Shown here: piece after piece, positions 1 through 64,000 of the stretch
Layout of the letters: every line of letters begins with the position of its first letter
Position numbering within the stretch: position 1 is the stretch's first letter
From: Allomyces macrogynus ATCC 38327
Lineage: Eukaryota; Blastocladiomycota; Blastocladiomycetes; Blastocladiales; Blastocladiaceae
Direction of reading: 5' to 3'
Length of the DNA stretch: 64,000 bases
Assembly: GCA_000151295.1 (NCBI GenBank)
Contig: GG745352.1
Span: 788,658-852,657, forward strand
Notes under the pieces: model-generated
Told to the model about the DNA's origin: nothing
The model's database searches: none
The model's input: the letters and a program-made list of their open reading frames with translations, nothing else
Made by a program: the position numbers and the translations under genes

Positions 1-3000
1 GAAAAAGGAGAAGGCGGCGCCCGCGCCCAAGGCCGCGGAGCCCGTGGCCGTCGTCGACACGACGCCCGCCGGTGCGAAAAAGGACATGTCAACGCCGATG
101 GCGAACGCGTATAACCCCAAGGCGGTCGAGGCCGCGTGGGGCGCGTGGTGGGAGAAGCAGGGCTACTTCCACCCGAAGCTCGAAAAGGACGGCAAGGCGT
201 CGCCCAAGGGGACCTATGTGATTCCGATCCCGCCGCCGAATGTTACGGGGTCGCTGCATCTCGGTACATTTTCTCGTTTTCTTGCATGGACGTGGGTGGG
301 CGAGTCCTTGCAGGGTGTTCGTGGGAGCTGACCGCGTCGCGATTCCATAGGCCACGCCCTGACCGTCTCGATCCAGGACGCCATGACCCGGTGGAACCGC
401 ATGCAGGGCAAGACCGTCCTCTACAACCCCGGGTGCGACCACGCGGGCATTGCGACGCAGTCGGTCGTCGAGAAGCGGCTCTGGAAAGAGTCCAAGACGA
501 CGCGGCACGCGCTCGGCCGCGACAAATTCCTCGAAAAGGTCTGGGAGTGGAAGAACATGTACGGCAACCGCATCTACACGCAGCTGCGCCGCATCGGCAG
601 TTCCGGCGACATGGACCGTGCCTGCTTCACAATGGACCCGAAATTGTCGAAGGCCGTCAACGAGGCGTTTGTGCGGCTGCACCAGGAGGGCATCATCTAC
701 CGCGCGACGCGGCTCGTCAACTGGTGCTCGCACCTGAACACGGCGCTGTCGAACTTGGAGGTCGAGAACAAAGAACTCAAGGGCCGCACGCTCCTGTCGC
801 TGCCGGGTTACGACCGCAAGGTCGAGTTTGGCGTGATTATTTCGTTTGCCTACCCGATCATCGGCACCAACGAGGAGCTCGTGGTCGCGACGACGCGTAT
901 CGAGACGATGCTCGGTGATACCGCGATTGCCGTGAACCCCAAGGACACGCGGTACGCGCACCTTGTCGGCAAGTTTGCGGCGCACCCGTTCATTACGGAC
1001 CGCAAGATCCCGATCGTCGCCGACGACTATGTCGACATGGCTTTTGGGACCGGTGCCGTCAAGATCACGCCCGCGCACGACCCGAATGACCACGACATTG
1101 GCAAGCGGCACGGGCTCGAGTTTATCAACATTCTCAACGACGATGGCACGCTCAACGAGAACGCCGGCTCGTTTGCCGGCCAGAAGCGGTTCGATGCGCG
1201 GTACTCGGTGCTCGACGCGCTCAAGCAAAAGGGGCTTTATCGCGAGACCAAGGACAACCCGATGGTTGTGCCGACGTGCTCGCGGTCGGGCGACGTGATT
1301 GAGCCGCGGCTCAAGCCGCAGTGGTGGGTCAACTGCAAGGACATGGCGGCTGCTGCACTCGAGGCCGTGCGGTCCGGCGAGCTCGAAATCACGCCCAAGG
1401 CCTCGGAAAAGGAATGGTTCCGCTGGCTCGAGAACATCCAGGACTGGTGCATTTCGCGGCAGCTCTGGTGGGGCCACCGGATCCCCGCGTTCCTGATCCG
1501 GATTGCCGGCCAGGCGATTGATGAGAACGATGAGAAGTACTGGGTGTCTGGCCGGAACGAGGCCGAGGCGAACGCCGAGGCCAAGAAGCGGTTCCCGAAC
1601 GCCAAGTTCACGCTCGAGCAGGACCCGGACGTGCTCGACACGTGGTTCTCGTCGGGTCTGTGGCCGTTTTCGATTTTCGGGTGGCCCGACAACACCAAGG
1701 ACCTGGAGCTCTTCTACCCGACGTCGTTGCTCGAGACGGGTTGGGATATTCTCTTCTTCTGGGTCGCGCGCATGGTCATGCTTGGGATCAAGCTCACGGG
1801 CAAGGTGCCCTTCAAGAAGGTGTTTTGCCACGCGATGGTGCGCGACGCGCACGGCCGCAAAATGTCCAAGTCGCTCGGCAACGTGATTGACCCGCTCGAC
1901 GTGATTGAGGGCATTACGCTGCAGGCGCTGCAGGCGCGGCTCGACGAGGGCAACCTCGACCCGCGCGAGGTTGAAAAGGCCAAGGCCGGGCAAAAGCAGG
2001 ATTTCCCGCGCGGGATTCCCGAGTGCGGCACCGACGCGCTGCGGTTTGCGCTGTGCGCCTACACGTCGACGGGCCGCGATATCAACCTCGACATTCTGCG
2101 CGTCGAAGGGTACCGCAAGTTCTGCAACAAGCTGTGGAACGCGACGCGGTTTGCGCTCTCCAAGCTGCCGGCCGATTTCAAGATGCCGGCCAACTGGTCG
2201 GTCAAGGACTTGAGTCTCGTCGAGCAGTGGATCCTGGCCAAGCTCAACAATGCGATCACCGAGGTGAACGTGCAGCTCGAGGCCATGAATTTCATGAACA
2301 CGACGACGGCCATGCACCAGTTCTGGCTCTACGAGCTGTGCGACGTGTTCCTCGAGGCGTGCAAGGTCCTAACGACCGAGTCGTCGCGCGCGACGCTCTA
2401 CACGTGCCTCGACTTGGGTCTGCGCATGCTGCACCCGATCATGCCGTTTGTGACCGAAGAGCTCTGGCAGCGCCTGCCGCGGCAAAAGGACCAGCCCGAG
2501 TCGATTGTAATCGCGGCGTACCCGGAACCGCGCGCCGATTGGGCCAACGAGGCCGCGGAGCGCGCGTTCGAGCAGGTGCTCGACGCGGTCAAGGCCGTAC
2601 GGTCGCTCATGACCGAGTACTCGGTGGCCAACGCGGCCGTCTACATTCGTGCGACCGAACCTGCGACGCAGGCACAGTTCCGCGGATCGGCCAACGTCAT
2701 GGGAGCGCTGATCAAGGGTCTGCAGACGGTCGAAGTCGTGGCCACGATCCCGGCCGGGTGCGCGGTTGCCAACTTGTCGGAGCAGGCTGCCGTCGGGCTC
2801 ATGGTCAAGGGCCACGTGGATGTGGATGCTGAAGTGGCCAAGATCGCGGCCAAGCGCGCCAAGACCGAGGCCGCCGCCAAGGCGCTCCGCGCCAAGACGC
2901 AGGTCGAGGGTTACGAGACCAAGGTCAAGGCTGACGTGCGTGAGGCGACGGCGGGTAAGCTCGCGAGTCTCGATGCCGAGATTGAGCTGCTGTCCAAGGC

Positions 3001-3034
3001 GATTGACAACTTCCTCAAGCTCAAGGACGAGTAG
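1..3034 (+). CDS. Valyl-tRNA synthetase, cytosolic type (5' end outside window)
   Basis: Charges tRNA-Val with valine (class I aminoacyl-tRNA synthetase). The frame is already open at base 2 and reads through a Lys/Ala/Pro-rich linker into the core, so the true start lies upstream. Exons are <2..263 and 351..3034; the 87-bp intron (gtacat...ccatag) splits a Gly codon and restores the class I signature [16 protein letters not shown]. The second signature [14 protein letters not shown] is encoded near 1853-1894. The editing domain, the anticodon-binding domain (near [13 protein letters not shown]) and a C-terminal Lys/Ala-rich coiled coil ending in LKLKDE are all present. Length and order fit eukaryotic ValRS. 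The family identity is not in doubt; only the N-terminus is missing. Confidence 0.97.
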
Positions 3035-3542
3035 AGCGGCGATAGGTTGGTCTGCGTGATGAGTTTGGCCGTGCATACGGGTTTGCTTTTCGTTTGGTTT
3101 CCGTTGCTGTAGCCACTTTCTTTCTCTGCCTCTTGTTTCGTTGGTCATTCGTTCACGTTGCTGTTGCGGGTCATTCTTTGGCGTTAAAGCGCTTGACGTT
3201 TTGCAGAAATGAATGGAGGGTCTTGCTCTGGACGCGAGAGGATGCGAGATTATGGCAGCCATTTCCCGTTGCACGGCTCATCGTTGAAGCGTGAAATTTC
3301 AGACTCTGAATTTGCGTCAATGCATCCTGTTCTCATGTTCCTCGAACGTACGCACGCTGCATCCTTTGATGCTGTGCTATTTGAGAGCTCGTCGTTTTAC
3401 TGGCCCTCCTTCAATGCGCTGACCAGCAGAGCCAACAGCTCGAGTAAGCCAGAAAAAAAAAATGTTGCTTCGATTGGATGCGCCCTGTTGACACTAATAT
3501 TTGACGTGCATATTGCGGGTTGCCTATTTGCATGTGTCGAAG
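3035..3542. other. Intergenic, 3' flank of the valyl-tRNA synthetase gene
   Basis: T-rich sequence after the stop codon, probably 3' UTR and terminator, followed by AT-richer DNA. No supported gene is seen on either strand. Confidence 0.5.
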
Positions 3543-4310
3543 ATGACGTCGCTGTTCCCAACGTTGCCTGGTCACAAGCGACCGTTGACGCTCGAATGGC
3601 TCCCGCATGACATTCTGCTCGCCGTATCCCAACAATTATACGACTTGGACCGCGGTCTGTCGTTGTTCCAGCTTGCTCTTGCCTCGCTCGCCTTGTATGC
3701 TCCAGCGCTCTGCATTGCGATCCGGTATGCGATCCAGACATTTTGGAACCCAAACCACATATTATCAAGCAGGGGGAATGTGTCCTCAACTGTCCTGCCA
3801 AGGCTGCGTACACTGCGCCACGAATCTAATGCAACTCTGGGGGATACGCGGATTGCGCACTTGCTGGGCACGCTGCAGGTGCTCAGTTGACAAGCAAGGC
3901 CATGGAGCAACTGATGTTGCGGTTCCCAGAGCGTCCCTGGCATCGGCGTGTCCGCGTCCATATTCATGGCAGTATGGTGGGTTTCCAACAGACGGACATG
4001 ACGTTGCTGATGGAATGGTTTGATGTCCGCCAAGAATAAACGTCACAATTTGGACCTCATCTTCATGCCCTGCTTATTCTGTCGGCTCTAAAGCCCATCC
4101 GTCGCATGGGTTGTGACTCTCAAAAGTCTTGAAGGCATCATAGGCACTTTCTTGCAAAGTATACTTCAGGCTCGGCGCGGACCGTCATTTGGCTGGGACT
4201 GCCAAGTGTTTTGGGCAGCAACTCTGCCACCTCAACGTTGTGGCGAGATCTCAGCAACCACCGCGATGATTTGAACAAGTTTCGCACCGAGTTTAGGGTG
4301 CATCAAAAAA
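3543..4310 (+). pseudogene. Decayed F-box-like/LRR family copy (5' part)
   Basis: An ATG at 3543 opens a frame with the family's F-box-like start, LEWLPHDILLAVSQQL, followed by LALASLALYAPALCIAIRYA. This parallels LPNDVLLTLYDGM...FALATPIAYAPAI in the intact gene at 6173-7855. A further match, ATLGDTRIAHLLG, resembles LGETDVGHLVG of the gene at 8179-9747. The frame closes at 3890. Short protein-like stretches continue in other frames (for example VRVHIHGSMVGFQQTDMTLL near 3950-4020), so this is a relic with frameshifts. It lies on the plus strand, unlike the main array. Family membership is clear; the 3' boundary is a guess. Confidence 0.65.
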
Positions 4311-4487
4311 ACTTAATTGCAAGCGGTGGCAGTTGTGGGGGTCGATCGAGGAGTATGGGGTGGGTCGTCAAAAAGTGAGGAGCGTCTTGATGACAGCCAC
4401 AATACACACCCCTGCACACAGCGTGCGGCTGGCCGCGTCGCGCCCACTGAGACACTGCCCTCGATAAGTTGTGTACCGAGTTACTCT

Positions 4488-5107
4488 CGCTTGACGTTCA
4501 AGGTAAAAGATAAATATCGTTTCAAATCAGGGTTTAACGTAAAACGGTTGCAATTTAATGTCAAAACAGAAGCGGACTTGGTCCATCAAGCACACATGAA
4601 GCAAAGCAAGAGCGAAAAGACTTTTGCACTCGGAGCTGGACAATTCAGCTGCTAACGTGGACTTATGACGCGGAATGTCCGTATCCATGTCGGGGCAGTG
4701 TGCCAAGGCCGGTTGAAGGAAAGGTTCGGTGTAGTGCCATGAATCACCCAGTCATGATTCTAAACGTGCATTGCACGTTTGTTCTTTGAAGAATCTGCCC
4801 AACGCCGCCCTTTGCCATTGTGCACAGCTCTCTAACTTGCTTTGTATGGATCGCATCACTCGAGAAGAAAGAATTCTTTGTCTTTCGTCTCACACCGCTT
4901 CAGTCGTTAACCGACTTGGATCTGTCAACCCAGCATGAGCGCCTCTTTGTGGGCGACGAGCTTCAAGACAAGCAGCTAATAATCGATGCCGTGAGGCTTT
5001 TGGCATCGACGCGGGCTCTTGTAAAAAACTCATTCGGAAATGCTGCTGAATGTCGAGCCTTTCCACGACGAAAACCGAACAAGCACAAAAAGAACGTCAC
5101 ATCTTGA
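4488..5107 (+). other. Possible further LRR relic
   Basis: Short plus-strand stretches such as SRLTFKVKDKYRFKSGFN and LTPLQSLTDLDLS have LRR-like leucine spacing and follow the relic at 3543-4310 at about the distance expected for its LRR part. Similarity is weak and there is no continuous frame. The sequence could equally be non-coding. Confidence 0.25.
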
Positions 5108-5334
5108 ACCCAAGAGCGCATCAGCGCTGTCACCAACATCATACTGCAGCACACCCCTTGATTACGCGCAACCATATGTCCGACCCTGTTTAGCAGATGA
5201 TCAGTTAGAAAGTCCCGTTCTCCAGTCCTGGCCTTGCTGATCATGCTCTGTGGCCAATGGGGTGCTCCAACAAAGAATGGTGAGGTCTGCAGCACGGCCG
5301 CTCTGCCCCAGCGAGGGCATGTGGGGGTGCACGG

Positions 5335-5525
5335 GTGAGCAGAATCTCGTGATGCTTGGAAACAGAAAGCGATCCTTGGTGACGTCCTCTGGCGACTTGC
5401 GAACAGAAAAATAACCCCCTGGCAACACCGTTCCCTATCTCGCCGGCGTCGAGCTGGAGGGTGGCAGCCCCAGCTCCAATCGCGCGCGATTTCGATTTCG
5501 ATCCCGTTCCTATCCGCCAGTGAGC
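5335..5525 (-). repeat. Dispersed repeat, copy 1 (inverted relative to 35685-35870)
   Basis: Read on the minus strand, this segment matches the plus strand at 35685-35870 over about 180 bp by eye. Shared blocks include ttggagctgggg, agggaacggtgttgc, gggggtta and gaggacg, in the same order and spacing. The two copies are clearly diverged. No coding function or terminal structure is recognised. Confidence 0.7.
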
Positions 5526-6172
5526 CAAGACAGATCGCGATCAAAGAATGGACGCGTCCAGCAACAGCAACGAAGCAAAATCATTGTCGCGAGCTTGGTG
5601 TGCGCAGCTTCCGCTGCCGGCAACACTGCGTCGTCCCTCTCTTTTTTGCGTCGGCAAAGGCTTGGCAGAAGGCATTGAAACCATTGCCCCACGCTTGCCT
5701 GCAGCATTGACAGACCTCATGGTCAAGCAGTGATATCTCAGCCGCAAGATGTTGCGCCAGATCATTGGCTGCACTGATGCTTTGTGCTGGTATGGGGAAT
5801 GGAGGGCGGGAAATGGTCAAGGTTGATTGGAGTCGTTGTTTGACCGACCCACGTGGTCACATTTGTTCACTTTGGGAGTACGCGGCCAACACCCTGCAGC
5901 CACATTCTTCAAGCTCGGCGCCTTTGTCCCGATAACTTGCCATAAGGACATGTGACCCTTCCCGTCCTCGCTTTCGCAACGTCCAGCGACGCACAGATGT
6001 CCACACCCGATGTGCCGGCCAAACTGGGTCCACTCTCATGGCGCTCAAGCTGGACATTGGAAATGCTAACTTGACGTCTCTCCACCTTCCCCTTGCGCCG
6101 GGCGCCGTCAAATTCAGTCGAGGGTATCAACACGTAACAACATTAACGCGACAACCGTCACATCGACATGCA
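5526..6172 (+). other. Region without a firm gene; faint LRR-like traces
   Basis: Plus-strand stretches such as IETIAPRLPAALTDLMVKQ (about 5677-5733) and LMALKLDIGNANLTSLHL (about 6035-6090) look like LRR fragments of the local family. They are short and in no continuous frame, so no gene is called. Confidence 0.2.
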
Positions 6173-7855
6173 CTACCGCAAACCCTGCATCCTATAATTC
6201 ACTGACTCCTGGAGCATGGCCAGCGTCTCCGAGGAAATGCTTCGAGTGAGACTCAGACTCAGACGAACCACAACGATCCCATTTCCCATCTTGGTGCTTC
6301 GGTCAATCAAATGTTGCGCAATGTCGTCGCTCAGCCTGCAGTGCCGCACGGACAGGTGGCGCAGAGTCGACGGCAAGACCTTGATCCATGCCCCGTCAAG
6401 CGGCAGGTCACAATTATAGATGTCAAGCGTTTGCAAGTTCAAAGGCCAACCCGCCCGCGTATCGGTCACGGTGCCTTGATCAAATGGAAACACCGAGGCG
6501 AAAGAAGGTAGTGATGCTGCGGTCGTCTCTTCATGGCGACCGCGCATTGAAGAAACAGTGACGGACGGTTGCACCGTCGGGACGTTGCATCCTTGGAAGC
6601 CATGCAGCGCCAGGAACTGGAGCCCAGAGGGAACATGCAAGTTGGTGAGCGACGAAACCGCAATATTTCCGGGACGAGCCACAAGTGTGAGCGACGTGAC
6701 AGACGGCCGACAAATCCGCGCCACTTGCTCAACCATATCTGCGGACCACCACGGTGCATCAAGGCTCATACGGTCGGTTGCCATGGGCAAACCCTGGAGG
6801 AACTCGAGCATGGCCCGTTCCGCGGCAGCGATCCCGGCTGGACTAACTGAGACTGAGCGCCCATTCTCCAGCGTCGTCGCGACGGCAAGATCAATGACTT
6901 TCACGGCTCGCGGCCAAACAAATCGTGGACGCTGGGTGGGAAGATCGTCAGGGTCGACGTGGAACCCCAACCGCATTACATGCAAGTTTGGCGCCGCCGC
7001 GAGCGCAGCGAGCAGTTGCAGCGGCATCCTGTTCGGGCAATTCATGATACGAAACGTTTCGAGATGCAACAGTGTTGGAATCACATCGAGAAGCGCGCCG
7101 ATATTGGCCGCGACCGAATACGGCCCGCGGCTCACCAGCTCGAGCTGCTTGATCCCGGGCGGGCACGCGCGTAAGATAGTATCCATGAATTTGGCACGGT
7201 GATGCTCGTAGTACTTGATCGTCAGCCGACGGAGCGAGTTGCGCATGCTCGCCATGAACGCCTGTGCGATGTCGACGTCCATGTGGCACCATTGCAACTC
7301 GAGATGCGTAACTGTGCGCGGGACATCGTCCCAGTCACGGCGTTCATCAAACCATTCGCCGCCGACCGACAGTGTCGAGAGAAACGGCGGCAAGACACTC
7401 GGCATCCACTCGGGCTCGTCCCCGCGCGCCTGCAAATGCACATGTCGAATCGGGTCAAGGTTGCGAATCGGCAGTAGAGACCACGCAAGTGACCCTACGA
7501 GCCGGAAGGGGCCGCTGCAGCGTGTGTCCTGGCGGTTCTTGTCGCGCAGCGGCATGATCAAGTACCATTCCCCGACATGCAAGCGTGGGCAGCGTGCGTG
7601 GATCAAGTTGCCAATAACTTTTCGTGATTCCAGCCGAATGGTCTCGCCATGGTCGCGGAACTCGAAGCTCCACCGATTTGAGATCCCGCGAGCACGAGCC
7701 AGAGAGGCCTTGATCGCAGGCGCGTAGGCGATCGGGGTCGCGAGCGCAAACGAAAGGAGAGCATCGAGTCCGGCGTACTGCGCCATGCCGTCGTAAAGGG
7801 TCAGAAGCACATCGTTGGGCAAATGTTCAACGAGCGAGCGTGGCGGAACTGTCAT
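6173..7855 (-). CDS. F-box-like/LRR protein, intact family member 1 (560 aa)
   Basis: A single open exon of 560 codons. The start at 7855 lies just before the F-box-like motif EHLPNDVLLTLYDGM (residues about 10-25), which is followed by the family block FALATPIAYAPAIKA. Two family signatures follow, WYLIMPLRDKN (about 97-107) and AWSLLPIRNLDP (about 129-140). Irregular leucine-rich repeats run from about residue 150 to the C-terminus (for example LNLQTLDIYNCDLPLDGAW and STLRHLSVRHCRLSDDIA). F-box/LRR proteins usually act as substrate receptors of SCF ubiquitin ligases. Here the F-box is divergent and that role is inferred. No signal peptide or membrane segment is seen. It is the most 3' intact member of the minus-strand array. 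Confidence 0.85.
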   Translation of the reverse strand: MTVPPRSLVEHLPNDVLLTLYDGMAQYAGLDALLSFALATPIAYAPAIKASLARARGISNRWSFEFRDHGETIRLESRKVIGNLIHARCPRLHVGEWYLIMPLRDKNRQDTRCSGPFRLVGSLAWSLLPIRNLDPIRHVHLQARGDEPEWMPSVLPPFLSTLSVGGEWFDERRDWDDVPRTVTHLELQWCHMDVDIAQAFMASMRNSLRRLTIKYYEHHRAKFMDTILRACPPGIKQLELVSRGPYSVAANIGALLDVIPTLLHLETFRIMNCPNRMPLQLLAALAAAPNLHVMRLGFHVDPDDLPTQRPRFVWPRAVKVIDLAVATTLENGRSVSVSPAGIAAAERAMLEFLQGLPMATDRMSLDAPWWSADMVEQVARICRPSVTSLTLVARPGNIAVSSLTNLHVPSGLQFLALHGFQGCNVPTVQPSVTVSSMRGRHEETTAASLPSFASVFPFDQGTVTDTRAGWPLNLQTLDIYNCDLPLDGAWIKVLPSTLRHLSVRHCRLSDDIAQHLIDRSTKMGNGIVVVRLSLSLTRSISSETLAMLQESVNYRMQGLR

Positions 7856-8178
7856 CTTGGCGGCAGTGGCATGTGATAGTCGAGCGCGAGTCCTGCACGT
7901 AAAGGCGCTCGATGGATTGCCGAGCAGCGAGAGCTGTGCAGGAAGTGGGAGGGCGGGATGTATGGGGATTGCTCTTGCTGTAATGGCCGATATTGGAGGC
8001 GTGGAATGACATGCACAGTGGAACGCAGCCTATATCTGTCGTGACTCGTGAGATGCGATGTTGATGTGAGGAGATGAGAAGAGTCTGGCAAAATCATCAT
8101 AAATATCGGCCAACCACGAAATCAAACCGCTTCCAACGCGAAGCCCATCAACTGGCCGCTTGGGTTCGCATGCAGCAG
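7856..8178. other. Intergenic spacer between LRR genes
   Basis: Upstream region of the gene at 6173-7855 and 3' flank of the next one. It is AT-richer, and I see no gene or clear promoter motif in it. Confidence 0.4.
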
Positions 8179-9747
8179 CTACACGTACAGCTCGCGCAAT
8201 CCCTTGGGCAAGTGTGGAATCTTGCCATCCACAGGTAGCAGCCCACCCGACACGTCGAGCCGCCGCAGCGTGCGCGGCCACTGGCCAGCAAACTGTTTGA
8301 GGTCCTTGACGGAAATATCACAATCCGCGAGCGTGAGCGTCGCAAGTTGCGCCGGAAGATACCGCGCAAGAGCGCGAACCACGACCGTGCTGCCCAGCGC
8401 ACTCTCGCTCAAGTCGAGCTGTTTGAGCGACGGAGGAAGCCGTGGCATAAACACATTCGCAATCGTGCCGATATTGGCCTCGTCTGAGAAGAAGACCTGG
8501 AGCCGGTGAAGCGTCGACGCCAACGGCACGGTGCGGAGCATAGTCGCGTCCCAATCGGACACATCAATGTTTAGCTCGCGCGTGGCAGTCGGGAAATTGG
8601 GACCGACGAGACCAATCCGCCGTATTTGGGGATATGGGACACGCAGCTCAAGTGACTCGACAGTTGTTGGGAAACGTGGCGTCGGACGAGGAGGAGCAGG
8701 ACCAGTATTTCCACCGCCTTCTGCCGCTTCAAATCCAGCCTGGCCGGCCGCATCAAGAGCGTCGGGACCCTCGTCTTCGCTCTGGTCACCATGGTCAGCG
8801 CAAATAGACAGCTTCTTGAGGCCAGTGCGAGGAAGGGCAGCCAAAACCAAGTCGATCCCATCCCTGCCGCGCGGCACTGTCATGGAAAACGACGTCAAGC
8901 AGGGCAATCGGCGCACGAGCTCGGCAATCCCATGCACGTCGTCATCTGCCGCGTCATGACTGTATACTACAATGGTCGTCAATGCCGACGGAACGTGGGG
9001 CAAGAGCTGCTCGATAATCTTCGCCAACTGGCCCAGCTTGCTGTATGTCAACATGAGCGACTTCAAGTGGGCAGGGAGCGTTGCAAACGCTCGGCGAGCG
9101 TCCACGTCTCGCGCCGGAGAATTCATCAAATGGAGGGAGAGAAGCGACTCGGGGAACCGGAACTGGTGGTCGCGCCACGGTGCAGCAAGGTAAATAAACA
9201 TGCTCTCGCAGTGCGGCGGCAGCGCGAGACTCGGGTTCTTGCCAATAAGCTCAAACGTGCGACGCTGCCGCAGCGGGACGGGTAGTAGAGACCACTTTCG
9301 GGAAGCGCGACAGAGCTTCTTGTCCCGATGCAGGCCGGAACCCTTGACCAACGGCATCAGAGCTCCATGATGATCGCGCGGCGGCAGGATCAAGTAATAT
9401 TGGACGCGACGCGTCGCCTCGTCCGTCACGCCGACCAAGTGCCCGACATCGGTCTCGCCAAGATCTACTTCGTCCGGTTCAACCAGCTTGAGACGGCAGC
9501 GAGGTGAATCAAATCCGGTACCCGTGCGAATCGCGACTGTCATGCACGGTTCATACAGCGTCGACGCAGCGAGGGCGAGATGGAGCAGGTCGACCCGCGC
9601 AGACGACCAGGGCTCGCTCATAAACTCGGCGAGACGGTAGAGAGCATGGTACGGGAGCTGGTTGAGCGCGGCAAGTGTCGGCGCGGGTTCATCATGCGTG
9701 GCGTCCACCGCCGAGCTCTTGTGCGTGTCGCGTTGCTCGCCAATCAT
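8179..9747 (-). CDS. F-box-like/LRR protein, intact family member 2 (522 aa)
   Basis: The start is placed at 9747 (protein MIGEQRDTHKSS). The frame stays open upstream, but this Met aligns with MICEPG of the neighbour at 10175-11941. Order: F-box-like LNQLPYHALYRLAEFM (about 28-43), family block HLALAASTLYEPCMTVAI, first signature YYLILPPRDHHG, second signature SRKWSLLPVPLRQR, then LRRs such as SLKQLDLSESALGS and RTLRRLDVSGGLLPV, ending KGLRELYV. A low-complexity Asp/Glu/Gly/Pro linker interrupts the LRRs near residues 315-345. It is clearly the closest paralogue of 10175-11941 and of the truncated copy at 12780-13086, so these arose by local duplication. Its cellular role is unknown; an SCF adaptor is inferred from the fold only. 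Confidence 0.85.
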   Translation of the reverse strand: MIGEQRDTHKSSAVDATHDEPAPTLAALNQLPYHALYRLAEFMSEPWSSARVDLLHLALAASTLYEPCMTVAIRTGTGFDSPRCRLKLVEPDEVDLGETDVGHLVGVTDEATRRVQYYLILPPRDHHGALMPLVKGSGLHRDKKLCRASRKWSLLPVPLRQRRTFELIGKNPSLALPPHCESMFIYLAAPWRDHQFRFPESLLSLHLMNSPARDVDARRAFATLPAHLKSLMLTYSKLGQLAKIIEQLLPHVPSALTTIVVYSHDAADDDVHGIAELVRRLPCLTSFSMTVPRGRDGIDLVLAALPRTGLKKLSICADHGDQSEDEGPDALDAAGQAGFEAAEGGGNTGPAPPRPTPRFPTTVESLELRVPYPQIRRIGLVGPNFPTATRELNIDVSDWDATMLRTVPLASTLHRLQVFFSDEANIGTIANVFMPRLPPSLKQLDLSESALGSTVVVRALARYLPAQLATLTLADCDISVKDLKQFAGQWPRTLRRLDVSGGLLPVDGKIPHLPKGLRELYV

Positions 9748-10174
9748 GTTGCTGCAAGTGTCGTCTCTTGGCGGAAAGCGATGGCGGGTTGTTGAAGTCG
9801 ATGGATTGGCCAGCAAAGAGAAGGGGTGAAGAACGGGAGCCGCGACGCGTCGTAGACTCAATTGACCTTGCTTGCGTTGCAATCTTTTGCCATCCAAGTC
9901 TGGCAGAGGTCGGTGCAACAGCTTGCATGTGTCAAAAGCGACACATTCTCAAAGCCTCAAACCATCTCTCGCAAAAACTCGTAAGCCAAGGACTGCTGCA
10001 AGGCAATTTGTGAGCCATGCCCACGCCATCTTGCTGGAGGTATGAGCGGGTTTCCTGCCAGCGGATTGAGCCAGCGTTGACTGACGATGCTCAGCGCGAA
10101 GAAGATGCAAATGAAAGAAACCACAGTATCGACAGGGAATGACAAACAGCAAAAAGCAAACCGACGCTGCCGCT
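9748..10174. other. Intergenic spacer between LRR genes
   Basis: Upstream region of the gene at 8179-9747. The first stretch beyond its start codon is similar to the corresponding stretch upstream of 11941, so homology between the two paralogues extends beyond the predicted start. No separate gene is seen. Confidence 0.4.
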
Positions 10175-11941
10175 CTAAACACGCAACTCGCGCAATCCAG
10201 TGGGCAGAAGGCTCATCACCTCGTTGGTCCGGGGCAGACACCGACCCGACACGTCGAGCCGCCGCAACGTTGGCGGCCAGCGCCCAGCCAACTGCACGAC
10301 GTCATTGATCGAGACGCCACAGTTTGCGAGCAAGAGATCGGAAAGTTGCGGCGGAAGGTACTGTGCAAGGGCAGGAACGAACGCCGTGCTGCCCAGAGGG
10401 CTGTCGCAAAAATCGATTCGCTGGAGCGACGCCGGCAGACGGGGCAAGAGCGCCGCCGCAATCGAATCCACATTGGCGTTCTCCGAAAAATGGACCTTGA
10501 GCCGGCGAAGCGTTGATGCGAGCGGCAACGTGCGAATCATGTTGGGACCCCAGTCTGACACGTCAATCGACAGCTCACGCGTGACCGTGGGGAAATCACG
10601 ACCGACGAGACCAATACGGCGCATATCGGCCGACAAGAGACGCAATTCAAAGAACTCGACCGTCGTCGGATAGCGCAACGTTGTGGGACGGGCAGAAGAG
10701 CGACGCCGAGCGAAAATGGGAGCGGCAGTCGCACTGGCGTCGCCGTTAGCATGCTGGGCAGGGCCAATCTCGTCCTCCACACCTACCCCAAGGCCATTCT
10801 CCGAGGCGTCAACATCATGGTCGGTGGTAGCATCATCGTCGTCGATATCCGAGTCCGTTTCGTATCCCAGGGCAAAACCCGAATCAAATGCGTAAACCGA
10901 CAACTTCTTGAGACCCGTCCGTGGAAGTGCGGCCAGAACATTCTCAAACTTTTCGCAGCAGCGAAGCAGCGAGATGGAGAACGTTGTCAAGTTGGGCATG
11001 CCGCCGACAAGTTGTGCGATCCAATGCATGTCTTCGCGCGTCGCCTTCTGGCCGTCCACGGTCATTGTCGTCAGCGTCGGAGGAACGTGGGGCAAGAGCT
11101 GCGGAACGACCATCGCAAACTGGTCTGGCTTACTGTACGACAGCGTCAGCCGCATCAAATGCCGAGGGAGCGTCGACAGCACTTGGCTCGCGTCAACACC
11201 TTCCGGTACGGTATTCCTCAAATGAAGCATCGCGAGCGACTTTGGGAACTGGAACTGCGGGTCACGCCACGGCGCGGCATGGTACAAGTACATGTACTTG
11301 CAGTGGGGCGGCAGAGCGAGACTCGGGTTCTTGCCAATCATGTCAAACGTGAGCCTCTGGCGCAGCGGGACGGGTAAGAGAGACCACTTCCGGGAGCAGC
11401 GGCTGGGCTTGATGCGCCCGAACCGTCCCTTGTCCTGGACCCACGGCAGCAGCGCCCCTTGGTGATTGCGCGGCGGCAAAATCAAGTAGTACTGGAGCCG
11501 GTCGGTCGCCACGTCGGTCACGCTGACCAAATGGCCAATCTCGTGTTCGGTCAAGTCGACTCGGTCCGGATAAACGAGACGAAGCCGGTAGTTGGGCGAA
11601 TTCATTCCGGTGCCCGTGCGGATCGCGGCAGCGATGCATGGCTCGTACAGCGTCGGTGCCGCCAGGGCGAGGTGCAACATATCGACGCGCGCAGGCAACC
11701 ACGGCTGGCTCATGCACTCGGCAAGTCGGTAGAGAACGTGGTACGGGAGCTGGTCGAGCGTAGGAAGTAATCGCGGCGCGGTTGGTGGCATCTCTGGTTC
11801 GGACCCTTGCGCGACGACGGCCGGACATGCAAGCGTGTCGGACTCGTGAACCATGACGTTGCTGCAAGCATTGCTCAACTCGGGTCCAGACCCTTGCGCA
11901 ACCTTGGCCGGGTGTGCGAGAGTGCCGGGCTCGCAAATCAT
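10175..11941 (-). CDS. F-box-like/LRR protein, intact family member 3 (588 aa)
   Basis: The start is placed at 11941 (MICEPGTLAHPAK), matching member 2. An open extension reaches 12355 but has no family similarity beyond the first few codons. Domain order: a duplicated N-terminal tract, F-box-like LDQLPYHVLYRLAECM, family block HLALAAPTLYEPCIAAAI, YYLILPPRNHQG, SRKWSLLPVPLRQR, then LRRs (for example ASLQRIDFCDSPLGS and PTLRRLDVSGRCLPR), ending TGLRELRV. An acidic linker (YETDSDIDDDDATTDHDVD) sits between the LRR blocks, at the place where member 2 has its own linker. Intact and closely related to member 2. Function inferred only from architecture. Confidence 0.85.
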   Translation of the reverse strand: MICEPGTLAHPAKVAQGSGPELSNACSNVMVHESDTLACPAVVAQGSEPEMPPTAPRLLPTLDQLPYHVLYRLAECMSQPWLPARVDMLHLALAAPTLYEPCIAAAIRTGTGMNSPNYRLRLVYPDRVDLTEHEIGHLVSVTDVATDRLQYYLILPPRNHQGALLPWVQDKGRFGRIKPSRCSRKWSLLPVPLRQRLTFDMIGKNPSLALPPHCKYMYLYHAAPWRDPQFQFPKSLAMLHLRNTVPEGVDASQVLSTLPRHLMRLTLSYSKPDQFAMVVPQLLPHVPPTLTTMTVDGQKATREDMHWIAQLVGGMPNLTTFSISLLRCCEKFENVLAALPRTGLKKLSVYAFDSGFALGYETDSDIDDDDATTDHDVDASENGLGVGVEDEIGPAQHANGDASATAAPIFARRRSSARPTTLRYPTTVEFFELRLLSADMRRIGLVGRDFPTVTRELSIDVSDWGPNMIRTLPLASTLRRLKVHFSENANVDSIAAALLPRLPASLQRIDFCDSPLGSTAFVPALAQYLPPQLSDLLLANCGVSINDVVQLAGRWPPTLRRLDVSGRCLPRTNEVMSLLPTGLRELRV

Positions 11942-11960
11942 GTTGCTGCTGCAAGTGTTA
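11797..11960 (-). repeat. 87-bp (29-codon) tandem duplication at the N-terminus of family member 3
   Basis: Two diverged copies with a period of 87 bp; the shared block acccttgcgc occurs at 11803 and 11890. At protein level, MICEPGTLAHPAKVAQGSG is followed 29 residues later by MVHESDTLACPAVVAQGSE. The second copy supplies an alternative Met. The duplication keeps the frame. Confidence 0.8.
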
Positions 11961-12779
11961 TTTCTTGACGTGAAACAATGGAGGCGGCGGTCTGTTCTGC
12001 AGCTTGGGTGCAAGGCGGTGCGAGGAGTGCGGTGAGTGCAAGAAGCGACAGCGAGAGGCGACGGGTCGTCGCCATCTTTAACTTTTCCTCTCCGAATCCT
12101 CTCCGAAGAAGGACGAGAAGGAAAGGAGACTCCGGTCCGCCCCAAGACAGCAGACTGGCCTGTGATGCCATCAGGTGGAGGAGAGGTGGAGACTGGGTGG
12201 AGATTTGGGAGAGAAAGCTGCAGCCGTGTAACAGGTGGAAAGGCGTGAAGAGAAACGCCACCCGACTTGAAACCACCGGCACAACCTCGCCGTGCCTTTC
12301 TTCTAAGCGCCTCTCGACCGACCCTGCCGACGGCCCAACAAGTGACCAGTGTCAACCCTGGACATTGGACGAGAGAACAACGCGCGTCGGGCGAAGAGTC
12401 TCATGCCAGACTGCCAACAGTCAGCATGGCCGACTCGGATGCTTGCGGATGCTTGCTCACTTACAAGCGCCCTGTTACGCTCTTCCTTGCCCAGGGTTCA
12501 TAGAGTGTATCAATATGACGAAAGTATGCTCTCTACACGGCGCGGCGGGCTGCTCTGGCGTCGTGGCGATGCGGGATGGCGGCCATTTTACCAATTACCG
12601 CCGACCAAAGCTGCAGATGATGACGTCCCATGTACCAGGTCGTCAAGCTCCACATGCATCAATGCCAAAGACGTTCAACAGCAAACTGTGGAAGAGCAAT
12701 CAAGGCAATTCAAAGAACCTATCCCTCGAAAAAGTGGAATATAAAGACCATGGCGCTCCGCCATGCAATGAAGAATCGC
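11961..12779. other. Spacer upstream of family member 3
   Basis: About 800 bp with pyrimidine/purine-biased stretches, presumably promoter and 5' leader of the minus-strand gene ending at 11941. A plus-strand frame here shows no family similarity and is not called. Confidence 0.35.
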
Positions 12780-13086
12780 CTCACTTCAATGCCGCGAATT
12801 TCCACCTGACCCGGCTCGACGAGGCGCAGTTGGTCGACGGAAGATTCAGATCCAGCGCCCAGGCGGATCGCGACTTTGATACATAGTTCAAACGGAGTCG
12901 GTGCAGCCAGAGCGAAATGCAGCAGGTCAAAGCGCGAAGACAGCTAACATGGATCACTCACAAGCTCGGCGAGCCGAGGAAGAATGGAGTATGGCAGTTG
13001 GTCAGTGCGGCAGGTGACATTATCGACGCGGGTCCTGGTGCAGCGACCTCTGTTGGGCTTGTATTCATGCCGGGCTCGCCAAGCAT
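12780..13086 (-). pseudogene. F-box-like/LRR copy, 5' fragment only
   Basis: Starts with MLGEPGMNTSPTEVAAPG at 13086, matching MICEPG of member 3. After a frameshift near 13015 it continues QLPYSILPRLAELVSDPC, an in-frame TAG, then FDLLHFALAAPTPFELCIK, matching the F-box-like domain of members 2 and 3. Similarity ends around 12780 before the first beta signature, so the LRR part is missing. Confidence 0.8.
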
Positions 13087-13188
13087 GATGATGCATGCGT
13101 TGTCTCGGAGATATTGGTGGAAGGCGGTGGAACATGCAGCAGGTGGAAATGTGGTGAGGGCGAGACACAACGGAGGCGCTACCAAGTC

Positions 13189-15045
13189 TCATCCATAGCA
13201 CAATCTGTGACCCAATCCGCTCGCAGCAAGGAAAAACATGACAATTGTTTGGGCTCCAAAGAATAAACGTCTCTCTCTCATCCAGCCCTGCATTTCCTCT
13301 GGCAAAGTGCTCACATCCATCCCGAGCATGATCTTTTCGTGTGGACTGTTGCGCGGCAAGAGAGCGAGCAGCCACGGCGCCCATGCTTCCACATTCGTCG
13401 TCGACGGCAACTCGAGGTACCGCAACGAGCTCGGCAAGTCCACAATCCTTGCAGACTCTTCCTGCTTGAGCGAGTTGAGGCGGAGATTGAGCGCGAAGAC
13501 GCGGCGGAAGCGGGGCTGGGAGAGTGTCAATCTGGTTGAACGGCAAACGCAGGTGCGTCAGCGACTGCTGGCATTTCGTGATAGCTGCAAGGTCAGCGCG
13601 CCCGAGATGGCAATCAACGAGCGTTAGCGACTGGAGGCGCGGCGGCATATGGCGCGCCAGCAGCGCCATGGCACCGTTACCGGCCAGAGGCCACGATTCG
13701 AGACTCAGCGCCATGAGCCTCGTGGGCAGCCGCGGGAAAAGGTCACGGGGCTTTGCCGGATCGTCGCCGCGCGACAAGCTGAGCCGCGTCAGGCCCGAGG
13801 TGAGCGGCAGAGCCCGAACCGTATCGGCTTGCCAGAGCGACAAAAGAATGGTGAGGTCGCGCTTGATGTGCGGCGGCTTGAACGTGAGCGGTGGCTTGTA
13901 ATGTAGTGCAGACCGTCCTGGACAAAGTGCCACGCAAAATCGAGCGAGTCCAGGCCCGTGGGGATCATCGCGGCCATATCAGGGACCGCCTCGAGATCCG
14001 CAGGCTTTCGCATCGAAACCACGCGAATTCGAACACTGCGAAGATTCGGGCACTCGCACAGCGATTTCATGACGCCGTACGCCGCCCACTGGTTAGTATC
14101 GCCAGCGACGAGCTCAAGCGACTCGAGCTCGAGCGCCTTGAGTGCTGGGAGGCGGTTCACATGGTGACAAACGCCGCCACCCATTCTAGAGCCGACCAAT
14201 TGACATTGATTGCCAGCTTGCGCAACGTTCGTGGCAACAATGCAAAGATAGTTTGAAGACCAGACTCGTCTTCCAGCTCAGCCTCGGAAGAAATAGTCAA
14301 CGACTCGAGCGTCTCAGGCCACGCACGCGTCGGCTGGCTCGTGACTGTGGCAATGTGCGAAAAGTCGCAGAGCTCAGGATGCCGAATAGTGCGATTTGCA
14401 ATGGCCCGCCGAATCCTCTCTTCTTCGAGAGATCCTTCCAGATGCAGACGGCGGCAATGGAACGGAACGGCCCACAATTCGAGGTCGTAATTAATCGTGT
14501 AGTGCTGCAAAGTGTCGAATGGGACGGAAATCAACGACCATTTCACTGAAGCTACATGGACAGACGGAGCGCGGGCCATGTCGCGCTCGGGCAGGAGCAA
14601 TGACAACTGCTGTCGACCATCCATATCGAACGTGACCTTGACAAGTTTGCGAGCGCTCACGCCGAGGTAAACGACCAAAGCCTCGACTCGGTAGGCGGTT
14701 CCGACTTGTCATAGCCTTGGACATCACGGCGCAATGAAAAGCGGTCAGCGCCTGGGACAAAGACCCCAGCCACAGGACCCACGTCGCGGTTTGCAATGAG
14801 CACCTGGACTGCCGGCGCAAACAGGCCAGGTGCGGCGAGGGCAAGATAGGTCAAAGACTTGCGGTCGAGGACATGTAATAAAAACTGCAAATGTCGTTGA
14901 GAACGTCGATGCAAAGGTGGTCCAGAGCCAGTGGCTGCGGGCCGCGGCCTGGTTGCAGGCCACAATCATGATTGATTCGGGGTGGAATGCTTGGTGTGCT
15001 TGCTGATGGTTTCCGGTGTTGATGATGTTGCGTGAAGTCGAACAA
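13189..15045 (-). pseudogene. F-box-like/LRR copy, full length with several frameshifts
   Basis: Family parts occur in the correct order on the minus strand but in changing frames. F-box-like LDHLCIDVLNDICSF lies near 14900; then SLTYLALAAPGLFAPAVQ, SVKWSLISVPFDTLQHY (about 14510-14560) and LRR stretches such as PRTLRKLAINVNWSALEW follow. Next come LKALELESLELVAGD, then RLQSLTLVDCHLGRADLAA (near 13610), and a C-terminus SSLRYLELPSTTNVEAW. Frame changes fall near 14870, 14680, 14170, 13910 and 13530. The length matches an intact member, so this is a recently inactivated gene, unless the assembly carries errors. Confidence 0.8.
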
Positions 15046-15321
15046 GTATCAAAGGCATTTGGGTCGTTTCGGAAGTGGAGAGCGTGGGCAGAGCAGATGG
15101 AGGAGGATGTTGTTGTTCTGACGTGGGCAAACGATGTGGAAGTGAATAAGAAGAACCGCAACCCAACCGGCCCTCCTCAAGAGATTCTTCAGCAATGTTA
15201 TTGAGCAAGATGCCTGGCGACCTGCATTGTGACGACGAGCCGTGAAAAAATCGACGAGGAAGCGAGCAAGCGACAGAACAGACAAAAAAATGCTCCTGTT
15301 GTTGACCAAAAACACTCAGCT

Positions 15322-17166
15322 TCAACCGACAACGCAAAACGACGCTTTCAACCGGTCCAGCTCCTCATCCGATAGCCCACCATCCTCCTCGGCCACACGC
15401 CACCCGCGCGCTACGAGATCATGGTCTAGCCACAGCGATAACCGCACCCGACCTGGCCGCGGCGCAATCCCGTTAATAAGCGCGCGGGCAAGCTGCTTGA
15501 CGGCATGCGCATCCAACGACCGTAGGTCAAGACACTCCACCGTGCGCGGCAAGTGGGCAAGCCATCCGGCCTCTTCGAACGGGTTCCCGCCGACGACGAG
15601 CGTACGTAGCCGCGGCGGCAACGGTCCAGGCAAGTCGGTCAACTTGTTGGCGCTCAGATCGAGGCGCGTCAGAGATAGCGGCCATCCACACTGCGCCAGC
15701 AGCAGAGCAACATCGTCGTGCGTCAAGTAGCAGTGGTGGAGCCGAAGCGAGGTCAATCGCGGCGGCCAGTGGTGCCCAAGAATGACGACTGTATCCTCAT
15801 CGCGCATCATCCACCACGACAGGTCGAGAGCGATGAGCGTGTGCGGCAAGTGCGGGAGCAGGTCGTTGAGAGTTTGTACTGACGTGGCCCAATTTGGTGG
15901 GTGCGGCGGTCCGTGCAGGCACAATCGGATCAGGCCCGTCGGGAAGGACAAGAGATGGGCCATTGACAGCCTCCACGGGGGCAAGTAGACCGTCAATTCG
16001 GACGCCGGCGGTGGCAGAGAGAGTACGAGCGGTGTGTCACAACACAGCTCGCCGCGGCGCAAAATATCGACCAGCCGCACCGTCAACGCGATCCTCTCAA
16101 GTTCCAGCGGCATGTGGCACATGAACTCGCAAAACTCCTCCAAATCCTTGCTCGACTCGATATGAATCGAATCGAGCACGAGCTCGCGGAGCCGCCAGAC
16201 TTTTCGGAGCGCACGCGCCAGGGTTTTGATACTCGACGAGCCACTGCGCAGATACGTTGACGTCAAGGCAAACGATTCTAGGCACACGAGGGTCGGGAGC
16301 GCGCGGACCAGCAGGGCAAACCCGTCCTCGTGAATCGTGCTGTTGAGCCACGGTAAACTCAACGAGAGCCGTCGGAGCGTCGTAGGCAACGAGCAGAATA
16401 GGCTGACAGGGATCTCGTCGTCGCCGCACGTTGTTGCAACTGGTTCCGCGACCGAATCAATGACCAGCTCGTGCAGTCGTGCCGGTTTCGCGCCAAAGAA
16501 CAGATCCATGACGCTCGTGTCGGGAAACGCAAACTGCTTGAGCTCCAGCCGCCGAATCGTATCGGGGACTGGCCGCGCCGACTGCGTGCCCTTGGCGTTG
16601 CCAATAAAACACATGGAGCGACATCGTGGCGGAACAAACCAGGCGATCTGATCGCTCCGCCGCGTAAAGAACTGCAGATTTTCCACGGGCACGGGCAGGG
16701 TCGACCACCGGAATGACAGGTGGTGCATTGCGCGCGCACTCGTCGCGATCCATGGGTGCGGTTGCGCAGCACGTTGCGGGTCGCGCGGCGGCAACAAGAG
16801 GAACCAGCGCGGTGGATAGAATTGCGCCCCGCCCTTTTTTGGATCAACTTGTACGGCAAACGTACCGATGCGGTAGTCGGTGGAGTACGAGTGGCCGCCA
16901 TGTAGTCGGAACCGGTCGTTGGCAAGGACGACACCCGTGTGGAATTCGGACCCAATGACAGCTTTGGGATCCCATGCGCCGCGCCAGGCGAATAGGGTGC
17001 GAATAGCGGGCACGAAAAAGGACGGCCCAACAAGGGCGAGGTGGGCCAGGGACGCGCGGTCGATGCGGTTGACAAACTTGCACACGGCCTGCAGAACGTC
17101 GATTGGGAGGTCCGACAGTGATTGTCGCGGATGAGAGCCGTCGATTGCTGATGGTGCAACGTTCAT
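15322..17166 (-). CDS. F-box-like/LRR protein, intact family member 4 (614 aa)
   Basis: Start placed at 17166 (MNVAPSAIDGSHPR), 16 codons before the F-box-like motif LSDLPIDVLQAVCKFV. The family block HLALVGPSFFVPAIRTLFA follows, then RWFLLLPPRDPQRA and SFRWSTLPVPVENLQFF. The LRR region is regular and long, including LPTTLRRLSLSLPWLNS, SLRLHHCYLTHDDVALLL and LTRLDLSANKLTDLPGPL. The tail PRTVECLDLRSLDAHAVKQL resembles the relic at 29532-29798. No membrane segment. It is the largest intact copy, and together with the damaged neighbour at 13189-15045 it represents a second subfamily in the array. Ubiquitin-ligase adaptor is the default guess for the fold. Confidence 0.85.
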   Translation of the reverse strand: MNVAPSAIDGSHPRQSLSDLPIDVLQAVCKFVNRIDRASLAHLALVGPSFFVPAIRTLFAWRGAWDPKAVIGSEFHTGVVLANDRFRLHGGHSYSTDYRIGTFAVQVDPKKGGAQFYPPRWFLLLPPRDPQRAAQPHPWIATSARAMHHLSFRWSTLPVPVENLQFFTRRSDQIAWFVPPRCRSMCFIGNAKGTQSARPVPDTIRRLELKQFAFPDTSVMDLFFGAKPARLHELVIDSVAEPVATTCGDDEIPVSLFCSLPTTLRRLSLSLPWLNSTIHEDGFALLVRALPTLVCLESFALTSTYLRSGSSSIKTLARALRKVWRLRELVLDSIHIESSKDLEEFCEFMCHMPLELERIALTVRLVDILRRGELCCDTPLVLSLPPPASELTVYLPPWRLSMAHLLSFPTGLIRLCLHGPPHPPNWATSVQTLNDLLPHLPHTLIALDLSWWMMRDEDTVVILGHHWPPRLTSLRLHHCYLTHDDVALLLAQCGWPLSLTRLDLSANKLTDLPGPLPPRLRTLVVGGNPFEEAGWLAHLPRTVECLDLRSLDAHAVKQLARALINGIAPRPGRVRLSLWLDHDLVARGWRVAEEDGGLSDEELDRLKASFCVVG

Positions 17167-17425
17167 TTTGCGGATACTTGAACACGGAGTCAAAGGGCCA
17201 GCACTGGAATTTGGGTGCTCTGGTCTGCGGCAACAGGCAGCGGTCGTTGTTTCATCACGTTGACCGAGGCGGGCGGAGCAAGAGCCACGGTGGGGAAGCA
17301 GCAGATGCAACTGGCAGCTAAGCGTTCAACAGGTGATGCATTCTGGCGCCCACGCATTCAGGTCTACGAACCGTGCACACGATTTGTCGGCCTGATCGGC
17401 ACGGCAAGATCGACCATCGCACAGC

Positions 17426-17695
17426 TCAACACGAACCCAAGCGGCTGTCGCCAAAGTCAGAGGATCCGTCAGCAAACCACAGCGGCGCATCAATGACGAG
17501 AGAGCGGAAGGATTTTGGCAAATCGCTGAACAGATCTTCGAAATCCACACAGTGAACAGAGTATAGGGCATTGAACATAATGCCGCACCATTTTTTGAGG
17601 TTCCCCTTGCTGTGGTCTATCATGATGGTCTCTGCCGGCAATGGGCGCACGAGTTTCTCCCCCAACACTTGGAGCTCAACCATAATGACATTCAA
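17426..17695 (-). pseudogene. F-box-like/LRR family fragment
   Basis: Contains LPKSFRSLVIDAPLWFAD, nearly the same as LPKTLCSLVIDAPWWISD in the copy at 18864-20720 and APGTLRWLVIDAPW at 18244-18320. Only this internal LRR piece is recognisable. Confidence 0.65.
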
Positions 17696-17723
17696 TATGT
17701 ATCAATGCAGTGAACGAATCAGA

Positions 17724-18690
17724 TCAGCAACACCACAAAAACGCCTTTCCCAACCGTGCTCGCTGTTTCCCCGACAAGAGAGTGAAAGAGCAGCGCAACT
17801 CGACACGAACCGCGCGCTCCTCCCACACATGCTCCGTCCACGCCAACAAGTCTGGAATCCAGAGCGCAGCCACGTCCACCGCCTTCAAGCGGCAATACGA
17901 AATTTTGGGTGGGCCAACAGGGCAGCAAAACGGTGAGGTCGCGCAACATCTGTGGGAATTCCAGTCGCGTCGTCGCCTCAAGAAACGTTTTGCCACGTAT
18001 GTCCATTGATGACGTGACGGACAAGGCAAGTCGTTCCACTTGGGTAGGAAACTGCAATACTTGAGCAATCATGTCTGGGTGGCTGCCAATGTCATCACTA
18101 CCGAGAGAACGCGAAGGCGTGGAAATGACCTAAGTTCGCGAAGGAGCGCGAGCAAGGCGGGGATGTCGAGCTCTGGCTTTAAAAATACTGATACCAGGCT
18201 GTTCCAAACAGACGGCAAGTACTCGAGGAGCGGGTGAAGGCCGTCACAACTCCAATCCTACATCGCCCATGGCGCATCGATGACAAGCCAGCGAAGGGTC
18301 CCAGGGGCATGGCGGAAAATAACTTTGAGTCCCTGGAGGGGGAAAGTACCTAGATCGAAAGAGGAAATAATCGATAGCGAATGCACGACCGGGGGCCACG
18401 GCGTGGTCAAGAGGCTTGCAAACACCATCAAAGGGTTCACAATCGCGGAGCTCGAGATGCTGCACCGCATCTGGAATACAGTGCACCTCACTCCACTCTT
18501 CATTCGCATCATCGTCGTCACGACTGGCGCTGGTACTATCGCCAGTATCGTCAAAAGGATCTTCCAGGTCGCCAACAAAACGAAGCAACAGACACTGCGG
18601 AGGAATGAACCACTCGGGCTGGAGGTGGGTAACGGTGTTGAGCGTGAATGCAGAGTTTGCGGGGTCTTCGCAAGTCTGCCTTCAGTTCGC
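17724..18690 (-). pseudogene. F-box-like/LRR copy, truncated at both ends and frameshifted
   Basis: Begins around 18690 with LQPEWFIPPQCLLLRFVGDL, parallel to LQPEWSIPPECRLLRFVGDL of the next copy. It continues with AVQHLELRDCEPFDGV, APGTLRWLVIDAPW and TQVERLALSVTSSMDI. A C-terminal stretch reads WIPDLLAWTEHVWEERAVRV. The F-box-like part is absent and the LRR block joins directly to the C-terminus, so there is an internal deletion as well as frame changes. Confidence 0.75.
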
Positions 18691-18863
18691 TGCGACTTGC
18701 ATGTGATTGAACGCTAGTTGCCGTTCGACGTCAACCTGTAAACATTGCTCGTTAGGTGCTCTGGCCGATTCTCGCCCGGATTGGCTCAAATCAGGGCCTC
18801 AACAGGACCGCTCAACAAGAAGACGTTTTCAGCACCATTCTTATGTGAACCCATTCCATGGAA

Positions 18864-20720
18864 CTAGTGTGACATCAAGGTCTCAGTCATCAAAACGCAA
18901 CAAAATGCATCCCCCAACTCCGTCCGTGACTCGTGCGACAATTTCTCGAAAGAGCCATGCAGCTCAGCTTGAACCGCATGGTGAACCCTAAACCAATCCG
19001 CCCACGTCAACAAATGCGGGACCCACGCTCCGATCACGTTCACCGACGACAGATCTAGAACACGCATCGTTTCGGGTCATGCTGTGACCCACGAGCCATT
19101 GCTCTCGCGCATCGAATTTCCATCAAGAGAAAGGTATCGCAACCGCGGCGGAACCACCGGAAGAAAACTCAAGACAGCGTTGCCCGGGAAATCAATGCGG
19201 CAAAGCGTTTCTGGCCACCCGTGCGCTACCAGCGCCATTAAGTCGTCAAATTTCAGGTCCCCGTTGCAGACCGTCAGCGATTCGAGGTGCAGCGGGAGAC
19301 GCTGCACGAGAAGTGCTTTCGTGTTGGCACTCAAGCTCCGTGAGCGCGCCTGGAAATCGAGCACGAGCACTTTGAGCGTGGCAGGCAAGTGCAGCAAAAT
19401 GTATGAAGTGGTACTGACGAATTCGAGCGACTCGATAAGCGTCAGTCGCTCAAGCGTGGGTGGTAAACCAATGGCCGGCGCTTGCGCATCCACCAAGTGC
19501 ACTTGCATGGTGAGGTTACGTAGTGCATGCGGGAACGTCAGGATCGAAGTGATACAGGAAGTCATGAGATTCTTGAGTGGGGCCGACACAATAGACATGG
19601 TAAGAAACACGACTTGGTTGGTGATGTTAAGCAGGGCGCCCAGCAGGTCTGGGTCGTCATTGATGTCTGCTGTCACGGAAAGGACCCGAAGTCGCGTAAA
19701 TCACCTCATGGTCGCGATAAAAAGTGTCAGCAAGTTTGGCGCATCCAGTTCGGCCGTCAATATCAATGACTCGAGGCTGTTCCAGACGGAGGGCAATATT
19801 TGAGGAGGCCCCGAACACCTGGGCGCCAGTCAGAGATCCACCAGGGCGCATCAATCACGAGAGAGCAGAGCGTCTTGGGCAAGTTATGGAAAATGTCCTT
19901 GAGCCCAGTTGCATTGAGACTATCCGACAGGTCGGAAACAATGGACAGAGAGTGGACAGAGAGTGGACAGAAAGTGGAGGACAGGAGGCCCCGACATCGC
20001 CAAGGGTCGTGCAATGCCGTAAAAAGACTCACAATCACGTAGCACAAGATGTTGAACAGAGTCCGGGAAATGGGGCATGTTGCACAATTCTCCATTTGCG
20101 TCGCTGTTGCTGTCAAATTCGCCACTATGGCCACGGAAGTCCAAGTCTCCAACAAAGCGCAACAATCGACACTCGGGAGGGATGGACCACTCGGGCTGAA
20201 GATTAGTGACTTTGTAGTACCGCACAGTTGACACCAGAACGGGGATGAGCGACCACTTTGCCGAAGGCGGCGTCGAGAACAGGGTCATGGGTCCGTTGTC
20301 TAGACTGCGGACCGTGCACAGTCACAGAGCGGCAGGAGCAAGTAACAGGAAAATGGACCATCTCGCCATCGAGCACAACATTGTCGTCATGGTCGGTTAC
20401 AACGCCAAACATGCCGGCCTCGTAGTGAAACGACGGCGATTGCGAGTCATCCTGTTGGCATTTCGCCAAACTTCCGCGGCCAGAACGTGGTCACATGTGC
20501 TGGAATACATGAGCCTGGTCGCAACTTCGCCGTTGTTTGGGTCGCAAGCGCCGTGGTACTGGACCAACGTTCGAATGGAATCCAAATACAGTGACCGCGC
20601 TGCAAGGGCGAGGTGCGAGAGAGCATGTCGGTTGACTTTGTCAAAGAGCCATGCAAATGGCTCGCAGGACCTCGGCTGGGAGCTGGTGCAGCGGGTTACG
20701 GGCACAGTTAGGCATGGGCA
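18864..20720 (-). pseudogene. F-box-like/LRR copy, full length with several lesions
   Basis: The F-box-like start HQLPAEVLRAICMAL lies near 20690. A one-base insertion follows, then VNRHALSHLALAARSLYLDS, SAKWSLIPVLVSTVRYYKV and RLLRFVGDLDFRGH. LPKTLCSLVIDAPWWISD comes next. A clean 199-codon LRR block spans 19077-19676 (for example LPPTLERLTLIESLEF and PETLCRIDFPGNAVLSFL). The C-terminus is WVPHLLTWADWFRVHHAVQ (18864-19067). At least four frame changes separate these parts. Its length matches intact members. An 11-bp unit repeats three times at 19942-19974. Confidence 0.8.
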
Positions 20721-20744
20721 ATTATTTTCGGGGCTTGAGATTAC

Positions 20745-21160
20745 AACAGCGTCATACTCTCCAGTGTGGGCGGCAGCACCAAGTCGGGACGTGCCCGGCT
20801 TATAGCAAAATGGGAGCCGGTCCGTTGATGCCTGCTCGGGTTTGCAGCCAAAGGGATGAAGCCAAAACGAGTCGCTACGCCGCCAAAACGAGTCGCTACG
20901 CCGCCAAAACGAGTCGCTACGCCGCCAAAACGAGTCGCTACGCTGCCCAAATGAGATCCCTGCAACGGTTTCGCCGCCGGTCAAATGGCATGCCCCGCGA
21001 GATTGAATTAAAGTTCGGATCGACAGCACGGAGCGGCCAGAGCGAGGTTCGAGAGAGCATGTCGGTCGATGTTGTTGATGGCCACACAAACGCAATGCAG
21101 GACGTCAACCAGAAGCTCGTACAGCAACAGTCGGGATGCGTTGTTGGACATTTGAAGTAA
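20745..21160 (-). pseudogene. F-box-like/LRR copy collapsed around a 21-bp satellite
   Basis: The minus strand begins with LLLYELLVDVLHCVCVAI and RHALSNLALAAP (family F-box-like region, about 21025-21150). After a frame change it reads SIRTLIQSRGACH. It then runs into four copies of a 21-bp repeat and resumes with an LRR shred, LVLPPTLESMTLL (near 20745-20790). Most of the gene is deleted. Confidence 0.7.
20861..20944. repeat. 21-bp tandem repeat, four copies
   Basis: Unit gccaaaacgagtcgctacgc plus one further c, repeated head to tail at 20861, 20882, 20903 and 20924. The copies are identical except for the last base of the fourth. The unit length keeps a frame open in both directions. It sits inside a broken LRR copy. 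Confidence 0.97.
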
Positions 21161-21741
21161 ATTCCTTGGCCTTTGACGCGCTACGTGCAGGGTGCCGGAG
21201 CACGAATACGAGCGAGCATCGTTTCTTGCACTGCCGGATCGATTTGTCGAAAAGCGATCACAAGAAGATGTTATGACCTCACAGGTCCGCTTCACTCAGT
21301 CCGTGACCTGAAAGATTGACGAAAGTCTCCCTTTCGTCAAACCAAGCTTTCTTTCACAAAGCACCACAGCCCAATCTGCTTGCTTTGTTGGGCTCTTTGC
21401 CGACATCCCCCATGTGGCCCACGTTCAGATTTCAGAGTGAAATGCGCTGATGATGGTCGAGAATCTGCTGCCCCCTAGGGTTGGTGTGCTGATTGGAACA
21501 GTTCGCCCATGTTCACGGTCGCAATCAACAGCAATTCATTGCGGGCCTCACAGAGAAGACCACGGCAAACACTTTGTAGCGCAATCCTCGACACAGACCT
21601 TACACGACGACGCGCTCAATCACGCACGCCGACGCACCGCCACCACCGTTGCAAATCCCGGCGCACCCAATCTACCGCAGGGCAAGCGTCGCATCAGTTA
21701 GTCATACCATCCACTCAACCCCCCCCCCCCCCCGCCCCCAT
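21161..21741. other. Intergenic region between the LRR array and the thiolase gene
   Basis: No gene supported. It includes a run of 15 C residues at 21719-21733 just beyond the stop codon of the acetyl-CoA acetyltransferase gene, probably in its 3' UTR. Confidence 0.5.
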
Positions 21742-23065
21742 CTAAACCTTCGCACGTACCTTGGCCTGATGATGGTTCAGGACCGACGTCAACGTCGTGA
21801 TAATCCGCGCGCCCGAGCACCCGAGCGGGTGCCCCATGGCAACGGCGCCACCAAACACGTTCACCTGATCGGCCTTGATCCCCAAAATCTTACTGTTCGC
21901 GAGCGCGACGCACGAGAAGGCCTCGTTGAGCTCGAAGAAATCCACGTCCGACACCTTGAGCCCGGCCTTGGTCAGGGCCTTGGGCACAGCGACCGCGGGC
22001 GTTGTCGTGAACTTAATCGGCTCCTGCTCGGCATCGGCCGACGCGAGCAGCTTGAAGACGGCCGTGCCCTTGGCTACCTTACCCTCCTTGACCAGCTGCG
22101 CGAGCTTGGCGCCCGACACGAGCACGATCGCCGAGGCGCCGTCCGAGAGCGGCGATGAGTTCGCGGCCGTCACGGACCCCTGCGGGTCAAACGAGGGCCG
22201 CAAAGCGCGCAGCTTGTCCGGGTTCAAGTTGGCCACCTCGTCGTCGGCCGTGACCACCTTTGGCGGCTTCCCACGGCCCTGCGCGACTTCCACTGGCACA
22301 ATCTCGGCACTGAACCGGCCGGCCTTGGTCGCCTCCTGCGCGCGCGTGTAGGACGCAATCGCGTGGTCGTCTTGGTCGGCGCGGGTCAGCGCATAGTCCT
22401 TGACGGTGGCCTCGGCAGCAATGCCCATCGAGTACTTGCCAAACGCGTCGGTCAGACCGTCCACGACGAGCGCGTCGAGCAGTTCCGTGTGGCCGTACTT
22501 GACGCCGAACCGCGCCTTCGGGAACAGATGCGGCGCCGAGGACATGGATTCGGTGCCGCCGGCCACAGCGACGTGCGTGTCGCCGAGACGGATCGCCTGC
22601 GCGGCGAGGGCGACGGCTACATACCGAATCGCAATTTCGTCAGCTCCATTCCACAATAGCAGTCAGCAAGTGTCAGCGTCAGCGCAAAGCGTACCCTTCA
22701 TCCCGGACGCGCACACCTTGTTGACCGACGTGGCCGGCACAGTGTTCGGGATCCCGGAGTGCACGGCGACTTGGCGCGCCGGGTTCTGGCCGTTGCCGGC
22801 ACTGACGACATTGCCAAAGTAGACTTCCTCGACGTCGGCGGCAGCCACGGGCGCCTTGGCGAGCGCGCCCTGCACGGCAATCTTGCCGAGGTCAATGGCG
22901 TTCAGCGAGGCCAGCGACCCGTTGTACCCGCCAATGGGCGTGCGCACGGCGGCGACAATGTAGACATCTGGAGTGCGGGATTGGCGTGATCAGCGCCGGG
23001 AAGTGCACGTGCGGATCATGGCGGTGGCGGTGGGCGTGCTGCTTACCGCGATCAGCAAAGGACAT
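21742..23065 (-). CDS. ERG10: Acetyl-CoA C-acetyltransferase (thiolase II)
   Basis: Condenses two acetyl-CoA to acetoacetyl-CoA, the first step of the mevalonate/sterol pathway. Three exons on the minus strand: 23065..23047, 22967..22695 and 22616..21742, with introns of 79 bp (gtaagc...ctccag) and 78 bp (gtacgc...atgtag). The spliced protein is 388 aa and starts MSFADRDVYIVAAVRTPIGG. Motifs: the acyl-accepting Cys92 in NKVCASGMK, GGTESMS, the SPLSDGASA block and the C-terminal GHPLGCSGARI with catalytic His and Cys. There is no mitochondrial leader and the C-terminus (VRAKV) is not a peroxisomal signal, so a cytosolic enzyme is likely. The first exon is only 19 nt, supported by the exact splice into DVYIVAAVRTP. 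Confidence 0.95.
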
Positions 23066-23843
23066 GGTGCTGGTTGGTTGAGGATCAAGAGCGTGAGGTC
23101 GGTCGGGGAGTTGCAGCAAATGGCGAGCGCAAGCAGGTTGAAGTTGCGAGCCTCGGGGAGAAGTAGGATTGCTGGTGGTCGCGGTCGCGGTCGTGGTGGT
23201 GGTGGAGTCCAGTTCGGTTCGGCCGCGTGTTGGGGCAGTGCTTGCAAATCGCGAGAGGAAGAGGCACGTCGGTCCTCCTCCGCTTTGACCGCCATTTATC
23301 CTCTCCGTCGACCCGTCTCGTCGCCGTCATCGTCTAAGGCGTGGAGCATATGCGCGACTCCCCGCAATTGGATCAAGAAAGCGACGTCCCCGCGCACGAC
23401 GCCAAGCCGGCGCTGGAAAACTCTGCAGGCGTCGCCGTCCGTCCTTCCAACGGCGAGACTCGAACACCTGGGCGAGACGCGTCGCGCGGGCGGCATGATG
23501 ATGGCGTCTTTGGGCGCCCCTGGGAACCGTGGAGGAGCATGCCGCAGCGGGGCGGAGGATGGTCGGCGATTGGTTGAAAAAAAAAAAGGCGACATGCGCG
23601 CATTTTCGGAAGAGAGGGCGGCTGTGCTTGTCGTGGTGGAAATGCAAGCACGCCAATCGGCTCGCCGACAACCCGCCAACGACCCGCCAATAACCACGCT
23701 TTTCCGACTCGAGGGGACGAGCGGGTGCCGCCACGATAATAACCAAATTATTGGACGGGAGAGGGACGCGCAAGGAGACGCGCATGGAAGACGACAACCA
23801 CACGAGCAAGCACCAAAATCGACATCAAAACTCGTGTTCATCC
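23066..23843. other. Intergenic region between the thiolase and HEATR6-like genes
   Basis: Contains the promoter side of the thiolase gene and the 3' flank of the HEATR6-like gene, both minus strand. Open frames here are compositional; I see no supported gene. Confidence 0.45.
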
Positions 23844-26738
23844 TCACGGCTCATCGCGATCCGCGCCGTCGACTCGCACGCTCAGCGCTCGGACGCCCAC
23901 CTCCACCTCATCCTCCCTTGCTCGCAACTCCCGCCACCGCGCGCGCAACTCGCGCACCTTCTCCACCTCCTCCTCCCCCTTGTCCTCGACCACCGTCAAC
24001 ACCCGCTCCGCGGCCTCCGTCGCCGCCACCACCAACTCGCGCTGGTACTCGGCCATTGCACCCACATACCCGCCGCTACCTTCCCTCTCCACCACCTCGA
24101 GCAACTCCGACACCACCTCCTCGGCGACCCCCACATCCACCCTCGACCCCACGGCCCCCAACGCGACCGCCGCATGAATCCGCACCTTGAAATTCTTCCC
24201 TCCCCGCATCGCCTTCCGCAAACTTGCCACCAGTCGATCCGCGTTTTCAAACTGCGACTTGGCCTCGAGCACACACTTGGCCGCGCGGCACGCATTCCAC
24301 CTGACTTTCACGGGCCCGGCTGCGATCGCCTTACTCAGCGCAGCCATGACTTGCGACTCGAGCGACGAAGTGGGCCGGCGCTGGTCGAGCGAGAGCAACC
24401 GCGCGTAGAGGACGCCCAGGGCGCGGACGCCCGACGCGCGGCACTTGTCGTGGTCGGTGGAGGCGGCGAGGGCCGCGTGCGTCATGTCCGCCAAGAGTGG
24501 AGCGGGGAGCGGGAGTGTGGGGAGAGAGCCGAGATTCGCGAGTCCCCAGGCGGCGCGCACGCGGATGGGGAGCGAGGACGCGGTGGATGCGGCGAGGAGG
24601 GCGTTTGCCGCGTCGTGGAGGAATTGGTCGTCCTGGTGGAAATCCAAGATAGCGTTGGGTGTTGGCAAGGCGAATTGTAATGTCGGGCAAAAGAAGAGCG
24701 TACCTCTTGCCATGCCGGCACCACCACCATCGCCCCGACCGCACGACACGCCGCGGCCCGCACTTGCGCCTGCGTCTCCGAAGCCCCCGTTTCGTCCCCT
24801 TCGTCGGGCGCCGCCGCGTGCGCGAGCACCGTCGTCATCAGCAACACCTGCATCGGGCGCGGCATCCCGTCCAACACGGTCACCGGCACGGACGCGAGAC
24901 AGTGCCACCCGCTCGCGACCCATTCCCCCGGCGCCTCTCTCGTGACAAGTGGCAGAACCACCGTATTAAGCACCGTCTGCCACCAGTCGGCCTCCCGGTG
25001 GTTTTGTGCGGCCGCGGCCGCGACGAGGGCCTCGACGCAGACGAGGACGGGGGAAGTGACGGGTGGAGCGAGCGGAGAAGTTGTACGCGGTGGGACTGCG
25101 GGAAATGCGGGTTCAGCGGCCGTGAGGAGTGCAGTGAACACGGTCGTCCCTGCGGTCCAGGCCGCGTCGAGCTGCGTGGGCGAGAGGGATGGTGCGAGGT
25201 GCGCAACGAGCCGCCACGCGTCGGGTCCCGCGCCGGATTTGGGTGCCGTCGTGGTCGCGAGGATGCGGTCGATCACGTTGGCCGGAAGGGACGCCGTAGA
25301 CAGGTGCGGGAGCGTATCGGCAAGACTCGCGAGCGCGGTCGCAGCGACGAGCCGGTCCGGGCCCGCGGAGTGGTCGAGAAGCGCGGTCACGTACGCCACG
25401 AGGTCGGTGGGGCGGGTCGAGTAGTCGAAGGTCATGGCGACCGTGGAGAAAGTCTGTATCGCAACGACCACGTCAGAACGGCATTTCCACCCCGGTCAGA
25501 AAACCATGTAAATGTACCTTGATGAGCTGCACCAACTCGGCACTCGGCATCGGCTGATGCTTCACGCACGCCAAGCACGCTGCGTGCACCTGCGCCGCCC
25601 ACATGGCCACCTTTTGTGACAAACTCGTAAAACTCGCGCCCGTCGGCGCTGTCGGCACCGGATGCCCCGCGACGCTCCGCATTCCGAGAAACGGTTTCGC
25701 GCCGTCCACCATTGCGGCCAAGGCGACCGCGGCGAGCGTACGCACGCGCGGCAGAGCATCGTTCTTCATGACGGCCAGCAACGAACTCGCATCAACCCCA
25801 AGAAACTTGTCCCAGTGCGGGAACAAGTGCCGCCCAGCCGCGTGCGCCACGGTCGCGAGCAACGTCAGTGCATTCAGGCGGATCTTCCCCGCCGGTTCGC
25901 GCGCGGCGCCGTCCACATCGGACATGTCCGAATCCGACGGCGACGGGGAGGCGACCGACGCAGCCGACCGCCGGCGAGTCACGGCAGCATGGTGCAACGT
26001 CGGCGAATTGGCAACGGTGCGGAACGTGGACGCGGCGAGCCACGGGTTCGACTTGGCGCGGAATATACACCAGTGTAAGGCGTCGACGATGGTCGTGAGC
26101 GCGTCCGTGTCGATCGCGTCAACTGATTTGGCCGTGGGTGGGGACAGGTAGAGCGCGCCGCGCGCCTCGGCGAGGACCCAGTGCAGCGCGCGCAGTGTCG
26201 CAGAGACGAGGCGACGGTCTTCGGGGGACGCGGCGTGGTCGTTGATGCGCTGCACGGGCGCAACGACGTGCGCAACGACGACGGCGAGCGCCCTGCGGGA
26301 GAGAGAGTGGTCGAGCCGGTGGCCGACGCGCGCGAACAAGTGGCCGAGCGTGTGGATCGCGAGCCGAGGTACGTCGCGCGCGCCGTGTCGCGTGCAGGCG
26401 AGGAGGGACCTGCACAATGGCGCAGAGATATCGGCGAGCGGTTTGGGCGGTGCGTCGGGTAATGCTGCAGCGAGGGCCTTGAGGTCGTCGGCGAGTGTTG
26501 TTCCGGCCGCGCGCTCGGTCGCATCGATTTCCTCGAGCGTGGCATCGCGCTGGTCGAGATGGAACCACTGTCGGGTGGAGAGCGGAGCGGGTCAGGCACG
26601 GGTGCTGCTGGCGGGTTGTTGATTGCAATTTCATTGGTTGATGGCACTGACCCTGGCGAGAAAGGCGGATGGCGCGAGCGTGCCGGTCGGCGACGGCCCA
26701 CTCGCGCTTGGAGGGCTCGGAGCAGCGTCGGCGGGCAT
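23844..26738 (-). CDS. HEAT-repeat protein related to HEATR6 (DUF4042 family), 891 aa
   Basis: Four exons on the minus strand: 26738..26652, 26567..25518, 25453..24704 and 24632..23844. Introns are 84, 64 and 71 bp, all phase 0 with GT-AG ends. The start MPADAAPSPPSAS at 26738 is chosen because it splices cleanly into WFHLDQRDATLEE. The region around residues 190-330 (KIRLNALTLLATVAHAAG, LAAVALAAMVDGAKPFLG, SFTSLSQKVAMWAAQVHAA) has the pattern I associate with the DUF4042 part of HEATR6. The C-terminal third is HEAT repeats with KVRWNACRAAKCVLEA and KVRIHAAVALGAVGSR. The protein is shorter than the roughly 1,180-aa human HEATR6. HEAT repeats are binding scaffolds; the function of HEATR6 is poorly known. 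The family assignment is from memory of motifs. Confidence 0.8.
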
Positions 26739-27598
26739 GAGGAGTGCAGCAAGTCAAACGAGTGCTCGTTGGAGGGTCCTCGCGGGATCTGCGGTCGCGG
26801 ATCATGGTCGGCGCTGGCCAGAACGGAGGAGAGGGTGCACGCGACCCGCGATGCGTGCGGTGGGCGGGTCATGCGATGGCACCGTGGCCCTGCGATCGGC
26901 GTGACGTGCTTCACCGCTTGCGAGACGTGCGCATCCGATCCGTGCGAGACACGCGCGCCGCCCCAGCTGCGTTGCATCGGCGCCCCACCCCGTCGGTGCT
27001 CCGACCGCTCCCTTCGCCGACACCAGCTCGGAAACAGACTTCGATGGGCGCCACGTCACTCAGCCACGGGTCGGCCGCCGATGCCGCTCTTGGTGGACAA
27101 GGGTGCGGTCCGCTGACACGCCGGTGCAACCGTGGGCACGACGCACCGCTGACAATGCGCACGTTTGCACGCTCTCCTCTGTCCGCCACCACCACGACTC
27201 TCGACTCTTGCGCGGATCCCCGCTGCCAGCACTCCCCGCACTCGACTTGCAGTGCCAAGCTCGACGGCGACGCCCATCGCCCGCGCATCTCTCCGTCAGC
27301 GCGCCGCTCCCTCCTGCATCCATCAATTCCAAACCCCGCACGCACGCCACTGCACCTGCATCTGGTCCTGCACGCCGCCGCCGACTGCGCGCTCCCCAGC
27401 AATCTCCAATACCGCCGACGCCCGGTCGTGCGTGGCGTGTCCGCATACACGTTTGATTCCAGAGCAGCATCGACGGTCAGCTCTGTATCAAGGCCCATCA
27501 GCGCTACCCATTTCTCCCCACGTCCCCCGACCGGCCCCCTCCCGACTTTGCCCACGCTTGCTCTCCCTCACCGGCCCCCCGCTCAACCAACCGCAACA
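26739..27598. other. Divergent promoter region between HEATR6-like and TMEM164-like genes
   Basis: 860 bp between two start codons pointing apart. The sequence becomes C/T-rich toward 27598. A plus-strand frame is open from 26744 into the downstream gene, but its translation is low-complexity Arg/Pro/Ser/Ala sequence without homology, so it is treated as leader. Confidence 0.5.
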
Positions 27599-28795
27599 AT
27601 GGCCACCCAGATCGTGACGCTGCTCGACAATGTGCTCGTGACACCTGTCGCCGCGTTCATCCAGAGAACCTCGCCGCTCGTACACGCCGGTCATGTCGAA
27701 GAGTCCGACTACTGGGGCTATTGGTTCTTGTCGCCGCGGCAGCACGTGCTCGAGTTTGTCGGGCTCAATGCCATCTTTCTCTCGTCGCTGCCGTTTCTGC
27801 TTAACTCGGACCGTGGGCGCAAGGTCCAGGCGCAGTTGATAAAGTCGGCGTCAAGGCAAATGCACTTGGTCCAGTCGCGCATCGACGAGGCCTCGCTCGC
27901 CGTGCAGTCCAAGATTGACGAAGCGTCGCAGGCCGTGCAGACGCGGATCGACGAGGCCTCGCAGGCCGTGCAGTCGACGCTCGACGACATGCACACGAAA
28001 ATCGACGAGGCGCATCAGGCCGTACACGACGTGTCGCAGCGCGTCACCGAATCCGTGCACGAGGCCTCGCTGCGCGTCTCGGAAACTGCCAACGACCTCG
28101 TCAACGAACCTGTCTGCCCAACACCCCGACTCTCGTGGCCGTGGCGCGTGGTCGTCCCGCAGGCCATGCTCATCACGTCCTGGCTCATCACGTTCCACCA
28201 GAAGTACCACGAGGGCACGCTCTTCTTTATGCTGCAGCCGTGCCACATGTCGGCGGGCTTACTCGCGGCCTTGCTCGCAACGCCACGGTCCTGGCAGCCG
28301 CGACACCTGCTCTTCAATCTCTTCACGTGCGCGCAATGGGGCGCCGTCCTGGCCCTCGCGCAACCAGACCTGCGCACGCACAAAACGCCGCTGCACATTG
28401 CCAATTTCATTGCCGAGCACGTGCTGATTCTCGCGGTCCCGATCTGGCTTGCGCGGACGGGCGAGTATTCGGTCGTCACATCGCGCCGGCTCATGGTCGC
28501 ATTGCTCGCATTTGTCGCTGTCGCGCTCTACCATTCGGCGGGGCTCGCCGTGCTGGGTGTCTTCTCGGGCGTCAACTTGAATTACGTCCTTTCGCCGCCA
28601 CCGGGCCCACTCGCCATGTTTGGGAAATGGTATCGGCTCGCCATGTTTTTCGGCGCCATGGTGCTCACGATCGGGATGCGGTTCGTCTACATGGATGGGA
28701 TGCTCGCGGTTGCGACGTGGGCGGAACTCGCGGTCAAGTGGGTCGCAAGGACGGTGCGTGGTGAGAGGAGCGCGGAGAAGGTCAAGGGCGAGTAA
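27599..28795 (+). CDS. TMEM164-like membrane acyltransferase (398 aa)
   Basis: Start chosen at ATG 27599 (context caacaATGg), where recognisable protein begins. A first hydrophobic segment (about 51-69) is followed by a hydrophilic insert (about 92-145) of 11-residue repeats, SRIDEASLAVQ, SKIDEASQAVQ and TRIDEASQAVQ, likely an amphipathic helix. Five or six further membrane segments follow. The core matches TMEM164: FFMLQPCHMSAG with Cys215, HIANFIAEHVLILAVPIW with His274, and VNLNYVLSPPPGP. The Cys-to-His spacing (59) is close to the 58 I recall for the acyl-carrying Cys123 and His181 of human TMEM164, which transfers acyl chains to make ether phospholipids. An equivalent role here is inferred. 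A single exon. Confidence 0.82.
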   Translation: MATQIVTLLDNVLVTPVAAFIQRTSPLVHAGHVEESDYWGYWFLSPRQHVLEFVGLNAIFLSSLPFLLNSDRGRKVQAQLIKSASRQMHLVQSRIDEASLAVQSKIDEASQAVQTRIDEASQAVQSTLDDMHTKIDEAHQAVHDVSQRVTESVHEASLRVSETANDLVNEPVCPTPRLSWPWRVVVPQAMLITSWLITFHQKYHEGTLFFMLQPCHMSAGLLAALLATPRSWQPRHLLFNLFTCAQWGAVLALAQPDLRTHKTPLHIANFIAEHVLILAVPIWLARTGEYSVVTSRRLMVALLAFVAVALYHSAGLAVLGVFSGVNLNYVLSPPPGPLAMFGKWYRLAMFFGAMVLTIGMRFVYMDGMLAVATWAELAVKWVARTVRGERSAEKVKGE

Positions 28796-29329
28796 GGAAG
28801 GAAGGTGGGGATCGACGTTGAGTAGATTTGGCGTGTCGGGTTTGAGTGGGTCTTTGTGTATTTGTATTGATTTGATACTCTTCAGTCATTGGACGGCCAT
28901 CGGCGCTGGTGGCGGTGACCGGCGCGTCCGTTGGCGTTTCCCAATCCGCTCTGTACCTCATTCTTTGTGCCGTGTCGGCTTAACGCCGTCCACGATCTTA
29001 TCATCAATACACAAGATGAATGAGCCGAGAGCGTTGATGTGTTGACGGTCTGTTTGGGCCCGCCTGCTGTGTGGAGAAGTTAACGAAGAACTTATTCTGA
29101 CCACCGAGCTCGGTTGGGCTCAAGGTACGAAAGAGTCATCAGCATTCCTTCGCAAACGACTCGACGACCTGCTTGTTCCACTTGATCTGAAGCATAGTTC
29201 GCCTGCATGTCGTTTCGTTCAAAACACGTTTCATTTCACATGCCGATTGTACGCACGCATCACATTTGGGAAAATATATCAACGGAATCCAACGCAAAGA
29301 GGCTCAAAACCGCGCAAATCACCCAGGAA
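28796..29329. other. Intergenic region, 3' flank of the TMEM164-like gene
   Basis: T-rich sequence after the stop codon, then unremarkable DNA. No supported gene. Confidence 0.45.
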
Positions 29330-29798
29330 AAGCTCACGGTGCTCGACCCGGCTCAACGACACTCTTCACGCCCGTGTCCTGTGCGAGCATTTTCGCCAAC
29401 GGCACAAGCATCTCAGCCATTGACGCATCGCCCGTGAACTCGCGCATGTCGGCCAGCAAGTCCTCAAACGTGTCGTTATCATCAATCAACGTAAACTTTG
29501 TGCGCAGCGTTTCGGTCCATGGAGTGTCGGCCTAATTGTACGGCCGGTTCAAATGCACCAGCCGCCGCGGTCCATGCCATTTCTCAAGCAGCGCCACCGT
29601 CAACGCCTGGTGCACGTCTTGCTCAAAGCATGAGACTTCAATGACGCGCATCGAGGAGGGCAATCCGCGCACCCACACGGCGTGATCCAAACTTACCGAC
29701 GACGTGAACTTTTCGCGCCCAGCAAGTCCGAGGTATTGCAACTGCCGGGAGCGAGACCGGCGCTGTAAGAAGTCAGACAACAAACTTTCTCTCATCAC
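29330..29798 (-). pseudogene. F-box-like/LRR family C-terminal relic
   Basis: The minus strand reads SRQLQYLGLAGREKF, then DHAVWVRGLPSSMRVIEV and LHLNRPYN-like C-terminal sequence, ending at a TAG (29532-29534). This resembles the C-terminal end of family member 4 (GWLAHLPRTVECLDLRSL). After the TAG the same frame stays open for about 65 more codons of ordinary-looking protein (TPWTETLRTKFTLIDD, then DLLADMREFTGDASMAEM). The TAG may therefore be a nonsense change in a once longer protein. No F-box-like part is found upstream. Confidence 0.6.
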
Positions 29799-30570
29799 CC
29801 TGTTCTGCTCTCTTTTTGGCCCATGGTGACCCTGCTGGTCCTTCTTCTTCCCGCGGTTTCTCTGCGCCCTTGAGGCCAGCCGAACCTGCTCCTTTCAACA
29901 AGGAGGGTACTTTACATGCGTGCGAGCGAATTTCGTTGCCACGAACTGCACACCGACTCAAGGTTGTGCTGGTAGGTTCGCAATCTGTCGTCACAAACGT
30001 TTGATCATGCTCGACGACCATTCATGTGGGCATGCTTCACTTCGACTTTTGTTGCGTTTAATGGCGAGATGCTGGTTTGTGATTGCGAGTGCTTGGCAAC
30101 AAATTGTCGCTGGACGCAACCTTGACAGCACGTCGACCCGTGGAATGCGTTGCTGCCCCCATAAGTGTTGCGTCTTCCGCATTTCCTTGTGACCACGTCC
30201 AGTCCAAGTGTCAATGCCCTCATTCATCCAAGCCAACGCTTCCCACAGTTCCGCAAGTTCCGCAGGCTGGACGAAGTTCGCTTTCGACAGCCTGAGAGGG
30301 GACAGCACGGAATAAGAAAGTAAAACGCAGCCGTGTATTCATATTTTCTTGCATGGACCGTTCTCAGGGGAGGCAACGACGGACAAAAAGACCTCTCACC
30401 GGTGTAAAAAAGGAAGAAACGGAAAAGAGAGACACGATGGAACAGAGCCGGGGCAGCAAGGGCCCCATCGTCAGCACACAATGGTGGGGATAGGCGAAGT
30501 CGGGAACCGCAACAGCAAACCAAACGAAAGCAAACCAAGCCAAGCCAGGAAGAGAGAGACACACAGCCAA
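29799..30570. other. Intergenic region, 3' flank of the glycogenin-like gene
   Basis: No supported gene. The part nearest 30570 is the likely 3' UTR of the minus-strand glycosyltransferase. Confidence 0.4.
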
Positions 30571-33414
30571 CTACAGAGCAACGAGCGGCAACGCGAGCCA
30601 CACAAACGTGGCCGAGACTGAGATCATACCGAGCACAGCGGCAATCCACTTGCGCTTCGGGTCCTCGACGACCCACAAAATCAGCGGGCCAGTGAGCGGG
30701 TTCTCGAGCGGGTGGAAGATGGAGCTGCGGCGGCGACCACTGCCGCGGCGCTTCTTGGACGGCACCATCATGTCTGGCGGCGCCGCGACAAGTGCGCCGA
30801 GGCGCGCGTTCTTGGGCGTCGTTGCCGGCAGGACCGTGGCCGCCGACTTGGGACGGTGCGCGTTCTTACCCGTGAGCGGGACCAATGCCATCGGCTCGTC
30901 CGTGTCGAGGCTCGCAGGTGCAGCGAGCGACCGTTCACCGGCCGACGCGGTCGGTGCGGGCGCCGTCAACGCGCCCGCCAGGAGACCACGGCGCGCATGG
31001 CCGGCCTTGAGCTTGGGTGCTGGCGCCGTCGTCGTCGACGACTGGCCGACCGTGTCGCGGACCACATCAAAGAGCGCATCGTCGACGCCGCGGTCGACGA
31101 AGAGTGACGGGTCAATGGTGCGGGGCGCATGCACAATGAGCCCACCCGACGACTCGCCGCCGCGGACGACCACATCGAGGTCGGCTGAGGCCTTGAACAG
31201 ATTTGCGAGCGGGTCGAGCACGGCCTCCTTGCTCTCGAGGTCCTCGACGTTGGCCGCCTTGGTGAGCGTCGGCATCGGGTAGAGCTCGTCGTCGGCCTCC
31301 TCGGGCTCGTCGACTTGGTCGCGCTTGGTGATCGACTCGCCCTCGACTGCGGGCGCGACGGCCGGGATCTCGGCCTCGTCGTCGTCGTGCGGCGCGTCGG
31401 CACCCTGGGTCTTCAGCAACCACTCGAGCACCATCTGCTTTGCCTCCTCGTCATTGTCGAGCTCGGCAAAGTTGCCCGACGACGTGGTCGTGGACGGCGA
31501 CTTGGGCAGCGGCGCTTGATGGTCGTCGACGAGCGGCGCATCCTCGGCCTCGTGCTCCGACACAGACCGCGACGACCGCGCCGACGTCTTGAGGCGTAAT
31601 GGCGGGCGCGTCACGTTGTCGACCTCGTCGTCCTCCTCCTCGTCGTCGGCCGCGTCGCCCGACAGCGACGCCGTGCGCGAGATCGCCGGCAGCTTGGGCG
31701 AAAGTGTGAACCCCGTGTCAAACTCGTCCTCAGGCCAGTCGTACCGCGTCTCGGCCACCTCCTCCATGGACGGCGCCTGCATCTGTGTCTGCCGCGGGAA
31801 TGGGCGCGGCGTCAAGACCATGTCCTCGTCGTCGCTCGGCTCGTAGGTCGCGGCCGTGTTGATGGTCAGCGCGGGCTTCTTGACGACCATATTGGCGAGT
31901 TCCTCGAGCTTGGACCGCAGCCCGCCAAGCAGCGGCGCAGCGTCATCGGGCATGACCTCGACGCGGTTCACGACCACTTCCTCGGGCCGCGTGCCGTACT
32001 GTTGCATGGCCCACTTGGCCAAGTCTGAGTCGCGGTACTCGGCGTCAAACACCATGCGGTGCTGGTGATCCTCCTTGGAGATCTTGGTCTCGGGTGACGA
32101 CTTGGTCAGGAAGAGCAGGCGCATCAGCTTTTGCTGCAGCGACTCGGGCGCCTCGGCGTCCGAGTCCGAGTCGGACTCGACGCTGTAGACGGGCGAGGCC
32201 GGCCGCGTGCCGAGCGACGACGCCTGCGAGAGCCTGTCGTCGTGGTCGTCCTCGTACCGCACGCGCTTGCCCGACTTGCCGTAGAGCCGGTCGTAGACGG
32301 CCCACCACTTTTGCATGAGCGCAATCACGTGGTCCGACATGACGACGCCCGTCGTTGGCGTCGGGTCATTGACAATCGACCCGTCAGCGTGGCGACCGCA
32401 CTTCCACGGCTTGGCCGCGCCAATGAAGTGCACGATGCGCAGCGACCCTTCGTAGGCGCGCAGCGCTGGAATGCACATGTAGGACGTCGTCGGCGTGACA
32501 TTGTCGGTGAAGGGCAGGCGGCGGTCCGGGTCTTTCCGCCAGGTTTGCCCGAAAAAGCTGTTCAGCAGGCCTTGATCGCCACCGTCGAGCGAGCCGTGAG
32601 CGGCGAGGTGCGACATGAGCGCGCGGAACGTGGCCATGTTGGGCTGCAGCACCATGACGCCAGAGTTGAACTGCACAGTGGAAGGAAATGCATGATCGAG
32701 CGGGTCAGTTGACGCATGGGGATGGAAGGAAAGTCGCGGGGGCCACCACAAATTCATGCCCGCCGAAACGATGGGCGCCTTTTCAACAACACAACACAAC
32801 CCACCACGCCCGCGAGCTGAAGACTCGCGCCACCAAACGCCATCTCCGTGCACGCAAAGCGGAAACGTACCATGTCCGGCCAACCGGCATCGGGCGCGGC
32901 CGAGAGCTCGGCACGGTCAAACAGGTCGTCGACGTTGCGCAGCACGAGCGTGTCGGCATCGAGGAAGACAACGCGGTCGTACTGGATCAGGGCCCATGCG
33001 CGGAGCTTAGTAAAGGTCGAGCGCAGCTCCGGGCGGCCGCCGAGCAGTGCGAGCCGGTCATCGTCAACAATGATTGGGTCCACCTCAACAACGTGGTCGA
33101 ATGCGGTCGCGAGCCGGTCAGCAATCGACGTCGAAATGTTGGGCGTGTGCATCATGACGAGCGGGTACTGCGTATCTACAGACAGACCGTGGCCAACGCG
33201 TCAGATCAGGACGTGGACTGGCATCGCATCGCATCCATCGCATCCCAATCGACTCAATGCTGAGCCAAAACGCACCGGATGCCCTGAGCGATGCCGCAAG
33301 AACAAACGCGCCCTCGGCATAGTCGTCCGACGTCAGTAGCGTCACATACGCCCGACGCTCAGTGTGGATATCATTAGCCATGGTGTTGTTCGACGAGTTC
33401 CTCCTGGCAGACAT
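30571..33414 (-). CDS. Glycogenin-like GT8 glycosyltransferase with long disordered region and C-terminal hydrophobic tail (847 aa)
   Basis: Three exons on the minus strand: 33414..33276, 33175..32871 and 32670..30571 (introns 100 and 200 bp). Splicing joins VLAASLRAS to DTQYPLVMMHTPNIS and GWPDM to FNSGVMVLQPN. The GT8 core (about 1-245) has YVTLLTSDDYAEGAFVLA, the metal-binding DxD Asp119/Asp121 in FLDADTLVLRNVDDLF, NSG, GDQGLLNSFF and VHFIGAAKPW. Tyr212 in TPTTSYMCIPAL aligns with the self-glucosylated Tyr195 of mammalian glycogenin. Residues about 280-800 are acidic, Ser/Thr-rich and probably disordered. The last about 25 residues (WIAAVLGMISVSATFVWLAL onward) form a hydrophobic helix at the very end, as in tail-anchored proteins. 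Priming of glycogen synthesis is the likely role. A later Met (33381) is an alternative start. Confidence 0.88.
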
Positions 33415-35030
33415 GTCGGTTTGGTCGAGCAAGGAATCGAGAGACCGAGCGGAGCGAGAAGCACACTCGAATCAAGGTCCGGCCGCGAAATGGAGCGCCG
33501 GTGCAGCTGCTGGTTCAAAGACTGGTCACCGATGGACTGGATGCCGTCGGTCACGAGCGTCGAGTGCGGGAGGCTCGGCGCGTGGATGCTCACCAGGAGC
33601 GGCGGAGGGTCAAGAGCAGTGATGGGACCAGCCCAGGGAGAAAACTCGTCGAGCGCGACCGTGGAGGGCGAGGGATTGGGAGAAGCGGCCCGCTGGGCTC
33701 TGGCGCCGGTAGATATAGGCTCGGCAGCGTGAGGTCAGAGGGAGAACCGCTTGGTCGCGGGGGCGGCGCTGAAGAAAAGGGGTCGGGCGCGCGGAGAGGC
33801 TCCGCAGCGTTTCGCCCCGTGGGCACAGCGCGAGTACGGCGGCAACCATGTCGGTTCGGGTCCCGACGGGCAGGCGAGCTCGCGCGCGTCATAGGTGGTT
33901 GGTTGGGCTCGGCTTGGCTTGGAGAAAATAGAACCGATGCATGTGATCCATGCACGACGCGGTAAATAGCGGCGGCGGGCGAGGGCGAACTCGTCGAGAA
34001 GGCCGGGCGCCGTGCGTTTGCGGAGCGCACAGGTCGTCACGTCAAGCCCGCGGCCTGCGTCGGGCGCAAATTCATTTTCGGTTGCCCGCAATGAGGAAGC
34101 GTTCTCCTGCACGCGCAACGTGGTCTCATGCATGGACCAAGCCCATGCAACCGCCGTCTGTTCTCCCCACGTTCTGCTCGCTCTGCAGTGGTCGGGCAGC
34201 TTCGGGCAGTGCACGCACCAATCTTCACACGCTGGCCTTGCCCTGCGGTAACCCCCGCACCATTGATAGGTGTTCGAGGCCACCGCGCGGTACGCCCGCG
34301 TGCTCGCGCCTTGTCCGAGCCGTGGTCTGTCAACCGCGGAGCGCGGACGCGCGGCAAAAGCGGGCGTACACAACGCGTTGATCGCACAGCAACAGCGCGT
34401 CCACCGCTGCGCACGGTCATGAGCCACGAGGCCATCGCAACTGTGTCGAAATCACGCGCAAAGGCCGTGCGGGCCGCAGCATCGAAAGCGAACACGAATG
34501 ACGAAAGCTGTGTGCGAGCATCAGTCTGTGATCGCGGACCCCATGGCGTGGAGCAGACCGCGAGCGCCCAATTCCTTTGGTTGGCCGCATTGGCCGAATG
34601 CGGGTGGTCTGGCGTGGGGGTGGTGGCGTGGCGTGCGCTGGCGTTGGATCAATGGCGGGGGCGCTGGGGGACGCAAAGGGACGAGCAAAGAGTGAGAAAA
34701 GAGGGGAGGGAGGAGACTGAAAGCGTGCGCGTTGACCAGCGTGCGTCGTTCGCTGCTGGTGGTGCATCGCGAGGCGGTTGAGGCGTCCGCCGTCTGCCAC
34801 GATCAAGTGCATCGGAATGGCGCCACACTTGATGCGTGATCTCACCACTCCTGAGGCTCTCTGGCACTGCGGTAAATCGCGCTACCTTGTTGTGATGCTT
34901 CTTCGTCATCCTCCGGCATTTCTTTCGCTCGTTAGCAAGGCGCGAGCATTGGGGAACGAGCGGTCCAACACGCTGTATATCTTTCTGTGATTCACGCTAG
35001 TCGGTTGAGCCTTGCATGGCCAGCTTCACT
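33415..35030. other. Intergenic region upstream of the glycogenin-like gene
   Basis: About 1.6 kb, GC-rich near 33.4-34.7 kb. Several frames are open on both strands, but all translate to Arg/Pro/Ser/Ala-rich sequence without recognisable motifs. No gene is called. Confidence 0.45.
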
Positions 35031-35039
35031 TGATCATGC

Positions 35040-35550
35040 GTGGGGGATGCGACGTCAAAACTCGTATTGCAAGTAGATGCGTGGCTCGCCCGACTCAGGA
35101 TCCACGCAAATCGTGCCGCAGCCGTCCATCTCGAGTGCAAACGTGCCAGGCGTAAACAGATCCGTGGCCAGACCTCCAATTTCCATCGGCTGGAACTTGT
35201 CCTTGGGCAAAATCTGATCGTCGGTCTGGATGGCCAAGCCACAGGTGTTTGGGTTCCACACGCCGCAGAAATCAGAATGGCGTAGATGGCAGGCGCAATA
35301 AAGGACGGCGGCCAGAGACAGGTGCATAAGCGCATATTGGTCGATATCGTTGAGCGCCTTGCAGTTTGCGTCCAAAGCGTCAGTCGGGATTGGGCAGCAC
35401 AGGAGCGACGAGTGCAAAGTGGAATCGGAGCCATCGAGTGTGGCGCTTGGTTGCAAACGCTCTCACTGCAGCTAGGCTCTTGGTGCATCTTCACAGGAAC
35501 AGACTGTGGACACCCATTGAACCAAGGACAGCTCACCATGGTTTGTATCA
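35040..35550 (-). pseudogene. F-box-like/LRR copy, N-terminal fragment
   Basis: The minus strand has PIPTDALDANCKALNDIDQYALMHLSLAA-type sequence (about 35285-35390), the family F-box-like region. It then reads CGVWNPNTCGLAIQTDDQI, parallel to the WDPKAVIGSEFHTGVVLANDRF region of member 4, and ends with RIYLQYEF and a stop near 35055. Everything from the second signature onward is missing. Confidence 0.65.
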
Positions 35551-35684
35551 ATCCGATTCAGGAGGGCAATGGACAACAACATTGTAACGATGTTCTGGCA
35601 CCTTCAATGAGTGCATGGCGATCATCGTCAGAGTTTTCTGTTGCTTGAGGCTTTTATGCATGAATGGCGACTTGCACCATGACA

Positions 35685-35870
35685 GTCGGAAAGGAACGAG
35701 GGTGAGATTGCGTGCAGTTGGAGCTGGGGTCCCTCACCCCCAGCTTGGCGCCGATGGGCTAGGGAACGGTGTTGCAAGGGGGTTAGATATCTGTTCTCAA
35801 TTCTCAGAGGACGGCACCAAGCATCGAGTCCTGTCTCCAAGTATCACTGCATCAATTCTGCTCTCCGCAT
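35685..35870 (+). repeat. Dispersed repeat, copy 2 (inverted relative to 5335-5525)
   Basis: See the copy at 5335-5525. Shared blocks here include ttggagctgggg (35718), agggaacggtgttgc (35761), gggggtta and gaggacg. Both copies lie beside broken members of the F-box-like/LRR family. No coding capacity is recognised. Confidence 0.7.
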
Positions 35871-36059
35871 GTTTTGTTTCGAATCTTTGCAACGGATGCC
35901 ATGAAGCCGCTGGGGCCGCTTCAAATGATGGCGACCAATGGTAGCGAGATCAAAGGACATATCGCCGAAACAGTCTTTGAGCAAGGCGCGACCTGGAGAT
36001 CACCAAGCCTAGCCAACAGCTGACAGGATTCCAGGTCACAATAATCAACCAACGACATG

Positions 36060-37876
36060 TTACTCTTCCAAGGAAGACACTGACTTGAACTGTGCGCGCA
36101 CGTCAAGCGGAATTCTTTCCAACACCTCCAACGTGATTTGCTCCATAGGACTCCTGTCCGCAAGTTTGGACAGTAGCACAGGCGCCAACGCAGCAGCTGA
36201 ATGCGTTCCACTGAGGCCAATGAACCGAATCGTCGACAGAACCGCAATCCAATCGCTGGCGGCGCCAGCATCAAGTGGATTCTGGGTTAAATCGAGGTTT
36301 CGGAGGCATGGGGGGAATGATGGCGGTAGCTTGGACAAGGCATTTCCGCGAAGTTTCAAGTGCACTAGGGTTGAGGGCCAGCCATGGGTAACTAGTTCTT
36401 CGATGTCGTCGTGGGTGATCGCGCAGTGACGCAGCGACAGCGACTGAGTCTTTGGTGGGATCCAGTGTGCAAGGAACCCGAGAAAGCCCGATTGTTGGAG
36501 CGGCCAGGAACACAGCACCAGTTGTTGAAGCGAGTTGGGCAAACGAGCAACAATTTCGTGAAGCACGGAGATACTTGTGTTTTGAGACGCAAGCGTCAGC
36601 TGCATGAGCGTTGGTGCGAGATGTAAGCGTTGACCGGTGAGTGCGCCACACAAAGGCAGGCTCAAGCATAATTCGCGCGTCGCCAACGGCATTTCAAGCT
36701 TGATCGACCTCCCACGTTGATGCTGGTTGGCATTCGAGGCATTTTTCACTGCAAACGAGAGCTTGTTAAGGCCTGTGGGAAAGATATGTGCCAACCCCTC
36801 GACGAGAGAGACACCGCCATTGTTGCGGATGTAGACCTGCAGCAAGACCTGGCGCAGGCGTGAACACTGGTGGGGAGCAAGAACAACAGGTCGCACGTCA
36901 TCAACGTCAACGTCAAGTATTCGAGACAGTACGAGATGAGTGAGCTTTGGTAGAACGTCGAAGTGCGAATGACAGACTTCGGCACTTTCATCAAATTTCA
37001 GGCTGTCCAGCGTCAATTCAAGTAAGTAAATTGTCGTTGCCGTGAGCCGATTGAGAAGCGGGACTAACGCTCTGCCGCAGCAATTCCCGACGAATAGAAG
37101 ATCCCGGATCCTCAACGTCTGTAATCCGAGCGGGAAACTGTTGAACAGGCGATCGGTAACCGCAGAGCCCAAGGCAAATGAGAATTCGTTCAAGGTGACG
37201 TGAGAGGCGGTATTCGGGATGGGGTGGATCCGATTCACATTCATATCGTTCAAGTCACCTGTGAGTGTCAGCGAGTGGGATCTGGGCGCGACATAGTACG
37301 ACGACGAGCCAAAAACGAGCGAAAATTGGATGTGGTCGTTCCGAATCGGGAGCAGCGACCACTTGTGCGAGAGCGCTGAGACGTCATGATGGAAGCGATG
37401 GAAACTCTCGTCATGAACAGTGTGATCAATCCCAATTTGGCCGAGATCCGGCAGAGGCTGCAGGTTCATGGGGAAAAACAATCGTGTTGCTGTGCGCGCC
37501 GGCAAGACCAAGTACCACGATGTCGTGTCTTTGAGCACCCAGTCGTCGTTGATAGCTTGCCTGGTCACGGCAACACCGAGCGAGCCCACCACATGTTGAA
37601 AAACTTGCTACCGCCGTAGTCCAGCAACTCGAACCGATCCCCAGTACGCGGAATAATCCCGACCGCCAGCATGGGGCCGTTATCGAGTGGCCATGAGCCG
37701 CGGTCGTGCAACACACGTGAACGGCGGGTGCAAAGAGACGTGGGGCGACAAAGAGCCAAGCTGGTAAGCGATTCGCGGTCGGTGTCGTCCACAGCGGTGC
37801 AAATGGCGTGCAGGACAACTGTCGGCAGCGTATCCAGCCTCGGCAGAATTGGAGCAGATGCATTTGTTGTTGCCAT
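36060..37876 (-). pseudogene. F-box-like/LRR copy, nearly intact; lesions only in the first 300 bp
   Basis: An ATG at 37876 starts MATTNASAPILPRLDTLPTV, with F-box-like LDTLPTVVLHAICTAVDD. A pair of compensating frameshifts alters the block that should read APRLFAPAVHV. A third frame change near 37590 separates GDRFELLDYGG from VGSLGVAVTRQ. From there 509 codons are open to the stop at 36060: WYLVLPARTATR, SHKWSLLPIRNDH, many LRRs (SLQQLVLCSWPLQQSGFL, LVHLKLRGNALSKLPPSF) and a C-terminus EQITLEVLERIPLDVRAQF. It is either a very young pseudogene or a functional gene with assembly errors. It is the best template for the second array's subfamily. Confidence 0.65.
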
Positions 37877-38019
37877 GCTGTTAGTTATAATTTTGGCTGT
37901 CTTCGTCTTGATGGTGATTTGTGGAGGACGCAGTCTCTGACGGAGGGATCGGATTGTTGACTCGTTCCAACCCCTCTCAACCAAGCTCTTCAAGCAGCAG
38001 ATCAACAAATCAGAACCGA

Positions 38020-39899
38020 TCAACAAGCTCTTCTGTACTCTTCAAAGTTAAACACCGACTTCAGACGGAGCAAAATCTCTTCCGACTGCACCTCCAAGGT
38101 AATCCTCTCCACGGCACTTTTCCCCGCCAAGTCTGAGAGCAATTCCGCAACTGCATGCGTCTCACTCAGACCCACAAAGAGAAATGTTGAGGGCAACGCT
38201 GCACGCCAGAATCCTCCACTGCACCCACCCCGCTCAAGCCCAAGTCCCGAATCGTCGATGGCAGCACTTCGATCCACGCGGTGTCCATATCATCCGTGGA
38301 GATACAATTCGAATTCAAATCCAACTTGCGCAAGCGCGACGGAAATGACAGCTGCACAATTTCCAAGCTGTTGCCGCCCAGGTCCAGGTGCACGAGCGTG
38401 TGGGTTTCAAACGGCTCCAGATCCTCCTAGGTGAGTTTGCAGTTGCACATGGCCAGCGTCTGGAGGTGCGGTGGCATCCGGTCGACGAGAAATGAGAGAA
38501 GCCCCGAGTGCCGCATCGGCCACGAGTAGAGGTCCAGGTGAAGAAGCGAGCTGGGCAAACGGAACACAAGTTCGTGCAGGACCGACAGACTCGTGCCTTG
38601 CGATGCGACCGTCAGGTGCGTGAGCGTTGATGCCAATGGCAGGTTACGAAATCGTGGCCGACCAGATGAAAAAGTCCAGGGGCAATTCTTGCGCCATAGA
38701 AAGCAATCCGCCCACCTTGACGGGGCCGAAGAGTTGGCCAGCGTCTGTCCACTGCGCGGCCAATGAGAGTTTGTCCAGAGTCGTGGGAACGAGACGCGCC
38801 AAGCCATTGAGCGCAGGAAGATCTTCGTCGTCGTTGATATTGACCTGCAGGACGAAATCGCGCAGACGTTGGCATTGTTGGAGAGCACGCACGAGTGGAT
38901 TTATATTGGCAACGTGAAGGCCGCCAAGCAGCAACGACTTGAGACGAACGAGTCCTGGCAGAACCGTGAGAGCGCTGCAAGTCAATAAGGAGTCTTCGGC
39001 TTGTTCCAGGCCCTCCAACATCAAATCCAAAATGCGGAGCTTCGTGGTGGTGGTGGCGAGTCGGTGGAGCAGTGGTATCAAAGTCACGTCGCAGCAGTCG
39101 TCTTGAAAATGTGGGCTCCAAACTGACAAGGCATGCAAGCCTGGCGGCAACGTGTACCACGCAGTCCGTGATCGCACTACCCACCGCAAAGTAGAACTGC
39201 TTCAATGCTATGCAAGAGACCAGGTCTGGGATCGGATGGACACGGTCCGCGCTCAAATATTCATTCAAATCGCCCGTGAGCGTCAGCGAGCGGGACCTGG
39301 GCGCGACGAAGTACGACCACGAGCCACAAACGATCGAAAAGTGGAGGTGGTCGTTAACCCGAATCGGCAGCAGCGACCACTTGCGCGACAGTGCAGATAC
39401 ATCGTGCTTGAAGAGGTGGAAGTTTTCACCATGAGCAATGTTATTGCCACCGTCATGATCACCACCGTCATGATCACCACCGTCATGATCACCACCGTCA
39501 TGATCACCACCGTCCCTCGCCAGAGTCAGCTTGAGGGGGCACGGTGCACGCGCTGCGATGCGCGCGGGCAAGAGCAAGTACCACACCGTTGCGTCATTGA
39601 GCGCCAATTCGTCAAGCTCTGGATCGGTCACGGCCACACCCAGCAATCCCATCATAAACTTGTTGTCCAGCACGCCGCCGTAATGGTGGAGCAGCTGGAA
39701 CCGGTCGCCAACAACCAGAATGATGCCGGCCGTGAGCATGGGCCCGTTTCCAAGTTTCCACGAACTGTCGCAAGAGAGCCAGGTGTGCCAGGACCTTGCA
39801 GTCAGCATGGTTCACAGCGGCGCAAGTGACGTGCAAGACAACGGTCGGCAGTGTGTCCAGTGTCGTCGCAGTTGGAGAAAATGAATTCGACGTTGCCAT
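38020..39899 (-). pseudogene. F-box-like/LRR copy, full length with multiple frameshifts
   Basis: Starts MATSNSFSPTATTLDTLPTV at 39899, closely matching the copy at 36060-37876. Later parts are WYLLLPARIAARAPCP, an in-frame minisatellite (39446-39516), SRKWSLLPIRVNDHLHFSI, LTLTGDLNEYLSADRVHPI, LPGLVRLKSLLLGGLHVA and SLLHLDLYSWPMRHSGLL. The tail is AVERITLEVQSEEILLRLK. Frames change near 39800, 39170, 38700, 38430 and 38280. Near 38200-38280 the LRR junction LPSTIRDLGLSG appears twice in diverged form (also LPSTFLFVGLSE), a small internal duplication. Confidence 0.8.
39446..39516. repeat. 15-bp minisatellite inside a broken LRR copy
   Basis: Unit accaccgtcatgatc, four copies (the first with one change) plus a partial fifth, from 39446. 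On the minus strand it encodes a GGDHD pentapeptide repeat within the acidic loop between the two family signatures. The unit length preserves frame. Confidence 0.95.
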
Positions 39900-40010
39900 G
39901 CTGGTAGTTATTTCTCTTGGTTTCTGCGGTTAATTCAATTTTTGTGGAGCATAATTCGTGGGGAGCGGATGGTGGTGACTGGTGACGTGAAACATGTCCC
40001 TAACTTTCTG

Positions 40011-41160
40011 CTAGTCGCTCACTTGAAGGATCCAAAAAGCATCCACCAACTTCAACTGCGCACGCACATCAGACGAAAACTGTTCGGACAAGACTTCCAG
40101 CGTGATCTTCTCCACGGTGCTTGTACCCGCCAACTCCGAGAGCAGGAGGGGCGTCAACTTTGAAACGACGCTTGTCCCCCCTCAATCCCAGGTACCGAAT
40201 TGTCGACGGCAGCGCCGCAATCCAGCTGGTTATATCAGCATCGAGCGCATTCCCACATAGTTCGAGCGTTCGCAGGCGCGGCAGAAAAGCCAGCGGCAAA
40301 GATTTCAAACTGTTCCCGGTCAGGACCAAGAGGGCAAGATTCGCCGGCCAACCGTGATGAAACAGCGGTTCGGACGTCTTCATATGTGAGCCCACATTTT
40401 CCCACGGCCATGGATTGGAGGAGCGGCGGCATATGATGCGTGAGAAACATGAGGAATCCCGAAATGCTGCAGCCGAAAGGGTCAAAGCATGCGATGTGCG
40501 TGAAAGTGTCTGGGATCGGATGGACCTGGTTTGCACGCAATGAGATCAAGTTACCCATGAGAGTGAGCGAGCGAGACCGAGGCGCGGTCATGTAGGGCCA
40601 AACTCTCAACCGTTGATAAGCGCAGCTGAACCTCGATTCGAATCCGCAGCAGAGACCAATTGCGCGAGAGCGCCGACACGTTGTGCTTGTACAGCATGTC
40701 ATTGTCGGCATTGACATCGCCAACAGAGTGGCACGAGAAAGCGTGCTGGAGGAGCAAGGGGCATGGCGCTCGTGCTGCAGAGCGCACGGGCAGGAGCAAG
40801 TACAAGGTCGACCTTTCGTTGATTTCCAGTTGGCCAGGCATTGGATCGGTCACAGCGACACCGTGCGAGCCCACTTTGTACTTGTTGAAGAACTTGCCAC
40901 CACCGTGGAGCAACAAATCGAACCGGTCGCCAACAAGCGGGATGACACCAGCCGTCAATACGGGGCCATGATCGAGTTTCTACGGCCCGCGATCGTGTAA
41001 CAACGCTCGGATGGCGGGAGAAAAGAGACGCGGGGAGACGAGTGCCAATTGCGCAAGCGCTTCGCGATCGGCATGGTTCACAGCGGCGCAAATGACGTGC
41101 AAGACAATGGTCGGCATCGCGGTACAGAACTCGGATCAGCTGCAGGCACTGTTCCGGGAG
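40011..41160 (-). pseudogene. F-box-like/LRR copy with a large internal deletion
   Basis: F-box-like MPTIVLHVICAAVNHADREA (about 41060-41117) and RLFSPAIRALLHDRG lead into a TAG. Then come VGDRFDLLLHGGGKFFN, LYLLLPVRSAARAPCP and SRNWSLLRIRIEVQ. HPIPDTFTHIACFDPF then jumps directly to ISGFLMFLTHHMPPLLQSM. Compared with 36060-37876 the central LRRs (several hundred bp) are missing. The end is LRLRTLELCGNALDAD-like sequence plus a frameshifted tail STVEKITLEVLSEQF. Total length is about 1.15 kb against 1.8 kb for neighbours. Confidence 0.75.
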
Positions 41161-41188
41161 TGGGAGCGTCGGTGGTCGCAATCTCCGC

Positions 41189-43005
41189 CTATTCCTCCAA
41201 GAAGAACGCCGCCTTGAGCTGCGCACGCACATTGAGCAATATCTTTTCCACCAACACCTCCAATGTGATATTCTCCACGGCGCTCTTGCCCGCCAGTTCC
41301 GAAAGTCGGATGGGCGCCAATTCATTGACAGTATCGGTCCCGCTGAAGCCCAAGTAACGAATCGTCGACGGGAGGGACTCAATCCATTCCATCGCCACAT
41401 CATCCGTGTTGAGCCGGTTCCCATTCAAATCCAACGTGCGCAGGCGCGGCGGAAAAGATGGCAGTAAAAACTCAAAGCCGTTCCCGCCAAGGTTCAGATG
41501 AACGAGTGTCAAGGACCAGCCGTGGGTCACAAACGGCTCCAGATCTTCATCTGTGAGCGCTCAGTTGCACAAGGCCAGCGACTGGAGGTGCGGCGGCATG
41601 CGACGCGCAAGCGAAGTGAGAAACCCAGAATGCTGCAGCGGCCACGACGACAGTCTCAGGTGGAGAAGGGAGCTAGGCAGGAGGAGGGCGAGTTCGTGTA
41701 GGACTGACAGACTCGTGCCTTGTGAAACGACGGTCAGATGCGTGAGCGGTGGCGCAAGGAGCAAGCTCGTAACCAACCGTCGTTGACTAGATCGATATTC
41801 CCAGGCTCAACTTGCGCCCTACGGGAGGCTGTCCAGTTTGACGGGGCCGACCAGTACATTGGCGTCAGGAGAACACGGCCAATGAAAACTTGTCGAGGTT
41901 CATCGGAACAGGACGCGCCAAACCTTTGAGGAAAGGAATGTTGCCATCGACATCGTAGACACGAACCTGCAGCTTGACAGCGCGCAGGCGCGGACACTGT
42001 TGGAGGACATGCAGCACGGGATAAATCATGATGTAGACAGTGTGAACGTTGCCAAGCGAAAAGGACTCGAGATGAGCGAACTTTGGCAGAATGTTCACGA
42101 GTTCCTCACAGGTCATGGCGTCTTCATCATGTAACTGGTCGCCCACTATCACTTCCAAAGAGCGAAGCATTGTGGTGGCGGTAGCAAGTCGGTGAAGCAA
42201 TGGGATCAACGTCTTATCAATGCAGTTTCCAAAGGAATGGTTTCGAGATCGACAAGGCCTGTAAGCCTGGCGGCAACGTGTTGATCAAGCAGTCTGTGAT
42301 CACACTGACCAACGAGAAAAGGAATTGTGTCAACGTGATGCGAGTGACCAAGTCTGGGTTCGGATGGACGCGGTCCGCGCCCCAATCGTTTATGTCGCCC
42401 ATGCGAGCGGGAACGAGGCGACAGTAGTAGGACCATGAGTCAACAACCGTCGCAAAACGCAGCTGGTCCTTGGCGCAAATGGGAAGCAGCGACCACTTAT
42501 GCGAGAGGGACGACACGTCGTGCTTAAAGAGATGGAGATTTTCGTCATGCATACCGAAGACATGATGGCCAAAGTCATGTTCCAGTGCACGCCCGAGCGG
42601 GCGCTGTTCACGCGCAGTTGTGCGCGCTGGCAAGAGCAAGGACCACGCCGACGCATCGTTGATGGCCAATTCGTCAAGCTCTGGATCAGCCACGACAACA
42701 CCGAACGATCCCACCATGTACTTGTTGGAGGAAATGCTTCCGCCATGGGTGGAGCATCTGGAAGCGGTCGCCCAAACGTGAACTGATCACAGCCGTCAAC
42801 ACGGGATCGCTTTTGAAGTTCCACGACCCATAATCGTGCAGCAGCGCGCGGACGGCGGGCGCAAAGAGACGCGGAGCGATGAGATCCAAGTGCGCAAGCG
42901 CTTCGCTGTCGGCACAGTTCACAGCAGCGCAAATGGCGGTCAAGACAACAATTGGCAGAGCATCCAGCGTGAGGGTCGAGGACGGGTCAATCGTCGCGTC
43001 TATGA
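41189..43005 (-). pseudogene. F-box-like/LRR copy, full length with frameshifts and no start codon
   Basis: F-box-like LDALPIVVLTAICAAVN lies near 42950; the expected ATG is lost. Then RLFAPAVRALLHDYGSW, WSLLLPARTTAREQRPL and SHKWSLLPICAKDQLRF follow. LLHRLATATTMLRSLEVIV and LTHLTVVSQGTSLSVLHEL come next. The final open block is 114 codons, 41189-41530 (LVHLNLGGNGFEFLLPSF, then SAVENITLEVLVEKILLNV). Frame changes fall near 42720, 42215, 41865 and 41545. It is the most upstream member of the second array. Confidence 0.8.
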
Positions 43006-43451
43006 TGATTTGTGAGGTACTTCGCTAGGGTTGGAGATGACGGGAGAATAGATAGTCACAGTGCGGCCGTATCGTCGGCTCCACCCAGTTCACAGTCGAG
43101 CTTTTCGAAGTGAGGTGCGATGAGACTCGCAAGACCTGCACAGATGGCTCCACATCTTGCACCTGCTCCGAGCCAGCAAGAGCCACACCTTTTCTGACCG
43201 GTTCGATACCTGTGGCGCGATGCCGACTCGTGGAAAACGCGCGCGCGAGTCGCTAGGGATAGTCCAACGAGGGGCGAGCTTGCTCTTGCCGCTGATAGTT
43301 TCTTGCAAGTCAACGCATCATGCATCAGTCTCAAATGGTATTGCACTTAGTCAAAAACGGATCCATCACAACAACAGCAGCGGCACGGCCAAACGACGCT
43401 CAAACCACAACAAGAAAATTTCAAACGCGAACCAAAATCGCACTTCATGTT
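43006..43451. other. Intergenic region
   Basis: 446 bp between the second LRR array and the 3' end of the minus-strand membrane protein gene. No supported gene. Confidence 0.45.
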
Positions 43452-44556
43452 CTATCCGTCCTGGCCGCGCACCCACCCAAAGTAGCCCTCAATGCGCTGC
43501 ACCGCCTGCTGCAGCCGCGAGGGCGGGGGCGCTGGTGTTGCTGGAGGCTCAATCTCGTCGTACTCGGGCGGTGGCCGCGAAACGAGCGTCAGAACCGTGA
43601 CGAGCAAGTTGACAAGCGTCGTGATGCTGGAAAAGACAATGGTGGTGATGGTGATGGCGTTTGACCACGAGGAGAACATGAGGTTGGCCTGCGTGATGAG
43701 CGGCCACAGGTTGCTGAACTGCACGCGGAAGAAGATTTGCAGGCCGAGCTTGGCCAGGTTCTACAAGAAATTCAACCGTCAGTCATGAGCGACTGAAGAA
43801 CGGTCGAGACGACTCGAGCAAAAAGCAAATACGAACCGCAATCGCTTGCAGCACGCCAAACCGCGTCAAGTCGCGCCAGAACCCGTCGCGCTCAATCGGT
43901 GCCGACAAACACACCCACCCAAACGCGCGGCACTGCAAAATGCTCAGGTTGGCGACGCTCGCGCCGCACAAGACCAAGATCAGGGCCGTCATCCACTTGA
44001 TCCCAATCGGCTCCGGGTCGTGGAACCATTGGTTGAACCGATTCTTGCGGTTATTGCGGCGCAAGCGGTTGGCGACGAGCCCAACCGAGGCAAACCAGTT
44101 GAAAACGACGGCGCCAATGAGCAGGCCGAAATAGGTCCAGTAGACGGCCGGGATGATGGGCGTGCCCGTATAGACGAGGTCCGGGAACAAGGCGCGTGCG
44201 CGCGCCTGGGCCGAGTCGAGCAGCGACGAGGTCACGGCCGAGGGTCGTAGCGTCAGGAGCGTCAGTGTGTCCATGACGAGGCCAAGCACGCTCGTGACGA
44301 GCTGGAACGTGGCCATGGGCGCCGAGACGATGGGCTTTTCCTCTTTTGGCGGCGGTTGCGAGGGCGTTGTTGGCGGCTCCGTGTACTTGTTGGATGTCCA
44401 CTACGACAAGAAGCGGAGCGGGCGCATCTTGGGCGCGTGAGCCAAGTGGGCACATCGTGGTCGCCGCCGCAATCGGCACTCGGGCGGAGATGGTGGGCTT
44501 ACCAGAGCACGAAACCCCCAGACGACCGGGACGGCAAGAATCGTGATGAGGCCCAT
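43452..44556 (-). CDS. Multi-pass membrane protein of an unrecognised family, paralogue 1 (308 aa)
   Basis: Three exons on the minus strand: 44556..44503, 44400..43837 and 43760..43452. Introns are 102 bp (gtaagc...cgtag) and 76 bp (gttcgt...ttgtag), both phase 0. The first exon is an 18-codon hydrophobic leader, MGLITILAVPVVWGFRAL. Four more hydrophobic stretches follow (about 49-75, 103-130, 153-178 and 238-265). Family-conserved blocks are LTLRPSAVTSSLL, YTGTPIIPAVYWTYFG, LSILQCRAFGW, SAPIERDGFWRDL and NLAKLGLQIFFRVQFSNLW. The C-terminus is Pro-rich and polar. A related gene on the plus strand (61919-62950) has both introns at the same positions. I cannot match it to a named family; no catalytic motif is visible. 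Confidence 0.85.
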
Positions 44557-45769
44557 GGCGGCAGTGTCGGTGGCGGAGCGACGAGAGCGAGCGAGCGGGT
44601 TGCGAAGACTAGTTGATGGCGCACGCGCTCACGGCCAAGCACGGATCGGCGGGTACAGTGCAGTGTCGCTGGTTGCGTCGGATGGTTGGGAGCGAGCGAT
44701 GCGCTGAAATCCGGGCAACTGAAGGCCTCGTCGGCCACCGACGTGGTTCGGGTGCGCCAAGTCGGCTTCGTCGACGGCGGCGACCTTGGCGAGATCGTGC
44801 AGGGAGACGCGATGCGGTTTCGCGAAGTGGGAGGAGCGGTCGTGCAAGCAGTAGCAGGCAGCGAGGCGAAAGCGGTTGCGGAGGCCTGCGGTGGGACTGG
44901 CGAGGGTGCCTGGCCTGCCACACCTGTCATGACTCTGGAGAGACGGCGCGTGATGATTGCAGGTCCCTGGCTTGGGCGAAAAATGGGTGAAAGAGGCGAA
45001 AAGAGTGGGTCCTTTCCGTGCTGAGGCAGGCGAGCAAGCCACGGCGAGTTCATTGGTGGCGCGACGCCGCATCATTGAGCCTTTCGACCGCTCGTTTCAG
45101 CCGTTTCGGGCCTTCGGCGTTTCCCCTTGGCTGCCTTTTGCTTTTGGTCGCGAACAACCGGCCTTCACACGCGAGCATCAGGTGCAGGCCTTCGCCGCTT
45201 TCGCCTCTCCATGGTCGGTCGCCACGCCAACCAATTTCATTGCCGCGACCAACGAACACCAACTCCACCTCGGCGTTCTTCTCGCTCTCCCCCTGCTCTC
45301 CACCGAACCGTCCACGCGCACCCTGCTCGCGGGTGCCCTGCCAGGAACCGCGCGCCCAATCCATCCATCTTCGCCCGCACGCGCGCGCGTGCCCTGCGCT
45401 TCCCCCGCACCGACTCCTGCATCGTGGACGATTCTGGGGCCGTTGCCCGCGCCATCTGGACGCTCGAGGACGCCGGCAACGTCCTTCCTCTCGCTCTCCA
45501 CCGACCGCGCGCTCAACATCGTCGCGACCAATCGGCCTCCATCCATCGGTACGGCTCCAATCGCGAGGGACTGCCCGCCGACGCCGGTGACGCGTTCGCT
45601 GCGGCGGATCCCGTTGCCAAACCGCACCAACCGACGCCCGCTCACCGAGAATTCTTGGCCATACAGAAAGGCTCGTCGTACAGCCACGCGCTCACGCTCT
45701 CCATCCTTTCCATCGGCACGCAATTCGATTGACGGACCCGCTCGCGCACGCCCACATCATCCATCCATC
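44557..45769. other. Divergent promoter region between membrane protein 1 and chitinase genes
   Basis: 1.2 kb between two divergent start codons. A plus-strand frame is open from 44957 into the chitinase, but before ATG 45770 it encodes Pro/Arg/Ser/Thr-rich sequence without homology, taken as leader or promoter. Confidence 0.45.
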
Positions 45770-47710
45770 ATGACGGCTATCGCGTCGCTCTCGGTTCTCG
45801 AGCGGTGGCTCACCATCGCTGTCATTGCACTCGCGCTCGTCGCCAGCACGTCTCTCGCCGCGACCGTGCCGCCAACCAACGCGGCGGCTCCCTCTCCCGC
45901 CGCTGCCGCACCGCCCGCGAATCAACCGGCCAAGGCAGCCGCGCCCGCAGCACCCGCGGCCACGAACGCACCCGCTGCGGCTCCCGCTCCGACCCCGTCG
46001 GGCCCCAAGAACCTCGTCTTCTCCTACTACTACTATGCCGACACGGGCGTCAAGCCGTGGGAAGTGCCCGGTAACCAAGTCTCGCACGTCATTTGGTCGT
46101 TTGCCAATATCTGGAAAGACGGCACGATTACGCTGCAGGGCCCGCCGATTCGTCCGGGCGCGCCCAAGATCGACTACGTCAACCAGGCGACGGCGCGCGA
46201 GTTTGGGCACAATGATCGCGGCAAGTGCGCGTGCTCGGGCCAGTGCCTCAAGGGCGAGCTCTACCAAATGTTTTTGCTTAAGCAGCAGTACCCACACCTC
46301 AAACTGATCATGTCAACGGGGTACGTTCTCATTGGGCAGTAGAGGCTGGGAATGCATGATATTCACGACAGTTTCGCGTGCCTGTAGTGGGTGGGTCTGG
46401 TCGGACAACTTCTCGGACGTGTTTGCGTCGCAGGCCGCGCGCGCCAAGGCCATTCAGACGGCTACGACGCTCATGGAGACTTACGGCTTTGACGGGTTCG
46501 AGTACGTGTCTTTCTTGACCTTCTCCACCGTGTCGCGATGTCCGTTTCTCACCAAACCTCGGCCGGCCCCAACCATCCGTCGCGTCCCTTGAACAGCATC
46601 GAGTACGTCTCCGCTTCTCGCTTTGCCCCCCTTGTCTTTCGGACCGCTTCTTAACCAATCGATGCTTCCCTTTTTTTTAGCTGGGAGTTCCCCGCGACAC
46701 AAAAGGACAAGACCGAATACCCGAACTGGTCCTACCGTCCCAACGACCACGACAACCTCGCCGCCTTTTTCGAGGAAACCAAGGCCTACTGGGCACAAAA
46801 GGGCCACAAGGACTGGGAACTGACGGCGGCGCTCACGGGTTTCGTCTTTTCCGGGTCCAAGTCGGCATGGGCACGGCTCGCGTCAGTGCTCGACTACGGC
46901 CTCGTCATGGCCTACGAGTACCAGCACAACCAAGTGCGCACGCGACCCGGCGCCGCACTCTTGCCGGCACCCGAGGACACGCCCGAGGAACAGGCCAATA
47001 CGGTCGCGCGCGGGCTCGCCACGTTCCTGGCGAGCGGGTTCCCAAAGTCCAAGCTCGTCATGGGCATTCCGCTTTACGGGATCGGGTGGTCCGGATTGAA
47101 CGCGCAGGGCCCGTTCCGCGATAACATTCCCGGACTCGGGTTCGCGCTCGGCAAGTCGGTGCCAATGACGACGCCCACGGCGTACAACACGCTCATGACG
47201 CATTTTACGGCGCCGAAATCGACGTGGAAGTCGGTCTATGACCCGAAGCGCGTCACGAACGCGTATTTCAATGGGTCGACCGTCTGGTTCTTGGACTCGC
47301 CGCAGACGGTCGCCGCCAAGTCGCAGTGGGCCGCGCAGCAAGGGTACGGCGGCGTGATGCTGTGGAACTCGAACCAGGACTTGCTCGAGGACGACAAGTC
47401 GATGCTCACGGCCATCAACAAGGTGTATCCAGTCTCGACGGCGCCGATTCGGAGCTCCAAGTTCTGCATGAACAGCTCGCAGTACTGCAACTTACGCTGC
47501 GACTATGTCCCGCCGCCGACGGTCAACTTGCCCACGACGAACTCCTCGGCGAACGTCGGCAACGCCGTGTCGGGGTCCGACTTGGCCGGCGGCGAGCAGG
47601 CGGATAAGACGGGCGGGAACACGTCGGCCACGGAGCCGCGCGTCGTCGTTGCCGCCGGGTGGATCACGGTCCCGGCGGTTCTCGCTGCGGCGGTCGCGCT
47701 CGCCCTGTAA
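45770..47710 (+). CDS. GH18 chitinase, secreted and probably GPI-anchored (566 aa)
   Basis: Hydrolyses chitin, probably in the cell wall. Exons 45770..46320, 46388..46501, 46597..46602 and 46681..47710; introns 67, 95 and 78 bp. Start MTAIASLSVLERWLTIAVIA begins a signal peptide, followed by an Ala/Pro-rich linker to about residue 78. The GH18 barrel starts at NLVFSYYYYADTGVKPWEV. Splicing gives LIMSTGGWVWSDNFSD and, with the 6-nt exon, GFDGFDIDWEFP, the catalytic motif (acid Glu226). MAYEYQHNQ replaces the more usual M-x-Y-D form; GGVMLWNSNQDL is the late Trp motif. The C-terminus has a Cys-containing segment, a Ser/Thr-rich stalk and a hydrophobic end (WITVPAVLAAAVALAL), typical of a GPI signal. 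Confidence 0.93.
46597..46602 (+). other. 6-nt microexon of the chitinase gene
   Basis: The sequence catcga is flanked by acag on the left and gtacgt on the right. Joined as GA + CATCGA + CTGGGAG it encodes Asp-Ile-Asp-Trp-Glu and completes the GH18 motif. Skipping it keeps the frame but removes Ile and one Asp (FDGFDWEFP) and so would destroy the motif. Confidence 0.88.
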
Positions 47711-49502
47711 ATGTTGTCGGTTCGGCACGACGTCGTGACGGGTGCGAATAGGTGATTCCCGCGACGCGACATACATACAACGCCCACGGCAGCCCGGCCG
47801 CGCTGTGGTAACATGGCCTAGATTCTCTCTCTCTCGCGTAGCAGGTTCACGGTGCATTGACGGCGTCGCGCGCTTTTTTCTTTTGGTTTGTGGTTTGGTG
47901 TTTCGTCCCATTTGCGTTTTGATCGACCCTCGAAACGGGTTCCCCATTTGCACTCTCTTGTATACAATTGCATGATACATTTTCTGCGCTGACGATCTGT
48001 TGGAGGGTTCTTGTCTCCGTTCCAAAGGGCACCGCCGAGATGTTGTGGTTTGCCAAAAGCCCAAGTGTTTTCACTAGACCAAAATCGCAGACTTGTCCAT
48101 GGCCGGGTGCCAACACGAGCTGAGCCCAAGGCGCGCGGCCGTTGGCCGATTCATTTCGACGAGGCCACGAGTCCGGAACCTGCCGTCCGACGAATGCTCC
48201 TGTCCATCAGACTCGTGAGGAATACAGAAAAGAAGCGAACAACGCTGAGATTGTGACTATGCCGCGCGAGGCAGCAGCACTCAACAGCAGTGACACGTCT
48301 AGCTCCGCGACCTCCACCGCACTCTTTCTTGTCTTGCCGCGAGCCTCGAGCCGTGCCGTGCACTCCTCAGTCGCAAGTCGATCCGGCATCTGCTCGATGT
48401 GACCGCAGGGTCAAGACCAGGTTGCGGTGGGACACCACGGATTCGGGCTTGTAGCTGGGCGATTCCGACGCAACATGACGACCGCCGCGGGACATGAATG
48501 TGTATATTCAGATCGACGATAGGTGGCTGGATGGCAGCGGGCAAACGGGCCCGGAAGCGACATTCAAAAGGCATGACAGCATGAAGACAAGATTGACCGC
48601 ACAGCCTGGACTCGGCCGCGGCCGCAGACGGTCCGCGAGGTTGCTGCCATGGTGCTGGACGCGGACGCATGGACCTGCTGGACCTGGACCCGATCAGGGC
48701 CAGCTCGTCTGCAATGGGAACCGAGTCGCCGGCCGTGTCCAGCTCGGCCCTGTGCTCCCCGTGGCCAAGTGATCCAGTTTCACGACGTCGCACAGGCCAC
48801 CCGGGATCCCTTGCGTGCGCCGTGCGCTTGAGCGCGGGCAAGGCAAGTGGTGGCCGGGCTGCGCGCCGCTTTCCCGTCGCTTCCCAGCGCGGGTGCGACC
48901 GACGCGTGCATGCAATGTTCTTTTCGCGGATGCTTTGCGCGAGTTGATGCTGGTCTGCTTCTCTTTGCGACCAGCGTTGGCCGGCCGGCGACGCTTTGAC
49001 ACCACCGCGCAGCGTCGACGTGGTCGACACTCGACACTCGACCGCACCTCCTTCGCGCGGCCAGCATCGACATCGTTGTTGACACGGACGACGACCGCAC
49101 CTCCGCGACGCTCCGCCCCCGCCGCGCGGCCGCAACTTACCGCATTCTCACGCCCGCCGCTGCCACGCCCTCGCGCCGGAGGCGCCGCGACACTCGCCAG
49201 AGAACGACCAAGGCGCCCCCTCAAATCTCAGCTCTGCGCCCAACGACGCCCCTGCCCGACTGACCGTCCGGTCCGCCCCGCGCGCCAGCCTGCCACGCAC
49301 ACTCGCTGGCTGGCCGCAACGTTGCTCTTGGCGCCTGCCTCGGTTGCAAGTCGCTTGCTTCTCCCGACTTTGCGCCCGCTGCACGCACGCACGCGCACCC
49401 AACAACGGCACCATCAACTGCTGGAACGACTACTCGACGGCCGCGCAACCTGACCAACAACCGACAACGCTCGCGCACGGCCAACCAGACCACCATCCAA
49501 CC
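47711..49502. other. Intergenic region between the chitinase and large LRR genes
   Basis: 1.8 kb. T-rich 3' flank of the chitinase to about 48.0 kb, then GC-rich sequence that becomes C-rich toward 49.5 kb, as seen before other genes in the window. Open frames on both strands are low-complexity and lack homology. No gene is called. Confidence 0.45.
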
Positions 49503-52500
49503 ATGGGCCACGGCATGTCGCGCGGCGACCACCCGGCGTCGCACGTCGTCGCCTGGCGCGCCTACACTGCCATGGAGCGCAACGTCATGCAAATGATAGT
49601 CGAGGCTGCGGCCGCGCGCCCGCGACCGGCCGCACTACCCGTCCCGATTGCCCAACTCCCACCACCGCTGCGGCAGGCGCTCTCGCACCTCGACAGCGCC
49701 GCGCTCGTACCCGTCGACGCCGTCCTGGCTCTCCTGCCGTGGCAGACGCTCGACCCGAGCCCCGGCGAGGACCCGGACCTCGTTTTCCGGTCCCCGACAC
49801 CCGCCGCCACGGCTACGACCGCGCCTGGAATGGGGTCGCCACCGCCAGGAGCCACGCTCATGCGTCGTGGCGGCGCCGTGTTTCCAGCGACGGCGTTCGA
49901 GTCGCCGACGTTGCGCGGGCTCGGTGGGACCATGAATCGGTCCAAGCGAACGACGATGTTCGTCGTCGACGAGGACGGGAACCCAGTCGATCTCATCCCG
50001 CCAGGAACCGTGCCGGTTTTCCCGGACGAAGTGCCGCTTCTGCTCAGCGAGCTCGAAAATACCGTCAATGTCGGCCTGTGCTCGCGCGACTTGGTCGAGC
50101 TAACGCCGTCGCTCGCGATGCTGCGTAACGCGTCGGTGCTGCAGCTGTACGATTTTGGCTCGTTTGGCTTTGGCGGCGCTGACGTGTCCCTTTCTACCCC
50201 GCAAGTTTGCGCACGGCTGACTTTTCCCCGCCCACTTGCCCTTCATGTTAGCTGTTGCAACTCGCTCACGCGCCTGCCGCGCGAAATCGGGTACCTGACG
50301 CACCTCACCGTCCTCTCCGTCGCCAAGAACCAGCTCTCCCAACTACCCACGACGATCGGCCACCTCGCGCATCTCATTGAGCTCGACGTCTCGCAGAACG
50401 TGCTCACCGACCTGCCCACCTCGATCGGCCGGCTGCGCCGACTCCACGTCCTCAAGGCTGACCGCAACCGGCTCACGGCGCTACCCGCGCAACTCGGCCG
50501 GCTCGCGGCTCTCGTCACACTCGACGTGTCCGAGAACCCACTGCGCGTCCTGCCTGCCGAACTCGCCACTTTGAAGCATTTACGCAAAGTGCGCACGCGC
50601 GGGTGCCCGCTCTGGTCGGCACGAGCCGCGGCCGCGGCACCAGGGCGCGTCATGCCTCTCGGAATCGACCCGGAGAACGATGTGGCTGCGGCGGGGCCCG
50701 GTGCGGGACTCCCGCCGCCGCCGGGATTACCCGCGGACCTCGGGGCCGGGCTCGCCGCACACGCACAAGCCGCCGGTGGTGGTGACCATCACCAACCGCG
50801 CACGCTCTCGCGCCGTGCCGCGGCGGCCGCGGCACTCGCTGCGGTTCGCCCGACCAGCGACGAACTCGGTCTCCCCGAGGCGTCGGACGACAAGCAGTGG
50901 ACGGGGGTCCTGTCGTTGCGCGAAATGGTGGCGCGGACACTGATTCGGACCAACGCGGTGGTCGATTTGGCGCAACTTCCGCGCGATTTGGCGGCGCACT
51001 TGTGTGCCTACCAGCAGTGCAGTTTTTGCCATGGGCCGTATATCGCGCAGTGCGTGCGTCGACACCGGGTCGTGGCCAAGGGGGACGCGCGGTTGCCCCT
51101 CGAGTACAGGTTGTGTCGCCCGCATTGGCATTCGGAGCAGGAGCGGATCGCCGTGTTGTTTGGCACGCCGACAGCGGTCACGACGGCCGAGGCCGACCGC
51201 GCGGCCGACGAGCAGGCGGCCGAGTTGGTTGCGGCGCAGCGCGCACGGCGTCGGTCGAGGCGGCGCGCCACGTCGGCGCCTGCTTCGGCAGTAACTGCTG
51301 ATGGTAAACGCGCGTCGTTCCGAACGAGTCTCACGCTCGGGTCCCGCGGCGTCGGGTCCGGGAACGATACGGTCCGGTCGACTCGCGCCGCACGTGCTGC
51401 ACGGATTCCGTCGTCGGTCTCGGCGCCGTCGCTCGTGACCGCTGCAGGAGGTGGAAGGTTCGGTACCCCGCCACCGACGCCAATGTCCCCGACCGAGGCC
51501 CCCTGGGCCGAGTCGCGCGAACGGTCCGCGTCGGTCACGTCGTTCCGCCACATGATGGCTGGGCTTTTGCGGCCTGGGACCGTGGGAAGGAGTGCGGGGC
51601 AGCGTATGTCTATGGGGTCGGTACCGACGGGAAGCATTTCGACGCTGCCAAGGCCACGGCACGTGCATCGGCATACGGTACATGGGGTCGTGAGCGGCAG
51701 GATTGATGAGGATGCTGAGTGTACGACGCGGGCCGAGGTCAGGGCCGGTGACACGATTCGCCGACGGTTACATGATGTATACGACGAGACGGATGATGAG
51801 AAGCTGGACGAAGAGGAAGAGGATCCAGAAGAGGATTTGGCCGCGTGGGATCCGGACGTCGATGTCGAGCGGTACGATGTGTATGACGTTATGCGCGGTG
51901 GATTGCCGACCAAGGGCCCGATCCGCGCGCTCGTTGCGATGCGGCGTCTCCCACCGCTCCTCGATCCGCGACCGTCGCCGAGCGACTTGGCCAAGGCGAC
52001 CGCCGCGACGCGACCTAAATGGTTCCCAACGGCCACGCCCACGACCACCGCAGGTGCGACCCCGATTTCGACCCCGACGTACGGCATCTTTATGCACCCG
52101 CGCGCGGCGAGTGCCCCACCGCTCCGTTCCACGCCGCTTCCATACGATGCACCGCTCACGGCCGACGACTCGATGCTCCTATTTGGCACCGCACCAAGAC
52201 GCACACGTGCGCGGTCCGGGTCCTACTTTGACTGGGAGGAGGCCGGGTCAGCGTCGGCATCGACGTCGCTCGCGCCCGCCGCCGAGGCGCACACTTTGCC
52301 CGCCGGGATCGAGCCAGCCTTGTCGGCCACGTCCATGTCGGTCACTTTACCAACGCTTGCCGCGTCTACGCCCTCGTCGTCCGTACCCATACCCGCCGGA
52401 TCGTCCCCGGCCCCGTCGGTCGTCGCTGCGGCCGCTGCCGGGGGTGCGTGGATGGTAGATGACCTCGAACCGGCGCCGCTCGAGCCGGACGCGGTAGATA

Positions 52501-52778
52501 CGATGGATGCGGGGGTATTGGAGCAGGTGTTGGCCTCGGACGACGGGGAAATGGCACAGGCGCCGGCGGCGCCGCGCACGTCGCGCGGGTCCAAGACGTC
52601 TGTGTCGTCGTCAGTCGTGGCCGGGCTCGCGGGGCTCGCGGCGCGCGTGAGGTTTGGAAGGTGGCGCGCGTCGTCAGCGTCGTCGCCCTCGGGTGGAACG
52701 GCGGGGAGGGCGCGAGCGGGGCGAGACGGGGATGTGGCGGGGGCCGCAGCGAGTAGTGTGCGCGGTTCGCGGTACTGA
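49503..52778 (+). CDS. Large leucine-rich repeat protein with a Cys cluster (1056 aa)
   Basis: Exons 49503..50146 and 50252..52778. The 105-bp intron (gtacga...gttag) is a multiple of three and has no stop, so the frame runs through it. Removing it joins SVLQL to CCNSLTRLP and restores a perfect 23-residue LRR. Five canonical repeats (about 207-321, for example LTHLTVLSVAKNQLSQLP and LVTLDVSENPLRVLP) are of the Ras-group/SDS22-like type, unlike the irregular LRRs of the arrays. Residues 466-503 hold CAYQQCSFCHGPYIAQC and LPLEYRLC, a likely zinc-binding Cys cluster reminiscent of the tail found after LRRs in LRRC58-type proteins (from memory). The remaining about 550 residues are Ser/Thr/Pro-rich with an acidic patch, probably disordered. 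Probably a signalling scaffold; not assigned further. Confidence 0.85.
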   Translation: MGHGMSRGDHPASHVVAWRAYTAMERNVMQMIVEAAAARPRPAALPVPIAQLPPPLRQALSHLDSAALVPVDAVLALLPWQTLDPSPGEDPDLVFRSPTPAATATTAPGMGSPPPGATLMRRGGAVFPATAFESPTLRGLGGTMNRSKRTTMFVVDEDGNPVDLIPPGTVPVFPDEVPLLLSELENTVNVGLCSRDLVELTPSLAMLRNASVLQLYDFGSFGFGGADVSLSTPQVCARLTFPRPLALHVSCCNSLTRLPREIGYLTHLTVLSVAKNQLSQLPTTIGHLAHLIELDVSQNVLTDLPTSIGRLRRLHVLKADRNRLTALPAQLGRLAALVTLDVSENPLRVLPAELATLKHLRKVRTRGCPLWSARAAAAAPGRVMPLGIDPENDVAAAGPGAGLPPPPGLPADLGAGLAAHAQAAGGGDHHQPRTLSRRAAAAAALAAVRPTSDELGLPEASDDKQWTGVLSLREMVARTLIRTNAVVDLAQLPRDLAAHLCAYQQCSFCHGPYIAQCVRRHRVVAKGDARLPLEYRLCRPHWHSEQERIAVLFGTPTAVTTAEADRAADEQAAELVAAQRARRRSRRRATSAPASAVTADGKRASFRTSLTLGSRGVGSGNDTVRSTRAARAARIPSSVSAPSLVTAAGGGRFGTPPPTPMSPTEAPWAESRERSASVTSFRHMMAGLLRPGTVGRSAGQRMSMGSVPTGSISTLPRPRHVHRHTVHGVVSGRIDEDAECTTRAEVRAGDTIRRRLHDVYDETDDEKLDEEEEDPEEDLAAWDPDVDVERYDVYDVMRGGLPTKGPIRALVAMRRLPPLLDPRPSPSDLAKATAATRPKWFPTATPTTTAGATPISTPTYGIFMHPRAASAPPLRSTPLPYDAPLTADDSMLLFGTAPRRTRARSGSYFDWEEAGSASASTSLAPAAEAHTLPAGIEPALSATSMSVTLPTLAASTPSSSVPIPAGSSPAPSVVAAAAAGGAWMVDDLEPAPLEPDAVDTMDAGVLEQVLASDDGEMAQAPAAPRTSRGSKTSVSSSVVAGLAGLAARVRFGRWRASSASSPSGGTAGRARAGRDGDVAGAAASSVRGSRY

Positions 52779-55036
52779 GCCATGTTTCAGTGCATCGGCA
52801 CCCCAGTCGGGTGCAAAAGTGTTTTGTGGCAATGGAAAGCGTGAGCTGCGTCGGCTTCAATTCGAGTATTTGTTTCCTTGGACTCACAATGCGTCTCTCT
52901 TTGAATCCTTTTCAGTTCATGCCGACGGTCAGTGTCATGGAGATATGGTCACGATTTCCCACAGATCGATGGCTTGTTGGCGGGCTCCTGCTTGGCAAGT
53001 GCTCACACAACAGCGACAGTTCCGTTGATGATGCTGGGTGACCGTGCGTGCTCCTTTGTCTTCTCTGCGGAGTTACGAGAATGAACTGGCCTGCCTATGT
53101 ATCCGCGCGATACATGCGCACCCATGAAGCTGGCCCCTCTTACCTCTGCTCTGCGGTAGATGGCCCTTTGACGGTTGGCGGCGACCGCGTCGACCGGAAT
53201 TGGCGGGCGGGAGGGAGGACGGGTATCCTTCCCTTTCGTTCATTCTCCATTTTCTGTGATCGAGGTCATCATAATCATCATTGACGTGGCCATCAATCAA
53301 ATGCAAGCACCCACAGTGTCTGAGCAGTTCTGCACACGCCGCAAAGTGACAGTCCTAAGGTCCTGGGCGTGTTGCTGCGAGGGCAATCCAGGGCCAGTCT
53401 TGTTGCCGATTTCTCAACAAGCATGATTGTCTGGTCCTGGACTGTGTTCGGCAGCCGCGCCTTGGTGGTGGTGCCCAACGTCCTGCAGGAGATGTGGAGC
53501 GCAGTGCGGTGTTGTTCTTAACCAAGCCTCTTGTGTGAACGGGCGGCAGAGAACAGGCGGTCGCCTGTCACTAGACCCGACAGCGCAGGGGCATGTCCAC
53601 CATTGCTGGTGAGTCCCCCAATGCCGTTGCTGGCCGTGGTGATGGTGGTGCCAAGATGGTGCCAATGTCGATGATGATGGTGATGATGATGGCCGTGATC
53701 CGCGTCTGGATGTCGTCGCTTGCTCTTCGTTATTTTTCCGGTGTCTTGACGTTGGGTATTTCGTCTTGTTCGCTTCTTGGTTTTCGTAATTTTCTTCCTT
53801 GCATACCAGGAAGGCATGTGCGGACATGTTGATGCAATGCGGAGGAGAGATGTTTGGGCGAGGAGCCATGACAAAGTCATGATGAGGTGGGCGCGATCAG
53901 CAAGGATGTCTGGCTGGATTCGGCCGCAAACCAAACGGCTTTTCGCTTCAAGCTTGTCCATTTTGTCTCGAATAATCTCGTGTGTGTTGTCGTTGTTGCC
54001 AGTCGATCCAGTGTGCTGCTGCTTGGACCAGGACCTCGTTTCATGTTGACGATCACGATGAGCGAGCTCACTTCGTCGTGTTTACTGTGGCAATTGGGGA
54101 TTTGCACTCGATTTCGTAGGCAGTGGATTTGAGCTCATTGCGACTGTGCCAGTCGAGATTCTGGTGTGCGACAAGTGGCGAGACAGGGGTGAACAAGGTA
54201 AGTTATATCATTTCCAAAGTTTCCTCGAATCTCTTCTCTTCGATCCACGATCGCGTGTGGGTGACGGTTTGGACAAGCGTGATAAGTCGTGAAAGTGAAC
54301 GAAGGACTCCTTGGCGAGGGCGTCAGGCCCAAAGGACCGCGACCTGCTGGACGTGAGGGAGACGTCGACGCCAGTCTGCGAAGGCGCACTCGTCGGCGCC
54401 AGTCTGCGAAGGCGCACTGGACGCCAAAGAAACCATGGGCGATGATGCCATTGGATGGCCCCGCACACGTGCCACAAATGGTGCCTCGCGCGCCCTTGCA
54501 GCCTGCGCCAGCAACACCGCGCCGCCGGCGGCGATGGTGCGCTGTCCGCTCTCGACGACGACGACAACGACGACGACGGCGACGTTAGCGCGCACCGACG
54601 CGGCCTCGACAACTGATCGCACTCGCCCGCCGACGCGCCGGCCCGCCTGCCCGTCCGCCCGCCCGCCTGCCGCCGCTGGCCGGCCCGGCCGGTGCTGCCG
54701 TACTGCCTCTCCCACCCGCTGCGCTGGCCGCCGCACGTCGACGTCAACGCCAAGCGAACCAAGCTTTTCCCGGTATCCGTGCCGAACTAGGCTGCACGCG
54801 GCCCTGCGCGACACAAAGCACGGCTGCGGCCATAGACCTTGGCACGACGCCGCGCGTGGCTCGTTCTCGCCGCCATCGCCGAGTGTCCGTCCATCTTCTG
54901 GTCCACCCCCACCTACCCCGCACGACCGGACGCTGCTCCTGCGCACCCCACTCGATCGCCGCGTCGAGAACCGCGGCCGTAGTAGACCCTGTACCCGCGC
55001 TTTGCGACGTCCTGCCTGCAGCAGTCGTACCCCGCA
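52779..55036. other. Long intergenic region
   Basis: 2.26 kb with no supported gene. It is AT-richer and T-rich to about 54.2 kb, then GC- and C-rich up to the start codon at 55037. It contains a short direct repeat at 54369-54418. Confidence 0.45.
54369..54418. repeat. 22-bp direct repeat, two copies 28 bp apart
   Basis: The 22-bp block beginning cgccagtctgcgaaggcgca and ending ct occurs at 54369 and 54397 without mismatch. It contains a small inverted motif and lies in non-coding sequence. Confidence 0.9.
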
Positions 55037-56717
55037 ATGGACGCCCACGATGCGCTTGACCGGCCGTCTACGCCATTACGCGCGCCAGTGGCCGCGGCAG
55101 GGGCCAAGACGAGCAAATCGGCAAGGTACTGGCACGCACAGTGCTCTCCACCCGCTCGCTTCGATCAGCGCCCTCTTCTTGCCGCCATCGTCTTGGCGCG
55201 ACTGACCCACGACACCCGCACCAACCATCCCCAGCAAGCCTGAAACGACCAAACCCGTCGACGCCTTCTTCCACGACATTCTCACGCAGCACGCGGCCCC
55301 GCCCGCCTTGCACGATGACGCCGAGGACGTCGACGAGCGGCTCAACCGCATGTCTCACACGCTTGAGTCGCTCATCACCGACGCGCGGTCCGTCCTCGCC
55401 ACACCCGAACCGACCGACCCGGAGCTCGACGCCGACCTCCTCGCCCTGCGTCGGCTGCGGCAGGCCCGTGCGCGCATGCTCGCTGAAGACCGCGCCGAAC
55501 GCACGTTTGACGACGAGGCCTACACCGTCTCGTCGTTCCACTCGCAACCGGCCCCACTCACGCGCGCACGGCCGATTTCGTCCATGTCCGGGTCAGCCAT
55601 TACCGCGCGCCGGTCGGTCTACGGCCCCTCGGCATTTGGCGGTGGGGCATCAGCGCCTCCGTCCACCCGGTCGCCGTCCCTGCGTGCCATGTCGATGCTC
55701 GCACATACGCCGCTGACCCCACCGCCACAACGTGTATTACCTGTGCGCGCATCGACGATCATGGGCCCGCCCGCCGTCCCGCCGCGGTACGCGGCCGTCT
55801 CCCGTCCTTCGTCCCGACCCGTGAGCGTTGCTGGTTACGTGCCCGTCGAGGACCCCGAGGACGTTATTGACCACGACGACGACGACGACGACTATCCCGG
55901 CGTCGCTGCCGCCGTGGAACCGCGCCTGCCCACGTACCCAATGTCGCGCAACAGCTCTGAGTACGGACTTGATGTCGTCTCCGAGTATTCGTTGACCCCG
56001 TCGGACTCGCCATCCGCCGGATATTTCGGCGCGCGCCGACCGGGTTTTCGCCCGCTGCAGTACGCGGCCCCCGTGTCCCCACCGCCGCCGACGATGGAGG
56101 AGTTGGCGTACTTGCCGCCCCCGCCACCAGTGGTACAACAGCAGATTGTGTACCGTCCCTCGACACCCGTCCCGCTCGCGCCCGTCTTCAACGAGGAGCC
56201 GCCGACTCCGCACGAGGCGGCCGGGGCCGCGGCGGTGGCCTTACTCAATGCGGCTCCGCCGCGGTTCTTGGATTCGGAGCCGCAGCTTATGATTCCGGGA
56301 CCCGAGTCGTTGCTCGAGGCCGTTCTGCCGGGCGACCCGCAACCGGAACCGCAACCGCAACCAGAATCGTCCTCGCCGGGTTTCCTTGGCCTCGGCGCGC
56401 GCGCATGGACCGCAGTTCTCGGCCTCATGTACCTCGTCCTCGACACGACCACTTACCTCTGGGCCATGTTTGTCCTGCTCACGGCGTTTCTCGGGATCAA
56501 GGGGCTCTGGCGGTGGGTCGCGGAATTGTCGGACGATATTGTGGAGTTGATGGTGCTCGATGCGCCGGAACCGGCCAAGGCCGAGCGCAGTACCAAGAAG
56601 CGCGAGTCGACGGCGACCGCGTCGTCAAAGCGCAGGAAGTCGACGGCAACGAATGCGTCGTCACGGAAGCGGGCCGGTGGGGCCCGTCGGTCCCAGGCAC
56701 CGGCACCGGCCGCATGA
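55037..56717 (+). CDS. Disordered protein with two C-terminal membrane segments (523 aa), unrecognised
   Basis: Exons 55037..55125 and 55235..56717; the 109-bp intron (gtactg...ccccag) splits a Ser codon and joins AAGAKTSKSA to SKPETTKPVDAFF. Residues about 30-110 are acidic and probably helical (DDAEDVDERLNRMSHTLESL). A long Pro/Ser/Arg-rich disordered region follows, with an Asp run near residue 242. About residues 420-457 form two adjacent hydrophobic segments (AWTAVLGLMYLVLDTTTYLW and AMFVLLTAFLGIKGLW). The tail is basic and Ser/Thr/Lys-rich, ending SQAPAPAA. The layout suggests a membrane-anchored, largely cytosolic protein. I do not recognise a family. Confidence 0.75.
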
Positions 56718-57058
56718 TGATGGTGGAGAGGGAATGTGAGGTGAGGAAACGAGAACAGGTGGAGATCACTGGTGTACATTACGGGAGCCCACCCCGCACC
56801 GTACTGTCGGAGGAGAGAGGGTCGATGCAGGTGGGGTGCTGAAATTTCACAAGAATAGATTGCGATTTGCGTTTGCACGACGTGGGAATTCGTGTCACTC
56901 GAGAAACTGCGCGCACCAGAACGCGTGGTTGGCGTTGGTTGATGTCGCACCAGTCCAGTCCAATCGTTCGTCCCTCTGTTTGACAACTTGATCGTGCGTC
57001 GTGCGCCGCGTAGATGGCGGTCATTTCTCCACCGGCACATCCTGCTCAAAATCGCCAT
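56718..57058. other. Convergent 3' region
   Basis: 341 bp between the stop codons of the plus-strand gene at 55037-56717 and the minus-strand Sen2 gene. No gene seen; shared 3' flank. Confidence 0.5.
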
Positions 57059-58680
57059 TTATTCCCGATTCCGGTCGGGCGACCAGCGCCCGACCTCAAT
57101 CGCATGTACCGGCGTCCGGCGCACGTCCACGACCACTCGCCAATCGTACCGCGGCCCCGGCGCCTTTTCTTCACTCGGCGCCGGTAATGCACGCGGCTCG
57201 TTGGAGACGAGCACGGTCCACGCCCGTGTCGTGCCCAAGTGTACGAGCCATAACCAAAACCACATCATTTGCCACAGCGCCAAAGTGCCGGACCAGCTGG
57301 CGACGGTTGCCGCGGTGAAGAGCGTTGCAGCCGGGTTCGCGCGGACGAGCGCCGTGGAGGAGGAGGTGGTGGAGTGGGCAAGTGGGAGGCGAGGGGACGG
57401 CGGGGCGTTGTTGGGGTCGCCGAGGACAACGTAGCAGAGGAGGAGTTTCTGGGAAATCGAGATGAGGCCAGGAATGTAAGCGATTTGGCGGAGAAGCGGA
57501 GAATATATGCGCACAAACCTTTTTGGAGTGCGTTACGACGCGTAGTGCCGACTGGAGCCACGTAACACCGTGGTGCGCGGCCACCGTTACTGATGCCGTC
57601 GTCGCATCGTCTTGCTGGTTGGGGAGCTGGCCCACTTGGTCGGCAGTCTTGACTGGCACGATGCGCACGGCAAATGGCGCGTGGCCGTGGTTTGGGCCCT
57701 TGGAGTAGAGCACTACGGTGGAGAGTGTCAAAAAAAACGCGAGAAGCAATCGCGGGTGGTCGAAGTCGTCAACATACCAAAATCGGCGCCATATTTGAGC
57801 CCGCACTTGGGCACCCACGGCGGATCGCGCGACCGCCAGGCATGATAGGCAGCAAATCGAGCCGCGGCGTGTCGACAGGTTGCGAATCTGAGCGTGGCCC
57901 ACATGTCGTCCAGCGTGACCTGTGAGCTGGTGGAGGAGGTAGAGGCAATGTGCAGCATGCCGTGCAAAGCGAGGAACATGGCCTCTTCCGGGAGCAATTG
58001 CAGTTGTTCGAGATTGGGGTTGAGGTCGTTTTCGGTTGCGAGTTGTTGCGCGCGAGCCTGTATGACATTTCGATGATCAGTCGCGTCGTTGCGAGTACAA
58101 TCTCTATTTTGATCAGCAAGCGTACCGTAGCAGCATCGACCAGCGACGGCGCTGGTGGAACCGAAACTCCTTCACCTCCACCCTCTTCAGCTCCTCCTCC
58201 TCCGGCACGCGCTTGCCGACGCGCATCCTTGCGGGCGAGCGCTACGTCCTCGGCAAACTCGTTTCCCGTGGTGCGTCGCGGTCCACGTCGCCTCCTCGAG
58301 GTTGGCGCGCGATTCGGGTCCAGTCGAGCCTGCGTGCGTGCCCACCAGGTGGGTTCGCTGCGGCTGAGCGTGCCGGTACCGTAGGACCCGCCACGCCAGG
58401 TGGTGGACCAGAGCGCAGTGATGGCTTGGGAATCGGTGACGAGAACGGCCGCGTGCAGGTCGCCCTTGACGAGGGTAGCGGGCCAGGGCGGCGGGGTAAG
58501 GTCGGCAGGTGGAGACCTCGGTGCGCGAGCGTAGCTGGACCGTGCAGCCGGGCGAGCGGCGGGTACGTGAGCGGGCGTGGGCGAGCATTCTGGCGTGTGA
58601 GGACTTGAGGCATTGGTGCTGTTGCTGCTGGCGAGGTAGGGACCGTTGGCGGGAGCGGGCATGCTCGGGGGCTCGGCCAT
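57059..58680 (-). CDS. SEN2: tRNA-splicing endonuclease catalytic subunit Sen2 (472 aa)
   Basis: Cuts the 5' splice site of intron-containing pre-tRNAs as part of the Sen2/15/34/54 complex. Four exons on the minus strand: 58680..58126, 58057..57778, 57712..57519 and 57448..57059; introns 68, 65 and 70 bp. The N-terminal domain has GDLHAAVLVTD and GGSYGTGTLSRSEP, as in other Sen2 proteins. The catalytic domain begins at LQLLPEEAMFLALHGML and continues PWVPKCGLKYGADFVLYSKG. By alignment with human TSEN2, the triad is Tyr281, His289 (GHAPFAV) and Lys343 (RVVTHSKK then KLLLCYV). The C-terminus ends IEVGRWSPDRNRE, the usual Sen2 tail. Between the last two blocks is an insert of about 90 residues with a hydrophobic run (LALWQMMWFWLWLVHL). 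It faces the LRRC51-like gene 179 bp away. Confidence 0.92.
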
Positions 58681-58859
58681 TCTTGCTCGGCGTGCCGAGT
58701 CGCGGGGCGGTGTGGGCGTCCGGCTGGGCAGCGCGGCTCGCTGGCCGGCGTCGTCGGTGCGGTGCGGGAAGCTGGCGTGCTTGCCAGAGCAAACAGAGGA
58801 GCGCGCGGCTGTGAAGGCCGCGGTTGCGGCTGTCGCGATCAGCGCCCGCGGTGGAGAAA

Positions 58860-59538
58860 ATGGAGCTGCGGGAGCGAGAGCGGAGTGCGCGCGGTGACAC
58901 ACTGCCACGTGACGCGCGCCGCTGGGCGGCATCCCGGCGCCGTGCTGCCGAGCTGCCAACAGCGCCGCCGTCTGCCTCACCCAGCAGTCGACGGCGGCGC
59001 GATCTGGTGCAGGTGGCGCCTCGAGTACCGATCCGACCGCGCCAAAAGTCAAGTGCCGCGACCAGCACCGTCGTGCGCGTCGCCCTCAAGCTCGGCAACA
59101 ACCAGCTCGCCAAGGCTCGACCTGAGCTTCAACCTCACCGCGATTGACGAGGTGCGTGCACCCTTCACCTGCTTCATGTTCTCAGCACTCGCCACACCTT
59201 CGTTTGTAAACCAGGCCGTCGCCCTCTGCCCAAATATCACGCACCTCAACCTGCACGCCAACGCCATCGAAAACCTCCGAGCCGTCGAACGCGCCCTGAC
59301 CAAGCTACCGTGCGCGCAACATCTCGCCACGCTCACCATGCATAGTAATCCGGCCGCCGCTAACAAGAACTACAAGACGGCCATCTTGCGCGCATGCCCG
59401 CGGCTACGTCACCTCGATTTCGGCGGCCTCTCGCGCGGCGACCGGTCAACGGCACAGGACACGGCCGGAAATGGAGGCAAGGGCGCCGGCGCACCGCGGA
59501 CGGCGGCCGTAGGCGCAGGCGAGGGGAAGAGGGACTGA
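58860..59538 (+). CDS. LRRC51-like leucine-rich repeat protein, apparently damaged in the middle
   Basis: LRRC51 (LRTOMT1) is an LRR protein of ciliated organisms. The start at 58860 (MELRERERSARG) is tentative. The first part ends STVVRVALKLGNNQLAK in one frame. The next recognisable piece, LDLSFNLTAIDE, follows at once in a different frame, and the roughly 22 residues that separate these blocks in the human protein are missing. A 63-bp intron (59152..59214, gtgcgt...accag, length 3n) then leads to AVALCPNITHLNLHANAIEN, LATLTMHSNPAA and RLRHLDFGGLSRGDRSTAQ, all diagnostic. Either the gene carries a small deletion near 59118, or an upstream exon/intron structure is not resolved. The 3' half is secure. 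Confidence 0.65.
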
Positions 59539-60173
59539 GACAGTGGGAGAGGACTGGGAACTGAGGAAGGCTTTCGTCAAGGATTACCGTTTCGAGCCAT
59601 TTTGTCAGTTTCCTCCACAGACTGCCTACGAGACATATCAGCGAAATGACCCGACTGTCACCAGAACAGGTCCTCAAACCAAGCTTCCGGCAGCTTCCTG
59701 CTCATAAATACCAACTATCTGTACGTCTGGGCAATGATCGGGGATGAAAGATCTGCTCAAAGGCGAACGAAAATCATCCCCACCGCTCTCAAAACACGTC
59801 GCCACAGGCTGGCCGCCAAGAACACGAAACTGCACCCCGTCAACGATAAAAAGGCGGCGCCGGCGGTCGTGGTCGTGTCATGAGTTGTGACGTGGGCCTT
59901 TGTGACTGTGAGCTCTCCTCCACCGCTGCGATCGAGCCCGCGCCGACGTTCCACGTCAGTTGGTTCGCTTGCCACAGCTTTGCACACAGCCTTCAATACC
60001 AACGATTCGGCGCCGTCGCTCTCCAGCTCATTTTCTCGCCCTCCGCCCACACCTTCAAGGTATTGCTTGACTGTACGACAGTCGATACATATCGCGACCA
60101 TGACCCTAGACGACCTTTTTTTCCTCCTTGCGGTTCCCATCAAGCAGTATCCGTCAACAACTGGCCGCGCATT
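59539..60173. other. Intergenic region
   Basis: 635 bp between the LRRC51-like gene and the membrane protein pair. No supported gene. Confidence 0.45.
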
Positions 60174-61261
60174 ATGAGCGATTTCGACTGCTGCTGCCGT
60201 GTTACCCTCATTGCGCTCTGTGAGGCTCCAAGTTACGCTTCCTTTGACACGGGCGACTATTGCTGTCACCTCTCTCCCTTCACTTGCTGTCTGCTCGCTC
60301 CATTGCTGGTATGTACGGGCAATGGCACTTTTTCTCCCATGGTTCCTCCCTCACAATTCAACCTTGACGGATCCACAACATAGCGATCGACCAAGTCGGA
60401 TGAGAGCGAGCCTGACCCGACAGCGCCATGGAAACGCGAAAAAGCCATCATTCCGCCACTATGGGCGGTCATTCCGTGCCTTGCGAGTCTTGTCGGATTT
60501 TTCCTGGACACCTACTCGCTCTCCAATCTGATTCCGTCCAAAGTCTATCGGTCTCTGGGGGTCATGATCGGAGCAAAGACGATGTCCCCCTCCCGGATCT
60601 GCCGAATGAGGGCATGTCCATTATCCCAATCATTTTTTGGACGTATGTGGGGTTGATCTTTGCTGTCGCGGTGGTCAACTTTTGGATCGCGGTCTGGATC
60701 GTCATGAAACGCTTGGCCCGCAACAACAAGGAGAACCAGTTTGAAGCGTGGTTCAATGATGACGGCAAATTCATGACGGGGGTCATGGTCATTCTGTCCT
60801 TTGCAAGCGTCACTAGTTTGAGCGTGTTGCAGTGTCGCACATTCAAGTGGACGTGCTTCTAGTGCCGATCGAGCAGCGCCGGTTTTGGCTGGACTTGGCG
60901 CGATTTGTATTTTCCAAGGGCTGGTGGTACGTGCCCGATTCCGCTATTCATTATTTCGAATCGATGAACTAGGATGAATGGGTGCTCTAACTTGATAGCT
61001 TCGCAACCGTAGAATATCGCCAAATGTGGTCTCCAAATCTTTATCCGCTTGCAGTTTGGTGCCCTGTGGACAGTCGTCAAGACCTTGAATTTCCAACAGC
61101 TCTTTGCCAAACGGGCTGACTTGTTGATGCTTGCCGCCATCGTTTTTTCCTTTGTATCCGCCTTGTTCAACTTTACTGTCGCCATAATCACCGGGTGCTC
61201 TCAGTCAAAAACGCAAGATGAAGAGGAACGGCTCGCCCATTATTCAAGCCACCACTATTAG
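60174..61261 (+). pseudogene. Membrane protein family, paralogue 2, with frame lesions
   Basis: Same layout as paralogues 1 and 3. Exon 1 is 60174..60308 (MSDFDCCCRVTLIALC... with a hydrophobic end CCHLSPFTCCLLAPLL), then a 74-bp intron (gtatgt...acatag). Exon 2 from 60384 reads SLVGFFLDTYSLSNLIPSKV. A frame change near 60570 follows, then LPDLPNEGMSIIPIIFWTYV and LSVLQCRTFKWTCF with a stop at 60860-60862. Two bases out of frame comes VPIEQRRFWLDLARF. The last exon, 61013..61261, gives NIAKCGLQIFIRLQFGALW. Two or three indels would be needed to keep it coding, so it is probably a young pseudogene, or the assembly is wrong here. Confidence 0.75.
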
Positions 61262-61918
61262 CCCCATCATCACCTCGTTTGGCTAGCTTTCATTTGCGTC
61301 AAGTTAGTCTCGGTTTGCTATGTTGTCTGGCATTTTGAGTTGCTGTTGCTCGTTTTTGCATTATCCACGTTCACTGTCAATTCCTCTCTCCATCAATTAA
61401 ATCTCGATTTGCGTGCACTCACATGTCATAATTCAAGAGCGCGGATTCTCCAGCCCCGCGTCCGTGAATGGCCAGATTATTCAGGATCAATCAAAACGAT
61501 CTCATTCGCAAATCTCCACGTCAGTTCGAGAGCTTTGAGCAGGCGGCCTGTACCACGTCCTTCACTCGACACAAATGATTGGCCTGTTGTTTGAGCCAGC
61601 GGCGCACCACCTTCAAGTTTCGATTTCCAAGTCATTTACCTGATGGTCAGCAAGTATAAAATGCTAGCCGTCCCACCCGATTGGCCGTGCATCTTCGAAA
61701 ATCGTTGACAGCACATCTGACTCGCGCACCACATCGATTCACTCAGCATAAAACCAGCCGCCCGTGCCTGGCCGACGTCTCCTCTCCCCACGGTCGGCTT
61801 ATTCTGCGCATGCTCATTGTGCTCGCCCAGTCGACGGAGATCTTTCACCAAGCGCGACAACAAGGCGCACGAGTATTCTTCAATTTGGACGCAACTGCCA
61901 CGTTTGTTCAGAACAGCC
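61262..61918. other. Intergenic region upstream of membrane paralogue 3
   Basis: 657 bp, AT-richer, containing a TATA-like box at 61655. No gene supported. Confidence 0.45.
61655..61660 (+). promoter_or_regulatory. TATA-like box upstream of membrane paralogue 3
   Basis: tataaa in an AT-rich context, 259 bp before the start codon at 61919. Position is compatible with a core promoter and a 5' leader of about 230 bp. Supported by sequence only. Confidence 0.3.
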
Positions 61919-62950
61919 ATGGGATTCCGGTCTCTAGTCGCTGGACTACTTCAAGCTGCGGCCAACAGGGTGGTAAGTACTCTGGTTCACGCTCTGCACA
62001 ATCACGGTGCGCCTGCTGCACTGATCCCTCTAACTATTGGAGACCATGGCCGTTGTAGCAACCCACGAGTAACACCATGACAAGGAATGGAGAGCCTGTT
62101 GTCTCGGCACTTGTGGTGACCATTCAATTATTTGCCAGCGCTGCAGGATTCATTCTCGACGTAATGATGTTTCTTACGCTGCGTCCATCCAAGGTCACAT
62201 CGACGCAGCTTGGAAACTTGGAAAAGACACAGGCACGCGCAATGGCTCCAAAGCTCGTCTATAACGGCACACCTGTCATTCCGGCCCTGTTCTGGGCCTA
62301 CTTTGGCATTATCGTCATTGTCGCTGTCTTTAACTGGGGCGTGACAGGTATCCTCTTGCAGCGACGTTTGGGTCGCCACGACGGCAACAACGAATTCAAG
62401 AGGTGGATTGACAACGTGGAAATTACTGGCACCAAGTGGGTGACTGGGCTCACCTGGCTCGTGTGCTTTCTGGGGGTGGCCAATCTGAACATCATGCAGT
62501 GCCGTGCATGGGACAAGGGCTTTCTTGCTGCTCCAATTGAGACGGACAGGTTCTGGATGAACCTGGGAAAATGGGGTCTGTTCCAAGCTGTCATGGTTCG
62601 TACTTGCTTGACACAGGAACAAAATGATGAACCGGGTAGTTTTCTATCATTTCCATCATTGACAATTGTAGAACTTGGCCAAGCTCGGCCTGCAAATCTT
62701 CTTCCGCGTGCAATTTGATGGCCTGTGGCCACTGATCAAGGAAAACCACCTCATTTTTGCATCATGGACCAATGTTGTGATGCTCGTGACGCTCGCTGTT
62801 TCCGGGGTGACCACCGTCCTGAATATGTTTGTTTCTCTCATCACAATCATGGCGCAACAACCATCCGATGAGCGGACTCCACTTGTTGACCCGCCATCGC
62901 AGACCTGGGGTGAATGGGTTTGGAGTTTGTGGAATGGCTCATACAGGTAA
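61919..62950 (+). CDS. Multi-pass membrane protein of an unrecognised family, paralogue 3 (289 aa)
   Basis: Exons 61919..61972, 62059..62595 and 62672..62950. Introns are 86 bp (gtaagt...ttgtag) and 76 bp (gttcgt...ttgtag), both phase 0 and at the same places as in paralogue 1, with an identical gttcgt donor at intron 2. The first exon is again 18 codons (MGFRSLVAGLLQAAANRV). Conserved blocks: MFLTLRPSKVTSTQL, YNGTPVIPALFWAYFG, LNIMQCRAWDKG, AAPIETDRFWMNLGKWGLFQ and NLAKLGLQIFFRVQFDGLW. Four strong hydrophobic segments besides the first exon. The tail is short and acidic/Pro-rich, ending LWNGSYR. Intact, next to the damaged paralogue 2. Function unknown. Confidence 0.85.
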
Positions 62951-63257
62951 TCTCGTCGGCCAGTTTGTCATTTTTCATTTCATTTTGTTGGGGAAATTTT
63001 TTCCTGCTACAAATACATGCTCCCTAAAGCTGTGCAAATCACGTCGGGCCATGACCTTCAAATTCGGTTTTTGCCGCTTTTCTTGGTGGCCGAGGGAAAT
63101 GGCCTGCCATCAATCACAAGCAACCATATGCGTGTGATCGTGTTCCTACGGTCACCCCCTGTCCAACCCCTCCACACATCCAGCGACGCGTGAACCACGG
63201 TCTCCCTCCAAATTAATTCCTTATCACCGGACGAGATTGCGGCAAGATCAATTCCAT
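62951..63257. other. Intergenic region
   Basis: 307 bp, T-rich 3' flank of paralogue 3. No gene seen. Confidence 0.45.
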
Positions 63258-64000
63258 ATGGCATCAGTAATACCTGCAGCAGGGACCGAGAAGCGGATAG
63301 CAAGTGTCGCCAATCATTGCGCTCCGATCCCGCAGATTTTGGAGCAGCTTCCCGACCTTCTGCTCGCGTCACTTTGCAGCTGGCTGTTCACGCTTGGTAG
63401 CTCGCGCTCGGTCCTCGAATTTGCACTTGCTGCGCCCGCGTTTTATGCGCCCGCTATTCGTGTCACGATCCAAAATGCCAGCGAGTTTGCATTTCTTGAG
63501 CCTGACAGCCCAAACCAGCTCCACGTCGATCGCTCGAAGAGTGGATTGCTTGGGTCGTTTTGGGACGACGACAATGATAGTTCCGACGATGACGAGCATG
63601 CTGAAGAGCATGACGACTACGAGGAAGGGGACGAGACGGGCGCCACGGACGACGGCGACACGCACATTGGACGCCAATTCTATCCACCGCGTCCAGCCTA
63701 GCGCAAGCGCTTCTGTGGTCTTCCCTGCTTGGCGTCGCGCTATTGGACGCTCGTTCCCACCCCGGCGCGGCAGATCCGGTACTTCACCATCAGCGACGAC
63801 CTCGAGGACATTACCAATTTTGGCATGATCTCGCCGCAGTGCCAAAAATTGACGCTCGGTCCATTTCCGGACTTGAGTGACAACTTGCCGACCATTCCCT
63901 GGTCTGTCGAATGGCTCATGCTCGATAATTTAACAACGCGAAGCGACGGTTTTTGAGCGCGCGTTTATTCATGAAGCGCTGCTGCCAAACCTGCAGTCAT
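63258..64000 (+). pseudogene. F-box-like/LRR copy with frameshifts, cut by the window end
   Basis: An ATG at 63258 starts MASVIPAAGTEKRIASVANH. F-box-like LEQLPDLLLASLCSWLF and FALAAPAFYAPAIRVTI follow. A very acidic loop (DDDNDSSDDDEHAEEHDDYE) precedes IGRQFYPPRPA and a stop at 63699-63701. In other frames the second signature continues as RYWTLVPTPARQIRYFTI, then QCQKLTLGPFPDLSDN and WSVEWLMLDNLTTRSDGF. After another shift near 63950 comes FERAFIHEALLPNLQ. Like the relic at 3543 it lies on the plus strand. Its 3' end is outside the window. Confidence 0.7.

What the first reader, a model, noticed from the sequence alone, without database searches (positions are those of the whole stretch)
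3543..64000. Birth-and-death expansion of an F-box-like/LRR family: about 18 copies, four intact
Four open members (6173-7855, 8179-9747, 10175-11941, 15322-17166) and about 14 relics in every stage of decay occupy roughly a third of the window. The relics range from a nearly open copy (36060-37876) to single shreds. Most lie on the minus strand in two arrays separated by ordinary single-copy genes. Such fast turnover is typical of recognition proteins in conflict or self/non-self systems, but here it is only a pattern.
Basis: partly seen in the sequence, partly recalled or inferred. Interest (0 to 1): 0.75.

Follow-up and report, generated by a model that had tools for sequence, protein, structure and literature searches.

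The report
Decaying F-box-like gene family in Allomyces
An aquatic fungus carries a large family of proteins that probably choose which other proteins are destroyed, and this stretch holds four open copies beside about eleven broken ones; most births look old and losses go on, so this is probably ordinary gene-family drift and not an arms race.

Summary
A profile built without window sequence finds about 15 copies on a third of the window: four open, eleven broken (reader: about 18). The genome is Allomyces macrogynus. The family is genome-wide: about 164 places, 91 with a frame of 480 aa or more (76 of them without a stop in the match).

Assembly error does not explain what could be compared. 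In the related block on contig C67, D is intact, A is broken, C is a fragment, and B has no separate counterpart. The array at 36-43 kb faces an assembly gap and stays unchecked.

Outside near pairs and local arrays, full-length relatives are mostly near 35% identical. Relics still show dN/dS of 0.22-0.34. In the five closest pairs no 30-position block reaches 0.40 (highest 0.43 over seven pairs). So most births look old and losses continue; pairwise tests show no arms race but cannot exclude a few selected sites.

The LRR is clear. The N-terminus is only F-box-like: LPxDVL motif and three predicted helices, below every Pfam cut-off. Best reading: Skp1-linked substrate adaptors drifting as plant F-box families do. 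Skp1 binding is inferred.

The parts
3567..5727 (+). Relic (one or two copies): F-box-like piece 3567-3737 and LRR piece 5587-5727; a longer partial copy lies in the corresponding place on C67:87679-88110
6173..7855 (-). Copy A, intact, 560 aa; most divergent of the four; counterpart on C67:85774-87234 is broken
8179..9747 (-). Copy B, intact, 522 aa; tandem paralog of C (54% aa)
10175..11941 (-). Copy C, intact, 588 aa; A. arbusculus ortholog 94% (P0005); C67 keeps only a fragment of about 470 bases with one stop
12767..13006 (-). Relic fragment of the F-box-like part of a B/C-like copy
13285..14881 (-). Relic, profile positions 36-571 in five pieces
15322..17166 (-). Copy D, intact, 614 aa; intact counterpart on C67:83164-85008 (84% aa, dN/dS 0.19); A. 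arbusculus ortholog 90% (P0011)
17905..18636 (-). Relic, weakly recognised and heavily decayed; DNA 75% identical to C67:79436-79838
18894..20651 (-). Relic, profile positions 35-580 in pieces; a small part also present on C67:78932-79080, the rest lies near or in a run of N there
21026..21154 (-). Isolated F-box-like piece
36060..37864 (-). Copy E, nearly open relic; LRR part open for 515 aa, N-terminal part out of frame
38211..39896 (-). Relic, sister of E
40177..41117 (-). Relic, sister of E, with an internal deletion
41198..42979 (-). Relic, sister of E
63333..64000 (+). Relic running past the window edge to about 65046 in five frames; family pieces lie on C67:22481-23546

Best explanation
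A large family of F-box-like/LRR proteins in Allomyces, evolving by mostly old births and continuing deaths. Each protein most likely acts as a substrate adaptor: the N-terminal helical F-box-like segment docks on Skp1 of an SCF ubiquitin ligase and the LRR horseshoe holds the target for ubiquitylation. Tandem duplication made arrays; copies diverged for a long time under moderate purifying selection; single copies then die, and two related blocks of the genome have lost different ones. Shown here: the family, the LRR fold (by prediction), the copy states, purifying selection, differential loss, two Skp1 loci. Inferred: Skp1 binding, target recruitment, and drift as the main driver of loss.
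Against: No F-box model passes its cut-off in the four window proteins; D has a sub-threshold match, E 0.039. 2 of 32 members show a sub-threshold F-box match, best E 0.028. The family consensus lists no F-box match at E<=1. Only the first helix (17 columns) aligned in the profile comparison. The fold searches mainly matched the LRR, where NLRP proteins and ribonuclease inhibitors rank as high as or higher than FBXL proteins. No expression or binding data. Two recent duplicate pairs show that births have not stopped.
Confidence: 0.55

Rival explanations
1. Recognition proteins in conflict or self/non-self discrimination: the LRR surface changes quickly to track rivals, parasites or mating partners, and copies turn over fast.
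For: Many copies, tandem arrays, many relics; dN/dS several-fold above the two ordinary genes measured; two recent duplicate pairs; over seven pairs the most variable LRR positions have a higher ratio (0.40) than the most conserved (0.19).
Against: No 30-position block above dN/dS 0.40 in the five closest pairs and none above 0.43 in seven; variable LRR positions 0.29 and 0.40, all well below 1. Outside near pairs and arrays the next full-length relatives are at about 35-38%.
Confidence: 0.12
2. LRR scaffolds without a ubiquitin-ligase role: the N-terminal helices are a capping or docking segment that never binds Skp1.
For: F-box models fail at their cut-offs; 0 of 57 PF12937 hits and 0 of 49 PF00646 hits of the genome fall in the window.
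Against: Motif, three predicted helices and similarity of the first helix to F-boxes of the same genome; an N-terminal F-box before a ribonuclease-inhibitor-like LRR is the usual FBXL layout (recalled).
Confidence: 0.25
3. Artefact: the relics are intact or intron-bearing genes broken by assembly or sequencing errors.
For: Some single-base frame breaks exist, and the C67 counterpart of 36-43 kb falls in a 27.9-kb run of N, so that array could not be checked.
Against: Multi-base indels and a missing 5' end in A's counterpart, at 76% nucleotide identity; decayed DNA shared by both blocks; a deletion among the E sisters; two neighbouring ordinary genes are open in both blocks.
Confidence: 0.03
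4. Loss driven by genome doubling alone: redundant copies decay because a second block exists, independent of family dynamics.
For: Only 1 of 4 intact window genes keeps an intact counterpart on C67.
Against: Some copies are broken in both blocks. The E array has four broken members, and the best full-length relative elsewhere in the assembled genome is 38% identical; its own C67 counterpart is in a gap. The two ordinary genes compared stay open in both blocks.
Confidence: 0.15

Closest known systems
F-box/LRR proteins (FBXL; e.g. FBXL2, COI1, TIR1)
   Different: F-box below every curated cut-off; the second half of the F-box is not recognised; a connector with the motif WSLLPVP lies between the helices and the LRR
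Lineage-specific plant F-box families (PMC3030570)
   Same: Large, lineage-specific, many pseudogenes, relaxed purifying selection
   Different: A fungus; most births here look old; two related blocks with different losses
FNIP/FGxxFN LRR proteins of Dictyostelium and giant viruses (PMC9525666, abstract and passages seen)
   Same: Large LRR families with repeats ending in LP; 6 of 32 members give a Pfam FNIP match, best E 8.9e-6
   Different: The FNIP/FGxxFN signature is not in the family consensus
RipG/GALA F-box-LRR effectors of Ralstonia
   Same: LRR sequence and fold match to the RipG4 LRR domain
   Different: The match is to the LRR only, among many other LRR proteins; common descent was not tested

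Membership tests
F-box/LRR (FBXL) proteins | F-box domain recognised by a curated model | tested here: not met
   0 of 4 window proteins over cut-off, D sub-threshold at E 0.039; 2 of 32 members sub-threshold, best E 0.028; consensus none at E<=1
F-box/LRR (FBXL) proteins | Three-helix N-terminal fold of the F-box type | tested here: inconclusive
   Three helices predicted in both models; profile probability 43-46% over 17 columns, controls under 0.5%; the fold searches barely tested this part
F-box/LRR (FBXL) proteins | C-terminal LRR of the ribonuclease-inhibitor type | tested here: met
   Pfam and alignment of predicted models
F-box/LRR (FBXL) proteins | Binding to Skp1 and Cul1 | not testable with these tools
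   Two Skp1 loci exist in the genome; Cul1 was not searched; binding not measured
FNIP-repeat LRR proteins | FNxxhxxxIP / FGxxFN repeat signature | tested here: not met
   Not in the family consensus; 6 of 32 members have some Pfam FNIP match
Birth-and-death multigene family | Tandem copies, pseudogenes, and copies kept or lost differently in related blocks | tested here: met
Rapidly evolving conflict/allorecognition receptors | Excess amino-acid change at the recognition surface | tested here: inconclusive
   Variable LRR positions at dN/dS 0.29 (five pairs) and 0.40 (seven pairs), no block above 0.43; pairwise counts cannot exclude a few selected sites

The most novel reading that the evidence does not exclude
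Allomyces has its own class of ubiquitin-ligase adaptors, about 160 loci with an F-box variant that standard models miss and a private connector domain. Because the related blocks of its genome keep different members, the family could set which subgenome's proteins are degraded and act in hybrid incompatibility between Allomyces lineages.
Probability: 0.1. Interest if true: 0.7.

Novelty: new variant of a known kind. Interest (0 to 1): 0.35.

Why it matters
A family of this size that standard F-box models do not detect would be missing from counts of fungal ubiquitin ligases. The paired blocks on C51 and C67 give a natural comparison for asking which F-box-like genes survive duplication of a chromosome region and why. 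If Skp1 binding were shown, it would define a divergent F-box class in an early fungal lineage.

Tried and rejected
Introns as the cause of frame breaks: rejected for copy E, whose break lies in sequence shared with three sisters with small indels; not tested for each relic. Assembly error: rejected for the copies that can be compared with C67, open for the 36-43 kb array. Positive selection in the LRR: not found by pairwise counts. A giant-virus source: the scan of viral contigs with the family alignment failed, because no stretch is conserved enough, and I did not pursue it; undecided. Taxonomic range: three protein searches returned 7, 3 and 7 rows, all Allomyces apart from the window's own B, which is listed without a source; each scored only about 8000 candidates and missed most of the family itself, so absence elsewhere is not shown. 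Counterpart of B in other species: none, same caveat. A was not searched in the protein database. Fold families that do not appear in the lists are not excluded; a fold search of D by Foldseek alone was not run.

Papers: nine searches listed, by title and start of abstract, none that describes this family; only open-licence papers are held. In PMC10406608 I saw passages only: Allomyces is not named in its main text and F-box occurs once, in a figure legend. PMC3030570: abstract and sections 10 and 13. PMC9525666: abstract and passages.

Counting: the DNA pattern for WSLLPVP (30 places, control 3) gives single motifs and was not used. The genome-wide count came from rows typed by hand; rows at places already typed were left out. 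LRR-only rows may include unrelated LRR genes, unscored candidates are missing, and the merging rule matters: 174 places (96 with frames of 480 aa or more) with the narrow rule, 164 (91) with the wider one.

Full report
What the window is. Protein matches place it in Allomyces macrogynus ATCC 38327. The family member AMAG_12125 and the cluster of copy B are both listed on a contig of 891,640 bases. AMAG_05677 (P0013) has the length and the identity to D (84.25% over 616 columns) of the frame at C67:83164-85008. In the held genome the window is C51:788658-852657, in 54.0 Mb and 75 contigs. Copies C and D have orthologs in A. arbusculus at 94% and 90% identity with consecutive locus tags (GGF31_006091 and GGF31_006090).

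Copies in the window. The four frames of the finding are open and homologous to one another, although A shares only about 22% identity with B, C and D. A profile from 27 members outside the window finds 38 stretches, none in the reversed window. I read these as about 15 copies: A, B, C, D intact and 11 broken. The right-edge copy continues past the window in five frames. Copy E is open for 515 aa, but its N-terminal part is out of frame; an alignment with its three sisters shows small indels there rather than an intron.

Size of the family. Six protein queries against the genome, merged from hand-typed coordinates, give 164 places with the wider merging rule; 91 lie in frames of at least 480 aa, 76 of these without a stop inside the match; five contigs making up 13.6% of the bases hold 112 of 164. 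These are rough numbers. The family shares a clear consensus: LDxLPxDVLxxIA, then QWYLVLPPRD, then SRKWSLLPVP, then LRR units of the form LPxxLxxLxL.

The related block. C67:23423-91581 corresponds to parts of the window from end to end, in reverse. It carries an intact D (84% aa), a broken A with several multi-base indels and no 5' end, a fragment of C of about 470 bases with one stop, and no separate B. Decayed DNA of window 17.7-19.1 kb is shared by both blocks, although as a family relic it is only weakly recognised. C67 has a further relic at 80.5-81.5 kb where the window keeps only short remnants, and the window has relics at 12.8-14.9 kb that C67 lacks. These differences do not fall in the N runs of C67; the counterparts of window 19.1-21.6 kb in part, and of 29.4-56.5 kb nearly whole, do. 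So the array at 36-43 kb could not be compared. That A. macrogynus is polyploid is recalled; the calls show only paired blocks.

Selection. By Nei-Gojobori counts D against its counterpart has dN 0.079, dS 0.416, ratio 0.19; valyl-tRNA synthetase and a membrane gene of the window have 0.03 and 0.055. Among 31 members compared, 17 have a relative above 45% identity and 14 have none above 43%; the 17 form 9 pairs, of which 8 have ratios of 0.19-0.32, and the ninth (99% identical, dS 0.006) is uninformative. Pooled over the five closest pairs (dS 0.3-0.7) the ratio is 0.26: 0.23 in the F-box-like part, 0.30 in the connector, 0.26 in the LRR, 0.29 at variable LRR positions; the highest 30-position block is 0.39. 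Over seven pairs the pooled ratio is 0.30, variable LRR positions 0.40 and the highest block 0.43. In D alone, 60-codon blocks range from 0.05 to 0.43. Relics still show ratios of 0.22-0.34: A against its C67 relic 0.29, C against its fragment 0.22, E against its sisters 0.29-0.34 with dS above 1.1. A ratio between an intact gene and a relic mixes both histories, but the values suggest that copies lived long as constrained genes before they died. dS above 1 is near saturation.

Age of births. In whole-genome searches, the next full-length relatives outside the own pair or array are at about 35% for C, 35% for D, 36% for L018 and 38% for E; shorter, broken pieces reach higher values for A and L018. 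Recent births exist: a 99% pair on C48 and a pair with identical scores on C51, both inverted.

Reading. The simplest account is a family of divergent F-box-like/LRR adaptors with mostly old births and continuing deaths, as described for lineage-specific plant F-box genes (PMC3030570). The adaptor function rests on weak F-box evidence and remains an inference.

Noticed in passing
G000:C51:74131-75882 and 102440-104191: Two family members with identical scores in opposite orientation about 28 kb apart: recent inverted duplication or assembly artefact.
   Followed up: no
G000:C48:398528-400198 and 435639-437309: A second inverted pair, 99% identical in protein.
   Followed up: partly
G000:C57:934016-934156 and 981366-981506: Two PF12937 F-box hits with identical scores in opposite orientation.
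   Followed up: no
window 5349-5493 and 35704-35847: An inverted pair of about 145 bases, 79% identical, the only two copies found in the genome; the second lies about 210 bases downstream of copy E, perhaps a duplicated 3' flank.
   Followed up: partly
P0010 (A. arbusculus): A protein annotated as a calcium channel carries a family fragment in its first half: perhaps a gene model that fused a relic with its neighbour.
   Followed up: partly
P0006 (A. javanicus): The ortholog of C lacks the WSLLPVP segment in its annotation, which may be a wrongly predicted intron.
   Followed up: no
window 46000-47520: A chitinase-like gene (name recalled from its sequence) has a 72-74% identical relative on C67:92660-94000, next to the ValRS counterpart and outside the expected order.
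   Followed up: no
G000:C67:27724-55662: A 27.9-kb run of N lies opposite the broken array at 36-43 kb of the window.
   Followed up: no
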